A stretch of 47,313 nt of DNA from a virus, in the IMG/VR virus record IMGVR_UViG_3300013132_003142, positions 1 to 47,313 of that record, one strand, 5' to 3'. A program made the translations under genes and the position numbers. How positions within the stretch are numbered: the stretch's first letter is position 1; every line of letters starts with the position of its first letter. The notes under the pieces are model-generated. The model worked only from the letters and a program-made list of their open reading frames with translations. It was not told where the DNA came from and did not search any database. Positions 1 through 47,313 of the stretch are shown here, one piece after another.

Positions 1-7
1 GGGATGG

Positions 8-400
8 ATGTACATGGGTATCTGTACCCTGGACATGGCAGTGTTTCCGGTGCTGTGGTCCGTGTTGCAGATGTTTCAAAACACCACAATAACACAATGG
101 AGTCCACTCACACTGCAAGGTGCTGGACTGTTCCATATTGCCATGGGCGCTGTGCTGGGTATTGCAGCATTTGGACGCACACAAGAAAAACTGGCTGGCA
201 CCGCCGTCAACGCACCAGCAGCATCAGGCACGCCATTGCCCACACCGGTAGTGGCCAACAGTTTTGGTTCGGCACCACTGGGCAGCAACACCATGAGCGC
301 CAGAATTGAACCTACATTTGCACCTGCAGCACCCGCAGCGGTGACCACAGGCTTTGGCGGTAAAAAAGCACCACCCGAACCTGACTATCCAGAAATCTAA
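8..400 (+). CDS. Holin-like small membrane protein (possibly 5'-truncated)
   Basis: The protein is about 130 residues. Its first 60 residues hold two hydrophobic stretches (around residues 9-22 and 41-56) separated by a short polar loop, followed by a GRTQEKL-type basic end. The rest is a low-complexity Ala/Pro tail ending in EPDYPEI. Two hairpin membrane segments plus a soluble tail fit phage holin-like or small inner-membrane proteins, and I recall similar sequences annotated as holins in marine phages. That is memory, not a search. The frame is open to the left edge of the window and no ribosome-binding site is visible before the first ATG, so the true start may lie upstream. The next gene follows after 11 nt. 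Confidence 0.5.
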   Translation: MYMGICTLDMAVFPVLWSVLQMFQNTTITQWSPLTLQGAGLFHIAMGAVLGIAAFGRTQEKLAGTAVNAPAASGTPLPTPVVANSFGSAPLGSNTMSARIEPTFAPAAPAAVTTGFGGKKAPPEPDYPEI

Positions 401-411
401 AAGGAATTATC

Positions 412-639
412 ATGAAAAATCTACTTTACTCATTTACCCCTATCCTAGTAGGCCTCAGCCTGTTATTATTTGCAAACCTTGGGCATGCAGCCGCTGAAAT
501 CAAAGAAGTATGCAAGGACCGAAAAGACAAAGCCGGCAAAGTTGTTGTAGACAAAAAAACCAACAAACCAGTACAAGAATGTAAAAAAATCAAAGTCCAC
601 AAAAAACTAGAAGGCACCCGAGTACCTGAAAAGAAATAA
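412..639 (+). CDS. Small exported basic protein with signal peptide
   Basis: This is a 75-residue protein. It starts with MKN, then a hydrophobic core (about residues 5-24) ending in GHAAA, which looks like a Sec signal peptide with an AxA-type cleavage site. The mature part of about 50 residues is very rich in Lys and has two cysteines (in EVCKD and QECKK), which could form a disulfide in the periplasm. An AAGGA Shine-Dalgarno site lies upstream of the ATG. The gene follows the holin-like protein closely, so a lysis or envelope role is possible, but no family is recognised. A perfect inverted repeat and a strong promoter follow it. Confidence 0.6.
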   Translation: MKNLLYSFTPILVGLSLLLFANLGHAAAEIKEVCKDRKDKAGKVVVDKKTNKPVQECKKIKVHKKLEGTRVPEKK

Positions 640-668
640 TTGACAAGCACCACAGGGTCCTGTATAAT
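640..668 (+). promoter_or_regulatory. Consensus sigma70-type promoter for the dnaJ-like gene
   Basis: A perfect -35 TTGACA (640-645) and perfect -10 TATAAT (663-668) are separated by 17 bp. Transcription would start around 675, leaving a short leader that carries AGGA (678-681), 8 nt before the ATG at 690. The match to the bacterial housekeeping consensus suggests early expression by unmodified host RNA polymerase. The -10 box overlaps the left arm of an inverted repeat. Confidence 0.75.
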
Positions 669-688
669 TAATCATACAGGACCTTTTT
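656..688 (+). terminator. Perfect inverted repeat plus T-run: terminator and/or operator
   Basis: GGTCCTGTAT (656-665) and ATACAGGACC (674-683) form perfect 10-bp arms around an 8-nt loop and are followed by TTTTT (684-688). This has the form of an intrinsic terminator for the upstream genes. It also contains most of the -10 box and the Shine-Dalgarno site of the dnaJ-like gene, so it could equally be an operator or an attenuating RNA hairpin. Only the right arm would be in the mRNA started at the overlapping promoter. Confidence 0.6.
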
Positions 689-689
689 C

Positions 690-1478
690 ATGACTGACTA
701 CTATGCTGCACTAGGTGTACCAAAAACTGCCACTGCTGACGAAATCAAACTGGCTTTTCGTCGGCTGGCCGGTACGCATCATCCAGACCGAGGTGGCGAT
801 ACCAAAAAATTTCAAACCATTCAACAAGCCTATGCCACGCTGGGCGACGAACAAAAACGAACAGAGTACGACAACCCCAGACCACAGTTTTCAGGCTTCT
901 CAGGATTTCACGGTCACCCCGGCGGTGTCAACATCAATGAAATATTTGGCCAAATGTTTGGCCATGGATTTGCACAGCAAGCTCGACGAAATCATGTGCG
1001 TATGACTCTGTGGATTTCGTTGTTGGACGTGGCCACAGGCGGCCGACGCACTGTGAGCCTGGGCACTCAGCAAGGAACCAGCACAGTGGAAATAGATGTG
1101 CCGCAAGGTATCATGGACGGTGACAATGTTCAATACGAAGGCATTGGTCCCGGTGGTGCCGATCTTGTGATCCAATTTCGAGTGCATCCAAACTCACAGT
1201 GGCAACGTCAAGACCTCAATCTCATAACTGAACGAACCATAGGCTTATGGGATTTGATACTGGGTGCCGATCTAGAAATGCATACCATAACTGGTCGCAC
1301 ACTGACTGCCAAAATTCCGCCCAAGACACAACCGGGAACCAGTTTGCGACTCAAAGGCCAGGGCCTGACCAATCGCAATGGTCAAGTTGGTGATATCTTT
1401 GTTCGTATACAAGTTCAAATTCCCGATGCGATTGCACCAGAAATCATCACTGCTATACAAAATAGCCAAAATAAATAA
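690..1478 (+). CDS. DnaJ-like co-chaperone, class II (no zinc finger)
   Basis: This is a J-domain protein of 262 residues. Residues 1-65 form the J domain, with the HPD motif at 31-33 that stimulates the Hsp70 (DnaK) ATPase. A Gly/Phe-rich linker (about 68-95, with [14 protein letters not shown]) comes next, then a C-terminal substrate-binding region with typical DnaJ-CTD features ([27 protein letters not shown]). The CxxCxGxG zinc repeats of classical DnaJ are absent, as in CbpA-type class II proteins; bacterial CbpA is about 300 residues, so this is slightly short. It has its own strong promoter and sits directly upstream of a ClpA-like unfoldase, suggesting a phage proteostasis pair that recruits host DnaK and ClpP. 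It could help phage protein folding or redirect host chaperones. Confidence 0.9.
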
Positions 1479-1484
1479 TCCAGG

Positions 1485-1513
1485 TTGCTCTGTTTTGTAG
1501 ATAGCTGTATACT
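1485..1513 (+). promoter_or_regulatory. Probable sigma70-type promoter for the clpA-like gene
   Basis: TTGCTC (1485-1490) and TATACT (1508-1513) are spaced by 17 bp. The predicted leader carries AAGGA about 6 nt before the ATG at 1537. The -35 is only partly matched, so this is weaker than the dnaJ promoter. Confidence 0.5.
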
Positions 1514-1536
1514 AAACATCACACGCAAGGACGTAA

Positions 1537-3786
1537 ATGAATAACCCAGAAATAGAACACATTGTTGAACAAGCAGTAAAGATTGCTCGAGAGAAAAAAC
1601 ATGAATATGTGTTGACTGAACACCTGTTGTTGGCCATGATTCGTCATCCAGCTCTGCGTCGGACCCTGGACAAGTACGGAGTAGAGATTACCCGGATGGA
1701 TCAAGAAGTTGATGCCTATCTCAACGGACTCATGCACCTGGTGAAAGATCACGAAGATCTACAACCAAGAAAAACTCAAACCCTGGAACGACTGTTCAAT
1801 CGAGCCAATGTGCAGGCCATGTTCACTGGACGTAGACAACTGTCTGTGATAGACATTTATCTTTCGATCATGGCTGAAACCAACAGTCATGCACACTACT
1901 TCTTGTTGAAGTACGGCGTGAAGAAAACAGATTTTGCAGAATTCTATCAGAAAAATTATGCCCAGAATGATGTGCGCATGACTGATGTACAGGCCAATGA
2001 CATCTTGACTGAGTACTGCACCAATCTCACTGAGCAGGCCAAGAATGATCAACTGGAACCCTTGATTGGACGCCAAACAGAACTGCACGAAATGATCACT
2101 GTGATGGCTCGACGCTTCAAAGCCAACGTGCTCATGGTGGGTGATCCTGGTGTGGGCAAGACCTGCATTGTGGATGGACTTGCACAGGAAATCATTGCTG
2201 GACGTGTGCCCGAGTTTATCAAAAACCACGAAGTATGGGGTTTGGAAATTGGCAGCTTGCTGGCAGGATCCAAGTACCGCGGTGAGTTTGAAGAAAAGTT
2301 CAAGGCTGTGATTGCTGCCTTGGAAACCAAAAAGAAATGTATCCTGTTCATTGACGAAGCACACACCATGAAGGGTGCAGGATCCGGCTCAAACAGCAGT
2401 CTGGACTTTGCCAACATGCTGAAACCTGCAATCACCAAAGGCAACTTGAAAGTGATTGCGTCAACCACCTGGGAAGAATACTACGAGTCATTTGAGAAAG
2501 ATCGCGCACTCATGCGTAGATTCTATAGACTCAGCATTGACGAGCCCGATACTGATACCACAGAAAAAATTCTAATAGGATTGAGTCTTAGACTGGAAAA
2601 ATTTCACAATGTTGAAATTGACACCGAAGCTATAATGGCCTCTGTGGAACTGGCCAACCGCTACATTCATGACCGTAAGAATCCTGACAAAGCCATTGAC
2701 TTGCTGGATGCAAGTTGTGCCCGTGAGCGTGTGAAAGATGAAGGCACTGTTGTGATCACAAAAGAAATGATTCAGGCACAAGTGAGTCGTGTGGCAGGTG
2801 TGCCTTTGGATCGCTTGCAGAACGAACGATCGGCAAAGATTGTAGATTTGGAAAGCAACATCAAGCAGAAGTTGTATGGACAAGATTCGGCAGTGGAGGC
2901 TGTGTTGGAACGTGTATACATCAATTTTGCCGGCATTGGCAACGCAAAACGTCCTATCTCAAGTTTCTTGTTTTTGGGCCCAACTGGTACAGGCAAAACT
3001 GAACTGGCCAAACTCTTAAGCGAGCACTTGGAAATGAAACTGTTGCGATACGACATGAGTGAGTATCAGGAAAAGCACACAGTCAGTAGTTTGATCGGTG
3101 CACCTCCGGGCTACGTGGGCTTTGAAGATGGCAATGTGGGCGGTGGCAAACTGATTTCAGACATCAGCAAAAATCCCTATGCCATCATCTTGTTTGATGA
3201 AATTGAAAAAGCACATTCAGATGTGACCAACATCCTGTTGCAGATGTTAGACGAAGGACACATTACGTCAGCCAACGGCAAACGAGTGGATGTGAAAAAC
3301 TGCATCATTATCATGACCAGTAACTTGGGCGCACAGGCCAATGACGCCAACAACATTGGGTTTGGTAGCTTGGAGAAGTCAGGCGAAGAAGATCGTGCAA
3401 TGAAAGACTTCTTCCGCCCAGAACTGCGCAATCGTATTGATCGAATCTGCAAGTTCACCAAATTGGACACACTTGCCATCAAGAAAATTGTGTTGAAGTT
3501 TGTGGACGAACTCAAAGCCAGTATGACACACAAGAACATTAAATTGTTGTTGAGTGAGCCGGTGATTGACCACTTGGCTGACAAGGGTTATGACAGCAAA
3601 ATGGGCGCACGTCCCTTGAGTCGCAAGATTGATGAGCTGATCCGTGTGCCACTCAGCAAGCGGATGCTGTTTGATCGCTTGGAGAATTGCACAATCACCG
3701 CTGTGATGCGGGATGATGCTGTGGAATTTGAAATTGAACAAGACGCTGTGCCTACAATAAATGCCGAAGGAATCATCATTGTATAA
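1537..3786 (+). CDS. clpA: ClpA-like AAA+ protein unfoldase
   Basis: At 749 residues this matches the length of bacterial ClpA (about 758). An N-terminal Clp repeat domain (about 1-140, with YVLTEHLLLAMI) is followed by two AAA+ modules. The first has Walker A GDPGVGKT (202-209) and Walker B ILFIDEAH (269-276). The second has Walker A GPTGTGKT (481-488), Walker B AIILFDEIEKAH (549-560) and a C-terminal GARPLSRKI segment. There is no long ClpB middle coiled-coil. IGF at 607-609 sits where ClpA/ClpX carry the ClpP-docking IGL/IGF loop, so the protein should be able to dock on host ClpP. No ClpP gene is visible here. Together with the adjacent dnaJ-like gene it suggests phage control of host protein turnover. 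Function by family is secure; the targets are unknown. Confidence 0.93.
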   Translation: MNNPEIEHIVEQAVKIAREKKHEYVLTEHLLLAMIRHPALRRTLDKYGVEITRMDQEVDAYLNGLMHLVKDHEDLQPRKTQTLERLFNRANVQAMFTGRRQLSVIDIYLSIMAETNSHAHYFLLKYGVKKTDFAEFYQKNYAQNDVRMTDVQANDILTEYCTNLTEQAKNDQLEPLIGRQTELHEMITVMARRFKANVLMVGDPGVGKTCIVDGLAQEIIAGRVPEFIKNHEVWGLEIGSLLAGSKYRGEFEEKFKAVIAALETKKKCILFIDEAHTMKGAGSGSNSSLDFANMLKPAITKGNLKVIASTTWEEYYESFEKDRALMRRFYRLSIDEPDTDTTEKILIGLSLRLEKFHNVEIDTEAIMASVELANRYIHDRKNPDKAIDLLDASCARERVKDEGTVVITKEMIQAQVSRVAGVPLDRLQNERSAKIVDLESNIKQKLYGQDSAVEAVLERVYINFAGIGNAKRPISSFLFLGPTGTGKTELAKLLSEHLEMKLLRYDMSEYQEKHTVSSLIGAPPGYVGFEDGNVGGGKLISDISKNPYAIILFDEIEKAHSDVTNILLQMLDEGHITSANGKRVDVKNCIIIMTSNLGAQANDANNIGFGSLEKSGEEDRAMKDFFRPELRNRIDRICKFTKLDTLAIKKIVLKFVDELKASMTHKNIKLLLSEPVIDHLADKGYDSKMGARPLSRKIDELIRVPLSKRMLFDRLENCTITAVMRDDAVEFEIEQDAVPTINAEGIIIV

Positions 3787-4456
3787 AGTCGAAGTTGACC
3801 ATCGGAGTAGTCTGTATTACCATCAGTACGAATGGTGCATAACCATCAACATCTCTGAGGCGCCTTGTTTGCGACACTTGGGGAGTGCTCAATTCGAAAG
3901 TGCTATTCGTAATGCCAGGCACTGGGCCGAAAAAGATGTATGGACAGATAGGTCATGGACTGTGACCAAAGAAACTGCCTTGCGCGAAACTCGTGACGTG
4001 CTGGTCACCGAAACTCATTCATTCAAAATAGTGGTCAGTTTCAACACAATCAGCATATACACCAACCATCGTAAGTTGGCCGATCGACTAGTTCAACTAG
4101 GTAATGACGGTGTACACATGCACCTGGTACGACAAGCAGTGTTGACCCGGCCAGCAGGGGTGGTGCAACTGCAGGAATCACAATATGCTTACAGAACTTA
4201 TCTTCGAGAACGCAAGTACACCAGAGATCAAAGAGACATGTTGGCCAATTTTTTACATTCTCGTCAAGATACCTTGCGTGTGAGCCCAGCATTGGATGAA
4301 TGGGTAAACGGTGCGTTTGTTGGGTATACACGAAATCTCAGTTATTCGAGATCCTACTATTTTGTGGACCATGATCATCCCAACGAAGGCACCATGCTGA
4401 GTTTGGTGATGCCGGGCATTGTAAGAAAGACCATGCCCATTCAAACGACTAAATAA
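3779..4456 (+). CDS. Conserved-looking phage protein of unknown function
   Basis: I do not recognise a family. I prefer a TTG start at 3779 (225 residues) because AAGGAA at 3767-3772 lies 6 nt before it; an in-frame ATG at 3761 has no Shine-Dalgarno site. Either start overlaps the end of the clpA-like gene, which suggests translational coupling. The protein is soluble, rich in aromatic residues, His and Arg, with an N-terminal part like YYHQYEWCITINI and no obvious membrane segment, metal motif or nucleotide-binding loop. It could be a partner of the Clp/DnaJ pair by position only. Confidence 0.65.
   Translation: MYKVEVDHRSSLYYHQYEWCITINISEAPCLRHLGSAQFESAIRNARHWAEKDVWTDRSWTVTKETALRETRDVLVTETHSFKIVVSFNTISIYTNHRKLADRLVQLGNDGVHMHLVRQAVLTRPAGVVQLQESQYAYRTYLRERKYTRDQRDMLANFLHSRQDTLRVSPALDEWVNGAFVGYTRNLSYSRSYYFVDHDHPNEGTMLSLVMPGIVRKTMPIQTTK
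4449..4455 (+). promoter_or_regulatory. Late-promoter motif CTAAATA
   Basis: CTAAATA ends 7 nt before the ATG at 4463 and no Shine-Dalgarno site is present. It matches the core of the T4 late promoter (TATAAATA), and the predicted transcript start falls at or near the ATG. It lies across the end of the preceding gene. Confidence 0.5.
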
Positions 4457-4462
4457 TACACT

Positions 4463-4627
4463 ATGGCTAAAATACACGAAGAAGTAGTTGTGATCAAACT
4501 ATCAAAATTGATCCGAGATACCGATGCTGGTGACGAAATTGCCACCGCTGACATCGTTGCTGCCTTGCAAAGTGTGGCAGAAGAACTTGCTGGTACAGGT
4601 GTTGTTGTAGAAGCGGACAAGGCTTAA
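4463..4627 (+). CDS. Small acidic protein, 54 residues
   Basis: This short frame encodes 54 residues starting MAKIHEEVVVIKL and ending VVVEADKA. It is acidic and probably has an alpha/beta structure with a helix around TADIVAALQSVAEEL. It is preceded by a CTAAATA late motif 7 nt from its ATG and its TAA overlaps the next ATG (TAATG), so it seems to head a transcription unit with the next two small genes. The family is not recognised. Because it leads a run of small beta-rich proteins expressed from a late-type motif, a virion role is plausible but not shown. Confidence 0.65.
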   Translation: MAKIHEEVVVIKLSKLIRDTDAGDEIATADIVAALQSVAEELAGTGVVVEADKA

Positions 4628-4989
4628 TGACCACAAAAACCATTCTTGCTACCACTGTTTATGGCGTGCCCTCGGGCAACTATGACGGCAGCAGTCAAGA
4701 CTGGTCAAGTGATCCTGTCACAGCCGCCAATTATTATCGCGGTCGCGGCGGCGTGCAAACCATTACATTTTCAGTTACTGAATTCGAAGGTGACATGATT
4801 TTGGAAGCCTGCTTGGACGATGATCCTGCTGAAGCCAACTGGTTTGACACATACGTCTACGGTGACGGCAGTACCATTCCGCTAACTGACTATCATCCTG
4901 CCACGGTCACCGGCAATTTTACCTGGATGCGAGTGCGTGTTGAAGCATTTTCAGGTGGCACAATCAATTCAGTCACTATTACCTACTAG
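4627..4989 (+). CDS. Small beta-rich protein, probable virion component
   Basis: The 120-residue product is rich in Thr, Gly, Tyr and Trp and has alternating hydrophobic/polar stretches (for example FSVTEFEGDMILEACL and VRVEAFSGGTINSV), which suggest a beta-sandwich. It has no signal peptide or membrane segment. The start overlaps the stop of the 54-residue protein (TAATG). Compact beta-sandwich proteins in late clusters are often tail-tip, fibre or capsid-decoration proteins, but I recognise no specific family. It ends in TAG and the next gene starts 8 nt downstream. Confidence 0.6.
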   Translation: MTTKTILATTVYGVPSGNYDGSSQDWSSDPVTAANYYRGRGGVQTITFSVTEFEGDMILEACLDDDPAEANWFDTYVYGDGSTIPLTDYHPATVTGNFTWMRVRVEAFSGGTINSVTITY

Positions 4990-4997
4990 AGCATCTC

Positions 4998-5432
4998 ATG
5001 GACAAAGTAAAAATTGCATTTGACATTGTGTCAACATCGGCTGCATGCCCATTCCACATTGAAATTTGGTTGGATCAATCAAAACTGTTGGCACTAGACA
5101 ATGTGGAAGACTGTGTGCATTTTACCTACGAATTAAGCGACGACGATGGCGAGCACGAGTTAAAGATAGTGCTGCAAGGCAAATTGCCCGAGCATACCAA
5201 AATTGACGAGCAAGGCAATATGATCAGCGATTCCACATTGCAAATATCCAATGTTACCATTGATGAATTAGACATTAACAAATTGTTCTTAGAAAAATGC
5301 GTGTACACACACAATTTCAATGACAGTCAACCTGAAATTAGGGACACATTTCATGGCATTGCAGGCTGCAATGGCACAATCAGTTTTGAATTCTCCACAC
5401 CCGTTTATCTGTGGTTGTTGGAAAACATGTGA
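4998..5432 (+). CDS. Small beta-rich protein, possible carbohydrate-binding fold
   Basis: This is a 144-residue acidic protein with strand-rich patterns (MDKVKIAFDIV, CPFHIEIWLDQSKL, DGEHELKIVLQGK) and a closing FEFSTPVYLWLL. The layout resembles small phage proteins with jelly-roll or carbohydrate-binding-like folds, and it is similar in style to the 100-residue protein at 21019 ([22 protein letters not shown]). That is a resemblance of pattern, not proven homology. It follows the beta-rich gene at 4627 by 8 nt and probably shares its transcript. A decoration or receptor-related role is an inference. Confidence 0.55.
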   Translation: MDKVKIAFDIVSTSAACPFHIEIWLDQSKLLALDNVEDCVHFTYELSDDDGEHELKIVLQGKLPEHTKIDEQGNMISDSTLQISNVTIDELDINKLFLEKCVYTHNFNDSQPEIRDTFHGIAGCNGTISFEFSTPVYLWLLENM

Positions 5433-5435
5433 TTG

Positions 5436-5442
5436 CTAAATA
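5436..5442 (+). promoter_or_regulatory. Late-promoter motif CTAAATA
   Basis: CTAAATA ends 6 nt before the ATG at 5449; no Shine-Dalgarno site is present between the motif and the start codon. Confidence 0.55.
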
Positions 5443-5448
5443 CAGTTT

Positions 5449-6183
5449 ATGACAACTGTAGTAATCATGCCCGGCGGGTTTCATCCTTTTCATGCAGGGC
5501 ATGCAGCTTTGTATCAGTCAGCTCGGCGTACATTTCCAGATGCAGATGTATATGTGGCTGCTACCAATGACACATCAACAAGACCTTTTCCATTTCAAAT
5601 AAAAGAAAAACTGGCTCAATTGGCCGGAGTTGACCCAGGTCGATTCATGCAGGTCAAAAGCCCTTTTCAAGCCGCAGAAATAACAGCACCTTACGATCCC
5701 GCCCGTGATCAATTGATATTTGTAAGATCAGAAAAAGACGCAAACAAACCACCACAGGCCGGTGGCGTCAAAAAGAACGGCGAACCATCATATCTGCAGC
5801 CGTTGTTGAGTGCAAAAAAACTAGAACCATTTGCAAAGCATGCTTACATGGCCTATTTGCCCACTGTGGAATTTGGTCCAGGCATGACTTCGGCTACGGA
5901 AATACGTAACGAATGGCCTACGCTAGATGAACAAGGTAAATTGGATCGTGTGATGAGCCTGTATCCCCGAACACAGATCAATCCCCGGTTGGCTGCCACA
6001 GTGGTCCGAATGTTGGACACTGCCATTGGCACCGACGTCTCTGAAAATCAAGGCTGGGCTGCCACTTACGAAGCAGTGGGACTCACTGCTGGCACCGGCG
6101 TCACAGGAGGCATGCATGCCTCATATCAAACACAATACAATCAACCCACCACAGAAGACTATGTGGAAGAATACCGGTCGTAA
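5449..6183 (+). CDS. Cytidylyltransferase-like nucleotidylyltransferase
   Basis: The N-terminus carries the nucleotidylyltransferase signature GGFHPFHAGH (residues 9-18; HxGH type), which binds nucleotide phosphates. A second motif, MTSATEIR, near residue 146 corresponds to the ISSTxxR loop of this superfamily. Members join a nucleotide to a phosphorylated or carboxylated small molecule (NMN, pantetheine phosphate, glycerol phosphate), so the substrate cannot be chosen here. At 244 residues it exceeds the usual core of about 160; the last 70 residues look like a flexible tail (ATYEAVGLTAGTG). It is expressed from a late motif next to virion genes, so the product might be packaged. Cofactor or sugar-nucleotide synthesis is the main alternative. 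Confidence 0.8.
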   Translation: MTTVVIMPGGFHPFHAGHAALYQSARRTFPDADVYVAATNDTSTRPFPFQIKEKLAQLAGVDPGRFMQVKSPFQAAEITAPYDPARDQLIFVRSEKDANKPPQAGGVKKNGEPSYLQPLLSAKKLEPFAKHAYMAYLPTVEFGPGMTSATEIRNEWPTLDEQGKLDRVMSLYPRTQINPRLAATVVRMLDTAIGTDVSENQGWAATYEAVGLTAGTGVTGGMHASYQTQYNQPTTEDYVEEYRS

Positions 6184-6197
6184 AAAATACCACACGC

Positions 6198-6206
6198 TGT
6201 TATAAT
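6198..6206 (+). promoter_or_regulatory. Extended -10 promoter candidate before the 6243 gene
   Basis: TGT followed by TATAAT (6201-6206) forms an extended -10 element, with no convincing -35. A TTTAAATA (6208-6215) overlaps just downstream. The gene also has a CGGAG Shine-Dalgarno site near 6234-6238, so it may use both promoter types. Confidence 0.4.
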
Positions 6207-6242
6207 CTTTAAATACTAACATAATTTTTTAACGGAGAACCC

Positions 6243-7184
6243 ATGTCAGACACACCAATTGATCAGCCTCAAGCTGATGCTACACCTGTCACTGCACCAT
6301 CCAGCGATCCAGCAACCACCAATCAACAAAATGTGCAAGTCAACATTGACTACTTGCGTACCACTAGAGTACACATTTGCATGCCCTGCTACGGAGGACA
6401 GCTGACTGAAGCTTGTTTTATGAGCTTTGTAAAATGGGCCAACCTGTGCCGTCAGCTGAACATTGACTGGACCGTGGAAACCATGACCAACGAGAGTTTG
6501 ATCAGTCGAGCACGTAACACCTTGACTTCCAAGTTTTTGTACACCAAAGAGTCAACACATTTGATGTTTATTGACGCTGACATTGGCTGGGAACCTTGGC
6601 ATTTGCTGGTGTTGTTGGATGCACAAAAAGACGTGATTGGTGGATTGTATCCCATGAAGAGCCTGCCAGTAAAATGGTGTGTGAATGGCATTCCTGGACA
6701 AGCAGAAGATCCCACTTCCAATCTCATCGAAGTCACAAAAACTGGCACAGGTTTCTTGTTGATCAAACGTGATGTGTTTGAAAAACTCAATGCACATCCT
6801 GCTACCAAGCCTTTCAACAACGACATTGGCTTGCCAGCAGAGCTGAACCCTTTCATGAAAACCTACTTTGACACTGCTGTGCGTGAAAATCGCTACTATT
6901 CAGAAGACTGGACTTTCTGTGAAAACTGGCGTGATATTGGTGGTCAAGTGTTCATTGACAAGCGAATCATGCTGAAACACGTGGGCACCTATGTGTTTGA
7001 CTACAACACACACGAGCAACTGTACAAAGATCTCAAAGTGATGTTTGAACCCCAGACTGCCATCACAGGCGAAGTCAATGTGGTGAACAAACCAGCCGAA
7101 GCACATGATCTAGCACAGGCACCGGCTCCAGCAGTGGAACCAGAAGTGTTTGCGTCAAGCGAAGAATCAGCTATCGCTCAGTAA
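6243..7184 (+). CDS. Glycosyltransferase-like protein, GT-A fold
   Basis: Residues 1-35 are a flexible Pro/Ala/Thr-rich leader. From residue 37 (RVHICMPCYGG) the sequence follows a GT-A layout: ESLISRARN around residue 85, then FIDADIGW near residue 111, where the DxD-type motif would bind a metal and nucleotide sugar. A later EDWTFCENW segment fits the acceptor/catalytic region. The last 45 residues are another disordered Ala/Pro tail. Proteins of this kind occur in T4-like phages of marine bacteria, from memory. Sugar donor and acceptor are unknown; capsid or tail glycosylation would suit its place among virion genes. It has its own Shine-Dalgarno site. Confidence 0.7.
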   Translation: MSDTPIDQPQADATPVTAPSSDPATTNQQNVQVNIDYLRTTRVHICMPCYGGQLTEACFMSFVKWANLCRQLNIDWTVETMTNESLISRARNTLTSKFLYTKESTHLMFIDADIGWEPWHLLVLLDAQKDVIGGLYPMKSLPVKWCVNGIPGQAEDPTSNLIEVTKTGTGFLLIKRDVFEKLNAHPATKPFNNDIGLPAELNPFMKTYFDTAVRENRYYSEDWTFCENWRDIGGQVFIDKRIMLKHVGTYVFDYNTHEQLYKDLKVMFEPQTAITGEVNVVNKPAEAHDLAQAPAPAVEPEVFASSEESAIAQ

Positions 7185-7186
7185 CG

Positions 7187-7193
7187 GTAAATA
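7187..7193 (+). promoter_or_regulatory. Late-promoter motif GTAAATA
   Basis: GTAAATA ends 6 nt before the ATG at 7200 with no Shine-Dalgarno site. The AAATACAG context is the same as before the 5449 gene. Confidence 0.5.
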
Positions 7194-7199
7194 CAGCTT

Positions 7200-10100
7200 A
7201 TGAACATTCATGAGCTGGCTACTTACAATCTTGATGATGCTGTAAAGTTTCATCAGCGACTCAATCCTGTACTTTGGGCAAGAGACGAACATCTCTTGCC
7301 TGAAGTGCGCAACAAGTTGTTAAAAATAGCAGCAGACTTCCAAGAATTCCTGGGAGTAGAGGATCTCAAAGTAAAAGACATCACTGTGTCTGGATCCAAT
7401 GCTGCTTATTCTTACACCAAACAATCCGACATAGATCTACACCTGGTGGTCGAAATGCCCAACGATCCGGTGTATCAAGAGTTGTTTGCTGCCAAAAAAT
7501 ATCAATACAACACCGAACATGACATCACCATAGGTGGTGCTGACGTTGAACTGTATGTGCAACCAGATGATCAGCCACATCACAGTCAAGGCATTTATTC
7601 AATCAAGAACTCAGACTGGGTAAAAGTACCACAACGCAAACGCAGTCAAATAGATGACACCTGTGTGTTGGCCAAGGTAGATGATCTGGCCACCAGAATC
7701 AAATCTGCCATTGCCAGCCAGGATAGATCAGTCATGGATTCGTTGTGGAAAAAAATCAAAATCATGCGCCAGAGCGGTTTGGAAAATCATGGCGAGTTTG
7801 GCTGTGAGAATGTTGCATTCAAACTGCTGCGAAACAATGGCAGCATTGGCGCATTGAAGTCAGCTATAACAGCAGCACAAGATCGTGAACTGAGTTTGCC
7901 GCCTAAAAAACGTGTGCGCTATGGATTTTCAGAAGACGTGACTTCCACCCCTGACGGAGTCAGTGCCAGCACCAACATGTTTTTGAACGAAACACCTGTG
8001 AGCAATGTTGTGCAGTCTTTTGTGCAAGATGTAGTGCAACGCCTGGGCATTGAAAACATGCCTGAAGTAGTTTTGCACGATGATCCTGACTGGAGCAAAC
8101 AAAACAACAGCTTTGGTCAATACAATCCTGACACACGAACTTTGCATGTGAGTTTGGTTGATCGCCATCTACTGGACATATTGCGAACAGTGGCACATGA
8201 GCTCACTCATTGCCGTCAAAACGAGCTGGATACATTGCCAGATCATGCTGGAGAAACTGGCAGTCGTTGGGAAAATCAAGCCAATGCTCAAGCAGGCATA
8301 CTCATGCGTGACTTTGCAGATGCCAATCCTGAGTATTTCAACGAGTCATACACTCAAGCAAAAAGTTTGCAGTCATCCATGAAGACCTTTCGTGCCAAAG
8401 TACGCATCAAAGATCGATACGGTAGTCCGGCTATTGAAGCACAGGTAGTGGCCAGAAACCATGACATGGCCAGACAAATGTTGAGAGCTCAGTACGGTCC
8501 TGACAGTGTGATCAGCACAGTGACCGAGCTTAAAGAAAATGCATCGGGCTATATTCCCAAGAACCGACGAGAAGCAGCCATGCCTCGGTATGCCATGGCT
8601 CTTTCAGTGGATATTAAACCTGGCGAAGTTGGCAGACAAGCCAACAAACTTGCTCTGAAAACTGGACGCAATGGTGAGCCTGGTTTGCTGCAACCCGATG
8701 CACAGAATCTCTTGCGTGAGTTCAGCGAATTTGTGACAGAACAAGATCAGTTGTTTGAAATCACCATGAGTCCTTCAAGCCTGAAGAAGTTGAGTGCGCA
8801 GACTGGTGCCTTGGCCGGCATGGAATTTGAAATGATTGTGCCCGGTACCGGGGATGATGACGGCGATCTAGAACCTGACTACGACTTTGATGAACGTTGT
8901 CGCAGCATTCAGGATGCCCGTGATTTTTTCTATGACGGTGACTACAACGGTCGTCGAGATATTCAACGCATGAGTGATCGCATGCAGAATGACTACGCAG
9001 AATGGTTGTATGAAAGACTTGACACCGACTTTACCAACAACAGTGAAAATCTCATTAGTGAGTGGATCTCAAACAATGTGGACGAATCAAAGTGGAATCC
9101 TGACGATCTTGAAGGCGAGGCTCGTCAGGAAGCCCTGGCGGAATTTGTCGCCAATGTTGATGCTCGTCCCAGCAGTGATTATTATCAACAGGCCCTGGAC
9201 GAGTATCGTGAAGAAAATCAGGGCAGTTATGACGAAAGCGACTGGTTGGATGCCGAAGATCTAGACCTCATGAGTGGCGTTGAAAACGCCTACAATATAA
9301 CCTGGCCACATTGGCGCAGCACAGGTGGCGGTGAAGTCAGCACTGAGGAAGTGGCCGACAGTTTCAGCAACGCAGTGGGCCGTCCTTGCCGAGCCAGCAG
9401 CAGTTATCACTCAAGCCGAGTACCACGACCCAGCAAAACCAATGTGAGTTATATTGTGGAACCTGACAGCAGCCTGGAACCAGATGATGCCAATGACTCT
9501 GGCCTGGAGTTTGTGAGCCCACCCCTGCCCATTGAAGAACTGCTCAGTGATTTGAACAAAGTTAAAAAGTGGGCTGACAAGACAGGTTGCTACACCAATG
9601 ATTCAACTGGCCTGCACATCAATGTGTCAGTACCTGGTTGGTCTGGCGGCTCAGAAGGCCTGGACTATGTGAAACTGGCAGTGTTGTTAGGTGACGAATA
9701 TGTGCTGGATGCATTTGGTCGCGCAGGCAACACCTATGCCAAGTCGGCCATGGGCAAGATTCGTTCAATAATCAAACAAAATCCTGCCAAGGCAGAAGAA
9801 ATGCTGGAACGCATGAAGTCTGGCATGGATCAACTGGCCAGCCGGGCCATACACTCAGGTGCCACAGAAAAATACACGTCAATCAACAACAAAAATGGCT
9901 ACATTGAATTCCGCAGCCCAGGTGGCGACTGGTTGGATGCCAACTTTGATCAAATTGAAAACACCTTGCGACGTTTCACAGTGGCTCTAAGTGCTGCTGT
10001 TGATCCCCAGGCCTACAGACAAGAGTACCTAAAGAAACTGTATAAACTTCTGGATGTCAAGAGTGAAAAAGATTCCTTGAGTTATTTTGCACGATATGCC

Positions 10101-12161
10101 GCAGGCGAATTGCCCCGAGCCGCGCTGAAGAGTTTTGTGCGTCAGGCCCGACTGGAACGTGATATACAACGTGGCAAAACAGGCGAGGAAGAATTCAAAT
10201 GGGAAGTTGGCAGACCAGGTTATGGTGCTAGTATCATTGTCCGAGCCAAAACCAAAGAACAAGCCATTGACCGAGCCGTGCAACCAGATGGATACCCCGA
10301 CTGGGCCAGTGCCAGAAGTCAACTCACAGCCCGGCCCATAGGACCAGTCGACACCGCCCCAGTCAGAGCCACTGCAGGTGAACCCCAGGCCGTTGGACAA
10401 CAAGGCAACTGGGGCATTTGGATGACTGGTGAGAATCGTTTCAGCCGAGCACCAGGCCAACCGGACCCTTCTGTATATCGTAGATTTGCCAGTCGTGAGG
10501 CGGCTGAACAATACATTGAACAACAACGTCAAACGTACCCCGGTATGCGTACCGACATTGAAGTGCGTGAGATTGAACCCAGTGCCGCAGCACAGGCCAT
10601 GGGACAACAAGGTGCAGCCATGCTGGGCGATCGACCCAGCAACCCCGATGGCAACTATGTGATCACGCCCGAAGGAGATCGCACCAGCGTTTACTATCGA
10701 TTCCAAGCAGTGGACATTGATGATGCCAACACAGTGTTGCGAGCCTGGCGACAGCAGTATCCCAATCAAGTGTGGTTGGCTCAACGCGACGACAGCAGAA
10801 CGTTGGGACAACCGCCTGTGCCAGGATCTACCCTGGACCTACAACGTCAACGACTTGCGGCCACACCTGCATATGGTTTTAGAGATTTATTTTCAACCAC
10901 CCCAGATCAACAGCAAGGCGGCAGACCTCATGATCCCACAGGACGCTATGCCATTGTGGCACGCAGCGACACAGCAGTGCATGGACGCACAGGCGGTCCA
11001 GCCCCCTACTACTATTTCAGATTCAACATGCAGAATCTTGAAGACCAAGGCCACGGACGATATGTTCTACAGGCCTGGGCTGCCAGAAATTCAGTGAACA
11101 CTGATGATTACATGGTGGTTGATACCACTCAATATGCAGATGATGCTGCTCAAGGTGGCACAGTGGATGTGGCCACAGACCGACCAGCACAGCGTACAGG
11201 CGGTGAGTTTACTGGTGAGTGGCGGGTCCTAGTCAACGGCCAAGAAGTGTATAGATTCAGTGGTGCAGGCAACAGTCAAGCCGATGCTAACAGAGTTGCC
11301 GCTGATTGGTTGCGTCGCAATGGAATGGGGGTGAGTGGCGAAGGCTTTGAAGTGTATCCGGTGATGGCAGAAAGTCTGCAAGAGGCCAAAGGCAACCGTA
11401 GAAAGTTTGCTGATGGCTATTTGGTGTTTAGTGATCATTTGTATGACAGACTACGCGATCACAGCATCAGTCAAGACGCCGTTGAGCAATTGTTAAGAAA
11501 ACTGGAAGTGCGCAGATCTATTGATTTAATTCGAATGCCATACATTGACTTTGTAGTCAAAACTCCAGATTTAGCATTGGCCATTGCTAAAACACGTGAC
11601 CAAAATGACAACACAGCGTTTGTTGTCAGCACAGTGCGTCAAAATTTGCGCTCAGGACCTGACCAAGATGTAGTTTATTTAGAAGATATGCCACAGCCCA
11701 GTCACGGTCCAGGACAGATCAAAGATCTAAATGAACCCTTGGGGCCAGAGTCACCACCCCAAATGCCCGCGGGCACCATCAAAGTAGATGTGTCAGACAT
11801 GTATGACTGGTATAAATTGGGACAAAAGATATCAGACCTGGACAGCATCCGGCCTGGAGAATTGGGTTCAGGACCACCATCAACTGTGTTTGCATTTGGC
11901 TCAGAAGACCTAAAGAACATGTACAGTCATGCGCTCACACGACTGGGATTGAAGACACATGATTTGGATGAGCCTGGCGAAGAGGACATTGACGAAAACT
12001 TTGCAGACGGCCGGAATCCACAAGACAAGGGAGATAGTGCTAGGCATGGTATACCAAAGAAGGCCTCATTAGCAAAGTTAGACAAAATAGGACATGGGTC
12101 AGGCCGTAAAGCACAATTAGCCAGATGGCAGGCGAATATGAGACGTGGTCGTGCTAAATAA
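7200..12161 (+). CDS. Giant multidomain protein: nucleotidyltransferase, HELTH zincin, amidoligase-like
   Basis: This 1653-residue protein is the longest in the window. Domains seen: (1) a nucleotidyltransferase-like part with SGSN (64-67), DIDLH (77-81) and a third acidic site in GGADVELY; (2) a zinc-metallopeptidase site HELTH (333-337); (3) an amidoligase-like region starting GMEFE (540-544), with GLHINV (804-809) and IEFRSPGG (902-909), typical of carboxylate-amine ligases; (4) several short alpha/beta modules between about nt 10390 and 11370; (5) a compact part near residue 1400 (VFSDHLYDRL); (6) a basic C-terminal tag with DSARHG (1612-1617) and RWQANMRRG. Enzyme activities are predicted from motifs only. 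A late motif, no signal peptide and no membrane segment suggest a packaged or virion-associated multi-enzyme that could modify peptidoglycan or host targets. A homing endonuclease follows. Confidence 0.75.
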   Translation: MNIHELATYNLDDAVKFHQRLNPVLWARDEHLLPEVRNKLLKIAADFQEFLGVEDLKVKDITVSGSNAAYSYTKQSDIDLHLVVEMPNDPVYQELFAAKKYQYNTEHDITIGGADVELYVQPDDQPHHSQGIYSIKNSDWVKVPQRKRSQIDDTCVLAKVDDLATRIKSAIASQDRSVMDSLWKKIKIMRQSGLENHGEFGCENVAFKLLRNNGSIGALKSAITAAQDRELSLPPKKRVRYGFSEDVTSTPDGVSASTNMFLNETPVSNVVQSFVQDVVQRLGIENMPEVVLHDDPDWSKQNNSFGQYNPDTRTLHVSLVDRHLLDILRTVAHELTHCRQNELDTLPDHAGETGSRWENQANAQAGILMRDFADANPEYFNESYTQAKSLQSSMKTFRAKVRIKDRYGSPAIEAQVVARNHDMARQMLRAQYGPDSVISTVTELKENASGYIPKNRREAAMPRYAMALSVDIKPGEVGRQANKLALKTGRNGEPGLLQPDAQNLLREFSEFVTEQDQLFEITMSPSSLKKLSAQTGALAGMEFEMIVPGTGDDDGDLEPDYDFDERCRSIQDARDFFYDGDYNGRRDIQRMSDRMQNDYAEWLYERLDTDFTNNSENLISEWISNNVDESKWNPDDLEGEARQEALAEFVANVDARPSSDYYQQALDEYREENQGSYDESDWLDAEDLDLMSGVENAYNITWPHWRSTGGGEVSTEEVADSFSNAVGRPCRASSSYHSSRVPRPSKTNVSYIVEPDSSLEPDDANDSGLEFVSPPLPIEELLSDLNKVKKWADKTGCYTNDSTGLHINVSVPGWSGGSEGLDYVKLAVLLGDEYVLDAFGRAGNTYAKSAMGKIRSIIKQNPAKAEEMLERMKSGMDQLASRAIHSGATEKYTSINNKNGYIEFRSPGGDWLDANFDQIENTLRRFTVALSAAVDPQAYRQEYLKKLYKLLDVKSEKDSLSYFARYAAGELPRAALKSFVRQARLERDIQRGKTGEEEFKWEVGRPGYGASIIVRAKTKEQAIDRAVQPDGYPDWASARSQLTARPIGPVDTAPVRATAGEPQAVGQQGNWGIWMTGENRFSRAPGQPDPSVYRRFASREAAEQYIEQQRQTYPGMRTDIEVREIEPSAAAQAMGQQGAAMLGDRPSNPDGNYVITPEGDRTSVYYRFQAVDIDDANTVLRAWRQQYPNQVWLAQRDDSRTLGQPPVPGSTLDLQRQRLAATPAYGFRDLFSTTPDQQQGGRPHDPTGRYAIVARSDTAVHGRTGGPAPYYYFRFNMQNLEDQGHGRYVLQAWAARNSVNTDDYMVVDTTQYADDAAQGGTVDVATDRPAQRTGGEFTGEWRVLVNGQEVYRFSGAGNSQADANRVAADWLRRNGMGVSGEGFEVYPVMAESLQEAKGNRRKFADGYLVFSDHLYDRLRDHSISQDAVEQLLRKLEVRRSIDLIRMPYIDFVVKTPDLALAIAKTRDQNDNTAFVVSTVRQNLRSGPDQDVVYLEDMPQPSHGPGQIKDLNEPLGPESPPQMPAGTIKVDVSDMYDWYKLGQKISDLDSIRPGELGSGPPSTVFAFGSEDLKNMYSHALTRLGLKTHDLDEPGEEDIDENFADGRNPQDKGDSARHGIPKKASLAKLDKIGHGSGRKAQLARWQANMRRGRAK
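12154..12160 (+). promoter_or_regulatory. Late-promoter motif CTAAATA before the homing endonuclease
   Basis: CTAAATA ends 8 nt before the ATG at 12169 and overlaps the stop of the giant gene; no Shine-Dalgarno site is seen. Confidence 0.45.
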
Positions 12162-12168
12162 TGTTATC

Positions 12169-12765
12169 ATGGCACACGTTTATATCATCACAAACAAAAT
12201 AAACAATAAACAATACGTCGGAGTGACCAATAACTCACTTCAAGAAAGATGGAAAAGTCATCTGTATGACAATAAGATCATTAGCAAGGCTATCAAAAAA
12301 TATGGCAAAGAAAACTTTTCCATAGAAGCAATACATGAATGTGATACAATGGATGAAGCGTACATTCTTGAACCAAAATTTATTATTGAACATAATACCA
12401 AATACCCAAATGGATACAATGTATCGTCGGGAGGCAAAGGATCGCAAGTTGGTAAACGCAAGCCCACTCCAGATCATGTCAAGCAAAAAATAAGTGAATC
12501 AATCAAGAAAAATCATTACTGGAACAACTTGTCTGAAGAACAAAAAGAAAAATGCAGAGAAAGTTGGCGGGCAAACAATCAGTCTCGTATAGGGCAAAAA
12601 AGAAGTTCATATAACAATGGATTATTCAAAAAAACTGTTTGGATCAACAACGGCGAACAGAGAAAACGAGTTCCAGAATCTGATATAAATGACTGGATAT
12701 CAAATGGGTGGATACGCGGGCACATGAACGGTGTAGTCAACATGAAATTTGGACATAAGAAATGA
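12169..12765 (+). CDS. GIY-YIG homing endonuclease
   Basis: The N-terminus (MAHVYIITN...YVGVT, then ERWKSHL) is a GIY-YIG nuclease domain, which cuts DNA using an arginine and a glutamate on this fold. Residues about 100-130 (HVKQKISESIKK) match a NUMOD3-type DNA-binding helix. The C-terminus has KTVWINNGE...SNGWIRG, a motif I associate with homing-endonuclease tails. Length is 198 residues. The ATG at 12169 is chosen because the nuclease domain begins there. The gene looks richer in A/T than its neighbours, as expected for a free-standing mobile gene. It sits between two virion-type genes and its stop overlaps the next ATG (ATGA). No intron is evident, so it may home into a neighbouring gene's allele. 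Confidence 0.88.
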   Translation: MAHVYIITNKINNKQYVGVTNNSLQERWKSHLYDNKIISKAIKKYGKENFSIEAIHECDTMDEAYILEPKFIIEHNTKYPNGYNVSSGGKGSQVGKRKPTPDHVKQKISESIKKNHYWNNLSEEQKEKCRESWRANNQSRIGQKRSSYNNGLFKKTVWINNGEQRKRVPESDINDWISNGWIRGHMNGVVNMKFGHKK

Positions 12766-13190
12766 GAAATCTCATCAACCTAATCGAAGCCAAACAACGT
12801 GGTTGTCCCTTGGCCACACATGACATAGATGAAAACTTAAAGAATCGTCAACGAGCCATTGACGACTATCACTATGGTCCTGCCAATCCTGACCGTGCTG
12901 AAGACTACTGGGCCAAGAGTGCCCGGGGATTCAAAGTCAGTGTGGCCACTGCTCGAACCATGCAGTGTGGCAACTGTGCGGCCTTTGACGTCAGCGACAG
13001 CATGCGAGAATGTATCGCTCAGGGCATACGCGGTGATGAAACTGCGGTGGATGCCAATGCCAGTATCAACGGGGCTGACCTGGGCTACTGCAACTTCTTG
13101 CACTTCAAGTGTGCTGGCACACGTAGTTGCCGTGCTTGGATCACTGGTGGTCCCATCACTGAAAAAGACAAACACAAGAGTGCAGATTGA
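12762..13190 (+). CDS. Cysteine-rich virion-type protein with capsid-targeting-like N-terminus
   Basis: This is a 142-residue protein. It begins MRNLINLIEA, which resembles the T4 internal head protein leader and offers an (I/L)xE|A cleavage site. The C-terminal half is Cys-rich (CGNCAAF, MRECIAQG, LGYCNFLHFKC, RSCRAW), suggesting a metal or iron-sulfur site or disulfides. The middle part (DENLKNRQRAIDDYHYGPANPD) matches a pattern I remember from T4-like marine phage proteins, without a known function. The start overlaps the homing endonuclease stop. The likely role is a small head-associated protein; this is inferred from the leader and position. Confidence 0.6.
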   Translation: MRNLINLIEAKQRGCPLATHDIDENLKNRQRAIDDYHYGPANPDRAEDYWAKSARGFKVSVATARTMQCGNCAAFDVSDSMRECIAQGIRGDETAVDANASINGADLGYCNFLHFKCAGTRSCRAWITGGPITEKDKHKSAD

Positions 13191-13199
13191 GACCTTGCA

Positions 13200-13778
13200 G
13201 TGAGACACCACGAAATCACTCAAGAAGCATCGCCCAACACCTGGGCAGGCAGTTTTACTCCTGACCTGGTGGCCAGCAAGACCTGGTTGACCACACAGTT
13301 GAAAAAACAACTGGCCGGTGCGTCAGCTGGCGACGTCTATGTGCTGGGCAGTTGGTGGGGCAACACAGGAGTGTTTATCCAGCAGGCCGGCATTGAGTTT
13401 GATCGACTGATCATGGTAGAACGGCGCAGATACTTGTTGGCCAGCACCAAGATGCTGTTGAACGACCTGTGGCAACAAGGACGCTTGGTATTGTGGCATC
13501 AGGATGCTGCCAACATCCAGTATCCCACCAATCGAACCATCACAGTGATCAACACCAGCAGCAATGAAATGCCCAGAACTTGGATCACTCGAGTGCCCCG
13601 GGGCACACTCACAGTGATACAGTCAAGGGACAATGTCAAGGATGTCAAGGTCATCACTGACACAGCAGCACAGTTTTATGCCAAGTTTCCCTTGAAAACC
13701 ACAGTGTACTGGGGCGAACGCCGACTGCGAGATCCAGAAACACGCTACCGACGCTGGATGAAGATTGGCTATAAATAA
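13200..13778 (+). CDS. Class I methyltransferase-like protein (degenerate Rossmann fold)
   Basis: The gene encodes 192 residues from a GTG start. The N-terminus MRHHEITQEA resembles the capsid-targeting-like leaders of neighbouring genes. From residue 45, DVYVLGSWWGNTGVF looks like motif I of a SAM-binding fold, and LIMVERRRYLLASTKMLL like motif II with its acidic residue (E). ITVINTSSNEM could be motif IV, lacking a classic (D/N)PPY. The C-terminus is basic. I therefore call it methyltransferase-like with uncertain activity. No strong Shine-Dalgarno site is visible. Its stop lies beside a TATAAATA element that serves the next gene. Confidence 0.5.
   Translation: MRHHEITQEASPNTWAGSFTPDLVASKTWLTTQLKKQLAGASAGDVYVLGSWWGNTGVFIQQAGIEFDRLIMVERRRYLLASTKMLLNDLWQQGRLVLWHQDAANIQYPTNRTITVINTSSNEMPRTWITRVPRGTLTVIQSRDNVKDVKVITDTAAQFYAKFPLKTTVYWGERRLRDPETRYRRWMKIGYK
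13770..13777 (+). promoter_or_regulatory. Perfect T4-type late-promoter core TATAAATA
   Basis: TATAAATA is an exact match to the T4 late core and ends 7 nt before the ATG at 13785, with no Shine-Dalgarno site. It overlaps the end of the previous gene, including its TAA. Confidence 0.6.
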
Positions 13779-13784
13779 ACAACT

Positions 13785-14138
13785 ATGACGTACAAAGAAA
13801 TTCTTGAAGCCTGCTGGACTGGTTATCGCCAAGCAGGCATGAAAAACAAAGGCGGGCGCCAGGTGCCCAATTGCGTGCCTGTGCGCGAAACCGAAATAGA
13901 AGAAAATCTTCGTGACTGGTTCAAACAAAAGTGGGTGCGTTTTGGTCCTGATGGAAAAATCCGTGGCGACTGTGCTAGAGGAAGTGAAAAGGAAGGCAAG
14001 CCCAAGTGTTTGCCCCAGGCCCGGGCGCACGCACTGGGTCGAAAAGGTCGTGCCAGTGCAGCGGCTAGAAAACGGCGTGAAGATCCCAACCCCAACCGTA
14101 CAGGAAAGGCCATCAACGTGGCAACTAAAAAGAAATGA
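13785..14138 (+). CDS. Small basic virion-type protein
   Basis: The protein has 117 residues. MTYKEILEA at the N-terminus resembles a capsid-targeting leader with an ILE|A site. The body has three cysteines (NCVP, GDCARG, KCLPQ) and a WVRFGPDGKIRGDC pattern, then a strongly basic tail (LGRKGRAS, RKRREDPN, AINVATKKK). I have seen near-identical C-terminal patterns in marine T4-like phages, function unknown. High Lys/Arg content suits a DNA-contacting head interior protein. It is preceded by a perfect TATAAATA and its last 4 nt overlap the next ATG. Confidence 0.65.
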   Translation: MTYKEILEACWTGYRQAGMKNKGGRQVPNCVPVRETEIEENLRDWFKQKWVRFGPDGKIRGDCARGSEKEGKPKCLPQARAHALGRKGRASAAARKRREDPNPNRTGKAINVATKKK

Positions 14139-15286
14139 TCATAAGCGAACTATTTGAAGAGCCACAACAGTGCCCCGAATGCGGTGGCATCAGTTTCTCA
14201 GACTTGATCCTGGCTGAAAAGAAAGACGCCTGCTACCACAAGGTCAAGGCATCAGCCAAGGTATGGCCGTCGGCCTATGCATCCGGACGCTTGGTACAGT
14301 GTCGCAAAAAAGGTGCCGCCAACTATGGCAACAAATCAGAAGGTGTATCAGAAGCACCACTACCTGGACAACGTCGAGGCCCATTAGATTTGCAACCACT
14401 GGAAGGTGGTGGTGTTGGTGGCGGTGGTGGTTTCGGTGGCCCAACTCGAAGTGGTCCTTCACAATTTTTTGGTCCCAAACCCGGGTCACGTGAAGCATCT
14501 GTTGCTCAGCCCAATCCCAACACTATGACGGTGAAACAAAGTCCAAACCCTGACTATCGCTCCCCATCTCAACAATCTCAAACCACAGGTGATAAACCAA
14601 AAATCAAAGTCAATCCTGGTGAAACCGTACCTCAGGCCATAGAACGCACAAAAACCCAACAAGAATTTGGCAAGTTCCTACAAGGGCAAAGTGGTCAAAC
14701 ATTTGGCGCCGGCGCTGGCCGTGGCTCAATAAATCCAGCGCCAACAAACACCATGAACAACACACCGGTCAGTGTTAGAAATAAGCCATCTGCTATGAAT
14801 TCCATGGCCAGAGACTTGACCAAGACCCCCACGTCAACTAGACAAAACACTCAGACTGAGCCAGTCAAACAATCTGAACCAGTCAAACAACCTGATCCGT
14901 TTGACTTGCCACTTGACGTTGGTGCAGCACGTCCAGGTTTTGACGGTAGAATGGGCTCAACACCAATGCCAAACAGAGCAGACAAACAGTCATCCATGCT
15001 TGGCAAAGCAGGCAAAACACTGGGATATGGAGCAGCCGCTTATGGTGCTGCTGACTTAGGTTCACGTGCCCTGGACTACTATGATCAAAATTATTCTGAG
15101 GTTCCTTATGTTCCTCAGATCAAGGAAGCCAAAAAACAACCACCCGAAGTGGAATATGATGACGAATATGATGCCATGGTGGCCAGAGTTAAAAAGTTGG
15201 CCGGACTGGGTCCGCTTAAAACTGTGTACGATCCCAAACGACGTCAGTATCGCAACCAGCCCACAGTCCAACAGCCTAAAAAATGA
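14135..15286 (+). CDS. Large, partly disordered virion-type protein
   Basis: The protein has 383 residues. It starts MIISELFEE and contains a half zinc-ribbon CPECGG (residues 14-19). A conserved-looking segment follows with DACYHKVKASAKVWPSAYAS and CRKKGAANYG, which I recall from marine phage proteins. A Gly-rich linker (residues about 90-110) and a long Pro/Gln/Thr-rich stretch follow, with a short tandem repeat EPVKQ-S-EPVKQ near nt 14859-14890. The C-terminal 50 residues (MVARVKKLAGLGPLKTVYDPKRRQYRN) end in basic patches. This is a modular, largely disordered internal or tail-associated protein by appearance. It starts by overlapping the previous stop and the next gene overlaps its own stop. 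Confidence 0.6.
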   Translation: MIISELFEEPQQCPECGGISFSDLILAEKKDACYHKVKASAKVWPSAYASGRLVQCRKKGAANYGNKSEGVSEAPLPGQRRGPLDLQPLEGGGVGGGGGFGGPTRSGPSQFFGPKPGSREASVAQPNPNTMTVKQSPNPDYRSPSQQSQTTGDKPKIKVNPGETVPQAIERTKTQQEFGKFLQGQSGQTFGAGAGRGSINPAPTNTMNNTPVSVRNKPSAMNSMARDLTKTPTSTRQNTQTEPVKQSEPVKQPDPFDLPLDVGAARPGFDGRMGSTPMPNRADKQSSMLGKAGKTLGYGAAAYGAADLGSRALDYYDQNYSEVPYVPQIKEAKKQPPEVEYDDEYDAMVARVKKLAGLGPLKTVYDPKRRQYRNQPTVQQPKK

Positions 15287-15888
15287 GAGCACAGGAGTTT
15301 GTCATAGAGCGCAAAAAAAGCCGCCGAAAAAAATCCAGCCGGCACGGTGGATATTTCTTTCCAGGATATGCCTACTATAGCAGTGGTGGCGATTCCAGTG
15401 AAGGCGGTGGAGACGGCGGCGGCGAATCACGTTCAGGCACACCGGAAGGCAAACGTATTGCAAGAAAGCCTGGGCAACCAGCAGCATCAAAAAAACATTC
15501 AGATCTTTACACAGATGAGAATCCTCGTGGCACCATCACCGGTTTGAAATTTGCCACGGTGGAAGATGCTCGAGCCAGTGTAAGTAAAATACGAAACAGT
15601 GGCCGCAGTCATGCACACAAGATACAGGCAGCTGTGGCCATGGAACAACGAGCCCGTGCAGCCGGCAAAAGTGATGCAGCAGCAGTGTATAGGCGATTCA
15701 TTGACGCCAACAAAAAAACTGAAGAACAGCAATTAGACGAACTCAGCTTCCTAGGATCCCAATGCACCAAAGACTGCTCAGGTCACAGAGCCGGATACGA
15801 GTGGTCAAAACGCAAAGGACTACGTCAGGCCAACTCATGGTCACCCAGTTTCAACAAAGGCGCTGGCCTGGCAGTGGCAGGAAAATAA
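15283..15888 (+). CDS. Modular virion-type protein with head-targeting-like leader
   Basis: The protein has 201 residues. MRAQEFVIE closely resembles T4 internal-protein leaders. An Arg/Lys-rich stretch and a Gly/Ser/Glu-rich low-complexity part (residues 35-65) are followed by DLYTDENPRGTITGLKF and a helical VSKIRNSGRSHAHKIQAAVAM segment. Next comes a C-terminal Cys-containing module, QCTKDCSGHRAGYEWS, ending in KGAGLAVAGK. I recall both modules as recurrent in marine phages without known function. It lies in the same overlapping gene string as 13785 and 14135 and probably shares their late transcript. Confidence 0.6.
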   Translation: MRAQEFVIERKKSRRKKSSRHGGYFFPGYAYYSSGGDSSEGGGDGGGESRSGTPEGKRIARKPGQPAASKKHSDLYTDENPRGTITGLKFATVEDARASVSKIRNSGRSHAHKIQAAVAMEQRARAAGKSDAAAVYRRFIDANKKTEEQQLDELSFLGSQCTKDCSGHRAGYEWSKRKGLRQANSWSPSFNKGAGLAVAGK

Positions 15889-15921
15889 CACCCCAACTGT
15901 GAATCACAAATACATAAGTGC

Positions 15922-16764
15922 ATGATTGATATTGTCACTGTTGTTTTTGAACAAGAAATTTCCATATTACGAGCACAGGCACAAAGCATTGCTTTAAATT
16001 GCCAACGCATTGGTATCCGCAACATCTACGTGGTGTTGAATGACACAGAAACCATTGCCGGTCAAATTGATCCTGCTTGGTGGGGACCACTGGCCAGCAA
16101 TGTGCTGATAATTCCACGCACAGCATTCTCCACACCGTTTGTGACCGATGGATGGGTCAGTCAGCAAGTACTCAAACTGCTCACCGCATCAATGAGCTAC
16201 AACACTTACTCAATGATTTTGGATGCCAAAACCTTGTTTGTGCGTGAACTGGATCCTGCCACTGTGGTGGACGAAACAGGTCGAATCCTCACAGGTAGAT
16301 GTCCCATATACCCTGTGTTCGAGCCCAGCAAAAAAATAGTAGAACAGTTGTTTGAAATTGAACTCACTGAACAACTGGGCCCTGGTGGTGTGCCATTCAT
16401 TGTACACAACGACACCGTGAGAATGATGATAGCTGAAGTTACCTTGCGCACACGCACATCATTTCCCACATGGTTCCAACAACAAGGCATGGTCACTGAA
16501 TTTATATTGTATTCAGGCTTTGTAAAATTCTTGTGCGGCAATTTGGAAGTCATGTACGACAGGCAAAACAAACTGGGCAGCATAGTAAATGTCAGTCATG
16601 ATGAAACTGTGCATTGGCTGACGAAAATAAATCAAATGAACAATCGAAACACTCTGACTGTGAGTGTGCATAGAGGCGCCTGGCTCCGACTAACTGCACA
16701 ACAACGTCAAGAATATCGAGACTTGTTGCTACAACGTGGCATAGAGGCAGCACAAGATCTATGA
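15922..16764 (+). CDS. DUF6492-like glycosyltransferase-type protein
   Basis: This 280-residue protein starts MIDIVTVVF and follows with ILRAQAQSIAL and IYVVLNDTE, a pattern typical of DUF6492, a GT-A-like family found in sugar loci. MILDAKTLFVREL near residues 98-110 occupies the DxD position. The rest has no clear second motif. It starts a run of accessory genes (deacetylase-like, SGNH-like, then a minus-strand cassette), so a role in building or editing a surface glycan is reasonable. An ACAAATA element lies 9 nt upstream of the ATG, a weak variant of the late motif. Its stop overlaps the next ATG. Confidence 0.6.
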   Translation: MIDIVTVVFEQEISILRAQAQSIALNCQRIGIRNIYVVLNDTETIAGQIDPAWWGPLASNVLIIPRTAFSTPFVTDGWVSQQVLKLLTASMSYNTYSMILDAKTLFVRELDPATVVDETGRILTGRCPIYPVFEPSKKIVEQLFEIELTEQLGPGGVPFIVHNDTVRMMIAEVTLRTRTSFPTWFQQQGMVTEFILYSGFVKFLCGNLEVMYDRQNKLGSIVNVSHDETVHWLTKINQMNNRNTLTVSVHRGAWLRLTAQQRQEYRDLLLQRGIEAAQDL

Positions 16765-17273
16765 AGGCGTTGTGTCTTGTGGCTCATCCCGATGACTGTG
16801 TGATATTTGCCTACAGCTATATCTACAATCATCCTGAGCATGACTGGACCATTGGCTATTTGACCTACACCGCTCAAGATCCGCGTGGTGCAGAAATGGC
16901 AGAATTTTGGCAACGCCGAGGCATTGGCACAGTGTTCCTGGGCTTTGAAGACCACTGGCATGACAATGAACAGAAACAATTTACTCGTTGGACAGAAGAA
17001 CGTGCAGAACGAGCCTGTTGGGCACTAGCAAAAGATTTTGACTTGGTATTGACTCATGACGAATCAGGTGACTATGGACACATACATCATGTGTTGGTAT
17101 ACAATTCTGTGCAATGGCACCCGCGTCTGGTGACATTTGCTCGCCCCGGCGAAGGCACGACATACACAGTGCCCAACAGTGCATACAGTCTGGATGAGGT
17201 GCCACGGCACGCCAACATCATTGCTGGATTTCACATCAATCAACATCAAAACAGTTACAAGGAACCCCAATGA
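16761..17273 (+). CDS. PIG-L-type deacetylase
   Basis: The protein is 170 residues, near the short end of the PIG-L/LmbE family. The metal-binding motif AHPDD sits at residues 8-12 and a downstream GHIHH (106-110) provides the other histidines, giving the expected HPDD...HxxH zinc site. Family members remove N-acetyl groups from GlcNAc-containing lipids or thiols. Here a glycan or sugar-linked substrate is likely, because the flanking genes are glycosyltransferase-like and SGNH-like. It overlaps both neighbours by 4 nt (ATGA), so it is translationally coupled. Confidence 0.75.
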   Translation: MKALCLVAHPDDCVIFAYSYIYNHPEHDWTIGYLTYTAQDPRGAEMAEFWQRRGIGTVFLGFEDHWHDNEQKQFTRWTEERAERACWALAKDFDLVLTHDESGDYGHIHHVLVYNSVQWHPRLVTFARPGEGTTYTVPNSAYSLDEVPRHANIIAGFHINQHQNSYKEPQ

Positions 17274-18076
17274 AATTAATGGTAGCAGGTTGTAGTTTTA
17301 GTGCTGTAAGCAAGTCATTGCCTGGCACTGCTTGGAGTGAAGTGTTGGCCAAGAAACTGGGTTGGGATTTGGTCAATCTAGCACGTCAGGGCTGCTCCAA
17401 TGGTGGCATACGCATACAGATAGATGAGATACGTCGCCAGCGTGCAGACTTTGCTGTGATCACTCCCACATTCTGGGACCGAATGGAAATACCTGCCAAC
17501 TCAGTGCCCTACGACTGGAATCAAAAACCCAGTTCAGGAGTGAATCCCCCACTGGAACAGCATTTGCAAAATCGTGCCCTGGGCAATGGCTACCGCAGAG
17601 AAGATGGCATACGCAATGTCAACTACGGCACAGAACCATCAAACATGATTTGCGAAACTATCTTTACTTTGGCTGAAAACTTTGATCATCCTTACAGAAT
17701 GGCTCGTATTACAAAGCAAGCACAAACAGGTGTGCGCCATTGGATTGACAGTATCTACGACAATGCTTGGAAAAAACAATGTGACGAATGGATTATGCGT
17801 GATGGCATCACAATGATGTACTTGGACGGTATCCGATTTATTGTGTGTCCCAACCTGCTGTGGCCATTTGATCCTGCAAATTCTTCACAGTGGCGTGAGG
17901 CATTTCCCAGCATTGTGCCTGACCATTACATCAATTTGGATCCTGCTCGATCCCCACAGGCCATCTGCGGCAACAATCCCTTTAAGGGCGAAGATCCTGG
18001 TTATCATTCAAGTCCAGCGGGACAAGAAATAATTGCTGAACACTTTTATCAAACTTGGTTGGATCACTTCAAGTGA
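17270..18076 (+). CDS. SGNH/GDSL-like hydrolase family protein
   Basis: The protein has 268 residues. Block I is GCSFS (8-12) with the putative nucleophile Ser; ARQGCSNGG (about 38-46) fits block II and III glycine/asparagine; YHSSPAGQEI near residue 246 provides the block V His. SGNH enzymes are esterases, or acetyl-transfer partners that act on O-acyl groups of glycans. This is one of five such proteins in the window. It overlaps the deacetylase upstream (ATGA) and collides tail-to-tail with the minus-strand gene at 18064, sharing a perfect palindrome over both stop codons. Confidence 0.6.
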   Translation: MKLMVAGCSFSAVSKSLPGTAWSEVLAKKLGWDLVNLARQGCSNGGIRIQIDEIRRQRADFAVITPTFWDRMEIPANSVPYDWNQKPSSGVNPPLEQHLQNRALGNGYRREDGIRNVNYGTEPSNMICETIFTLAENFDHPYRMARITKQAQTGVRHWIDSIYDNAWKKQCDEWIMRDGITMMYLDGIRFIVCPNLLWPFDPANSSQWREAFPSIVPDHYINLDPARSPQAICGNNPFKGEDPGYHSSPAGQEIIAEHFYQTWLDHFK

Positions 18077-18078
18077 TC
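18062..18078. terminator. Palindrome over convergent stop codons, probable bidirectional terminator
   Basis: GATCACTT-C-AAGTGATC is a perfect 8-bp inverted repeat with a 1-nt centre. On the plus strand it encodes Asp-His-Phe-Lys-stop, on the minus strand Asp-His-Leu-Lys-stop. A second imperfect hairpin (18078-18096) is followed by a T-rich tract (18097-18110), giving an intrinsic-terminator shape for the plus strand. Confidence 0.5.
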
Positions 18079-19125
18079 TACCACAAACTGTTGTAGTTCT
18101 TTTGTTTTTTCTTGTTCAAACTTGTACAGCCTATTGTGATTGTGATCTAACTTGGGTCGGAGTTTTGGCAACAGTGCAGGCAAGTCTTGCGTACACAGAT
18201 ACTGCACTTGTTCAAACGCCCGGCTCCAACGAACTACGTCATCCGGCTCGGCATCGTATGATTCATCAATGACATCACCAAATGTTTCAAACCCCCAATC
18301 ACGATACTGCTGTAAAAAATCTTGTATGGCAAACACCACAAACAGTCTGCGAGCTTGAAAACACTTGGCAGTTTTTTCAGCAGAAAGAAACACACGATCC
18401 TTGCCCAAAGTTTCACACACCACACTGAACCAAGTGCGATTGTATATTTCCCAAGGCACTAGACCGCTGACACTATTGTCCATGTCTTTTTTAACTTCCC
18501 ATGCTGAGTCCAAGTTTGGGCTCACATAAGGATACTGTAATGCAGTATTATCAAACAGCCTAGCTACACGTTCGGGTGTTGAATCAATCCAATGCCCCAC
18601 AAACAAGTCTCTGTAGGTCACAATGCTCTGTTCCAGCAAGCCTGATTGTTGTAGGCCCAGCATCACAAAGTCTCTGTGCTCTCGTCGAGCGCCTAGTAAG
18701 CATTCAAATGCATAAGCACGTTCGGCAGGAAAATCTTCTCTTGGTTGATTCCACCGCAAGAAGTTGAAACTCCAAGCTGGTCTGTAAATCACTCTTGGGT
18801 GGGGTGGTTCATCCAACCACACACCGGCTGTGTGCAACAGCCAGTTTTCTATGCCTGTGGTCCCAATCCATTCCACAAGTTCTTTTTTGCTGTGCCACTC
18901 AATGTCAGTGAACAACACAAGATCAAATTTGTGCAGCGGCAATTGCATGTATTCTGTGTTGTATTCGTGTTTGTTGGACAGACTGTAAAACACCGGCATC
19001 ACTGCAATGCGATGTGGTTGTGATAATGCAGTGTCTAAGTCTACTATTTGATCGTAGCCAAAGCCCCACTCTGTGGCCTGGTAGCCCGGGGAGAATACTT
19101 TAAGTGAGGCGTGCAAGAGTTTCAC
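18064..19125 (-). CDS. Glycosyltransferase-like protein with fucosyltransferase-like C-terminus
   Basis: The minus-strand gene encodes 353 residues. The C-terminal half carries NRTWFSVVCETLGK, VFLSAEKTAKCF and GFETFGDVIDESYD. This (S/T)EKT...GF.TF...IDESYD layout is what I associate with GT-B glycosyltransferases in phage and cyanobacterial sugar loci, similar in style to fucosyltransferases. The N-terminal half has no clear motif. It overlaps the previous minus-strand gene (19100-19984) by 26 nt, so it is translated in the same operon. Donor and acceptor are unknown. It converges on the SGNH gene at 17270. Confidence 0.6.
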   Translation of the reverse strand: MKLLHASLKVFSPGYQATEWGFGYDQIVDLDTALSQPHRIAVMPVFYSLSNKHEYNTEYMQLPLHKFDLVLFTDIEWHSKKELVEWIGTTGIENWLLHTAGVWLDEPPHPRVIYRPAWSFNFLRWNQPREDFPAERAYAFECLLGARREHRDFVMLGLQQSGLLEQSIVTYRDLFVGHWIDSTPERVARLFDNTALQYPYVSPNLDSAWEVKKDMDNSVSGLVPWEIYNRTWFSVVCETLGKDRVFLSAEKTAKCFQARRLFVVFAIQDFLQQYRDWGFETFGDVIDESYDAEPDDVVRWSRAFEQVQYLCTQDLPALLPKLRPKLDHNHNRLYKFEQEKTKELQQFVVDHLK

Positions 19126-19984
19126 GTATCTTGTCCATGTAATAATCGAACTTCACAACTTCTTTCCGTTCCCAGTCCATTTGCAAACTGCGACTCAAGT
19201 CAGGCACAGCATCACACACAGCAGTGTGATATGAAGGATCAAAGTCACCAATCTTTTCCATGTCATCATAATGATATCGGCGTTGGAACTCTTGGGTGAT
19301 GGGCCTGCGGCTCATGGTCCAGTTGCCAATGAATTCGTATTCTGAGAACCAGCGTATGAGTTCACCGTTGCCCCAGGGAGGTACAGTGGGTTCAGGCGGA
19401 CATGAGTCAATCATGGCATCCAGCCATTTCTTCTGATGTTTTTCTTCCAGGAACTTTACTAAATCGTTAAAGTCTTGTTTGAGTACAGGCACGTTTTCAC
19501 TAATAAAGCAGTGCGGGGTAAGTCTGTCAAAGCCCAGGCCGTTCTTGATGCTTTCGTAGTAGCCCCAACTGTGACGTTCATTCTCCAGCACTTGAAAATT
19601 CAACACCCCGTCCTTGATAGGTTCGTAGGGTCGGATCAGCAGACAATCACAGTCGTGCATGATCATCAAGTCATAGTTGAGATAATCAAGAAACGCAAAT
19701 TTGATGGCTTGTTGACGCAGCCAGTAGGTTCGGTAGTCGCCTTCAAACACCCAGTTGTTGACTTCAGGATAGATTCTGTAGATCTCTGAATCAGGAGCAT
19801 AGTCTAATTTGGCGGTGTCAATGCCGTACTTTTCAAACACAGGCCACAGTTCTTCCTGCGGTACAGGACTGGCAATACAAGTGCGGTCTATGCCAATGAG
19901 ATTGTTGGCAAATTCAGGTTGCAGGCTCATGATAGCATGCGGCACACGATATCGTGCTAGGTATAAAATTCTTGCTGAGGTCAT
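19100..19984 (-). CDS. DUF6492-like glycosyltransferase-type protein
   Basis: I place the start at the ATG at 19984 (294 residues), because AAGGA lies 5 nt before it; a longer reading frame would overlap the radical SAM gene. The middle reads YWLRQQAIKFAFLDYLNYDLMIMHDCDCLLIRPY, the DUF6492/GT-A pattern with a DxD-type HDCDC. It resembles the plus-strand protein at 15922 in fold prediction, though the two are clearly different genes. It sits between a radical SAM/SPASM gene and another glycosyltransferase-like gene, so the operon probably builds a modified sugar or peptide product. Confidence 0.65.
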   Translation of the reverse strand: MTSARILYLARYRVPHAIMSLQPEFANNLIGIDRTCIASPVPQEELWPVFEKYGIDTAKLDYAPDSEIYRIYPEVNNWVFEGDYRTYWLRQQAIKFAFLDYLNYDLMIMHDCDCLLIRPYEPIKDGVLNFQVLENERHSWGYYESIKNGLGFDRLTPHCFISENVPVLKQDFNDLVKFLEEKHQKKWLDAMIDSCPPEPTVPPWGNGELIRWFSEYEFIGNWTMSRRPITQEFQRRYHYDDMEKIGDFDPSYHTAVCDAVPDLSRSLQMDWERKEVVKFDYYMDKIRETLARLT

Positions 19985-19991
19985 ATTTTCC

Positions 19992-20981
19992 TTAGGTGAT
20001 TGAGCAACTGTTGACACATTGATACAGCCTACCATCGGCAATACTGCTTTTAGCCCAGGTTTGTTCCACACGTTCAAACCAGTCAAGACAATGCGCCAAA
20101 TCATATTTAAGTGCGTTGTTTTCCTCAACCAATTCTTTTGTTTGACTGTTGCCGGCATGATACATGGTTTCAGGGTAGAATCCCAGATAGCAACAAGGAT
20201 ACACTGACCCGTCTGCGGCTATGTATATTTCTTGTTTGATCTTGTGTTGACAACGTAAATTTAACTTTGCTGTATCCTTGTGACTTTGCACAGTGCGCGG
20301 ATCAAACCATGTGACATGACTTTGTATTAAATCTTTAATGTGCGGCACATGATTGCTGGAGTCTGTGCCAATCCTGTGACTGTATTCTCCTGACCTAGTG
20401 AACACCGGTCCGGAGTCTCGGCCATCGTAGATGTTTTCAAACTCAACAAATCCCAGGTCTTGGGCCAGTTGTCGGCATTCGGCTTCTTGATGTCGGTTGT
20501 GATCAAATGGTACGAAACGCCATTTGGCCCGACCGCCCGCAGCGATCAAAGCCTGTGCATTGGCTATGACTTTGTTCCAGTCTGTATCTTGACGGTACAG
20601 GGCATGAGTATCTGCCAGACCGTCCAGCGCAAATCCCACAGTGACCCGGGGCAACGCCAAACGCCGCCACCAATCTGTGTTGCGCAAACTGCCGTTGGTG
20701 TTGATGTTTACTGTGACACCATGTTCCGCAAGATACTCAACTATTTCCACAGCGTCTCGAGCCGACGCAAAGTCTCCCAGGTTGCCATTGAAGTTGACGT
20801 GTGTTAGCTGTGATATCACAGGTGCCAAAATGTGCCGGAACTGTGCAAGACTCAGTTCCACATCAGGATAACCTGAATTGTAATCCAAGCCTCGATAGTT
20901 GCGCATACACATGGGACAACGGGCATTGCACCGGGTAGTGAGTTCCACATGCACCTGGCGTATTTGGTCTAATTTTAGCAT
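19992..20981 (-). CDS. Radical SAM/SPASM-domain protein
   Basis: The protein has 329 residues. CNARCPMC (18-25) is the CxxxCxxC [4Fe-4S] site that generates the 5'-deoxyadenosyl radical, and FNGNLGD near residue 64 is the GG(E/N)P-like SAM-binding region. A C-terminal Cys group ([18 protein letters not shown], and the last CVNSC) fits a SPASM/twitch auxiliary cluster domain. Such enzymes modify peptides or sugars. It leads the minus-strand operon and is preceded by TATAAATA only 4 nt from its ATG. The substrate is unknown; a glycan-linked or peptide substrate is suggested by its partners. Confidence 0.8.
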
Positions 20982-20985
20982 GGGA

Positions 20986-21013
20986 TATTTATATACACAG
21001 TTTTGACTAAATA
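20986..21013. promoter_or_regulatory. Divergent pair of late-promoter motifs in a 37-bp gap
   Basis: The minus-strand TATAAATA (20993-20986) is 4 nt from the ATG of the radical SAM gene; the plus-strand CTAAATA (21007-21013) is 5 nt from the ATG at 21019. Neither gene has a Shine-Dalgarno site. Both transcription units therefore seem to start in this gap, back to back. Confidence 0.6.
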
Positions 21014-21018
21014 TATCT

Positions 21019-21321
21019 ATGCAAACTCAATACGTGCGAGTAGTATGTGACATAAGTGGCAGGTGTTCTCAACCTGCACGATATCGCGTGTATGTCAATG
21101 AAGAATTGTTCAGTGAGCGCACCTGGATCTGGAAAGACATTTATCTTGAAGAGTCTTTGCAAATACAAGCACCGTTTGGCGCTTACTTGTTGCGGTTTGA
21201 AAATGTAGATCCTGACTGTGGGAATTTCAAAATGCGCAATGTGCGAGTACAAGAAGGTCCTGGCAAGATCAAAACCTTTGATGGCAAAATATACATAGAG
21301 GTGCATGATGAGATGGCGTGA
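21019..21321 (+). CDS. Small beta-rich protein, possible carbohydrate-binding fold
   Basis: The 100-residue protein has repeated strand patterns ([52 protein letters not shown]) with short turns, compatible with a small jelly-roll. Three cysteines are present. It resembles in layout the proteins of the 4463-5432 block. A CTAAATA late motif lies 5 nt upstream, so it is expressed with virion genes; the next gene overlaps its end. The role is not known; sugar binding at a phage surface is one possibility. Confidence 0.55.
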
Positions 21322-21526
21322 AATTGTAGAATCAGCATCAGCAGGCGCTACTGCATCTGGCGGTATTGCTCCTGTAAGCCAGCCCATGGGCATAACGTCA
21401 AGATCTGGCAGTTCCTTACTGACAGGTAAATATACAACTGGTTTGGACCCTACGCCGAATACACCTAAAGAATACAAGAGGAACAAGCATGCTCGCGGAC
21501 AATTTGAAAACTCTATTGGCAAGTAA
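21305..21526 (+). CDS. Small Ser/Gly-rich virion-type protein with head-leader motif
   Basis: The protein has 73 residues (ATG at 21305, or 21308 just after). [13 protein letters not shown] starts with a leader of the IxE|S form, then ASGGIAPVSQPMG and a polar, basic tail. Similar short ASAG...P proteins recur in marine phages in my memory, without known function. Its start lies 17 nt inside the preceding gene and the Dps-like gene starts 38 nt before its end. These tight overlaps suggest a single transcript with coupled translation. Confidence 0.5.
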   Translation: MMRWREIVESASAGATASGGIAPVSQPMGITSRSGSSLLTGKYTTGLDPTPNTPKEYKRNKHARGQFENSIGK

Positions 21527-21929
21527 TTTTGTCTACTACCTCAAAGCACACCAATTTCATTGGAATGTGGAAGGCTCTGATTTTGGCCAGCTACACAAAT
21601 TTTTCCAAGAAATCTACGAAGATGCCTATGGTGCGTTGGATCTGATTGCAGAATACATACGATATCTTGACGAATACGCTCCCGGCAGCCTTGAACGCTT
21701 TGCTGAACTCAGTATCATACAAGGCCAAACCAAGATACCACGTGCTCGACTCATGATTGAGGAACTGTTGGCCAACACACAACAAATGATCGACCTGCTG
21801 AACCAGTGCTTTGCTGCTGCTGAACAAGAAAGTCAACAGGGCATTGCTGACTTTGTGAGCCAGCGGCTGAGCCAACACGGCAAGTATCAATGGCAACTGC
21901 GCAGTTATCTGAAAGATCAGCGAGCATGA
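21489..21929 (+). CDS. dps: Dps-like ferritin-family protein
   Basis: The 146-residue protein has the Dps four-helix pattern and length (E. coli Dps has 167). Helix A carries AHQFHWNVEG followed by LHKFFQEIYEDAYGALDLIAE. These give the His, Asp and Glu ligands of the interfacial ferroxidase site that oxidises Fe(II) with peroxide. Dps proteins form dodecamers and can coat DNA; the DNA-binding N-terminal tail of E. coli Dps is not evident here. It has an AGAGGA Shine-Dalgarno site and lies within the virion block, overlapping its neighbours. A role in protecting phage DNA from oxidative damage is inferred. Confidence 0.85.
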   Translation: MLADNLKTLLASNFVYYLKAHQFHWNVEGSDFGQLHKFFQEIYEDAYGALDLIAEYIRYLDEYAPGSLERFAELSIIQGQTKIPRARLMIEELLANTQQMIDLLNQCFAAAEQESQQGIADFVSQRLSQHGKYQWQLRSYLKDQRA

Positions 21930-22549
21930 ACAACGACATTAGATCAATCTTGGACCGATTGGCCACAGTGGAGGGTCGACTGAGCCCTGCACAACAACGA
22001 GTGCCACAACTGCCTGCACTGTTCAAACCCCGACACATTCGTGCCCTGGGCGCAAAAACAGATCCTGCTCATCCCATGGACGGATACATGGTGGGTGATA
22101 GTGTAGAACCCCGGCGGACCGCACTTGAAGAAGCCATGGCCGAGATCGAAGAAGACATGCTGAGCAAGGTCAAAAAAGACCTAACACAATACTTGGACCG
22201 ACTTGAAAAGAAGGTGCGTGTTGACCGTGACTTGAAAGACAAAGCCAAGGATGCTGTAGAACGTGGTCAAGCCGAAGAAGACCTTGATGAATTTGCCCCA
22301 GTTGGCGGAGACGACCGCGAACCCAATGAAGAAGAAAGATTGCATCCAGTGGAAACATTTGAAATGGCTGACGGTTCATGCTTGGAATGCTATGGCGACG
22401 ATGAACAAGGGTACGAACTGAGACGGAACGGAAACAGCCTGCCCAGTCGTTTCAAAACACGCAAACATGCCAAAATGGCTGTGGACTTGTTTCGCGCTCG
22501 ACGAAAACAAAATCAAGACCTCGGCCAAGATTACATAGAAGAACGCTGA
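21926..22549 (+). CDS. Charged virion-type protein
   Basis: The start is taken at 21926, where ATGA overlaps the Dps stop (207 residues). It begins MNNDIRSILDRLATVEGRL and is strongly acidic/basic with helical parts (ALEEAMAEIEEDMLSKVKKDLTQYLDRLEKKV). A conserved-looking PQLPALFKPRHIRALG segment and a C-terminal LPSRFKTRKHAKMAVDLF module follow; the latter resembles short modules in the giant protein at 7200. A head-interior or scaffolding-type role is suggested by the charge pattern and neighbours. No enzyme motif is seen. Confidence 0.55.
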   Translation: MNNDIRSILDRLATVEGRLSPAQQRVPQLPALFKPRHIRALGAKTDPAHPMDGYMVGDSVEPRRTALEEAMAEIEEDMLSKVKKDLTQYLDRLEKKVRVDRDLKDKAKDAVERGQAEEDLDEFAPVGGDDREPNEEERLHPVETFEMADGSCLECYGDDEQGYELRRNGNSLPSRFKTRKHAKMAVDLFRARRKQNQDLGQDYIEER

Positions 22550-22550
22550 T

Positions 22551-24086
22551 ATGCTGATAAACGACTTATTCAACAATAACAAACAAGGTGTGGCGGAAGG
22601 CAGGTTTGATGAACCACTAACAGGATGGCATATTGTTTATCGTAATTCAGGTAATCCAGTTCATGCTACTCCCAGTTTTGAAACCAAAGAGCAAGCACAA
22701 AAGTATCTAATGACACGAATGTTTGCCAATCACCAAGATTACAAAGTAGTTCATACCGCAGGTGTAGGTGTGGCGGAAGGTGAAGTCATTCCATTCAAGA
22801 GGCCCCAGTCACAGACCGCAGTGTCTTGGCAAAAACTGCCCAAAGATGTATTGACCCTGGCAAATGATTGGTACTGGGCCGACTACGAAGGTGGTGGATC
22901 TGCTGCCATAATGGATCCCAAAGGGCTAGGCAGCGGATTTGCAAATCAAAAAAAATATTTGGGTGCTCAACTGCAACAACGAGGATGGGCCATTGACTTT
23001 GATGACGAATTTGAAAATGTTGTATTGAAAAACAAGCAAGGTCAAACAATTTTGTTGCCCATTGAGGATGCACAGACTTTCTCGGGCTGGGCCACGGGCA
23101 TCAATCTTGTCACAGAGCAAGGTATGGCAGAAGGCAAAGCCGATTACAACTTTGATATTGAGGATTTGAAACGCCTTGAGCAAATTAGAGATCTAGCAAC
23201 ACTAAAAGCACAAGCATTAGAATTGATCAGTAAACCCAGTGCCAAACCAATGAAACCAGAAAAAGTTGAATGGTTTAGAAATGCTCTGAATCGCATGGAC
23301 AGTCCGTTAAAAGTCATAAAGTTAATGTATGATTTGTTGCTCAGTGGCGAAGGAAAAGCCGTGGTCGGATCCAGGTCATCAATGAACCCCAACACTTATC
23401 GTCAGAGGTTTGGTGAGCAAGGCATTGTGGAAAATCAAGATTGGATGAAAGATTTAGCAGCCAAGGCCGCTGCCATGTCCAAGCCTGGCACACCATATGT
23501 GCCACCAAAGCAAGACGCTGAAAAGGCACGTCGTGATCTCACAGCACGATATCCCAACATTGATGAACTGGTCGCGGCTGCTGAAAAACGTCGTGATCCC
23601 TACTATCAATATGCCGAAGGCCCAGCCTACTATCGGGGCCGCGAAGCCGAACATGAATATCAACGACTGCGACAGATCCAACGTGTGATTCAAGGTTTGA
23701 ACGAAATGAACTTTGGCGGTGTAGGCCAAACCACAGATTCAGCCACTGGCGATATAACCACCAGTTTCAATCAAGGTCCGTTGTCTGTGTCGCAGACCAA
23801 AACGCCTGGCGGTTATACAAAACAAACTGATCAACAAGTCAACCTGGGCACAGCAACGCTGGGCGCACGAACGGTTGGACCCAACATTGGCGCAGGTCAG
23901 TTGGCTGGTACCACAACCAAGACTGCCACAAACAACATTACCGGACAGGCCAAACAACAAGTCAAAGGAGTTGGCTTTGGTGGTGCCACAGGTGCCACAG
24001 TGGGCAAAAACTACGTTGATCAATACAGCGTAAATGAAAACGTGGCACGCATGCAATATCTGGCAGGTATTCGACCAGCCCGATAA
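22551..24086 (+). CDS. Modular virion-type protein with repeated VAEG junctions
   Basis: The protein has 511 residues. It starts MLINDLFNNNKQGVAEG. The same junction motif recurs as GVGVAEGEV and QGMAEGKAD, separating a 55-residue module (WHIVYRNSG...FETKEQAQKYL), a roughly 100-residue module with WYWADYEGGGSAAIMDP, and a helical rest. The (V/M)AE|G junction resembles the T4 prohead-protease site and could be where the protein is cut. The C-terminal third is Gly/Thr/Gln-rich and low in complexity (TTTKTATNNITGQAKQQ) and ends VARMQYLAGIRPAR. By this layout it is an internal or structural polyprotein. It ends before the largest gap in this part of the window. Confidence 0.55.
   Translation: MLINDLFNNNKQGVAEGRFDEPLTGWHIVYRNSGNPVHATPSFETKEQAQKYLMTRMFANHQDYKVVHTAGVGVAEGEVIPFKRPQSQTAVSWQKLPKDVLTLANDWYWADYEGGGSAAIMDPKGLGSGFANQKKYLGAQLQQRGWAIDFDDEFENVVLKNKQGQTILLPIEDAQTFSGWATGINLVTEQGMAEGKADYNFDIEDLKRLEQIRDLATLKAQALELISKPSAKPMKPEKVEWFRNALNRMDSPLKVIKLMYDLLLSGEGKAVVGSRSSMNPNTYRQRFGEQGIVENQDWMKDLAAKAAAMSKPGTPYVPPKQDAEKARRDLTARYPNIDELVAAAEKRRDPYYQYAEGPAYYRGREAEHEYQRLRQIQRVIQGLNEMNFGGVGQTTDSATGDITTSFNQGPLSVSQTKTPGGYTKQTDQQVNLGTATLGARTVGPNIGAGQLAGTTTKTATNNITGQAKQQVKGVGFGGATGATVGKNYVDQYSVNENVARMQYLAGIRPAR
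22587..23134 (+). repeat. Three in-frame short direct repeats at module junctions
   Basis: GGTGTGGCGGAAGG occurs exactly at 22587-22600 and 22767-22780; a close variant, GGTATGGCAGAAGG, is at 23121-23134. All three are in frame and encode G(V/M)AEG. Confidence 0.7.
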
Positions 24087-24177
24087 CCCAACACACCTCC
24101 CTTAAGACCGTGTGGCCCGGCTGCTGGGCAAGCTGAACGATTCGCTACCGTGATGCTTGAAGTGAGCTAAATTCTAC
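24087..24177 (+). other. 91-bp intergenic gap, no recognised gene
   Basis: No tRNA, promoter with both boxes, or convincing coding frame is seen. A short GCCC...GGGC stem (around 24116-24130) lacks a T-run. CTAAATT (24167-24173), a weak variant of the late motif, ends 4 nt before the ATG at 24178. Confidence 0.4.
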
Positions 24178-24900
24178 ATGCAATCAACATTTACATTTGA
24201 AGATCTTTATACGTCGCCGGCCATTCCTATGGCTGTCAAGAACCAATCTTTTGTGTTTGATCAGGAGATTGTAAATTTTGATTATAATTCTTATGGTTAT
24301 CGCACACACGAATTTGTCAATGTTGGAGAACACATTGCAATTTCTGGATGTAGTTTAACTGAAGGGCATGGATTACATCTACACCAAACCTGGGCCGCAA
24401 AATTTGAAAAGTCAACAAATACTCAGGTGTTCAATCTTGCCAAGGGAAGCAGTTCAGCAGAATTTGTAAGTCAGAATTTACAGAATTGGATTAGATCACA
24501 TACTCCCAAATTTGTTGTGGCTCAGTGGCCAAATCCTTATAGAAGTTTGACTTGGAACAAGTCTTTTGCAAAGTTCAATGTGAACTCTGACCATGATGAA
24601 ATTTATCGTATCAAACTTCGTAATGGTGATGAAAATTTTTACCATGGTTGGTGTAATAGCATTATAATACTAAATTATTTTTGCCAAAAACACAATATAC
24701 CTATTGTCAACATGTGCCTTGAATCTTTTGACATGGTCAAACCAGCAATGCCAATTTTAGAAAAATTCAATATCGAATTGCACTATGATCAAAAAGTTCC
24801 CGGGAAGACATGGTTTTTTGACAGTGCGGCACTGGACAAAAGTCATCGCAGTGAATTTTGTAATGAAAAATGGACAGAACGACTGCTCACTATCATCTAA
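24178..24900 (+). CDS. SGNH/GDSL-like protein, A/T-rich
   Basis: The protein has 240 residues. ISGCSLTEGHG near residue 56 is a GxSx block I-like motif and VFNLAKGSSSAEF gives block II/III-like residues. The C-terminus has DKSHRSEFCNEKW, where a His could serve as the block V residue. The gene looks A/T-richer than its surroundings and is isolated between a virion gene and the replication block, suggesting later acquisition. It may act on O-acyl groups of a phage or host glycan; the catalytic assignment is tentative. Confidence 0.5.
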   Translation: MQSTFTFEDLYTSPAIPMAVKNQSFVFDQEIVNFDYNSYGYRTHEFVNVGEHIAISGCSLTEGHGLHLHQTWAAKFEKSTNTQVFNLAKGSSSAEFVSQNLQNWIRSHTPKFVVAQWPNPYRSLTWNKSFAKFNVNSDHDEIYRIKLRNGDENFYHGWCNSIIILNYFCQKHNIPIVNMCLESFDMVKPAMPILEKFNIELHYDQKVPGKTWFFDSAALDKSHRSEFCNEKWTERLLTII

Positions 24901-24905
24901 TGATA

Positions 24906-24933
24906 TTGCGATTGACAAAATCTGTGTTATACT
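24906..24933 (+). promoter_or_regulatory. Probable promoter of the dsbA-like gene
   Basis: TTGCGA (24906-24911) and TATACT (24928-24933) are 16 bp apart; TGT directly before the -10 makes it an extended -10. TAGGAG precedes the ATG at 24953. TTGACA at 24912-24917 is too close to the -10 to serve as its -35. Confidence 0.45.
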
Positions 24934-24952
24934 TGTGCTTTAGGAGTACCAC

Positions 24953-25213
24953 ATGGAAAACAAAACATTCAATGGCGAACAGAAATTAAAACTCACTCAA
25001 ATCATAAATGAAGGCATGGCCGTGATGCACGAGATTGACACCCTGCAGGGCGGACTCACAGACACCATAAAGGCCATTGCAGAAGAATTGGAAATCAAAC
25101 CTGCTGTGTTGAAAAAGGCCATTAAAGTAGCACACAAAGCCGAATTTGGCCGAGCCAAACAGGATCACGAGTTGTTGGAGACAATTCTTGAAACCGTGGG
25201 CAAGACACTATAA
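24953..25213 (+). CDS. T4 DsbA-like small DNA-binding protein (late transcription accessory)
   Basis: This 86-residue helical protein has the length and arrangement of T4 DsbA (89 residues), a dsDNA-binding protein that aids late transcription. The sequence (TQIINEGMAVMHEIDTLQ, IKAIAEELEIKPAVLKKAIKVAHK) is helix-turn-helix-like in the middle. Its position immediately before the DNA polymerase matches T4-like replication/transcription clusters. A strong TAGGAG Shine-Dalgarno site and a promoter lie upstream. The family call is from resemblance and context; a different small DNA-binding protein is possible. Confidence 0.55.
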   Translation: MENKTFNGEQKLKLTQIINEGMAVMHEIDTLQGGLTDTIKAIAEELEIKPAVLKKAIKVAHKAEFGRAKQDHELLETILETVGKTL

Positions 25214-25216
25214 ATA
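25209..25216 (+). promoter_or_regulatory. Perfect TATAAATA upstream of DNA polymerase
   Basis: An exact T4-type late core overlaps the stop of the dsbA-like gene. It is 72 nt from the polymerase ATG at 25289, so unlike the other cases it would give a leader containing a Shine-Dalgarno site. Confidence 0.45.
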
Positions 25217-25288
25217 TTGTTTTCAACAGCAACGAGTCGTTCACGTCACGAACATGTAGCAAGGCCGTCCGGCCACAAACGGAGACAA
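25217..25288 (+). promoter_or_regulatory. DNA polymerase leader with small hairpins before the ribosome site
   Basis: GGCC-GTCC-GGCC (25263-25274) can form a 4-bp GC stem with a 4-nt loop, 6 nt before CGGAG (25280-25284), the Shine-Dalgarno site. A GTTC...GAAC stem lies further up (25239-25253). T4 gp43 represses its own translation by binding such a leader hairpin, so an operator role is a reasonable hypothesis. Confidence 0.35.
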
Positions 25289-27949
25289 ATGAGTTACGTA
25301 GACGCACTATTTGATCGTGAGCACGATCGCATTCACGTGGTAGAACGCCGAGACGGTGTTCGCAGATACCAAGAGTATCCGGCCAATTATGTTTTTTACT
25401 ACGACGACCCTAGAGGCAAATTTCAGAGCATCTACGGTACGCCTGTGTCAAGATTTTCAACACGCAACAACAAAGAATTTCGCAAGGAAGTTCGAGCACA
25501 AAGCGGTCGGCAGATATATGAATCGGACATAAATCCCATATTCCGATGCTTTGAAGAGAACTACAAAGACCAAGACGCCCCCACACTGCACACAGCCTTT
25601 TTTGATATTGAAGTTGGGTTTGATGCGGTTCGTGGCTTTTCACCTGTGACAGATCCTTTCAATGCCATCACTGCCATATCGGTATATCTGAATTGGTTGG
25701 AGCAACTTGTGACCCTGGTTGTGGCACCACGCCACATGAGTGAGGAGACTGCTTGTGAGATCTGTGCGGAATTTGAGAACACTGTGCTGTGCGAGTCGGA
25801 AACAGAAATGTTGAAGATGTTCCTGGATCTCATAGATGATGCAGACATATTGAGTGGATGGAACTCGGAAGGCTATGACATACCATACACAGTGAATCGT
25901 ATCACTCGAGTTCTCAGCAAAGACGACACCCGACGTTTTTGTTTGTGGGGGCAGTTTCCCAAGAAGCGTGTGTTTGAACGCTTTGGTGCTGAGAATGAAA
26001 CCTATGACTTGGTGGGCCGTGTGCATATGGACTATATGCAACTGTATCGCAAGTACACTTACGAAGAACGCCATTCATACAGCCTGGATGCCATTGCCGA
26101 GTACGAACTGGGCGAACGCAAAACACAGTTTGAAGGCACCTTGGATCAGTTGTACAATCAACACTTTAAAACCTTTATTGAATATAACCGGCAAGATACC
26201 TTGTTGTTGGATAAGTTGGACAAAAAACTGCGATTCTTGGAACTGGCCAGCGAACTGGCACATGCCAACACAGTGCTGTTGGCCACCACAATGGGTGCTG
26301 TGGCAGTGACCGAACAGGCCATCATCAACGAAGCACACGAACGTGGCATGGTAGTGCCCAACCGCCAACAGCGACTCACTGACGAGGACACACAGGCAGC
26401 GGGTGCTTATGTGGCATATCCACGCAAGGGCATACACGAATGGATTGGATCGGTAGACATCAATTCATTGTATCCGTCAGCAATTCGTGCGTTGAACATG
26501 GGACCAGAAACCATCATAGGTCAACTGCGCCCCATAATGACTGACCGGTACATCCGAGACAAAATGGCCAAAGGTGATTCATTTGCGGCTGCATGGGAAG
26601 GTGTGTTTGCCAGTCTAGAATACACAGCGGTCATGGAACAGCAACGTGGCACAGAGATCACCATTGACTGGCAGAGTGGTGAGGAAACTGTACACTCAGG
26701 TGCTGAAATTTGGTACATGTTGTTTGACTCAAATCAACCTTGGATCTTGAGTGCAAATGGTACTATATTTACTTATGAAAAGAAAGGCGTTATCCCAGGC
26801 TTGCTGGAACGCTGGTATGCTGAACGCAAAGAAATGCAGGTCAAAAAGAAGGAGGCCAAAGATGCCAAAGAAATCGCTTTCTGGGATAAACGACAGCTGG
26901 TTAAAAAGATTAACCTTAACAGTTTGTATGGTGCTATTCTTAATCCTGGTTGTAGGTTTTTTGACAAGCGAATCGGCCAATCCACAACCCTTACTGGTCG
27001 AAGCATTGCCCGGCACATGGACGCATATTTGAATGAGTGTATCACAGGCGAATATGACCATGTGGGACAGGCAGTGATTTATGGTGACACAGACTCATGC
27101 TACTTCTCAGCATGGCCTGTGCTCAAACAAGAAGTTGCAGAAGGCCGCATGGCCTGGTCAAAGGAAATTTGCATCCAGTTGTACGATTCAATTGCTGACC
27201 AAGTCAATGACTCATTCCCAGCATTCATGGAACGTGCGTTCCACTGCCCCAGGGACATGGGCAAATTGATCCGGTCCGGCCGTGAAACAGTGGCAGACCG
27301 TGGTTTGTTCATTACAAAGAAACGCTATGCAGTCAACGCCATTGACATTGAAAACAAACGACTGGATGTCAACGGTGCAATTGGCAAGACCAAGGCCACT
27401 GGCCTGGATTTGAAACGATCAGACACCCCCCGAGTTATTCAAGACTTCTTGTTGGAAATTCTAAATCGAGTGCTGTCTGGTGCTGAACGTGATGAAATCA
27501 TCGAACGTGTGCGTGAGTTCAAGTATGAATTCAAAGAGCGACCAGGATGGGAAAAAGGCTCACCCAAGCGTGTGAACAACTTGACCAAGTACGGCCGGGA
27601 AGAAGAACGCCTGGGCAAAGCCAACATGCCCGGGCATGTACGTGCGGCACTAAACTGGAATAACTTGCGAAGAATGAATTCAGATAACTACAGCATGCAG
27701 GTGGTTGATGGCATGAAGACCATTGTGTGCAAACTGCGAAGCAATGCCTTGGGTTGGACATCAATTGGTTATCCCACAGACGAAATGCACCTGCCACAGT
27801 GGTTCAAGGACTTGCCTTTTGATGACGCAGAAATGGAAGCCACTGTGGTGGATCAAAAGATTGACAACTTGTTGGGTGTGTTGGATTGGGATTTGGCCGC
27901 TGCCACCAACACAGAAAACACATTTACTGCACTATTTTCTTTTGAATGA
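25289..27949 (+). CDS. 43: DNA polymerase, family B (T4 gp43-like)
   Basis: The ATG at 25289 (886 residues) follows CGGAG; T4 gp43 has 898. The 3'-5' exonuclease carries FDIE (D106, E108), GWNSEGYDIPY and YNRQDTLLLDKL. Polymerase motif A is DINSLYPS (390-397), motif B includes KKINLNSLYG (NSLYG at 544-548) and motif C YGDTDS (D600, D602). All catalytic acids are present, so both polymerase and proofreading activities are expected. It replicates the phage genome, with the sliding clamp encoded 970 nt downstream. If the phage DNA contains 7-deazaguanine, this enzyme must copy it. The upstream leader may be a translational operator. Confidence 0.96.
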   Translation: MSYVDALFDREHDRIHVVERRDGVRRYQEYPANYVFYYDDPRGKFQSIYGTPVSRFSTRNNKEFRKEVRAQSGRQIYESDINPIFRCFEENYKDQDAPTLHTAFFDIEVGFDAVRGFSPVTDPFNAITAISVYLNWLEQLVTLVVAPRHMSEETACEICAEFENTVLCESETEMLKMFLDLIDDADILSGWNSEGYDIPYTVNRITRVLSKDDTRRFCLWGQFPKKRVFERFGAENETYDLVGRVHMDYMQLYRKYTYEERHSYSLDAIAEYELGERKTQFEGTLDQLYNQHFKTFIEYNRQDTLLLDKLDKKLRFLELASELAHANTVLLATTMGAVAVTEQAIINEAHERGMVVPNRQQRLTDEDTQAAGAYVAYPRKGIHEWIGSVDINSLYPSAIRALNMGPETIIGQLRPIMTDRYIRDKMAKGDSFAAAWEGVFASLEYTAVMEQQRGTEITIDWQSGEETVHSGAEIWYMLFDSNQPWILSANGTIFTYEKKGVIPGLLERWYAERKEMQVKKKEAKDAKEIAFWDKRQLVKKINLNSLYGAILNPGCRFFDKRIGQSTTLTGRSIARHMDAYLNECITGEYDHVGQAVIYGDTDSCYFSAWPVLKQEVAEGRMAWSKEICIQLYDSIADQVNDSFPAFMERAFHCPRDMGKLIRSGRETVADRGLFITKKRYAVNAIDIENKRLDVNGAIGKTKATGLDLKRSDTPRVIQDFLLEILNRVLSGAERDEIIERVREFKYEFKERPGWEKGSPKRVNNLTKYGREEERLGKANMPGHVRAALNWNNLRRMNSDNYSMQVVDGMKTIVCKLRSNALGWTSIGYPTDEMHLPQWFKDLPFDDAEMEATVVDQKIDNLLGVLDWDLAAATNTENTFTALFSFE

Positions 27950-28887
27950 AACTCAGCGATTTAATATCTTATTTGAATCTTTTGGAACAGCCGGATTATA
28001 CACCTGAGTATGGTCAGGCTGTTAGACAACTACAGTCGTTGAGTATGTCTGTTGCACGAGCTCATGTGCAACTTGATTCTTTCACGGCTGACATGGAATT
28101 CAATGTCAGTGCTGTGATCAATGCCTTTGACAATGTGCAGGCCACACTGGATGCACTCAAGGCACGACTGCGTGAACTAATAGCACAAAAAGAACCCAAA
28201 CAATACAAGGCCAGCACAGTGTTGTACGAGCAAGGCATGTTGAATGAATCTCCAGAGTACATTTTTGAACGTAAGCTGGGCATTGATGATCAAAGCAACA
28301 TCTTGCTTCGTAGCAGGCTGCGCAACTACAGTGACTGGAGATTGCCCGGCATGATCATACGCCCAGGTCCAGAAACGTTCATTGAAGATTTGGTACCGTT
28401 GGATCCACTGTATCTGGTGGATCAACACCAAGCACTGTTGGACCCAGCCATCTCAGCATTTACTTTGGAATATCAAAGACGTCTACGTCCATATGTGATT
28501 GATGACCGAAGAGACGGCATGCCATTATGGCAGTTACCCAATGAACAATTTGGAATGATTTTTGCCTATAATTATTTCAATTATCGGCCCATTGAAGTTG
28601 TAAAACGCTATCTTGCTGATGCGTATTCCAAACTGCGACCCGGCGGCGTGTTTATATTCACGTTCAATGATTGTGATCGAGGACATGGAGCCGCACTCAG
28701 CGAAAAATTCTTCATGTGCTACACTCCGGGTCATGCTGTTGCTGCCGCAGCAGAACGTGAAGGCTACGAGATCATGAATCTACATCATGGGCATGGTGAT
28801 TTGTCTTGGTTTGAACTGAAAAAACCTGGATCCATAAAAAGCATTCGCGGCGGGCAGAGCCTGGCCAAAATAGTTGCAACACAGTAA
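27946..28887 (+). CDS. Protein with class I methyltransferase-like C-terminus
   Basis: The 313-residue protein starts within the polymerase stop (ATGA). Residues 1-90 are helical and probably coiled (SAVINAFDNVQATLDALKARLREL). The C-terminal part has FGMIFAYNYFNYR, then LADAYSKLRPGGVFIFTFND, which matches the region after motif IV of class I SAM methyltransferases (KPGG). A glycine-rich motif I is not obvious, so activity is uncertain. It could modify phage DNA or RNA or be a degenerate member. It sits between polymerase and clamp genes, suggesting a link with replication. Confidence 0.5.
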   Translation: MKLSDLISYLNLLEQPDYTPEYGQAVRQLQSLSMSVARAHVQLDSFTADMEFNVSAVINAFDNVQATLDALKARLRELIAQKEPKQYKASTVLYEQGMLNESPEYIFERKLGIDDQSNILLRSRLRNYSDWRLPGMIIRPGPETFIEDLVPLDPLYLVDQHQALLDPAISAFTLEYQRRLRPYVIDDRRDGMPLWQLPNEQFGMIFAYNYFNYRPIEVVKRYLADAYSKLRPGGVFIFTFNDCDRGHGAALSEKFFMCYTPGHAVAAAAEREGYEIMNLHHGHGDLSWFELKKPGSIKSIRGGQSLAKIVATQ

Positions 28888-28902
28888 AAAAATCTATATA
28901 AT
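28874..28902 (+). promoter_or_regulatory. Sigma70-type promoter for the sliding-clamp gene
   Basis: TTGCAA (28874-28879) and TATAAT (28897-28902) are 17 bp apart; AGGAG follows, 6 nt before the ATG at 28923. The initial transcribed sequence, CACACAAC, resembles that of the folE promoter. Confidence 0.65.
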
Positions 28903-28922
28903 CACACAACATAGGAGTAAGC

Positions 28923-29645
28923 ATGAGAGATTATCTTAAAGACTTGGTAGAACACACACACGATCTTGGCTGCATTGACTTGATCAAAATCACTGGAGAC
29001 GACAAAGGCACAGCTATTGTGGGTGTGGCAGAAGACTTGTCAGTGGTTTTAGAAGGTGAGTTTAAAAACCCACACGTAGATTTTATTGGCACATTTGGAA
29101 TGCCCAATTTGAACAAACTAAAAATCTTGTTGAACTTGCAAGAGTACCGAGAGAATGCCAAACTCAAACTGACCAAAAAAGCCACAGGCGCACCTGATGG
29201 TATTGAGTTTGAAAATGCCACTGGAGACTTCCGCAACACCTATCGTTTCATGGCAGCAGAAATTGTGAACGACAAACTCAAAACCCCCAAGTTCAAAGGT
29301 GTGACCTGGCACATTGAATTCGAACCCACTGTGGCTGCTATTCAGCGACTGCGCATGCAAGCACAGGCCAATGCCGAAGAGCCCAACTTTCAAGCCCGGA
29401 CCGAAAATGGCGACTTGAAGTTTTTCTTTGGTGATCATTCAACACACGCTGGTAACTTTGTGTTCCACTCAGGTGTGAATGGTCAACTCAAACGTGCTTG
29501 GTCCTGGCCGGCTCAACAATTCATGGCCATCATGGCATTGACTGGGGACAAAACTATTCGCATCTCAGATGATGGTGCTGCCAAGATCACCGTGGATTCG
29601 GGCGTGGCTGTTTACAACTACATTTTACCAGCACAAAGCAAGTGA
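28923..29645 (+). CDS. 45: Sliding clamp, T4 gp45-like
   Basis: The protein has 240 residues, close to T4 gp45 (228). The layout is that of a two-domain clamp: repeated strand-turn patterns, IGTFGMPNLNKLKILLNL in the region corresponding to the first domain's helix-strand, and a C-terminus KTIRISDDGAAKITVDSGVA ending in YNYILPAQSK, which I recognise from T4-like marine phages. As a trimer around DNA it would give processivity to the polymerase and, in T4, also activate late transcription with gp33 and gp55. It has its own promoter and strong Shine-Dalgarno site, and overlaps the DpdA-like gene at GTGA. Confidence 0.75.
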   Translation: MRDYLKDLVEHTHDLGCIDLIKITGDDKGTAIVGVAEDLSVVLEGEFKNPHVDFIGTFGMPNLNKLKILLNLQEYRENAKLKLTKKATGAPDGIEFENATGDFRNTYRFMAAEIVNDKLKTPKFKGVTWHIEFEPTVAAIQRLRMQAQANAEEPNFQARTENGDLKFFFGDHSTHAGNFVFHSGVNGQLKRAWSWPAQQFMAIMALTGDKTIRISDDGAAKITVDSGVAVYNYILPAQSK

Positions 29646-31258
29646 GCCAAGACAATTTAACTGCCAAACAAACTGGTCCAGATGGTCGCAGCCAATGGGC
29701 TGTGTTCCTTCCAGCAATCTCTGGTTTCTATGCCACGTTTGTGGGCAAGCAACGCAATGAGCACTACGTAGATCCTGCAAGGTTTCCGCAAGGGTTGACT
29801 GATATGGAACAGATTAACTGGCTTAATAGTCAGAAAGCATTGTTTCCATACCGGTGGTCATTGTATTCAGGCGGTCATGCCAACTTGGATTTGACCAAAC
29901 AAGATTGGTCAGAAGACATGGTTCGCAATCGCGAGCCAGGCACGTTCATGCTGGGAGATTCTGGTGGATTTCAGATAGCCAAAGGCCTGTGGGAAGGCGA
30001 CTGGCGGGCCAATTCAGGTTGTGCCAAAGCTGAAAAGAAACGCAGTAGTATTTTGAAGTGGCTGGACACAATCAGCGACTACGGCATGATCCTTGATATC
30101 CCTACCTGGGTTATTCATGACAAGAAAGCCAGCAATGCTTGCGGTATCAAGACACTGGAAGAAGCCGTTGATGCTACCAAGTTCAACAACGAATACTTCA
30201 TGGCTCACCGTCGGGGCAAAAACAATGGCGGTGCCCGATTCTTGAACGTGTTACAAGGTGACAATCACACATCGGCAGAAACATGGTATCAAACCATGAA
30301 GCAGTACTGTGACCCTGTGCAGTATCCAGACACACACTTTGATGGCTGGGCTATGGGTGGTCAGAACATGTGTGATGTGCATTTGGTACTCAAGCGACTG
30401 ATTGCACTGAAATATGATGGATTGTTACAAGAAGGCACACATGACTGGATGCACTTTTTGGGTACAAGCAAGTTGGAATGGGCTGTGCTACTCACCGTGA
30501 TTCAAAGGGCAGTTAGAAAATACGCTAATCCCGCATTTACGATCTCCTTTGATTGTGCCAGTCCATTCCTCGCTACTGCCAATGGACAGGTGTACTTTGC
30601 AAATGTGTTTGAACATGATAGCAAATGGTCGTATCGCATGGCACCGTCAGCAGATGACAAGAAGTATGCCACAGACACACGCAAATGGTCGGCGGGTGTG
30701 GTAGCAGATGGTGTGTATGATCGTTGGGAAGATAGTCCAATCAGTGACATGCTCAAGATGAAAGATATTTGTATCTATCGAGCAGGTACGCCCAAACCAG
30801 GTGTTGTTCTTACAGAAGAAAACTTCAAAGACCCTGACTTGTATGATGTGCTGCCAGATGTCAACAAGAATGGCAAGTGGGGCAAGACATCATGGGATTC
30901 GTTCTCATATGCACTGCTGATGGGCCATAATGTCTGGATGCATTTGATCGCTGTGCAAGAAGCCAACAGACGCTTTGATGCAGGAGAACACCCTGCCATG
31001 ATGCGCCGTAGTACAGGGGATTATGCCAAGTTTGAAGACATTGTGGAAGCCATATTTGCCGCTCCCACACGTGAAGATTCAGAAGCCATCATTGAATACT
31101 ATGATGACTACTGGATGGAGATTGTGGGCACCCGTGGATTCAAAGGCAAGAAAGCCAAGAACGCACGTACACAATTCAATGCACTGTTTGAATACGAACA
31201 AACTGAACAAGAAGATTTTGATTCTAGTAAACTTGACAAGTTGGAGACCACAACATGA
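29642..31258 (+). CDS. dpdA: DpdA/TGT-like DNA transglycosylase for 7-deazaguanine
   Basis: The 538-residue protein has the TGT active-site pattern: DSGGFQ (106-111) with the general acid D106, FLNVLQGDNH, FDGWAMGGQN, HFLGT, and DCASP starting at D304, the expected nucleophile. It therefore belongs to the tRNA-guanine transglycosylase superfamily, and its phage context points to the DNA-acting DpdA type. The zinc-binding CxCxxC of bacterial TGT is not seen; only isolated cysteines follow DCASP. It starts at GTG overlapping the clamp stop. With FolE, QueD and QueE in this window it would insert 7-deazaguanine bases into phage DNA to resist restriction. Base specificity is not known. Confidence 0.85.
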   Translation: MSQDNLTAKQTGPDGRSQWAVFLPAISGFYATFVGKQRNEHYVDPARFPQGLTDMEQINWLNSQKALFPYRWSLYSGGHANLDLTKQDWSEDMVRNREPGTFMLGDSGGFQIAKGLWEGDWRANSGCAKAEKKRSSILKWLDTISDYGMILDIPTWVIHDKKASNACGIKTLEEAVDATKFNNEYFMAHRRGKNNGGARFLNVLQGDNHTSAETWYQTMKQYCDPVQYPDTHFDGWAMGGQNMCDVHLVLKRLIALKYDGLLQEGTHDWMHFLGTSKLEWAVLLTVIQRAVRKYANPAFTISFDCASPFLATANGQVYFANVFEHDSKWSYRMAPSADDKKYATDTRKWSAGVVADGVYDRWEDSPISDMLKMKDICIYRAGTPKPGVVLTEENFKDPDLYDVLPDVNKNGKWGKTSWDSFSYALLMGHNVWMHLIAVQEANRRFDAGEHPAMMRRSTGDYAKFEDIVEAIFAAPTREDSEAIIEYYDDYWMEIVGTRGFKGKKAKNARTQFNALFEYEQTEQEDFDSSKLDKLETTT

Positions 31259-31752
31259 ATAGAGCAGGACATGCAGAAGTTGATTTCTTTACAGGTACAG
31301 AAGTAGAACGCACTCCGGCATTTGGAAAAACTACATTGTTTGTGGTAGGGGTACAGTCCATCGATAACATTGCTGCCAAAATGGCAGGTTGTGAGCACAT
31401 CTTCTTTGGTGCCAACCACAGTTTCGATCCCAAGTCGCCCGAAGAGTGGCGCAGGTGGGAAAGCATGATCACACCCTTTTTAGAAAGTGGTTATCTTTGT
31501 ACACTGGACATTCCAATTGGGGCAGTGGAACAGTTCAATGATGGCAGTTTATGTGAATACCGCAACTTCATTCCGCAGATTCGAGTAAGTGTACCGTATA
31601 CACGACTGTGGAATTATAATACAATGTTAAAAATAGATGACAAGGACTTTGACGCAACCAATCCCGGCGTCTGGTGCCACAGTCTACACAGCCTCATGAG
31701 CCGTGAGACATTTACTTCGTGGGATGATTACAAAGGGGATACACCACTATGA
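31255..31752 (+). CDS. Conserved phage protein linked to DpdA, unknown function
   Basis: The protein has 165 residues and overlaps DpdA's stop by 4 nt. It starts MNRAGHAEVDFFTGTEVERT and has FVVGVQSIDNIAAK, HIFFGANHSF, LCTLDIPI and IDDKDFDATNPGVW. The pattern of alternating short strands with helices suggests a TIM-barrel-like or Rossmann-like core. I recall near relatives in other T4-like phages with no known function. Overlap with dpdA suggests co-expression; it might act with DpdA or on a related substrate. No catalytic motif can be named. Confidence 0.6.
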   Translation: MNRAGHAEVDFFTGTEVERTPAFGKTTLFVVGVQSIDNIAAKMAGCEHIFFGANHSFDPKSPEEWRRWESMITPFLESGYLCTLDIPIGAVEQFNDGSLCEYRNFIPQIRVSVPYTRLWNYNTMLKIDDKDFDATNPGVWCHSLHSLMSRETFTSWDDYKGDTPL

Positions 31753-32081
31753 AATGGTTAGACAATTGGATTTTACAGCGTGCCGAACGCATTAGAGAGC
31801 GTGAAAACGAAATCGTACCAGATCGTGTCCCTGCAGTTCCCAGCAACAGAAAATCCTCAAATCGAGGCGTCAGCATCAACGAAGACCGAGCCAGCATTGG
31901 CAGCAGTAAACACAGAATGATGTTTACCGTGTATCGTGCCAATGGCGGCATGATGGTAGAGTACAATCGATACGATGAACGCAAGGATCAACATCACTGC
32001 GAACTGCACATCATACACCCAGATCAAGACCTTGGCACGGCCCTGGGCCAAATTGTAACCTTTGAAAGTTTGAAATCTTAA
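31749..32081 (+). CDS. Small conserved-looking phage protein
   Basis: The 110-residue protein has a basic, disordered N-terminal third (RAERIRERENEI, VPAVPSNRKSSN) and an ordered C-terminus (HRMMFTVYRANGGMMVEYNRYD, then HIIHPDQDLGTALGQIV). The latter repeats a layout I recall from T4-like phage hypotheticals. ATGA overlap with the upstream stop suggests coupling. No metal or nucleotide-binding motif is seen. Function is unknown; position in the dpdA-to-glycosyltransferase string suggests it is a middle-phase protein. Confidence 0.5.
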   Translation: MKWLDNWILQRAERIRERENEIVPDRVPAVPSNRKSSNRGVSINEDRASIGSSKHRMMFTVYRANGGMMVEYNRYDERKDQHHCELHIIHPDQDLGTALGQIVTFESLKS

Positions 32082-32082
32082 A

Positions 32083-32634
32083 ATGGCAAAAATCAAACAA
32101 GTCAAGCATCTTGTGGGGCAGGTGGTGCCACCAAAGACTCATGGCGCAGCCGGTCGAGCAATAGAAGAAATAATGGAAACACAAGGTTGGCCCATGGATC
32201 GTCATGGGCAAGGAGTTGACGTACCTGCATATGGATTCGAAGTAAAAAGTAGAGATTTAGATTCAACATCAGCTCAAAGCATAGGCAAGATGTTGCCCGA
32301 AGATATAAAAGTCACGCCATTTCCCAAATCTCCTATCTACGACAAAATACAACACCAGCTTAGAGTAAAAACTCAGGACCAAGTTATTGTCAGTGCCAAC
32401 ATGTATGACTTCAGCAATCCTTATATACAACAAAAGATCGAAGAATCATATGAAGCAGCCAGGGCAAAGATTATTGCTGATGATGACAGCAATTACATAT
32501 CTGGTGGGCCATTTGGATACTTTGAACGAACCAATCCCAAGACATCTAGATCATATGATTTTAGACTGACCGACGCCGCCATGCAAAAACTAGAAAACAT
32601 GGCAACATCAACTTTTAAGGACTTATTCAAATGA
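32083..32634 (+). CDS. Candidate PD-(D/E)xK endonuclease
   Basis: The 183-residue protein has a possible nuclease core: RAIEEIMETQGW (E28/E29) then GQGVDVPAYGFEVKSR, giving D46...E53-x-K55, the typical metal-binding D...(D/E)xK spacing after a hairpin. A following STSAQSIGKM fits the MutH/restriction-endonuclease-like fold. The C-terminus is mixed helices. The call rests on the motif only. Placed next to DpdA, it could cut host or competitor DNA that lacks 7-deazaguanine. A non-nuclease role cannot be excluded. It begins 1 nt after the previous stop and overlaps the next gene by 4 nt. Confidence 0.45.
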   Translation: MAKIKQVKHLVGQVVPPKTHGAAGRAIEEIMETQGWPMDRHGQGVDVPAYGFEVKSRDLDSTSAQSIGKMLPEDIKVTPFPKSPIYDKIQHQLRVKTQDQVIVSANMYDFSNPYIQQKIEESYEAARAKIIADDDSNYISGGPFGYFERTNPKTSRSYDFRLTDAAMQKLENMATSTFKDLFK

Positions 32635-33074
32635 ATCAAGCAGAACGTGAAGTGGTAGACCGAGTGATGCAACATGCACAACGAAAAATATGGGTTACAT
32701 TTCAAAAGGAAGGCATGCACAGATATCCCGCGGCTGCCACAGATCCTGCACTGGCCACAGGTGATGAATATGATGTTTCATTTCTTGCTAATTCTCATCG
32801 TCACATGTTTCATTTCCGGGTGTGGATTGATGTTGTACACAATGATCGCGATATCGAATTTATCCAATTCAAACGTTGGCTTGAAAATCTCTACCGTAGT
32901 GGAACTCTCCAACTAGACTACAAAAGTTGTGAGATGATGGCAGACGACCTATATATACAAATAGCCGGTCGTTATCCCAACCGAGCAGTGTGGATCGAAG
33001 TGTCCGAAGACGGAGAAAACGGCGCACTGATCAAATACGAAATCACTAGACCCCTCAACAACATTGTCATCTAA
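32631..33074 (+). CDS. QueD/PTPS-like T-fold protein (divergent)
   Basis: The protein has 147 residues. FLANSHRHMFHFRVWIDV has two histidines in an HxH arrangement (H56, H58) followed by a strand, like the HGHxY zinc site of PTPS/QueD. The later KSCEMMADDLYIQI and WIEVSEDGENGALIKY fit the T-fold helix and the closing catalytic Glu. The zinc site is incomplete by inspection and the sequence is far from canonical QueD (a second, clearer one is at 41195). It may be a related activity or a paralogue that lost it. It lies near the dpdA and nuclease candidates. Confidence 0.45.
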   Translation: MNQAEREVVDRVMQHAQRKIWVTFQKEGMHRYPAAATDPALATGDEYDVSFLANSHRHMFHFRVWIDVVHNDRDIEFIQFKRWLENLYRSGTLQLDYKSCEMMADDLYIQIAGRYPNRAVWIEVSEDGENGALIKYEITRPLNNIVI

Positions 33075-33084
33075 GGAGAACAAC

Positions 33085-33309
33085 ATGGCAAGACCCACAT
33101 TCAAACCCAACCCCAAAGTGCGTGAGATCCAAGACGATCTTGAAGTGTATCTGGAATTTTGTCAGGACTATGGATATCGCTACAACGAAGCGGATCTCTA
33201 CAACTTCAAAACCTATGCCTGGCAACAGTTCAGCAAGTGGCATGCTGGCAAGTACGCCAAGAACATGTGGGATGAGGACACTCGTAGATTTGCAGGACAT
33301 CGCGCATGA
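33085..33309 (+). CDS. Small conserved phage protein, 74 residues
   Basis: The start at 33085 is preceded by AAGGAG, better than an in-frame upstream codon at 33064. The product (MARPTFKPNPKVREIQDDLE...) is a helical, charged protein with aromatic-rich parts (CQDYGYRYNEADLYNF, AWQQFSKWHAG). I recall relatives in T4-like phages. It overlaps the following glycosyltransferase at ATGA. Function is unknown. Confidence 0.6.
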   Translation: MARPTFKPNPKVREIQDDLEVYLEFCQDYGYRYNEADLYNFKTYAWQQFSKWHAGKYAKNMWDEDTRRFAGHRA

Positions 33310-34508
33310 GAAAACTATACTACATGGGTCTTGAAAGTTACGAGGCCCGTTACACACTGCAACTGACTGAGTGGAACCGACGTGTGTTTGAACGTCGAGG
33401 ACTTGATGTGGTGTATGTGCCAGGTTTGACCCTAGACAACAGTCAAAAGATTGTTGTGGGACAAGTGCTGGATGCACATGGACGCAGTTATTTTGGCATG
33501 AGCCAAATGATGAACCTGGTGCGGCTCATGCAACAAGGTGAAGTCACTGCAGAAGATGTGATCTATTTTGAAGACATGTTCCAGCCAGGCATTGAGAGTT
33601 TGCCATACATCATGGACCAGGTTCCTGCCGAACAACGTCCTCGCATTTATGTGCGCTGTCTGGCACAGGCCATTGATCCTGACGACTTTGTGCATGTGTG
33701 GGGCATGGCCGGCTGGATGAGCACATATGAAAAGATGGTCAATCACTTTGTAACAGGCGTGTTAGCCACCAACGAAGAAATGGTTGCTCACATGCGCATT
33801 GCAGGTTGGACTGCTCCAATCTACAACATCTCAGGATTGGCGTTTGGCAAAGAAGAAGTGCTGGAACGCATTGGCGGCAGTGCCAACATTCGACCATTTG
33901 AAGATCGTCCGCGCCGTGTGGGCTTTGCCGCACGTTTTGATCAAGAAAAGCAACCTGGCTTCTTCATGGACTTGATTGAAATGTTTCATGAGCAAGGTCC
34001 AGTAGGCATTGAGTTCTGTATATACTCCGGTAGTCCATTGCGTAGCAACAATCCTGAATATGTTGCTCGTGCTCGCCGCATGGAAGCTGAAGGTAAACTA
34101 AAGATCTACGACAACATCACCAAAAACCAATACTATGCGCATCTCAACAACACTAGAGTTTTGTTCAACTGTGCTCTGCAAGACTGGGTCAGCAATACAG
34201 TCAGTGAAGCTGACACTGTTGGTTGCAATGTGCTATATCCAGCATACCGGTCATTCCCCGAAACCTTTGCCAACGATCCCAACAGACTCTACGTTCCGTG
34301 GTCAATTGATGATGCATATCACAAGATGCAAAATCTCTTGCGGAAACCACATCACAACATGGGTCTCATATCTGACTGGAACAATGGCACTGTTGACCGT
34401 GTGGTTGATATACTGTTTGGTCTTGGTGAGCATTGGAATCGAGCGGGTGCGAGATACCGTGACCATGTGGCTGAAGCCAAATATCACGTAGTAAAGATTG
34501 CCATGTGA
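33306..34508 (+). CDS. Glycosyltransferase, GT-B fold (GT4-like)
   Basis: The protein has 400 residues. A middle segment RRVGFAARFDQEKQPGFFMDLIEM marks the start of the C-terminal GT-B domain (the G.L...K typical strand), followed by IEFCIYSGSP, and near the C-terminus EADTVGCNVLYPAYRSFPE, which resembles the E..x(7)E nucleotide-sugar site of GT4 enzymes. The N-terminal half would bind the acceptor. The gene is the first of a four-gene sugar cassette (SGNH-like, GalE-like, DegT-like), which probably makes an activated sugar and transfers it. Target could be phage virion, host surface or modified DNA. Confidence 0.7.
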   Translation: MRKLYYMGLESYEARYTLQLTEWNRRVFERRGLDVVYVPGLTLDNSQKIVVGQVLDAHGRSYFGMSQMMNLVRLMQQGEVTAEDVIYFEDMFQPGIESLPYIMDQVPAEQRPRIYVRCLAQAIDPDDFVHVWGMAGWMSTYEKMVNHFVTGVLATNEEMVAHMRIAGWTAPIYNISGLAFGKEEVLERIGGSANIRPFEDRPRRVGFAARFDQEKQPGFFMDLIEMFHEQGPVGIEFCIYSGSPLRSNNPEYVARARRMEAEGKLKIYDNITKNQYYAHLNNTRVLFNCALQDWVSNTVSEADTVGCNVLYPAYRSFPETFANDPNRLYVPWSIDDAYHKMQNLLRKPHHNMGLISDWNNGTVDRVVDILFGLGEHWNRAGARYRDHVAEAKYHVVKIAM

Positions 34509-35278
34509 AAACACAGTCAAGACCATTGGTTACCTTTGGTTGTAGTTGGACCTTTGGAGTAGGGGTTCAATATCAACCAGGTATGTCAAAAAAACAGTAT
34601 GAAGCAATTGCACATCGAGAAGACAGTGCTGGGTTGACTTTTAGGCGACGTCTTGCAGCCGATTATCAATGTGCAGAGCACAACCATGCTGTGATGGGTT
34701 CCAGTAATCAACAGCAGTTTCGATTGGCTAGAGAGTTTTTTTCTCCGGCCAAAGTTGAAAAATTAAAAAAACAATGGTCAAACATCACAGTGCTTTGGGG
34801 CATAACCAGCACTGCCAGAAGTGAATATTTTGATACCTCCAGCAATTTGTTTGAACCAATATATTCTGGAGACTCCGCACCCCAGGCCAAATTTTGGATA
34901 GCAAACTACAATCACGAGCATGAAGTACAGCAGTTGTCTATGGCAATAAAATACTGGGACGAATATTTTTGCAATCACGGCATACAGAATTTTTGGTTTG
35001 ACACGTTTAATCATCACAATTATCAAGTTGACACATTGAAAAATTTCATCTACAAGAATAAACAACCAAGAGATTTGCTGTCACAAATGTTGATACAACA
35101 CGGTCACGCAGTGCCCGACTCAAAATATCATTTGAGCAACTGGTCTTTGGACACTGCTAGATTAGATGCGTTGATTGACTTACAATTGATCAATCCAATC
35201 AGCTTCCATCCAACTCAACTGGGACACGAAGTGCTGTACAAAATGTTGAAAAATGAAATTGGAGAATATTTAAAATGA
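34505..35278 (+). CDS. SGNH/GDSL-like protein
   Basis: The protein has 257 residues from a GTG that overlaps the glycosyltransferase stop (GTGA). FGCSWTFG (about residues 11-18) is the block I-like motif with Ser14; HAVMGSSNQQQF fits blocks II/III; and near the end ISFHPTQLGHEVLYKM gives the block V His. It is one of five such proteins here. The gene looks A/T-richer than the glycosyltransferase and may have come separately. By its place between GT and GalE it probably edits acyl groups on the same glycan. Confidence 0.6.
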   Translation: MKTQSRPLVTFGCSWTFGVGVQYQPGMSKKQYEAIAHREDSAGLTFRRRLAADYQCAEHNHAVMGSSNQQQFRLAREFFSPAKVEKLKKQWSNITVLWGITSTARSEYFDTSSNLFEPIYSGDSAPQAKFWIANYNHEHEVQQLSMAIKYWDEYFCNHGIQNFWFDTFNHHNYQVDTLKNFIYKNKQPRDLLSQMLIQHGHAVPDSKYHLSNWSLDTARLDALIDLQLINPISFHPTQLGHEVLYKMLKNEIGEYLK

Positions 35279-36228
35279 ACACAGTTATAGTAACTGGGGC
35301 TGGCGGATACATTGGTGGCCAAACTGCATTGATGTTGAAGGATGCAGGTCATCGTGTGGTAGGCATTGACAAAAACAAATGCCCCCCGCATTTGAAGTCG
35401 GTGTTTGATGACTATATTGAAAAGGACTTTGCCCACAAAGACGCCTTGGTCACACTGTTGATACACGAACCCCGTGCCATCATACACTGTGCCGCCACCA
35501 GCCTGGTTGGGCCCAGCATCCGTCACCCCGGTTGTTACTTTGAAAACAACGTGGTGAACACACTCACACTGTTGGATCAAGTGCGCAGAAGCATGCCCAA
35601 GACCAGAGTTATTTTTAGTTCAAGTGCCGCAGTGTACGGTGAGCCTATTATGACTCCCTGTCACGAAGTGGATCCTTGTGAGCCTATATCTCCGTACGGT
35701 GACAGTAAACTCATGGTGGAACGCATCATGGCAGCATATCATAAGGCCTACAATTTAGACTATGTGGCATTTCGTTACTTCAATGCTTGTGGTGCCGACA
35801 GTCGAGCCAGACACGGACAAGAATCAGGTGCCACACACATCATTGCTAGAGTGTTAGAAGCCATGAAAAATGATGCAGAATTTACGCTGAATGGTGTGGA
35901 CTTTACTACACCAGACGGCACCTGTGTGCGTGACTACGTGCATGTGGAAGACATTGCTCGAGCACATGTTCGGGCATTGGATGCTGAAATTTTATCAGGC
36001 GTGTACAATTTGGGCAACAATACAGGTGTCAGCAACAGAGAAATTATTGCCGCAGCCGAGCGTGTGACTGGAAAAAAATTGAAAGTTGTGATGGGCGAGG
36101 CTAGGCCAGGAGATCCTGCTGTGCTCACTGCCAGTGCTGCCAAATTTGGTATGGCTGCTGGAGGCTGGTGCTGCCACTATACCTTAGATGACATGATACA
36201 ACACGCCTGGAACTGGTATGTTCGATAA
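35275..36228 (+). CDS. NAD-dependent sugar epimerase, GalE-like
   Basis: The protein has 317 residues. The Rossmann motif GAGGYIG is at residues 8-14, and the catalytic YxxxK lies in SPYGDSK (Y141, K145), preceded by SSSAAVYGEP (the Ser). The C-terminal half has YNLGNNTGVSN and ARPGDPAVLTASAAKF, close to UDP-glucose 4-epimerase (GalE), which is about 338 residues. Reaction: interconversion of UDP-glucose and UDP-galactose or their N-acetyl forms. The start overlaps the previous stop (ATGA), and the next gene starts 11 nt before its end. It would supply nucleotide sugar to the glycosyltransferases nearby. Confidence 0.88.
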   Translation: MNTVIVTGAGGYIGGQTALMLKDAGHRVVGIDKNKCPPHLKSVFDDYIEKDFAHKDALVTLLIHEPRAIIHCAATSLVGPSIRHPGCYFENNVVNTLTLLDQVRRSMPKTRVIFSSSAAVYGEPIMTPCHEVDPCEPISPYGDSKLMVERIMAAYHKAYNLDYVAFRYFNACGADSRARHGQESGATHIIARVLEAMKNDAEFTLNGVDFTTPDGTCVRDYVHVEDIARAHVRALDAEILSGVYNLGNNTGVSNREIIAAAERVTGKKLKVVMGEARPGDPAVLTASAAKFGMAAGGWCCHYTLDDMIQHAWNWYVR

Positions 36229-36817
36229 AATACTGGCATTTGAAACTGCCCTGGCAGCATTCACAGGTGCGCCACGAGCCATCATGACTGATTGTTGTAC
36301 TCATGCAATTGAATTGTGTTTGCGGTATGACAAAATCAGTGCCTGCACATTTACACCATATACATATTTAAGCATTCCAATGACCATGCACAAACTGGGA
36401 ATCCGCTACGAATATTATCCAGATTCGTTGCCACGTAGACAACAGTGGATTGGAGAGTACAAGTTTGAATTAACACGAATTTGGGATAGTGCTCGTAGAC
36501 TGGAAGCCATGATGTATAGACCTGGACAGATGCAGTGTGTGAGTTTTGGTCATGACAAACCCTTGGCCATTGGTCGAGGTGGTGCCATATTGCTGGATGA
36601 CGAGTCTGCATATCAAGCCTTGATACGCATGAGGTATGATGGTCGTGATTTGACCATATCACCTTGGGTCGAGCAACAAGAGTTTCGGGTGGGCTACCAC
36701 TATCGTCCCACTATTGAAGAAGCCCAACGCGGCCTAGAACTGCTGGCCAGTTATCACAGTCAACCTCCCCAACCAAAATTATATCCAGATTGTAGACAAA
36801 TTTCCATAGTGACTTGA
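36218..36817 (+). CDS. Short DegT/DnrJ/EryC1-like aminotransferase-family protein
   Basis: The protein has 199 residues, about half the family's usual length (~370). MTDCCTHAIELCLRY matches the cofactor-binding N-terminal part, FTPYTYLSIPMTMHKLG the next part and CVSFGHDKPLAIGRGGAIL the SFHxxK segment that holds the PLP lysine. The C-terminal domain is missing. It overlaps the epimerase by 11 nt and ends a sugar cassette. It may be a minimal amino-sugar synthase or a regulatory/degenerate member. The family is convincing; activity is uncertain. Confidence 0.6.
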   Translation: MFDKILAFETALAAFTGAPRAIMTDCCTHAIELCLRYDKISACTFTPYTYLSIPMTMHKLGIRYEYYPDSLPRRQQWIGEYKFELTRIWDSARRLEAMMYRPGQMQCVSFGHDKPLAIGRGGAILLDDESAYQALIRMRYDGRDLTISPWVEQQEFRVGYHYRPTIEEAQRGLELLASYHSQPPQPKLYPDCRQISIVT

Positions 36818-36843
36818 CTGTCACGATCTAAATAGTGTACAAT
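36814..36843 (+). promoter_or_regulatory. Sigma70-type promoter for folE, with late motif in the spacer
   Basis: TTGACT (36814-36819) and TACAAT (36838-36843) are 18 bp apart. The spacer contains CTAAATA (36828-36834). CGGAG precedes the ATG at 36861. Dual early/late use is possible. Confidence 0.6.
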
Positions 36844-36860
36844 CACACACCGGAGTAACA

Positions 36861-37556
36861 ATGCAAGAAAAGAATTTATCACAAGTACTTAGAGAACAAA
36901 TGACGGCCCGAGGTCACCGCTTCTGGGCCGGCGACAACATCAGCGATTACATGAGCGATGCCATCAAAGAAAAACTCATTGACGAAGCCACTGTGGCATT
37001 TGAAGGTGTGTTGGATGCCTTGCTGATCGATCGTGAAAACGATCCTAATTCACGTGGCACAGCGCGGCGCTTGGCCAAGATGTACTACCACGAAATCATG
37101 GCAGGTAGATATGAAGCACCCCCAGATTGCACCGCTTTTCCCAATGACTCAGCAGACCGCTACGAAGGCATGTTGGTGGTGCGTAGTGAGTTACGTAGTA
37201 TGTGCAGTCATCATCATCAGCCTGTTAGTGGTGTTGCCTACATCGGAATTATTGCTGCACAAAAACTTATTGGTCTGTCTAAGTATACTCGTATTGCTCA
37301 GTGGTGCGCTCGGCGCGGTACTTTGCAGGAAGAACTGTGTATAGACATCGCCAATGCCATAGAACAGGCCACTGACAGTCATGATGTTGGTGTGTACATA
37401 CAGGCCACGCATGGGTGCTGTGAGAATCGAGGTATCATGGCACACAGCAGTCTCACACAGACCACAGTGCTACGTGGTGCGTTTAAAGACGATGCCAGTG
37501 TGAAAAAAGAGTTCATGGACAATATCAAATTACAACAGGAGTTTGCACCGCGATGA
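36861..37556 (+). CDS. folE: GTP cyclohydrolase I
   Basis: FolE converts GTP to 7,8-dihydroneopterin triphosphate, the first step of both folate and 7-deazaguanine synthesis. The protein has 231 residues, against about 222 in E. coli FolE. The zinc site is visible as C115-S-HHH (117-119) and the later ATHGCC (C186/C187). LIGLSKYTRIAQWCARR and LCIDIANAI are close to the family pattern. With QueD and QueE here it is most likely for phage DNA modification rather than folate. It has its own promoter and Shine-Dalgarno site, and the 37-residue gene overlaps its stop. Confidence 0.9.
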   Translation: MQEKNLSQVLREQMTARGHRFWAGDNISDYMSDAIKEKLIDEATVAFEGVLDALLIDRENDPNSRGTARRLAKMYYHEIMAGRYEAPPDCTAFPNDSADRYEGMLVVRSELRSMCSHHHQPVSGVAYIGIIAAQKLIGLSKYTRIAQWCARRGTLQEELCIDIANAIEQATDSHDVGVYIQATHGCCENRGIMAHSSLTQTTVLRGAFKDDASVKKEFMDNIKLQQEFAPR

Positions 37557-37666
37557 TTATCACAAACCGCACAGGCAAGATTCGATTGCCCTGGGAACCA
37601 GGGCTGTTGGAATGGTTGCAGGAACACTATCCTGCAAGTCAGTATAGAGTGGTAGAATTAACTTAA
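37553..37666 (+). CDS. Small protein, 37 residues
   Basis: This very short frame starts in the folE stop (ATGA) and encodes MIITNRTGKIRLPWEPGL and then YPASQYRVVELT. The overlap with folE and the regular codon pattern suggest a real gene, but it is too short to identify. It resembles no known motif. The next gene starts 11 nt downstream with its own AAAGGA site. Confidence 0.5.
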   Translation: MIITNRTGKIRLPWEPGLLEWLQEHYPASQYRVVELT

Positions 37667-37677
37667 AGGAAAACAAA

Positions 37678-37869
37678 ATGAGTAAATTAAGCAAATTGAC
37701 AAAAGTAAATGAGTCAATCACCATCTACCGTTATGACAACGGCTTCATGGTCGAGGTAGGCGGTCGTGACGACGAAAACGATTGGAAATCTGCCAAGGTT
37801 CTTTGCGCAACAGAAGCGGACATGATGGCTGTGGTGCAAGAGTGGATTAGCATGGAATTAGACAACTAA
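37678..37869 (+). CDS. Small phage protein, 63 residues
   Basis: The protein (MSKLSKLTKVNESITIYRY..., then DNGFMVEVGGRDDENDW) has a strand-rich N-terminus and an acidic middle, with a C-terminal helix MMAVVQEWISMEL. An AAAGGA Shine-Dalgarno site is present. I recall similar short sequences in T4-like phages. No function is known. It lies between folE and a membrane-protein gene and may share a transcript with them. Confidence 0.55.
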   Translation: MSKLSKLTKVNESITIYRYDNGFMVEVGGRDDENDWKSAKVLCATEADMMAVVQEWISMELDN

Positions 37870-37878
37870 GGAGAAACA

Positions 37879-38577
37879 ATGTTTGGCGCAAACTATAGTG
37901 AAAATGATGTTATCAATTATCGTTCAGCAGAAGAAATTAATTCGGCCATGGGTCGTGTGTATGGGCACATGAGCTTGGCTGTACTGTTCAGCATGCTGGT
38001 CAGTTATTGGATTGGTACCACACCAGAACTGTTGCAATTCTTTTTCACCGGAGTGTTGAAATGGATTGTTATCTTTGCACCTTTGGCAGCCATATTTGGT
38101 GTGAGTTATATGTTGGCCAATAACCCTACAAAATCCACAGCACAGTTGTGCTTACATGGATTTGCGGCATTGATGGGCTTGAGTTTTAGCATGATCTTTG
38201 CTGTGTTTACCATGGGCTCAATTGTTAGTGCGTTCATGGGTGCAGCCATCCTGTTTGGTGTGATGAGTGGCTATGGGTACTTTACCAAACGCAGTCTTGA
38301 CAGTGTGGGACAGTTCATGTTTGTGGGCTTGATTGCCATCATTATTGCCAGCATTGTGAACATCTTTATTGGATCAACTGTAATGCAGATGGTTATCAGT
38401 GCATTGGCCATCATTATCTTCCTGGGACTCACTGCCTATGACACACAAAAGATTCGCGAAGAACTCAGTGTGGAGACCAGTGACAGTGCAGAAGTACGTG
38501 GTGCATTGACCTTGTACATGGACTTTATCAACTTGTTCTTGAATCTGTTGCAGTTGTTTGGCGGCAGAAAAGAATAA
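37879..38577 (+). CDS. Bax inhibitor-1/YccA family membrane protein
   Basis: The protein has 232 residues and about seven hydrophobic segments from around residue 30, with a C-terminal acidic/Asp-containing loop (LTAYDTQKIREELSVE) that is characteristic of BI-1 (the last two helices carry Asp pairs used for Ca2+/pH gating). GYFTKRSLDSVGQFM also fits the family. In bacteria YccA inhibits the membrane protease FtsH; BsYetJ is a calcium leak. A phage copy could protect phage membrane proteins from FtsH or alter host ion balance. It has a strong AAGGAG site. Confidence 0.85.
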   Translation: MFGANYSENDVINYRSAEEINSAMGRVYGHMSLAVLFSMLVSYWIGTTPELLQFFFTGVLKWIVIFAPLAAIFGVSYMLANNPTKSTAQLCLHGFAALMGLSFSMIFAVFTMGSIVSAFMGAAILFGVMSGYGYFTKRSLDSVGQFMFVGLIAIIIASIVNIFIGSTVMQMVISALAIIIFLGLTAYDTQKIREELSVETSDSAEVRGALTLYMDFINLFLNLLQLFGGRKE

Positions 38578-38579
38578 TC

Positions 38580-39227
38580 ATGGCCACGTGGGAACTGTCA
38601 ACCGAATACAAAAAGAACGCCATCGAGGTACAACTGTGGTATAAAGATGGTGTTACTATAAAGAAAATTGAAGGCTATCGCTGGGGCACTTTCTATTGCG
38701 AAAGCGATGAACATCCCGACATTGACTTGCGCAACCCCGACGGTTATGAACTAGCAGACTATGATTGGGAATTGGACAGTCTGGATGATGGTTGTTGGAG
38801 TGAATGGCAGTATCCTGATTCTGTCACAGCAGAAGAACGTGCCAAGATCGAAGCAGCCTGGGACGAAAACTGGTACAAAGGCATGGAAGACTTGGGCTGG
38901 TCAAACGATGATACCGAGTATCACTTTCAAGGTCCACTGAAGTTGGTGAACCGAGATACTGGAGAAGAGTTCTCAGTATTGGATGCCGATGGCAATGTCA
39001 TTCCCGAACCAGAATGGAATCCAGCGGCAGAACTTGACAAGATTGAACCACCACTGACTGAATGGTTTCCTTCAGATGTTGCGCCTGTGCGTGAAGGCCG
39101 TTACCAAATCAACGACAACAAAAATCCACAATGGCCATTTCCTGCCTATGCAGACTGGGATGGGCAAAAGTGGAGTGAGGACAGCATTGAGAAGTGGCGC
39201 GGACTGGCCGAGGATCCCAACAAGTGA
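38580..39227 (+). CDS. Acidic conserved phage protein
   Basis: The 215-residue protein is very acidic with many Trp and Tyr residues (MATWELSTEYKKNAIEVQLWY..., CESDEHPDID, YDWELDSLDDGCWSEWQYP). I recall similar proteins in T4-like phages without known function; DNA-mimic behaviour is possible because of the charge, but this is speculation. It starts 2 nt after the BI-1 stop and its own stop overlaps the amidinotransferase GTG (GTGA), so it is coupled to it. Confidence 0.55.
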   Translation: MATWELSTEYKKNAIEVQLWYKDGVTIKKIEGYRWGTFYCESDEHPDIDLRNPDGYELADYDWELDSLDDGCWSEWQYPDSVTAEERAKIEAAWDENWYKGMEDLGWSNDDTEYHFQGPLKLVNRDTGEEFSVLDADGNVIPEPEWNPAAELDKIEPPLTEWFPSDVAPVREGRYQINDNKNPQWPFPAYADWDGQKWSEDSIEKWRGLAEDPNK

Positions 39228-40294
39228 GTGTTTGGACCAATTGGGATCCGCTTGAAGAAGTCATAGTAGGTGATTGCCATGCGGTACATGCACTGGATTG
39301 GTATGTGCCCAAACCACAACAGTCTGCATTCAATCAAATACTTGAAGAAACCAAGCAAGATCTCAACAGGTTGGCGGCGTTGTTACAATCACTTGGTGTG
39401 ACAGTTCATCGTCCCTTGGTCCCGAACATACAACAAAATATCCAACTGCCCACATTTTCAATCAAGTGTGCAGTGGCGCCTGTGGTGCCCAGAGATCAAT
39501 TTTTGGTATATGGTTCCACTGTGTACCAAACATTTACCAGCATGCCTGACAGATATATCGATAGTTTGTCGTATTATAAAATTTTCTGCAGCCTATTCAA
39601 ACAAGGGCACAACTGGCTTAGTCAACCAGCGCCGATTTTGTTTGACATGCCCAATGATGTAGACTGGACACAGCAAGGTGAAACAGTCTATAAAAAAATA
39701 TTGCACGAACGTGTGTTGTGGCACACAGCAACCATGTTCAAGTGCGGTGATGCATTGATTACCAATACTGCTGGTCCAGGCACTGCTTTGGGACTGGAAT
39801 GGATGCAAAGAAACTTGCCACCCAACACTGTGGTAGCCAATCACAATACCACGCAAAACAACTGGGGTCACATTGATCATGGGTTTTTGATGATAGATGA
39901 CCACACTGTGATCTGCAAGAACTCGGAGTTTGTGCCCAAAGTTTTGCGTGATAAAAATATAATATGTGTGCAACAATATCTAACTGAGAATCAATCAGTG
40001 CTACCTGCTCATGCTGTGTTGAGCAACAATCTGCAGCACATACACAGCCTGCTGGATGAAGCCAAGGGCTATGAACAAGTTACCAACTTTGATTTGAATG
40101 TGCTGGTAGTAGATTCCAAAAATATTATTTTTGGATCTCATCGTCCAGAGTTATTTGCACATTTAAAACAGCATGGTATAACATGTCACGTCAGTGAATT
40201 TAGACACAACAAATTTTGGTATGCCGGCATACACTGTGTTACCTTGGATATTCGACGCCGTGGTCAACAAAGAAAGATTATCAATGAAATATGA
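39224..40294 (+). CDS. Amidinotransferase (glycine/inosamine amidinotransferase-like)
   Basis: I take the GTG at 39224 (356 residues), which overlaps the preceding TGA, giving MSVWTNWDPLEEVIVGD, the usual start of this family. The catalytic Cys lies in GIHCVTLDIRR (C338) near the C-terminus; the His/Asp pair appears as GHIDHG (H216, D218, H219). Amidinotransferases move the amidino group of arginine to an amine such as glycine, scyllo-inosamine phosphate or ornithine. In a phage this is unusual. It could decorate an amino sugar made by the GalE/DegT cassette or a modified base. Substrate unknown. Confidence 0.75.
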   Translation: MSVWTNWDPLEEVIVGDCHAVHALDWYVPKPQQSAFNQILEETKQDLNRLAALLQSLGVTVHRPLVPNIQQNIQLPTFSIKCAVAPVVPRDQFLVYGSTVYQTFTSMPDRYIDSLSYYKIFCSLFKQGHNWLSQPAPILFDMPNDVDWTQQGETVYKKILHERVLWHTATMFKCGDALITNTAGPGTALGLEWMQRNLPPNTVVANHNTTQNNWGHIDHGFLMIDDHTVICKNSEFVPKVLRDKNIICVQQYLTENQSVLPAHAVLSNNLQHIHSLLDEAKGYEQVTNFDLNVLVVDSKNIIFGSHRPELFAHLKQHGITCHVSEFRHNKFWYAGIHCVTLDIRRRGQQRKIINEI

Positions 40295-40685
40295 AACATT
40301 AAAAGAAGCACAGAACGCAGGTGTAGCACCTTGGGATTTAGAAGTTGAACAACTGTCAGACTTTCACGTGGCAGTGTTTCGAGATCGTTATCCTGTTGCC
40401 CGTGGGCATTTGTTATTTGTGCCACAGTACAACACAGATGCGGTAATTAACGACTGTTTTGAAACTGCCATGCGTGAAGGTCGTAGAATGGTTGACGCTG
40501 GCGAATGTGATGCATTCAACATAGGCATCAACATGGGTGCAGCGGCAGGCCAAACTGTGATGTATCCGCATGTGCATTTGATTCCTCGTCGTCATAGCGA
40601 CTGCGCTGATCCTGTGGGAGGTGTGCGTGGAGTGATAGTTGGTCAAGCCAATTATAAAAGTGCATCGTATCAACTTCCCAACTGA
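40284..40685 (+). CDS. HIT-family protein with altered histidine triad
   Basis: The start is taken at 40284 (133 residues), 11 nt inside the preceding gene. HIT proteins are nucleotide hydrolases or transferases. The motif is QTVMYPHVHLIPR: two of three triad histidines are present (H96, H98), including the nucleophile position, while the first is replaced by Tyr. The rest (ARGHLLFVPQYNTDAVI, FNIGINMGAAAG) matches the family. Activity may be altered or may be a transferase. It sits between the amidinotransferase and an oxygenase-like gene. Confidence 0.8.
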   Translation: MKYETLKEAQNAGVAPWDLEVEQLSDFHVAVFRDRYPVARGHLLFVPQYNTDAVINDCFETAMREGRRMVDAGECDAFNIGINMGAAAGQTVMYPHVHLIPRRHSDCADPVGGVRGVIVGQANYKSASYQLPN

Positions 40686-40694
40686 TTTTTCGCA

Positions 40695-41117
40695 ATGATA
40701 CGCTATCTAGAGTTACCAAAAATTCCCGATGACATTTTGCAAATCATTCCGACTGAGTTGAATAAATATCATTGCAAGATTAACTATGGCACTTACAATT
40801 GGTCTGACAGTTTCAATCAAGAACTCAATGCCTGGGGACAACAGTATATTTGCCAAGATATGTATTTTGCTTTTCAATTGATGACTGGCGATGTACCTAC
40901 ACACAAAGACATAGGAACAAAAACCAAACTGGTTTATCTTCTTTGCACTGGCGGGGACAATGTGATAACAAATTTTTACAACAAAAACAACAAATGCACA
41001 CATAGTTATCACATAGAACTACATCGTTGGCATATTTTGCAAGCAAGTAGAAAACACAGTGTGGATGGAATAGTGCCAGGAAGTCTAAGACTCAGTGTTA
41101 CTGGACGTATTTTTTAA
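40695..41117 (+). CDS. Probable Fe(II)/2-oxoglutarate-dependent oxygenase
   Basis: The 140-residue protein has a small double-stranded beta-helix pattern: VPTHKDIG carries an HxD, HRWHILQA and KHSVDGI hold later His residues, and a basic SLRLSVTGRIF follows at the end, where an Arg would bind 2-oxoglutarate. This is the HxD...H...R order of the superfamily, in a short form. It may hydroxylate a protein side chain, sugar or base. It looks A/T-richer than neighbours. No Shine-Dalgarno site is visible before the ATG. The call is from motif order only. Confidence 0.5.
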   Translation: MIRYLELPKIPDDILQIIPTELNKYHCKINYGTYNWSDSFNQELNAWGQQYICQDMYFAFQLMTGDVPTHKDIGTKTKLVYLLCTGGDNVITNFYNKNNKCTHSYHIELHRWHILQASRKHSVDGIVPGSLRLSVTGRIF

Positions 41118-41167
41118 TCACCTACCGGCCTTTGGCATCATTCCCGGTATACAAATTCTGCTGCCTA

Positions 41168-41176
41168 TGCTAAAAT
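41168..41176 (+). promoter_or_regulatory. Extended -10 promoter for queD
   Basis: TGC-TAAAAT forms an extended -10 (41168-41176). A weak -35, TATACA, lies 17 bp upstream at 41148-41153. ATAGGAG before the ATG at 41195 matches the leader of the clamp gene. A 6-bp inverted repeat TACCGG...CCGGTA (41123-41149) overlaps the -35. Confidence 0.4.
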
Positions 41177-41194
41177 TAACATAGGAGAAAAAGC

Positions 41195-41728
41195 ATGTCA
41201 CAAGATCAAAACCAAGTAGGTCACCGCTGGATGTCAGCAAGACAGTACAAGTACACATCAACCAAAGAGTATCACGATGCGTTTCCATGCGCATATCGTC
41301 AATGGCGAGCAGACAGTCATTGCAATTTGATTCATGGCTATAGTTTCTCGATGAAGTTCTACTTTGGTACAGATAACTTGGATGTACGCAACTGGGCTGC
41401 CGACTATGGTGGTCTCAAAGAACTCAAGTCGGTGTTGGAAAGTCAATTTGACCACACATTGTTGGTAGCCGAAGATGATCCTGAACTAGAGTTCTACAAG
41501 GAAATGGAACGCCGTAGTCTTGCCAAACTAACTATACTACCCAAACTGGGTTGTGAAGGACTGGCTGATCAGCTGTACAAATATGTGAACGGTGTTTATA
41601 TTCCTGACATGTGGGGGCAAGGTGAAGCAGCTCGACTGTGGTGCTATCGCGTGGAAGTGCGTGAAACCCAGAGCAACATGGCTTTTAGAGAAGGCCATCG
41701 CGAATGGAATGAGGATTTATTTGCATAA
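41195..41728 (+). CDS. queD: QueD: 6-carboxy-5,6,7,8-tetrahydropterin synthase
   Basis: QueD converts dihydroneopterin triphosphate, the FolE product, into 6-carboxytetrahydropterin. The protein has 177 residues against about 120 in E. coli, with an N-terminal extension. The catalytic Cys is C32 (AFPCAY). H42 (SHCN), H47 (LIHGYS) and a later FDHTLL fit the zinc and catalytic histidines, and RVEVRET gives the closing Glu. YGGLKELKSVLESQFDHT is a family hallmark. It has an AGGAG site and its own promoter, in the same deazaguanine set as folE and queE. Confidence 0.85.
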   Translation: MSQDQNQVGHRWMSARQYKYTSTKEYHDAFPCAYRQWRADSHCNLIHGYSFSMKFYFGTDNLDVRNWAADYGGLKELKSVLESQFDHTLLVAEDDPELEFYKEMERRSLAKLTILPKLGCEGLADQLYKYVNGVYIPDMWGQGEAARLWCYRVEVRETQSNMAFREGHREWNEDLFA

Positions 41729-41737
41729 GGATCAAGT

Positions 41738-42598
41738 ATGAGTATGGTAACTTACGATCAATCACATCGTTACGATATTGCTATGTTGTTGGCCACACGA
41801 GGCCGAACTGAAAGTCTGGACCGCAGTGTTCGCAGCCTAATAGAGTTGGCTGACCATCCTGAACGTGTGCAGTTGATGTTTGCGTTTGATCGCGATGATG
41901 TGATTGGCAAAGATTATTTTAAAACGAAACTTCAACCCTGGATGGATCAACAAAAACTGGCCTACAAGGCCATGATATTTGATCGCCAGGGATATCACAG
42001 ACTACACATCTACAACAACAAGTTGGCAGAAAATACCGATTCACGTTGGCTGATGATTTGGAACGATGATGCCTACATGGAAACTCAAGGTTGGGATACC
42101 ACCATCATGAGTTACGAAGGACAATTTCGATTGCTGGCTTTTCATACTCACATGGATCATCCCTACAGCATCTTTCCTATCATTCCAAGAAAGTGGTTTG
42201 ATTTGTTGGGCTATATCTCACCACACAGTGTGCAAGATGGCTGGCTAAGCCAACAGGCATACATGCTGGATATCTGGCAGCGTATACCTGTGAATGTGTT
42301 ACATGACCGTGCAGATCTAACCGGCAACAACAATGATACCACGTTTCGTGAACGTGCATCGCTGGAAGGTCGTCCCATGGACGAAAATGACTTTCACAGT
42401 AGGTCACAGATAGCATTGCGACAGCAAGATTGCTATAAATTGGCAGCTTATATGTTGAATGATTTGCAAATGGATCTGAGTTTTTTCAACAATATCTGGC
42501 TGGGCGCACAAGATCCCTGGGAAAAATTAGCTAAAAATGATGTCAACAAGCAAATGGTTCAGTTTTCTAATCCGCATGTGCATTTTGGAAACAAGTAA
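41738..42598 (+). CDS. GT-A-like glycosyltransferase family protein
   Basis: The protein has 286 residues. MLLATRGRTESLDRSVRSLI is the GT2-type start, and MIWNDDAYMETQGWD is the metal-binding acidic motif. Later HDRADLTGNNNDTTFRE is unusual. Typical phage GT-A domains have this length. It has an AAGGATC Shine-Dalgarno-type site and precedes the B12-binding radical SAM gene by a GTAAATA late motif. Sugar and acceptor are unknown. Confidence 0.6.
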   Translation: MSMVTYDQSHRYDIAMLLATRGRTESLDRSVRSLIELADHPERVQLMFAFDRDDVIGKDYFKTKLQPWMDQQKLAYKAMIFDRQGYHRLHIYNNKLAENTDSRWLMIWNDDAYMETQGWDTTIMSYEGQFRLLAFHTHMDHPYSIFPIIPRKWFDLLGYISPHSVQDGWLSQQAYMLDIWQRIPVNVLHDRADLTGNNNDTTFRERASLEGRPMDENDFHSRSQIALRQQDCYKLAAYMLNDLQMDLSFFNNIWLGAQDPWEKLAKNDVNKQMVQFSNPHVHFGNK

Positions 42599-42601
42599 AT
42601 A
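42595..42601 (+). promoter_or_regulatory. Late-promoter motif GTAAATA before the B12-radical SAM gene
   Basis: GTAAATA ends 4 nt before the ATG at 42606; no Shine-Dalgarno site. It overlaps the previous stop (TAA). Confidence 0.55.
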
Positions 42602-42605
42602 AGAC

Positions 42606-44612
42606 ATGACATGTAACATTGCTTGGGTACAACCAAATTTTCAACAAGGACCAAAAGAGTTCAACGCCTACTATCTGCCTTATTCTGCAGGCGTGATATG
42701 GAGTTACAGCCTGGCAGACCCGGCCATACGTGAACGCTTCAAAGTTACTGAATTTTTGTGGCGCAGAGAAGCCATCGAAGAAACAGCTGAAAGATTGTGT
42801 AAAAATGACATGGTGGCATTCAGCACCTATGTTTGGAATCATCGCTACAACTATGAACTTGCTCGGCAGATCAAAGCACGAAATCCCAACACAGTGATTT
42901 TGTTTGGTGGACCTGAGCCTGCTATCACAGACGTCAACATTTTCCGGGACAATCCTTTCATGGATTTGATCATTTGTTACGAAGGTGAAATCACATTCAA
43001 ACGTGTGTTGGAAGTGTTTGACACCAAGAACTGGGAAAGTGTAGCCGGCCTGCTGATCAACAGAAATGGCGAAGCTGTAAAAACTGAAGAAGCCAAGCGT
43101 ATTGAAAGTCTTGAAGAAGTTGAAAGTCCATACTTGTCTGGTATATTTGATCAACTCATAGCTGATCATCCTGAGGTAACCTGGCAAGGCACCCTGGAAA
43201 CCAATCGTGGCTGCCCGTATCAATGTACCTTTTGTGACTGGGGCAGTCTGACCTACAACAAAGTCAAGAAGTTCAAACTGGAACGTGTGTTTGCTGAACT
43301 GGAATGGATGGCTCAGCACAACTTTGATTGGATCAGTATAACTGATGCCAATTTTGGCATGTACCCCGAACGTGACGGCATGATTGCAGACAAGATCATT
43401 GAGTGTCAAGAAAAATATGGATCACCAAGAACATTCTCAGTGGCCTGGGCCAAGAATCAAAAGAAAGAAGTCATAGACATTGTGAAGAAACTGTTGGATG
43501 CCAAGGGATTCAATCAAGGACTCACACTCAGCGTACAGAGTTTGGACTTGGATGTGCTGGAAAACATTCGTCGCAAGAACATGGAAATGAACAAGCTCAA
43601 CGAAGTATTTGAGCTGTGCGACCAACGCAACATTCCTGCATACACAGAATTGATCCTGGGCCTGCCTGGTGAGACCCTGGAAACATGGAAAAAAAACTTC
43701 TATGCCTTGTACGAATTAAATCAGCACACCGGCATCACAACATTCCAAGCACAGTTGTTGGAAAATGCCGAAATGAACCTGTTACAGAAGAAACTGTTCA
43801 AGATCACCAGCCAACCTGTAACAGACTACTTTGCTGGCAGCTACAGTGTGGAACACATTGAAGAAAGCATTGATGTCATCACAGGCACCAAAGACATGCC
43901 TACTCCAGTGATGCTGGATGCACAGATATTTGCCTGGTTCCAGACCACGGTTCACATCAACGGCTTTGCTACTTTGGTCGCACGTTTTATCAACAAGTAC
44001 CTGAACATCAGTTACAACAACTACTACGAAGAATTGTTTGCACACTTCATGACCAATGAATGGGTAAAGAAAGAAGAATCTGAAGCCCGTATGTACTTCA
44101 ACAATTGGATGATGACCGGACGCATTAACCATCCCAAGATTGGTGTGGAAATACACGGCTGGAACATCATTCACAGAACCAGCATGAACATGCACCAGGA
44201 AAATCAAGTGGAACAGTTGTATGATCATCTGGAACAGTTTCTAGAACGCTACAACTTGCCCCCAGATCTGTTGGCCAGCTTGATGAAACTGCAAAGAAGT
44301 TACTACATCAAGTATGATGACAGAAATCAGTACCCCATGAACTTGCAGTTGGAATACAACATCTGGGAATATTTGAGCTTCAGTAAGCCTCTAGAAAAAA
44401 TTCCCACTGTGTATCGATTGGATTTTCCTGAAGACAAGACCATGAGTTTTAATAGATTTTTGGAATTGTTTTACTTTGCAAGACGCAGAAACTTTGGCAA
44501 GGCCACGGTGGATCGCGTCAGTGGCGGAGACTCCAAAGGCGCTCGTCGAGGCGCAGGTGCTGCCAAAGCACAAGGCAGTTTTTCAGTGAAGAAAAAACAA
44601 CTAGTGGCGTGA
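42606..44612 (+). CDS. B12-binding radical SAM enzyme
   Basis: The protein has 668 residues. The N-terminal ~150 residues look like a cobalamin-binding fold (VILFGGPEPAI, DLIICYEGEITF). The radical SAM core has CPYQCTFCDWG (C203, C207, C210), followed by ISITDANFGMYPERD and LGLPGETLE. The C-terminus (residues 480-668) is helical and ends in a basic Ala/Gly tail. Cobalamin-dependent members typically methylate unactivated carbons or do other radical chemistry on sugars, lipids or peptides. It overlaps the SGNH-like gene that follows, suggesting a shared substrate. Substrate unknown. Confidence 0.85.
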   Translation: MTCNIAWVQPNFQQGPKEFNAYYLPYSAGVIWSYSLADPAIRERFKVTEFLWRREAIEETAERLCKNDMVAFSTYVWNHRYNYELARQIKARNPNTVILFGGPEPAITDVNIFRDNPFMDLIICYEGEITFKRVLEVFDTKNWESVAGLLINRNGEAVKTEEAKRIESLEEVESPYLSGIFDQLIADHPEVTWQGTLETNRGCPYQCTFCDWGSLTYNKVKKFKLERVFAELEWMAQHNFDWISITDANFGMYPERDGMIADKIIECQEKYGSPRTFSVAWAKNQKKEVIDIVKKLLDAKGFNQGLTLSVQSLDLDVLENIRRKNMEMNKLNEVFELCDQRNIPAYTELILGLPGETLETWKKNFYALYELNQHTGITTFQAQLLENAEMNLLQKKLFKITSQPVTDYFAGSYSVEHIEESIDVITGTKDMPTPVMLDAQIFAWFQTTVHINGFATLVARFINKYLNISYNNYYEELFAHFMTNEWVKKEESEARMYFNNWMMTGRINHPKIGVEIHGWNIIHRTSMNMHQENQVEQLYDHLEQFLERYNLPPDLLASLMKLQRSYYIKYDDRNQYPMNLQLEYNIWEYLSFSKPLEKIPTVYRLDFPEDKTMSFNRFLELFYFARRRNFGKATVDRVSGGDSKGARRGAGAAKAQGSFSVKKKQLVA

Positions 44613-45322
44613 TGTCAAGACTGTTTACATTTGGGTGCAGTTTTACCAACTATCGTTGGAGCACCTGGGCCGATTGTCTTGCTCCTGAATTTGATTATTT
44701 TGAAAATTGGGGGCAGGCCGGTGGCGGCAATCATTATATTTTTAACTCAGTGATGGAAGCTGATCAGCGTCACCAATTTGGTACAGGTGACACTGTGATA
44801 GTTTGTTGGACCAGTTTAGATCGCGAAGATCGTTATGTTGATGGACGATGGCATACTCCGGGCAATGCGCATTTTGCAACCAATGTGTTCAACAAAGAAT
44901 ATCTCAAAACACACATTGATGAGCGAGGATTTTTAATTAGAGATCTTGCCTATATCAAAGCAGTAAAAACGTTGTTGGAAAATTGTCCAGGGTTGACCTG
45001 GCGTTTCTTGAGCATGGTAGAACTCATGGCTCGTCCCTGGCCCGATGATGATGTTAGTTTGCACAGAGATGTCATGAGATTGTACAGTGATGTACTGGAT
45101 ACTATCTTGCTGGGCTATGATAAAACTGTGTTTGCTGAAACTGGATGGCCCAATAGAAATGGCGATCCACATCCCAGTCCAGACGAGCATTTGGCCTATT
45201 TGGACGCAGTGTTGCCGGGATGGGTGACAAAAGCAGAAACTCGTGTTAAAATGCATGAACAAAGCGTCAATCTAAATAAAGATCCCCGCAAGTCGGGCAT
45301 GACAAAGGTAACAAGACTATGA
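44609..45322 (+). CDS. SGNH/GDSL-like protein
   Basis: The protein has 237 residues from GTG 44609 (or ATG 44612), overlapping the radical SAM stop. TFGCSFTN is block I; NWGQAGGGNHYIFN is block II/III with Gly and Asn; GDPHPSPDEHLAYLD provides block V with the His, a good match. It belongs to the same set as 17270, 24178, 34505 and 46165. As an esterase or acyl-transfer partner it could act with the B12 radical SAM enzyme on the same glycan. Its stop overlaps the queE ATG. Confidence 0.65.
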   Translation: MMSRLFTFGCSFTNYRWSTWADCLAPEFDYFENWGQAGGGNHYIFNSVMEADQRHQFGTGDTVIVCWTSLDREDRYVDGRWHTPGNAHFATNVFNKEYLKTHIDERGFLIRDLAYIKAVKTLLENCPGLTWRFLSMVELMARPWPDDDVSLHRDVMRLYSDVLDTILLGYDKTVFAETGWPNRNGDPHPSPDEHLAYLDAVLPGWVTKAETRVKMHEQSVNLNKDPRKSGMTKVTRL

Positions 45323-46164
45323 AATTAAAAGTATCAGAATTATTTTATTCAGCACAAGGTGAAGGACGCTATGTTGGCGTACCCAGCATATTTTTACGCA
45401 TGTTTGGTTGCAACTTTACGTGTAGTTCATTTGGTTGCAAGCCAGGTGAACGCAGCACAGAAGCAGACGAAGTTGCTAAAACGGTTGGTCTATACCGAAC
45501 ATTTGAAGAACTGCCCTTGGTGAACACTGGGTGTGACAGTTACGCTTCATGGCATCCTGACTTCAAGCATCTTAGTCCCACATACACAGTAGCCGAACTG
45601 GTGGACCGAATGACTGAGTTGTTGCCCCGTGGCTCATGGCTACAACCCAATGGCAATCCTGTGCATTTGGTGATCACTGGCGGCGAGCCATTGCTGGGTT
45701 GGCAACGTGCCTATCCAGAACTGCTGGATGTACTAGCCGAGCGTGGACTGCGACATATCACATTTGAAACCAATGGTACTCAAGAATTGAGTCGAGAGTT
45801 TAGAGACTACTTGCGCAACTGGTTTGGTGAGATCACGTTCAGTGTCAGTCCCAAGCTCAGCGTGTCGGGCGAGTCCTGGTCTGATGCCATCAAGCCTGAC
45901 GTGGTCTGGGACTATGAGACATATGGCGTGACTTATCTCAAGTTTGTGGTGGAAAAAGTTGCGGACTTTGACGAACTGGACCGTGCTGTGGATGAATATC
46001 GCCTGCGTGAGTTTGGTGGTCCTGTGTTTGTGATGCCAGTGGGCGGAGTTGTATCAGTGTATGACGGCAATAGAATCTCAGTGGCTGACGAAGCACTCCG
46101 ACGTGGCTACTGGTACAGTCCACGACTTCACGTTGACCTTTGGGGCAATGGATGGGGCAAATAA
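45319..46164 (+). CDS. queE: QueE: 7-carboxy-7-deazaguanine synthase
   Basis: QueE is a radical SAM enzyme that converts 6-carboxytetrahydropterin to 7-carboxy-7-deazaguanine. The protein has 281 residues. Near the N-terminus EGRYVGVPSIFLRMFGCNFTC gives C31 and C35, with C40 and C72 (NTGCDSYASW) as candidate third ligands; the classic CxxxCxxC spacing is absent, but QueE cluster motifs are known to vary. HLVITGGEPLLGWQ and FETNGTQEL are typical of the family, and FSVSPKLSVSGE is specific. It overlaps the SGNH gene by 4 nt and is followed directly by another. Confidence 0.88.
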   Translation: MKLKVSELFYSAQGEGRYVGVPSIFLRMFGCNFTCSSFGCKPGERSTEADEVAKTVGLYRTFEELPLVNTGCDSYASWHPDFKHLSPTYTVAELVDRMTELLPRGSWLQPNGNPVHLVITGGEPLLGWQRAYPELLDVLAERGLRHITFETNGTQELSREFRDYLRNWFGEITFSVSPKLSVSGESWSDAIKPDVVWDYETYGVTYLKFVVEKVADFDELDRAVDEYRLREFGGPVFVMPVGGVVSVYDGNRISVADEALRRGYWYSPRLHVDLWGNGWGK

Positions 46165-46860
46165 ATGTTTGATTGTGTATTAGTCAACGGAGACAGTTAC
46201 TCTGCTTCCGATAAAAAACACAAAGTCTATGCGGATTTTTTGCAAGAATGTTTGGATGTGCCTGTGCATAATATTGCATGGTCTGGTTCAAACAATCAAA
46301 GAATAATAAGAAGCACTTTAGAACATTTAAATCACTACAAAAACCCACTGGTGTTGATTGGTTGGAGTTTTATTAGACGTATTGAGGTATGGTACTATGG
46401 ACAAAAACCATCTGTACTGCGTTGGATACCTGACCGATCTAAAGACATAGACAGTAGCAAACATCCTAAATTTATAACATTAGATTTCTTGGTAGACGAA
46501 AAAGAAGCAACACTAGAACAAAAATGTTTGATAAATGATGATTTCTTTGTACATAAACAGTTAACTGATTTTTACACCAGTTTGTATATGTTTGCGCACA
46601 CTTTAGAATCACTGGGTATCAAATACCAATTTTTTTCAGCGGCAAAAAATACTGAAATTCCTATTAATTGTTTTCCATATATCGAATCTTTGCAACAAGT
46701 ACAATGGTGTCACACCAACAAAAATTTTTACAAATTACATGATTTTTGTATTTTAGACTGGGCCAAAGAGCATGATGCTGATGCCCACTCAGTTACTGGA
46801 CATTTGAGTGAAAATGGTCACAAAAAATTTGCTGGTTTTTTGTTAGACAACATAATATGA
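46165..46860 (+). CDS. SGNH/GDSL-like protein, A/T-rich
   Basis: The protein has 231 residues and begins on the next base after queE's stop. NGDSYSAS is a GDS-type block I; IAWSGSNNQRIIR gives block II/III residues; TGHLSENGHKKFA gives the block V His. Visually A/T-rich compared with queE, suggesting a separate origin. Of the five SGNH-like proteins, this has the most classical GDS motif. No late motif has clear spacing; GCAAATA lies directly before the ATG. Confidence 0.55.
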   Translation: MFDCVLVNGDSYSASDKKHKVYADFLQECLDVPVHNIAWSGSNNQRIIRSTLEHLNHYKNPLVLIGWSFIRRIEVWYYGQKPSVLRWIPDRSKDIDSSKHPKFITLDFLVDEKEATLEQKCLINDDFFVHKQLTDFYTSLYMFAHTLESLGIKYQFFSAAKNTEIPINCFPYIESLQQVQWCHTNKNFYKLHDFCILDWAKEHDADAHSVTGHLSENGHKKFAGFLLDNII

Positions 46861-46880
46861 TACTGGATGGAGCATTTGAA

Positions 46881-47291
46881 ATGTTTGATTGGTTAAAGAA
46901 AAAAATGTCACCACCACCCCCGGTGCGTACAGAAAAAGCACCACGTGTGGTCCGGGCGCCAGAAAAGGCACCTGAAAAGAGTGCCAAGCAATTGGCCACC
47001 GAAGCCAATGAACCTTATGTGGCTATCATCACCATGGACATTGATCCCAACAACCTGCACCAAGGTGCATTTGAATTGGACTGGAATGAGATATTCATTG
47101 CACGACTGGTCAAGGCTGGCTACATGATGAAGCCCACAGACGCAGACTCAGACATTGTGGATCGTTGGTTCCAAAATGTGTGCAGACATGTTGTGATGGA
47201 AACATGGGAACAAGACCAGGCCATGCGCAACTCAGCAGGCGGTTATGTACACACCCGTGACATTGGTGACGGACGCACCGAGATTAGTTAA
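46881..47291 (+). CDS. Conserved phage protein with disordered linker
   Basis: I prefer the ATG at 46881 (136 residues, MFDWLKKKM) because GGAG is 8 nt upstream; an ATG at 46857 overlaps the previous stop as an alternative. Residues 10-45 are Pro/Lys/Ala-rich and disordered (APEKAPEKSAKQ). The C-terminal domain has YVAIITMDIDPNNLHQGAFELD and WFQNVCRHVVMETWEQD, ending DIGDGRTEIS. I recall near-identical ends in T4-like phage proteins. No function is known. Confidence 0.6.
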   Translation: MFDWLKKKMSPPPPVRTEKAPRVVRAPEKAPEKSAKQLATEANEPYVAIITMDIDPNNLHQGAFELDWNEIFIARLVKAGYMMKPTDADSDIVDRWFQNVCRHVVMETWEQDQAMRNSAGGYVHTRDIGDGRTEIS

Positions 47292-47301
47292 GGAAATTGA
47301 T

Positions 47302-47313
47302 ATGAATGTAGGA
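47302..47313 (+). CDS. Start of a gene running out of the window
   Basis: ATGAATGTAGGA (MNVG...) follows AAGGA by 8 nt and continues past the right edge. Too little is visible to identify it. Because it follows the queE region, a remaining deazaguanine gene such as queC is possible, but this is a guess. Confidence 0.35.

Follow-up and report, generated by a model that had tools for sequence, protein, structure and literature searches.

TAAATA motifs directly in front of start codons

The stretch of DNA analysed here (the window, 47,313 nt) is a 47-kb fragment of a jumbo T4-like phage, from a freshwater clade of very large, T4-related phages. It raises the question whether TAAATA motifs that lie almost directly in front of start codons are late promoters of the T4 type, whose mRNAs would start on the AUG or right beside it. 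Eight such pairs of TAAATA and ATG had been listed in the original prediction, and all of them are present with exactly the gaps given, in the range of 4 to 8 nt. Below, L denotes this near placement (gap 4-8), and S a leadered placement with TAAATA further upstream.

On the plus strand, a core at 4450..4455 lies 7 nt before the ATG at 4463 (reading ACT-ATG) of a conserved 54-aa gene (4463..4627), a second one at 5437..5442 lies 6 nt before the ATG of a cytidylyltransferase-like gene (5449..6183; Pfam PF01467, E 3.2e-4), and a third one at 7188..7193 lies 6 nt before a gene encoding 1653 aa (7200..12161), which has an amidoligase-like part (PF12224, E 2.7e-6) and a weak nucleotidyltransferase-like part (PF01909, E 0.0037, below its cut-off). 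The core at 12155..12160 (+) overlaps the end of this gene and precedes, by 8 nt, the ATG of a GIY-YIG homing-endonuclease-like gene (12169..12765; phrog_314, E 1.8e-33; phrog_5123 GIY-YIG, E 2.8e-10), an ATG that is internal to a GTG-started open reading frame at 12145-12765. At 13772..13777 (+), where the motif reads TATAAATA, the gap to the ATG of a conserved phage gene of 117 aa (13785..14138; phrog_727, unknown function, E 8.1e-21) is 7 nt, again ending in ACT-ATG. Two candidate promoters are divergent, with 37 bp between their ATGs: 20986..20991 on the minus strand, 4 nt before the ATG at 20981, and 21008..21013 on the plus strand, 5 nt before the ATG at 21019. Finally, the core at 42596..42601 (+) lies 4 nt before a B12-binding/radical SAM gene (42606..44612; PF04055, PF02310). 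Two more TAAATA cores on the plus strand are of the S class and precede genes with a Shine-Dalgarno (SD) site: 6210..6215, 27 nt before the ATG at 6243, and 36829..36834, 26 nt before the folE ATG at 36861.

That these placements arise by chance in A/T-rich intergenic DNA could be argued from the total number of motifs, which is only mildly above expectation (20 on both strands, with 13.5 expected, sd 3.7; at least 20 in 4 of 100 shuffles). Their position speaks against it: TAAATA stands near 8 of the 55 window starts, whereas shuffling the last 14 nt before each of these starts gave a mean of 0.31 and in 0 of 20,000 shuffles reached 8, which contradicts the notion that the motif is as common at random positions. 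Among hexamers within 16 nt upstream of window starts, it is also the most frequent one (8 occurrences, with 4 for the runner-up). As had been claimed, the eight genes lack an SD site, since none reaches a pairing of -4 kcal or better (0/8). However, no SD site would fit between the ATG and a motif at a distance of 4-8 nt, such that its absence is forced by geometry, and it is the spacing that counts as independent evidence.

Spacing in related phages

In five near-full-size relatives, whose genes were called with a simple open reading frame caller of our own and not taken from annotation, TAAATA lies 4-8 nt before the ATG of 157 of 1,832 genes, with a mode of 5. Gaps of 9-15 were found at 7 of these genes and gaps of 16-26 at 134. 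The two placements are thus about equally frequent (157 near, 163 at 14-32 nt). Per genome, 28-34 genes carry a near TAAATA, as compared to means of 2.6-4.2 for 14 permuted control hexamers; 27-37 carry it in the far position, where the permuted controls predict about 9 chance matches. In a scan of all hexamers, with at most three ATGs taken per gene, TAAATA was the top non-SD word at gap 4-8 (157, against a background of 31). The near peak is present in all six fully fetched relatives, and it is absent from T4, Syn9, Aeh1 and Atu_ph07, which speaks against chance and also rules out that it is a general T4-like trait. With the shuffles, the permuted hexamers and the hexamer scan taken together, chance or A/T-richness is ruled out as a source of the pattern, and we assign it a vanishingly small probability.

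SD pairing of -4 kcal or better was found for 4% of the 157 L genes and 77% of the 163 S genes (14-32 nt). The near-forbidden interval between 9 and 15 nt suggests that late mRNAs have either practically no leader or one that is long enough to accommodate an SD site.

We consider it very probable that these are gp55-type late promoters, built on a TAAATA core, lacking a -35 element and set for an mRNA start at the ATG or 3 nt before it. At about half of the late-type promoters, then, the mRNA should begin at or three nucleotides before the start codon, as judged from the spacing. The original prediction, of mRNAs that start on the AUG or beside it, is strongly supported by the peak at 5 and the nearly empty interval in the relatives, and further by the base at -1, the conservation of placement, the gp55 of the relatives and the fold of the window's clamp (see below). 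According to this model, the gp55 homologue would read TAAATA, and the genes with a near motif would be late genes. At gaps of 4-6, RNA polymerase would start on the A of the ATG, and at gaps of 7-8 it would start 3 nt before it, giving 5'-ACU-AUG. Translation would proceed without SD pairing, via recognition of the 5'-terminal AUG, because a transcript that begins (almost) at the start codon probably lacks the usual ribosome-binding leader. Further late promoters, which share this core and are located 14-32 nt upstream, would yield leaders with SD sites.

A different reading is that the near TAAATA is a translation signal, either an A/U-rich site for ribosomal protein S1 or a TAA stop-restart element, and not a promoter. 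Indeed, the TAA of the motif is the stop codon of the upstream gene in 26 of 165 near sites, and a stop overlaps it in 14 more. However, 66 of the 165 have no same-strand stop nearby, which rules out a stop-codon artefact, and the upstream neighbour is divergent in 28% of 156. Permuted A/T hexamers show no such peak, save for words that overlap TAAATA, and the same motif with similar flanks is also found upstream of SD leaders. In orthologues of the 4463 gene, furthermore, its gap is either 4-8 or 20-25. We therefore hold a translation signal to be very unlikely.

The annotated ATGs could also be wrong, such that a leader is made and translation begins at an SD-preceded start further downstream. 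Some starts are uncertain in principle, as with the GTG at 12145 and the ATG at 12169. Yet among the 52 L genes (of 165) that have an in-frame ATG within the next 30 codons, none has an SD of -4 kcal or better before it (0/52), whereas by the same measure 22% of 675 genes without the motif do. A wrong start codon is thus unsupported, and we rate it as even less probable than a translation signal.

Conservation of placement

The placement of a gene's promoter, L or S, is kept within the freshwater jumbo-phage clade: compared gene by gene across relatives, 189 pairs were LL, 170 SS and 14 LS. In 213 LL pairs, the 30-nt flanks had 35-54% identity per column, with 0.59 and 0.71 in the last two columns. 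Of the window genes, those at 4463 (gap 7), 5449 and 7200 are L in 5/5 jumbo relatives, the gene at 20981 is L in 3/5 grouped relatives, and the gene at 6243 is S in 5/5, with gaps of 23-26.

A wider survey drew on orthologous upstream regions from 260 IMG/VR loci (L001-L080, L303-L482). Identical 30-nt upstreams were counted once, and hits were dropped if the alignment began after residue 8, if they lay less than 40 nt from the locus end, or if no in-frame ATG was present within 8 codons. For the eight window genes, 197 of 262 distinct orthologous upstreams had the motif 4-8 nt before the ATG, a count to be read with the facts that four of the eight gene sets were fetched with the gene itself and that some contigs are nearly identical to the window. 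For six unflagged control genes, the near motif was found in 3 of 193 upstreams, and a seventh control, the S-class gene at 6243, had it in 0/4, with one upstream at gap 13.

For the individual genes, the 52 distinct upstreams of 4463 had the motif at gap 4-8 in 40, at gap 20-25 in 11 and not at all in 1. The 55 upstreams of 7200 comprised 44 with a near motif, 4 at gap 9-10, 5 at gap 21-25 and 2 without it. A near motif was also found for 12169 (4/5), 20981 (1/1) and 21019 (12/15), and for 42606 in 41 of 47, the remaining 6 having TAAGTA at gap 4. Conservation was weaker for 5449 (45/63, none in 18) and 13785 (10/24, none in 14). Because a given gene may be L in one relative and S in another, the two modes can be weighed against each other, with respect to their cost, for individual genes.

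The predicted start point

The T4 late box extends from -13 to -6, as described in PMC1524935, and a TAAATA at gap 5 would thus make the A of the ATG the +1 base. The modal gap of 5 equals this distance from box to start. In the 31 gap-5 gene groups, a pyrimidine is found at -1 in 94%, as compared to 51% of 507 groups without the motif; gap-4 sites show no such preference (54%). In the leadered class, the predicted +1 base is A in 55% of 78 groups, and YA steps occur at frequencies of 0.34 at position 5 and 0.29 at position 6 after the box.

Gaps of 4, 7 and 8 need a start shifted by 1-2 bases or a 3-nt leader. The 18 gap-7 groups have A (75%), C (67%) and T (55%) directly before the ATG, and the 6 gap-8 groups have A at -3 in 67%, such that, from their bases, sites with gaps of 7-8 look like promoters for a 3-nt leader (ACU-AUG) and not strictly leaderless ones. 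This invites the broader view that all near-site transcripts carry a short leader of 1-4 nt, and that the ribosome reads a very short 5' end. It would fit with these two patterns, and also with the fact that the start at gaps of 7-8 would be an A 5-6 nt after the box, like in the leadered class. However, the modal gap-5 sites have their pyrimidine-A step exactly at the ATG, and a leader has no space at gap 4, where the fifth base after the box is already the A of the ATG. A short leader at all sites is therefore conceivable but rather unlikely, as compared to a start on the A of the ATG at gaps of 4-6.

Promoter type and late transcription machinery

A -35 element does not accompany the motif: in five relatives, a -35-like hexamer (at least 4/6 matches to TTGACA, spacing 15-19) was found at 31 of 109 near (gap 5-7) and 54 of 207 far TAAATA. 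In the same phages, the sigma70-like TATAAT box has a gap mode of 6, and 36 of 38 sites at gap 5-7 have a -35-like hexamer. The distance to the start codon thus matches, for each of the two -10 elements, the one at which it initiates, with a mode of 5 for TAAATA and of 6 for TATAAT. The original prediction had envisaged a split by promoter type, with leaderless genes behind late promoters and SD sites at genes with sigma70-type promoters. This is not supported, because half of the late promoters have SD leaders and TATAAT boxes in the relatives also occur at leaderless spacing; a strict split is ruled out by the 163 S-class TAAATA and the TATAAT peak at gap 6.

The TAAATA core is common to the L and S classes, and the flanks are similar. 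At 165 L sites, the base before the core is A in.34, C in.21, G in.27 and T in.18, and positions -13/-12 do not keep the TA that the T4 box has there (full TATAAATA). The box of this clade thus is, by its sequence, apparently a variant, as in Aeh1, and not the canonical T4 box.

Of the homologues of gp55 and gp33 to be looked for beyond the window, the first was found in relatives and the second was not. The gp55 family (phrog_12791) is present in 6/6 relatives of at least 299 kb, and in 13 of 27 records overall, 25 of which come from a set of 80 contigs; this evidence stems from the relatives' genomes, the window being a 47-kb fragment. A T4-like C-terminus is not evident in the alignment of the gp55 homologues. 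gp33 (phrog_254), which was found in T4, HTVC008M and Syn9, was detected in none of the six relatives and not in Atu_ph07, and a short, diverged protein could escape this search. Together with the unconserved TA and the four 7200 orthologues at gap 9-10, the lack of a gp33 match counts against our model. Further points against it are the shifted starts or 3-nt leader that gaps of 4, 7 and 8 require, the missing -1 preference at gap 4, the weaker conservation for 13785 and 5449, and the chance matches predicted for the far class.

The window itself encodes, at 28923..29645 (+), a protein that is a sliding clamp (gp45/PCNA fold) by its predicted fold and thereby a candidate activator of late transcription. 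The best model had a pLDDT of 80.5 (the other four at most 64.5), and its top Foldseek matches were PCNA (E 8.4e-11, probability 1.00), while a sequence search against the PDB gave no significant match.

Comparison with other phages

The clade thus resembles the T4 late system (gp55/gp33/gp45) in its TAAATA core without a -35 element, in the predicted start 5 nt after the box, in the relatives' gp55 homologue and in the window's clamp fold. It differs in the unconserved TA at -13/-12 and in that no gp33 was detected in the relatives, as well as in its spacing, since near placement is not enriched in T4, Aeh1, Syn9 and Atu_ph07, whose TAAATA lies mostly further upstream of ATGs. Aeh1 is described, also in PMC1524935, as having a diverged late box, CTAAATA, at -12 to -6, which also occurs at several window sites. 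However, none of the Aeh1 sites is near and 22 are far, with an SD at 91% of the latter. In KVP40, S-PM2, RaK2, phiM12, Cr30 and Phosso, the raw near-pattern counts (10, 11, 27, 1, 2 and 8) exceed a reversed-pattern control (9, 12, 85, 2, 11 and 8) by at most 1. A weak near signal was seen in Melnitz (4, control 3.1) and Mosig (10, control 7.4), 6 of the latter at gap 5.

The Pelagibacter phage HTVC008M, whose record names a cultured Pelagibacter host, has 12 TAAATA exactly 5 nt before an ATG, and it encodes gp33 and bS21. It has a smaller genome (147 kb), and its median protein identity to the five relatives is 30-36%. No description of its near placement was found in the accessible part of the literature searched, and the same applies to gp55-type late promoters at leaderless spacing in general, in a literature mostly without subscription journals.

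The Thermus phage phiYS40 is not known to be T4-like. Most of its middle and late transcripts are leaderless, and its infection was reported to raise IF2 and lower IF3 expression; the passage in question mentions no gp55-type late box (PMC3594737).

A possible link to ribosomal protein bS21

bS21 is encoded by 6/6 relatives of at least 299 kb and by HTVC008M, Atu_ph07 and Phosso, but not by the other 8 reference phages tested; IF3 was found in 3 of 17 phages (only Atu_ph07, Phosso and RaK2). Because these records are not independent, six of them being one clade, they provide a lead only. A search for the host via the phage bS21 on genome contigs yielded 120 pattern stretches, none of which was confirmed.

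A joint reading, which we put forward as a doubtful possibility, is that this uncultivated clade runs two translation programmes at once. For a conserved set of genes (the portal, the small baseplate wedge and others), gp55-type and host-sigma promoters would each stand at their own distance from the AUG, the sheath, tube, large baseplate wedge and fibres would keep SD leaders, and bS21, without a detectable phage IF3, would retune host ribosomes for both. If the near motifs are late promoters as we propose, T4-like late transcription would be coupled, promoter by promoter, to SD-independent translation, whether or not the joint reading holds. These genes would then form a natural test set for the 5' ends that bacterial ribosomes accept, and might give a clue to the purpose of phage-encoded bS21.

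Gene calling in jumbo phages is touched as well, since starts without an SD may be missed. In keeping with leaderless mRNAs, near sites are followed, in the called frames, by ATG in 134, GTG in 3 and TTG in 3 cases, and far sites by ATG in 136, GTG in 14 and TTG in 13.

Late-type boxes at the start codons of the window and its relatives

The eight TAAATA-ATG pairs that the original prediction took for candidate leaderless late mRNAs of the T4 type all lie where it had placed them, with 4-8 nt between motif and start codon (the gap; near class, L). This spacing occurs at 8 of the 55 starts in the window; shuffled versions average 0.31, and none of 20,000 reaches this count. Two further starts, at 6243 (gap 27) and 36861 (gap 26), bear a Shine-Dalgarno (SD) site and have TAAATA further upstream; such genes, with gaps of 14-32, form the far, leadered class (S). 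The 37-bp spacer at 20982-21018, which separates the ATGs of 20981 (minus strand) and 21019 (plus strand), holds two divergent late boxes, and the orthologous divergent pair in the relative G005 is likewise separated by 37 bp that hold two boxes.

This virus fragment of 47,313 bases encodes a T4-type DNA polymerase (phrog_262, E 1.6e-197), a ClpA-like ATP-dependent protease (phrog_4871), FolE, QueD and QueE, as well as a sliding clamp at 28923-29645 that was identified by its fold: the best AlphaFold model has a mean pLDDT of 80.5 (the other four at most 64.5), and its top Foldseek matches are PCNA (E 8.4e-11, probability 1.00). The polymerase is closest, in the phage collection, to those of the jumbo phages Phosso (51% identity) and Atu_ph07 (48%). 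Scanning IMG/VR with the 5449 protein gave 276 relatives, 80 of which were kept; their contigs reach 364 kb.

A scan of TAAATA-to-ATG distances finds the near peak in the window and its relatives alike. Across these 80 loci (1.46 Mb after removal of duplicates; ATGs of ORFs of at least 60 aa), distances to the next ATG peak at gaps 4-8 (27, 49, 38, 19 and 13 sites), with 0-7 sites at each remaining gap within 0-15 and, on average, 4.2 per position at 16-60. Five near-full-size jumbo-phage relatives (G005, G009, G011, G012 and G017; 300-364 kb long, with a median protein identity of 65-72% between pairs) each have 28-34 L genes, 0-1 genes at gaps 9-13 and 27-37 S genes, where the per-genome means of 14 permuted-hexamer controls are 2.6-4.2, 1.6-4.3 and 8.6-10.5, respectively. 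Pooled over their 1,832 called genes, gaps 4-8 hold 157 genes, 9-15 only 7 and 16-26 again 134, and a near-empty interval of this kind would follow if late mRNAs had only two options, a leader of SD length or practically none. The A/T-rich sixth relative, G019, has the same near peak (16, 19, 2, 2, 1; sum 40) against a control mean of 12.5, its highest control (35) coming from ATAAAT, a word that overlaps TAAATA.

The near peak is absent from T4 (5 sites), Syn9 (1), Aeh1 (1) and Atu_ph07 (6), for which the controls give 7.6, 2.9, 2.2 and 11.9. HTVC008M has 12 sites at exactly gap 5, and the signal is weak in Mosig and Melnitz. The portal genes of T4, Aeh1 and Atu_ph07 have TAAATA at gaps 28, 19 and 27, whereas the portal of this clade is L in all 4 grouped relatives. 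TAAGTA, which looks like a variant late box, also peaks at gap 5 in the relatives.

Conservation of placement

Placement is conserved between orthologues. Reciprocal-best-hit pairs among the five relatives number 189 LL, 170 SS and 14 LS, where label shuffling gives 16.9, 17.8 and 35.3; pairs with one motif-free partner number 56 (with L) and 61 (with S). In 213 LL pairs, column identity over the 30 nt 5′ of the box is 35-54%, the last two columns reaching 0.59 and 0.71.

For the window's own genes, distinct orthologous upstreams have the motif at gap 4-8 in 40/52 cases (4463), 45/63 (5449), 44/55 (7200), 4/5 (12169), 10/24 (13785), 1/1 (20981, minus strand), 12/15 (21019, plus strand) and 41/47 (42606), together 197 of 262, as compared to 3 of 193 for six unflagged genes. 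The orthologues without a near motif are informative. For 4463, the box is at gap 20-25 in 11 of 52 upstreams. In a second pass over six window genes, whose counts deviate slightly because duplicates were removed differently, an SD was found in 14 of 19 S-type orthologues versus 1 of 196 L orthologues; 4 orthologues were at gap 9-13 and 45 were motif-free. For 42606, TAAGTA stands in for TAAATA, at gap 4, in all six misses. In 17 of 18 misses of 5449, TAA or TGA touches the ATG or is one base off (by eye, irrespective of reading frame), which suggests that the promoter gave way to coupling with the gene upstream. Four orthologues of 7200, at gap 9-10, run contrary to the near-or-far rule.

Translation signals and predicted transcription starts

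SD pairing of -4 kcal or better is present in 4% of 157 L genes, 77% of 163 S genes and 38% of 1,488 motif-free genes (shuffled controls 13-18%, depending on the genome). The lack of an SD in L genes is forced by the spacing; its presence in S genes is not. Among 165 L genes, counting those of the window, 52 contain a further in-frame ATG no more than 30 codons downstream; an SD precedes this ATG in none of them, compared to 22% of 675 motif-free genes. Start codons in the called frame are ATG 134, GTG 3 and TTG 3 after near sites, and ATG 136, GTG 14 and TTG 13 after sites at gap 16-26.

With T4 late boxes occupying -13 to -6 (PMC1524935), +1 falls on the sixth base past the box; at gap 5, the modal gap of near sites, this base is the A of the ATG. 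Weighted by gene group, a pyrimidine precedes the ATG in 94% of 31 gap-5 groups, 84% of 15 gap-6, 86% of 18 gap-7 and 83% of 6 gap-8 groups, but only in 54% of 26 gap-4, 64% of 78 S and 51% of 507 motif-free groups. The bases directly before the ATG are A (75%), C (67%) and T (55%) in gap-7 groups, and 67% of gap-8 groups have A at -3; both patterns would fit a 3-nt leader, with transcription starting 5-6 bases past the box. S groups have A at the predicted +1 in 55%, the maximum over the 14 positions after the box, and pyrimidine-A steps are highest at positions 5 (0.34) and 6 (0.29). Most likely, the near sites are gp55-type late promoters whose transcripts start at the AUG or three bases before it. 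Leaderless mRNAs are described for phage phiYS40 (PMC3594737), and one paper refers to phage transcripts as often leaderless (PMC5312081). A clade-wide, gene-specific leaderless spacing in a T4-type late system appears to be new.

Leader type is not set by promoter type

The original prediction further held that leader type is split by promoter type. This was not borne out, since sigma70-like TATAAT also occurs at leaderless spacing in the relatives. In a hexamer scan of 2,651 upstreams of the five relatives, TAAATA is the top non-SD word at gap 4-8 (157 versus 31 background), while TATAAT is highest at gap 6 (25, versus 4.85 per position on average at 15-54), where TATACT also peaks (11 versus 1.65). 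The -10 element of sigma70 promoters ends at -7, which makes gap 6 the leaderless distance of this element, one above that of the late box. A -35-like hexamer accompanies 36 of 38 TATAAT sites at gap 5-7, 117 of 166 far TATAAT sites and 31 of 109 TAAATA sites at gap 5-7. In G019, where TATAAT peaks at gap 6 as well, just 5 of 17 TATAAT sites at gap 5-7 have one, which counts against a sigma70 reading there. The gap-6 TATAAT boxes of the relatives probably mark leaderless sigma70-type genes, too. The gap-6 peak of TATAAT was not seen in T4 or Aeh1, and TATAAT is not found at gap 0-14 in the window; given 9 gap-6 sites in Syn9 (four -10 variants pooled), leaderless sigma70 spacing may extend beyond this clade.

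Late-transcription and translation machinery

Of the T4 late-transcription proteins named in the original prediction, gp55 has a family member in each of the six relatives with 299 kb or more, whereas a gp33 homologue was not found among them. With five other contigs, Atu_ph07 and T4, the gp55 family is present in 13 of 27 records searched. The homologues at loci L086-L096 (297-306 aa) are longer than T4 gp55 (185 aa) and align with its core; a T4-like C-terminal end is not evident.

Ribosomal protein bS21 is encoded in the same six relatives, HTVC008M, Atu_ph07 and Phosso (records including L097-L104 and L265). Only Atu_ph07, Phosso and RaK2, the last without bS21, yielded IF3; it was not found in the six relatives or HTVC008M, all of them bS21 carriers.

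Functions of near and far genes

Function was assessed for ten of the 20 orthologue groups with L placement in four or more members. One is the portal (phrog_213, E 8.7e-110) and another a small baseplate wedge protein (gp25-like by our own reading); three are virion structural proteins (one of them a weak match, E 9e-7), and the others are a radical SAM protein, a heptose-adenylyltransferase-like protein, a protein of unknown family and two without a match. The ten tested of 17 corresponding S groups are tail sheath, tail tube, a large baseplate wedge (gp6-like by our own reading), tail fibre, neck adaptor, a fibre-connector-like protein, two virion structural proteins and two without a match. 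Placement, with SD leaders for sheath and tube and predicted leaderless mRNAs for portal and small baseplate wedge, may follow copy number. TAAATA was not found near groups matching the T4 replication genes 43, nrdA, nrdB, uvsX, 41 and 44, nor near those matching late genes 17, 21, 23 and 4; hence, not every late gene owns a box.

In the window, the gene for a GIY-YIG homing endonuclease (12155-12765 region) has its own late box within the end of the upstream gene. A 12-bp hairpin with one G-U pair at 654-685 (-17.6 kcal, z -5.9) is terminator-like, its 3′ arm entering a T stretch and stopping just 5′ of the ATG of the dnaJ-like gene (690); the AGGA that would be the SD of this gene sits within that arm.
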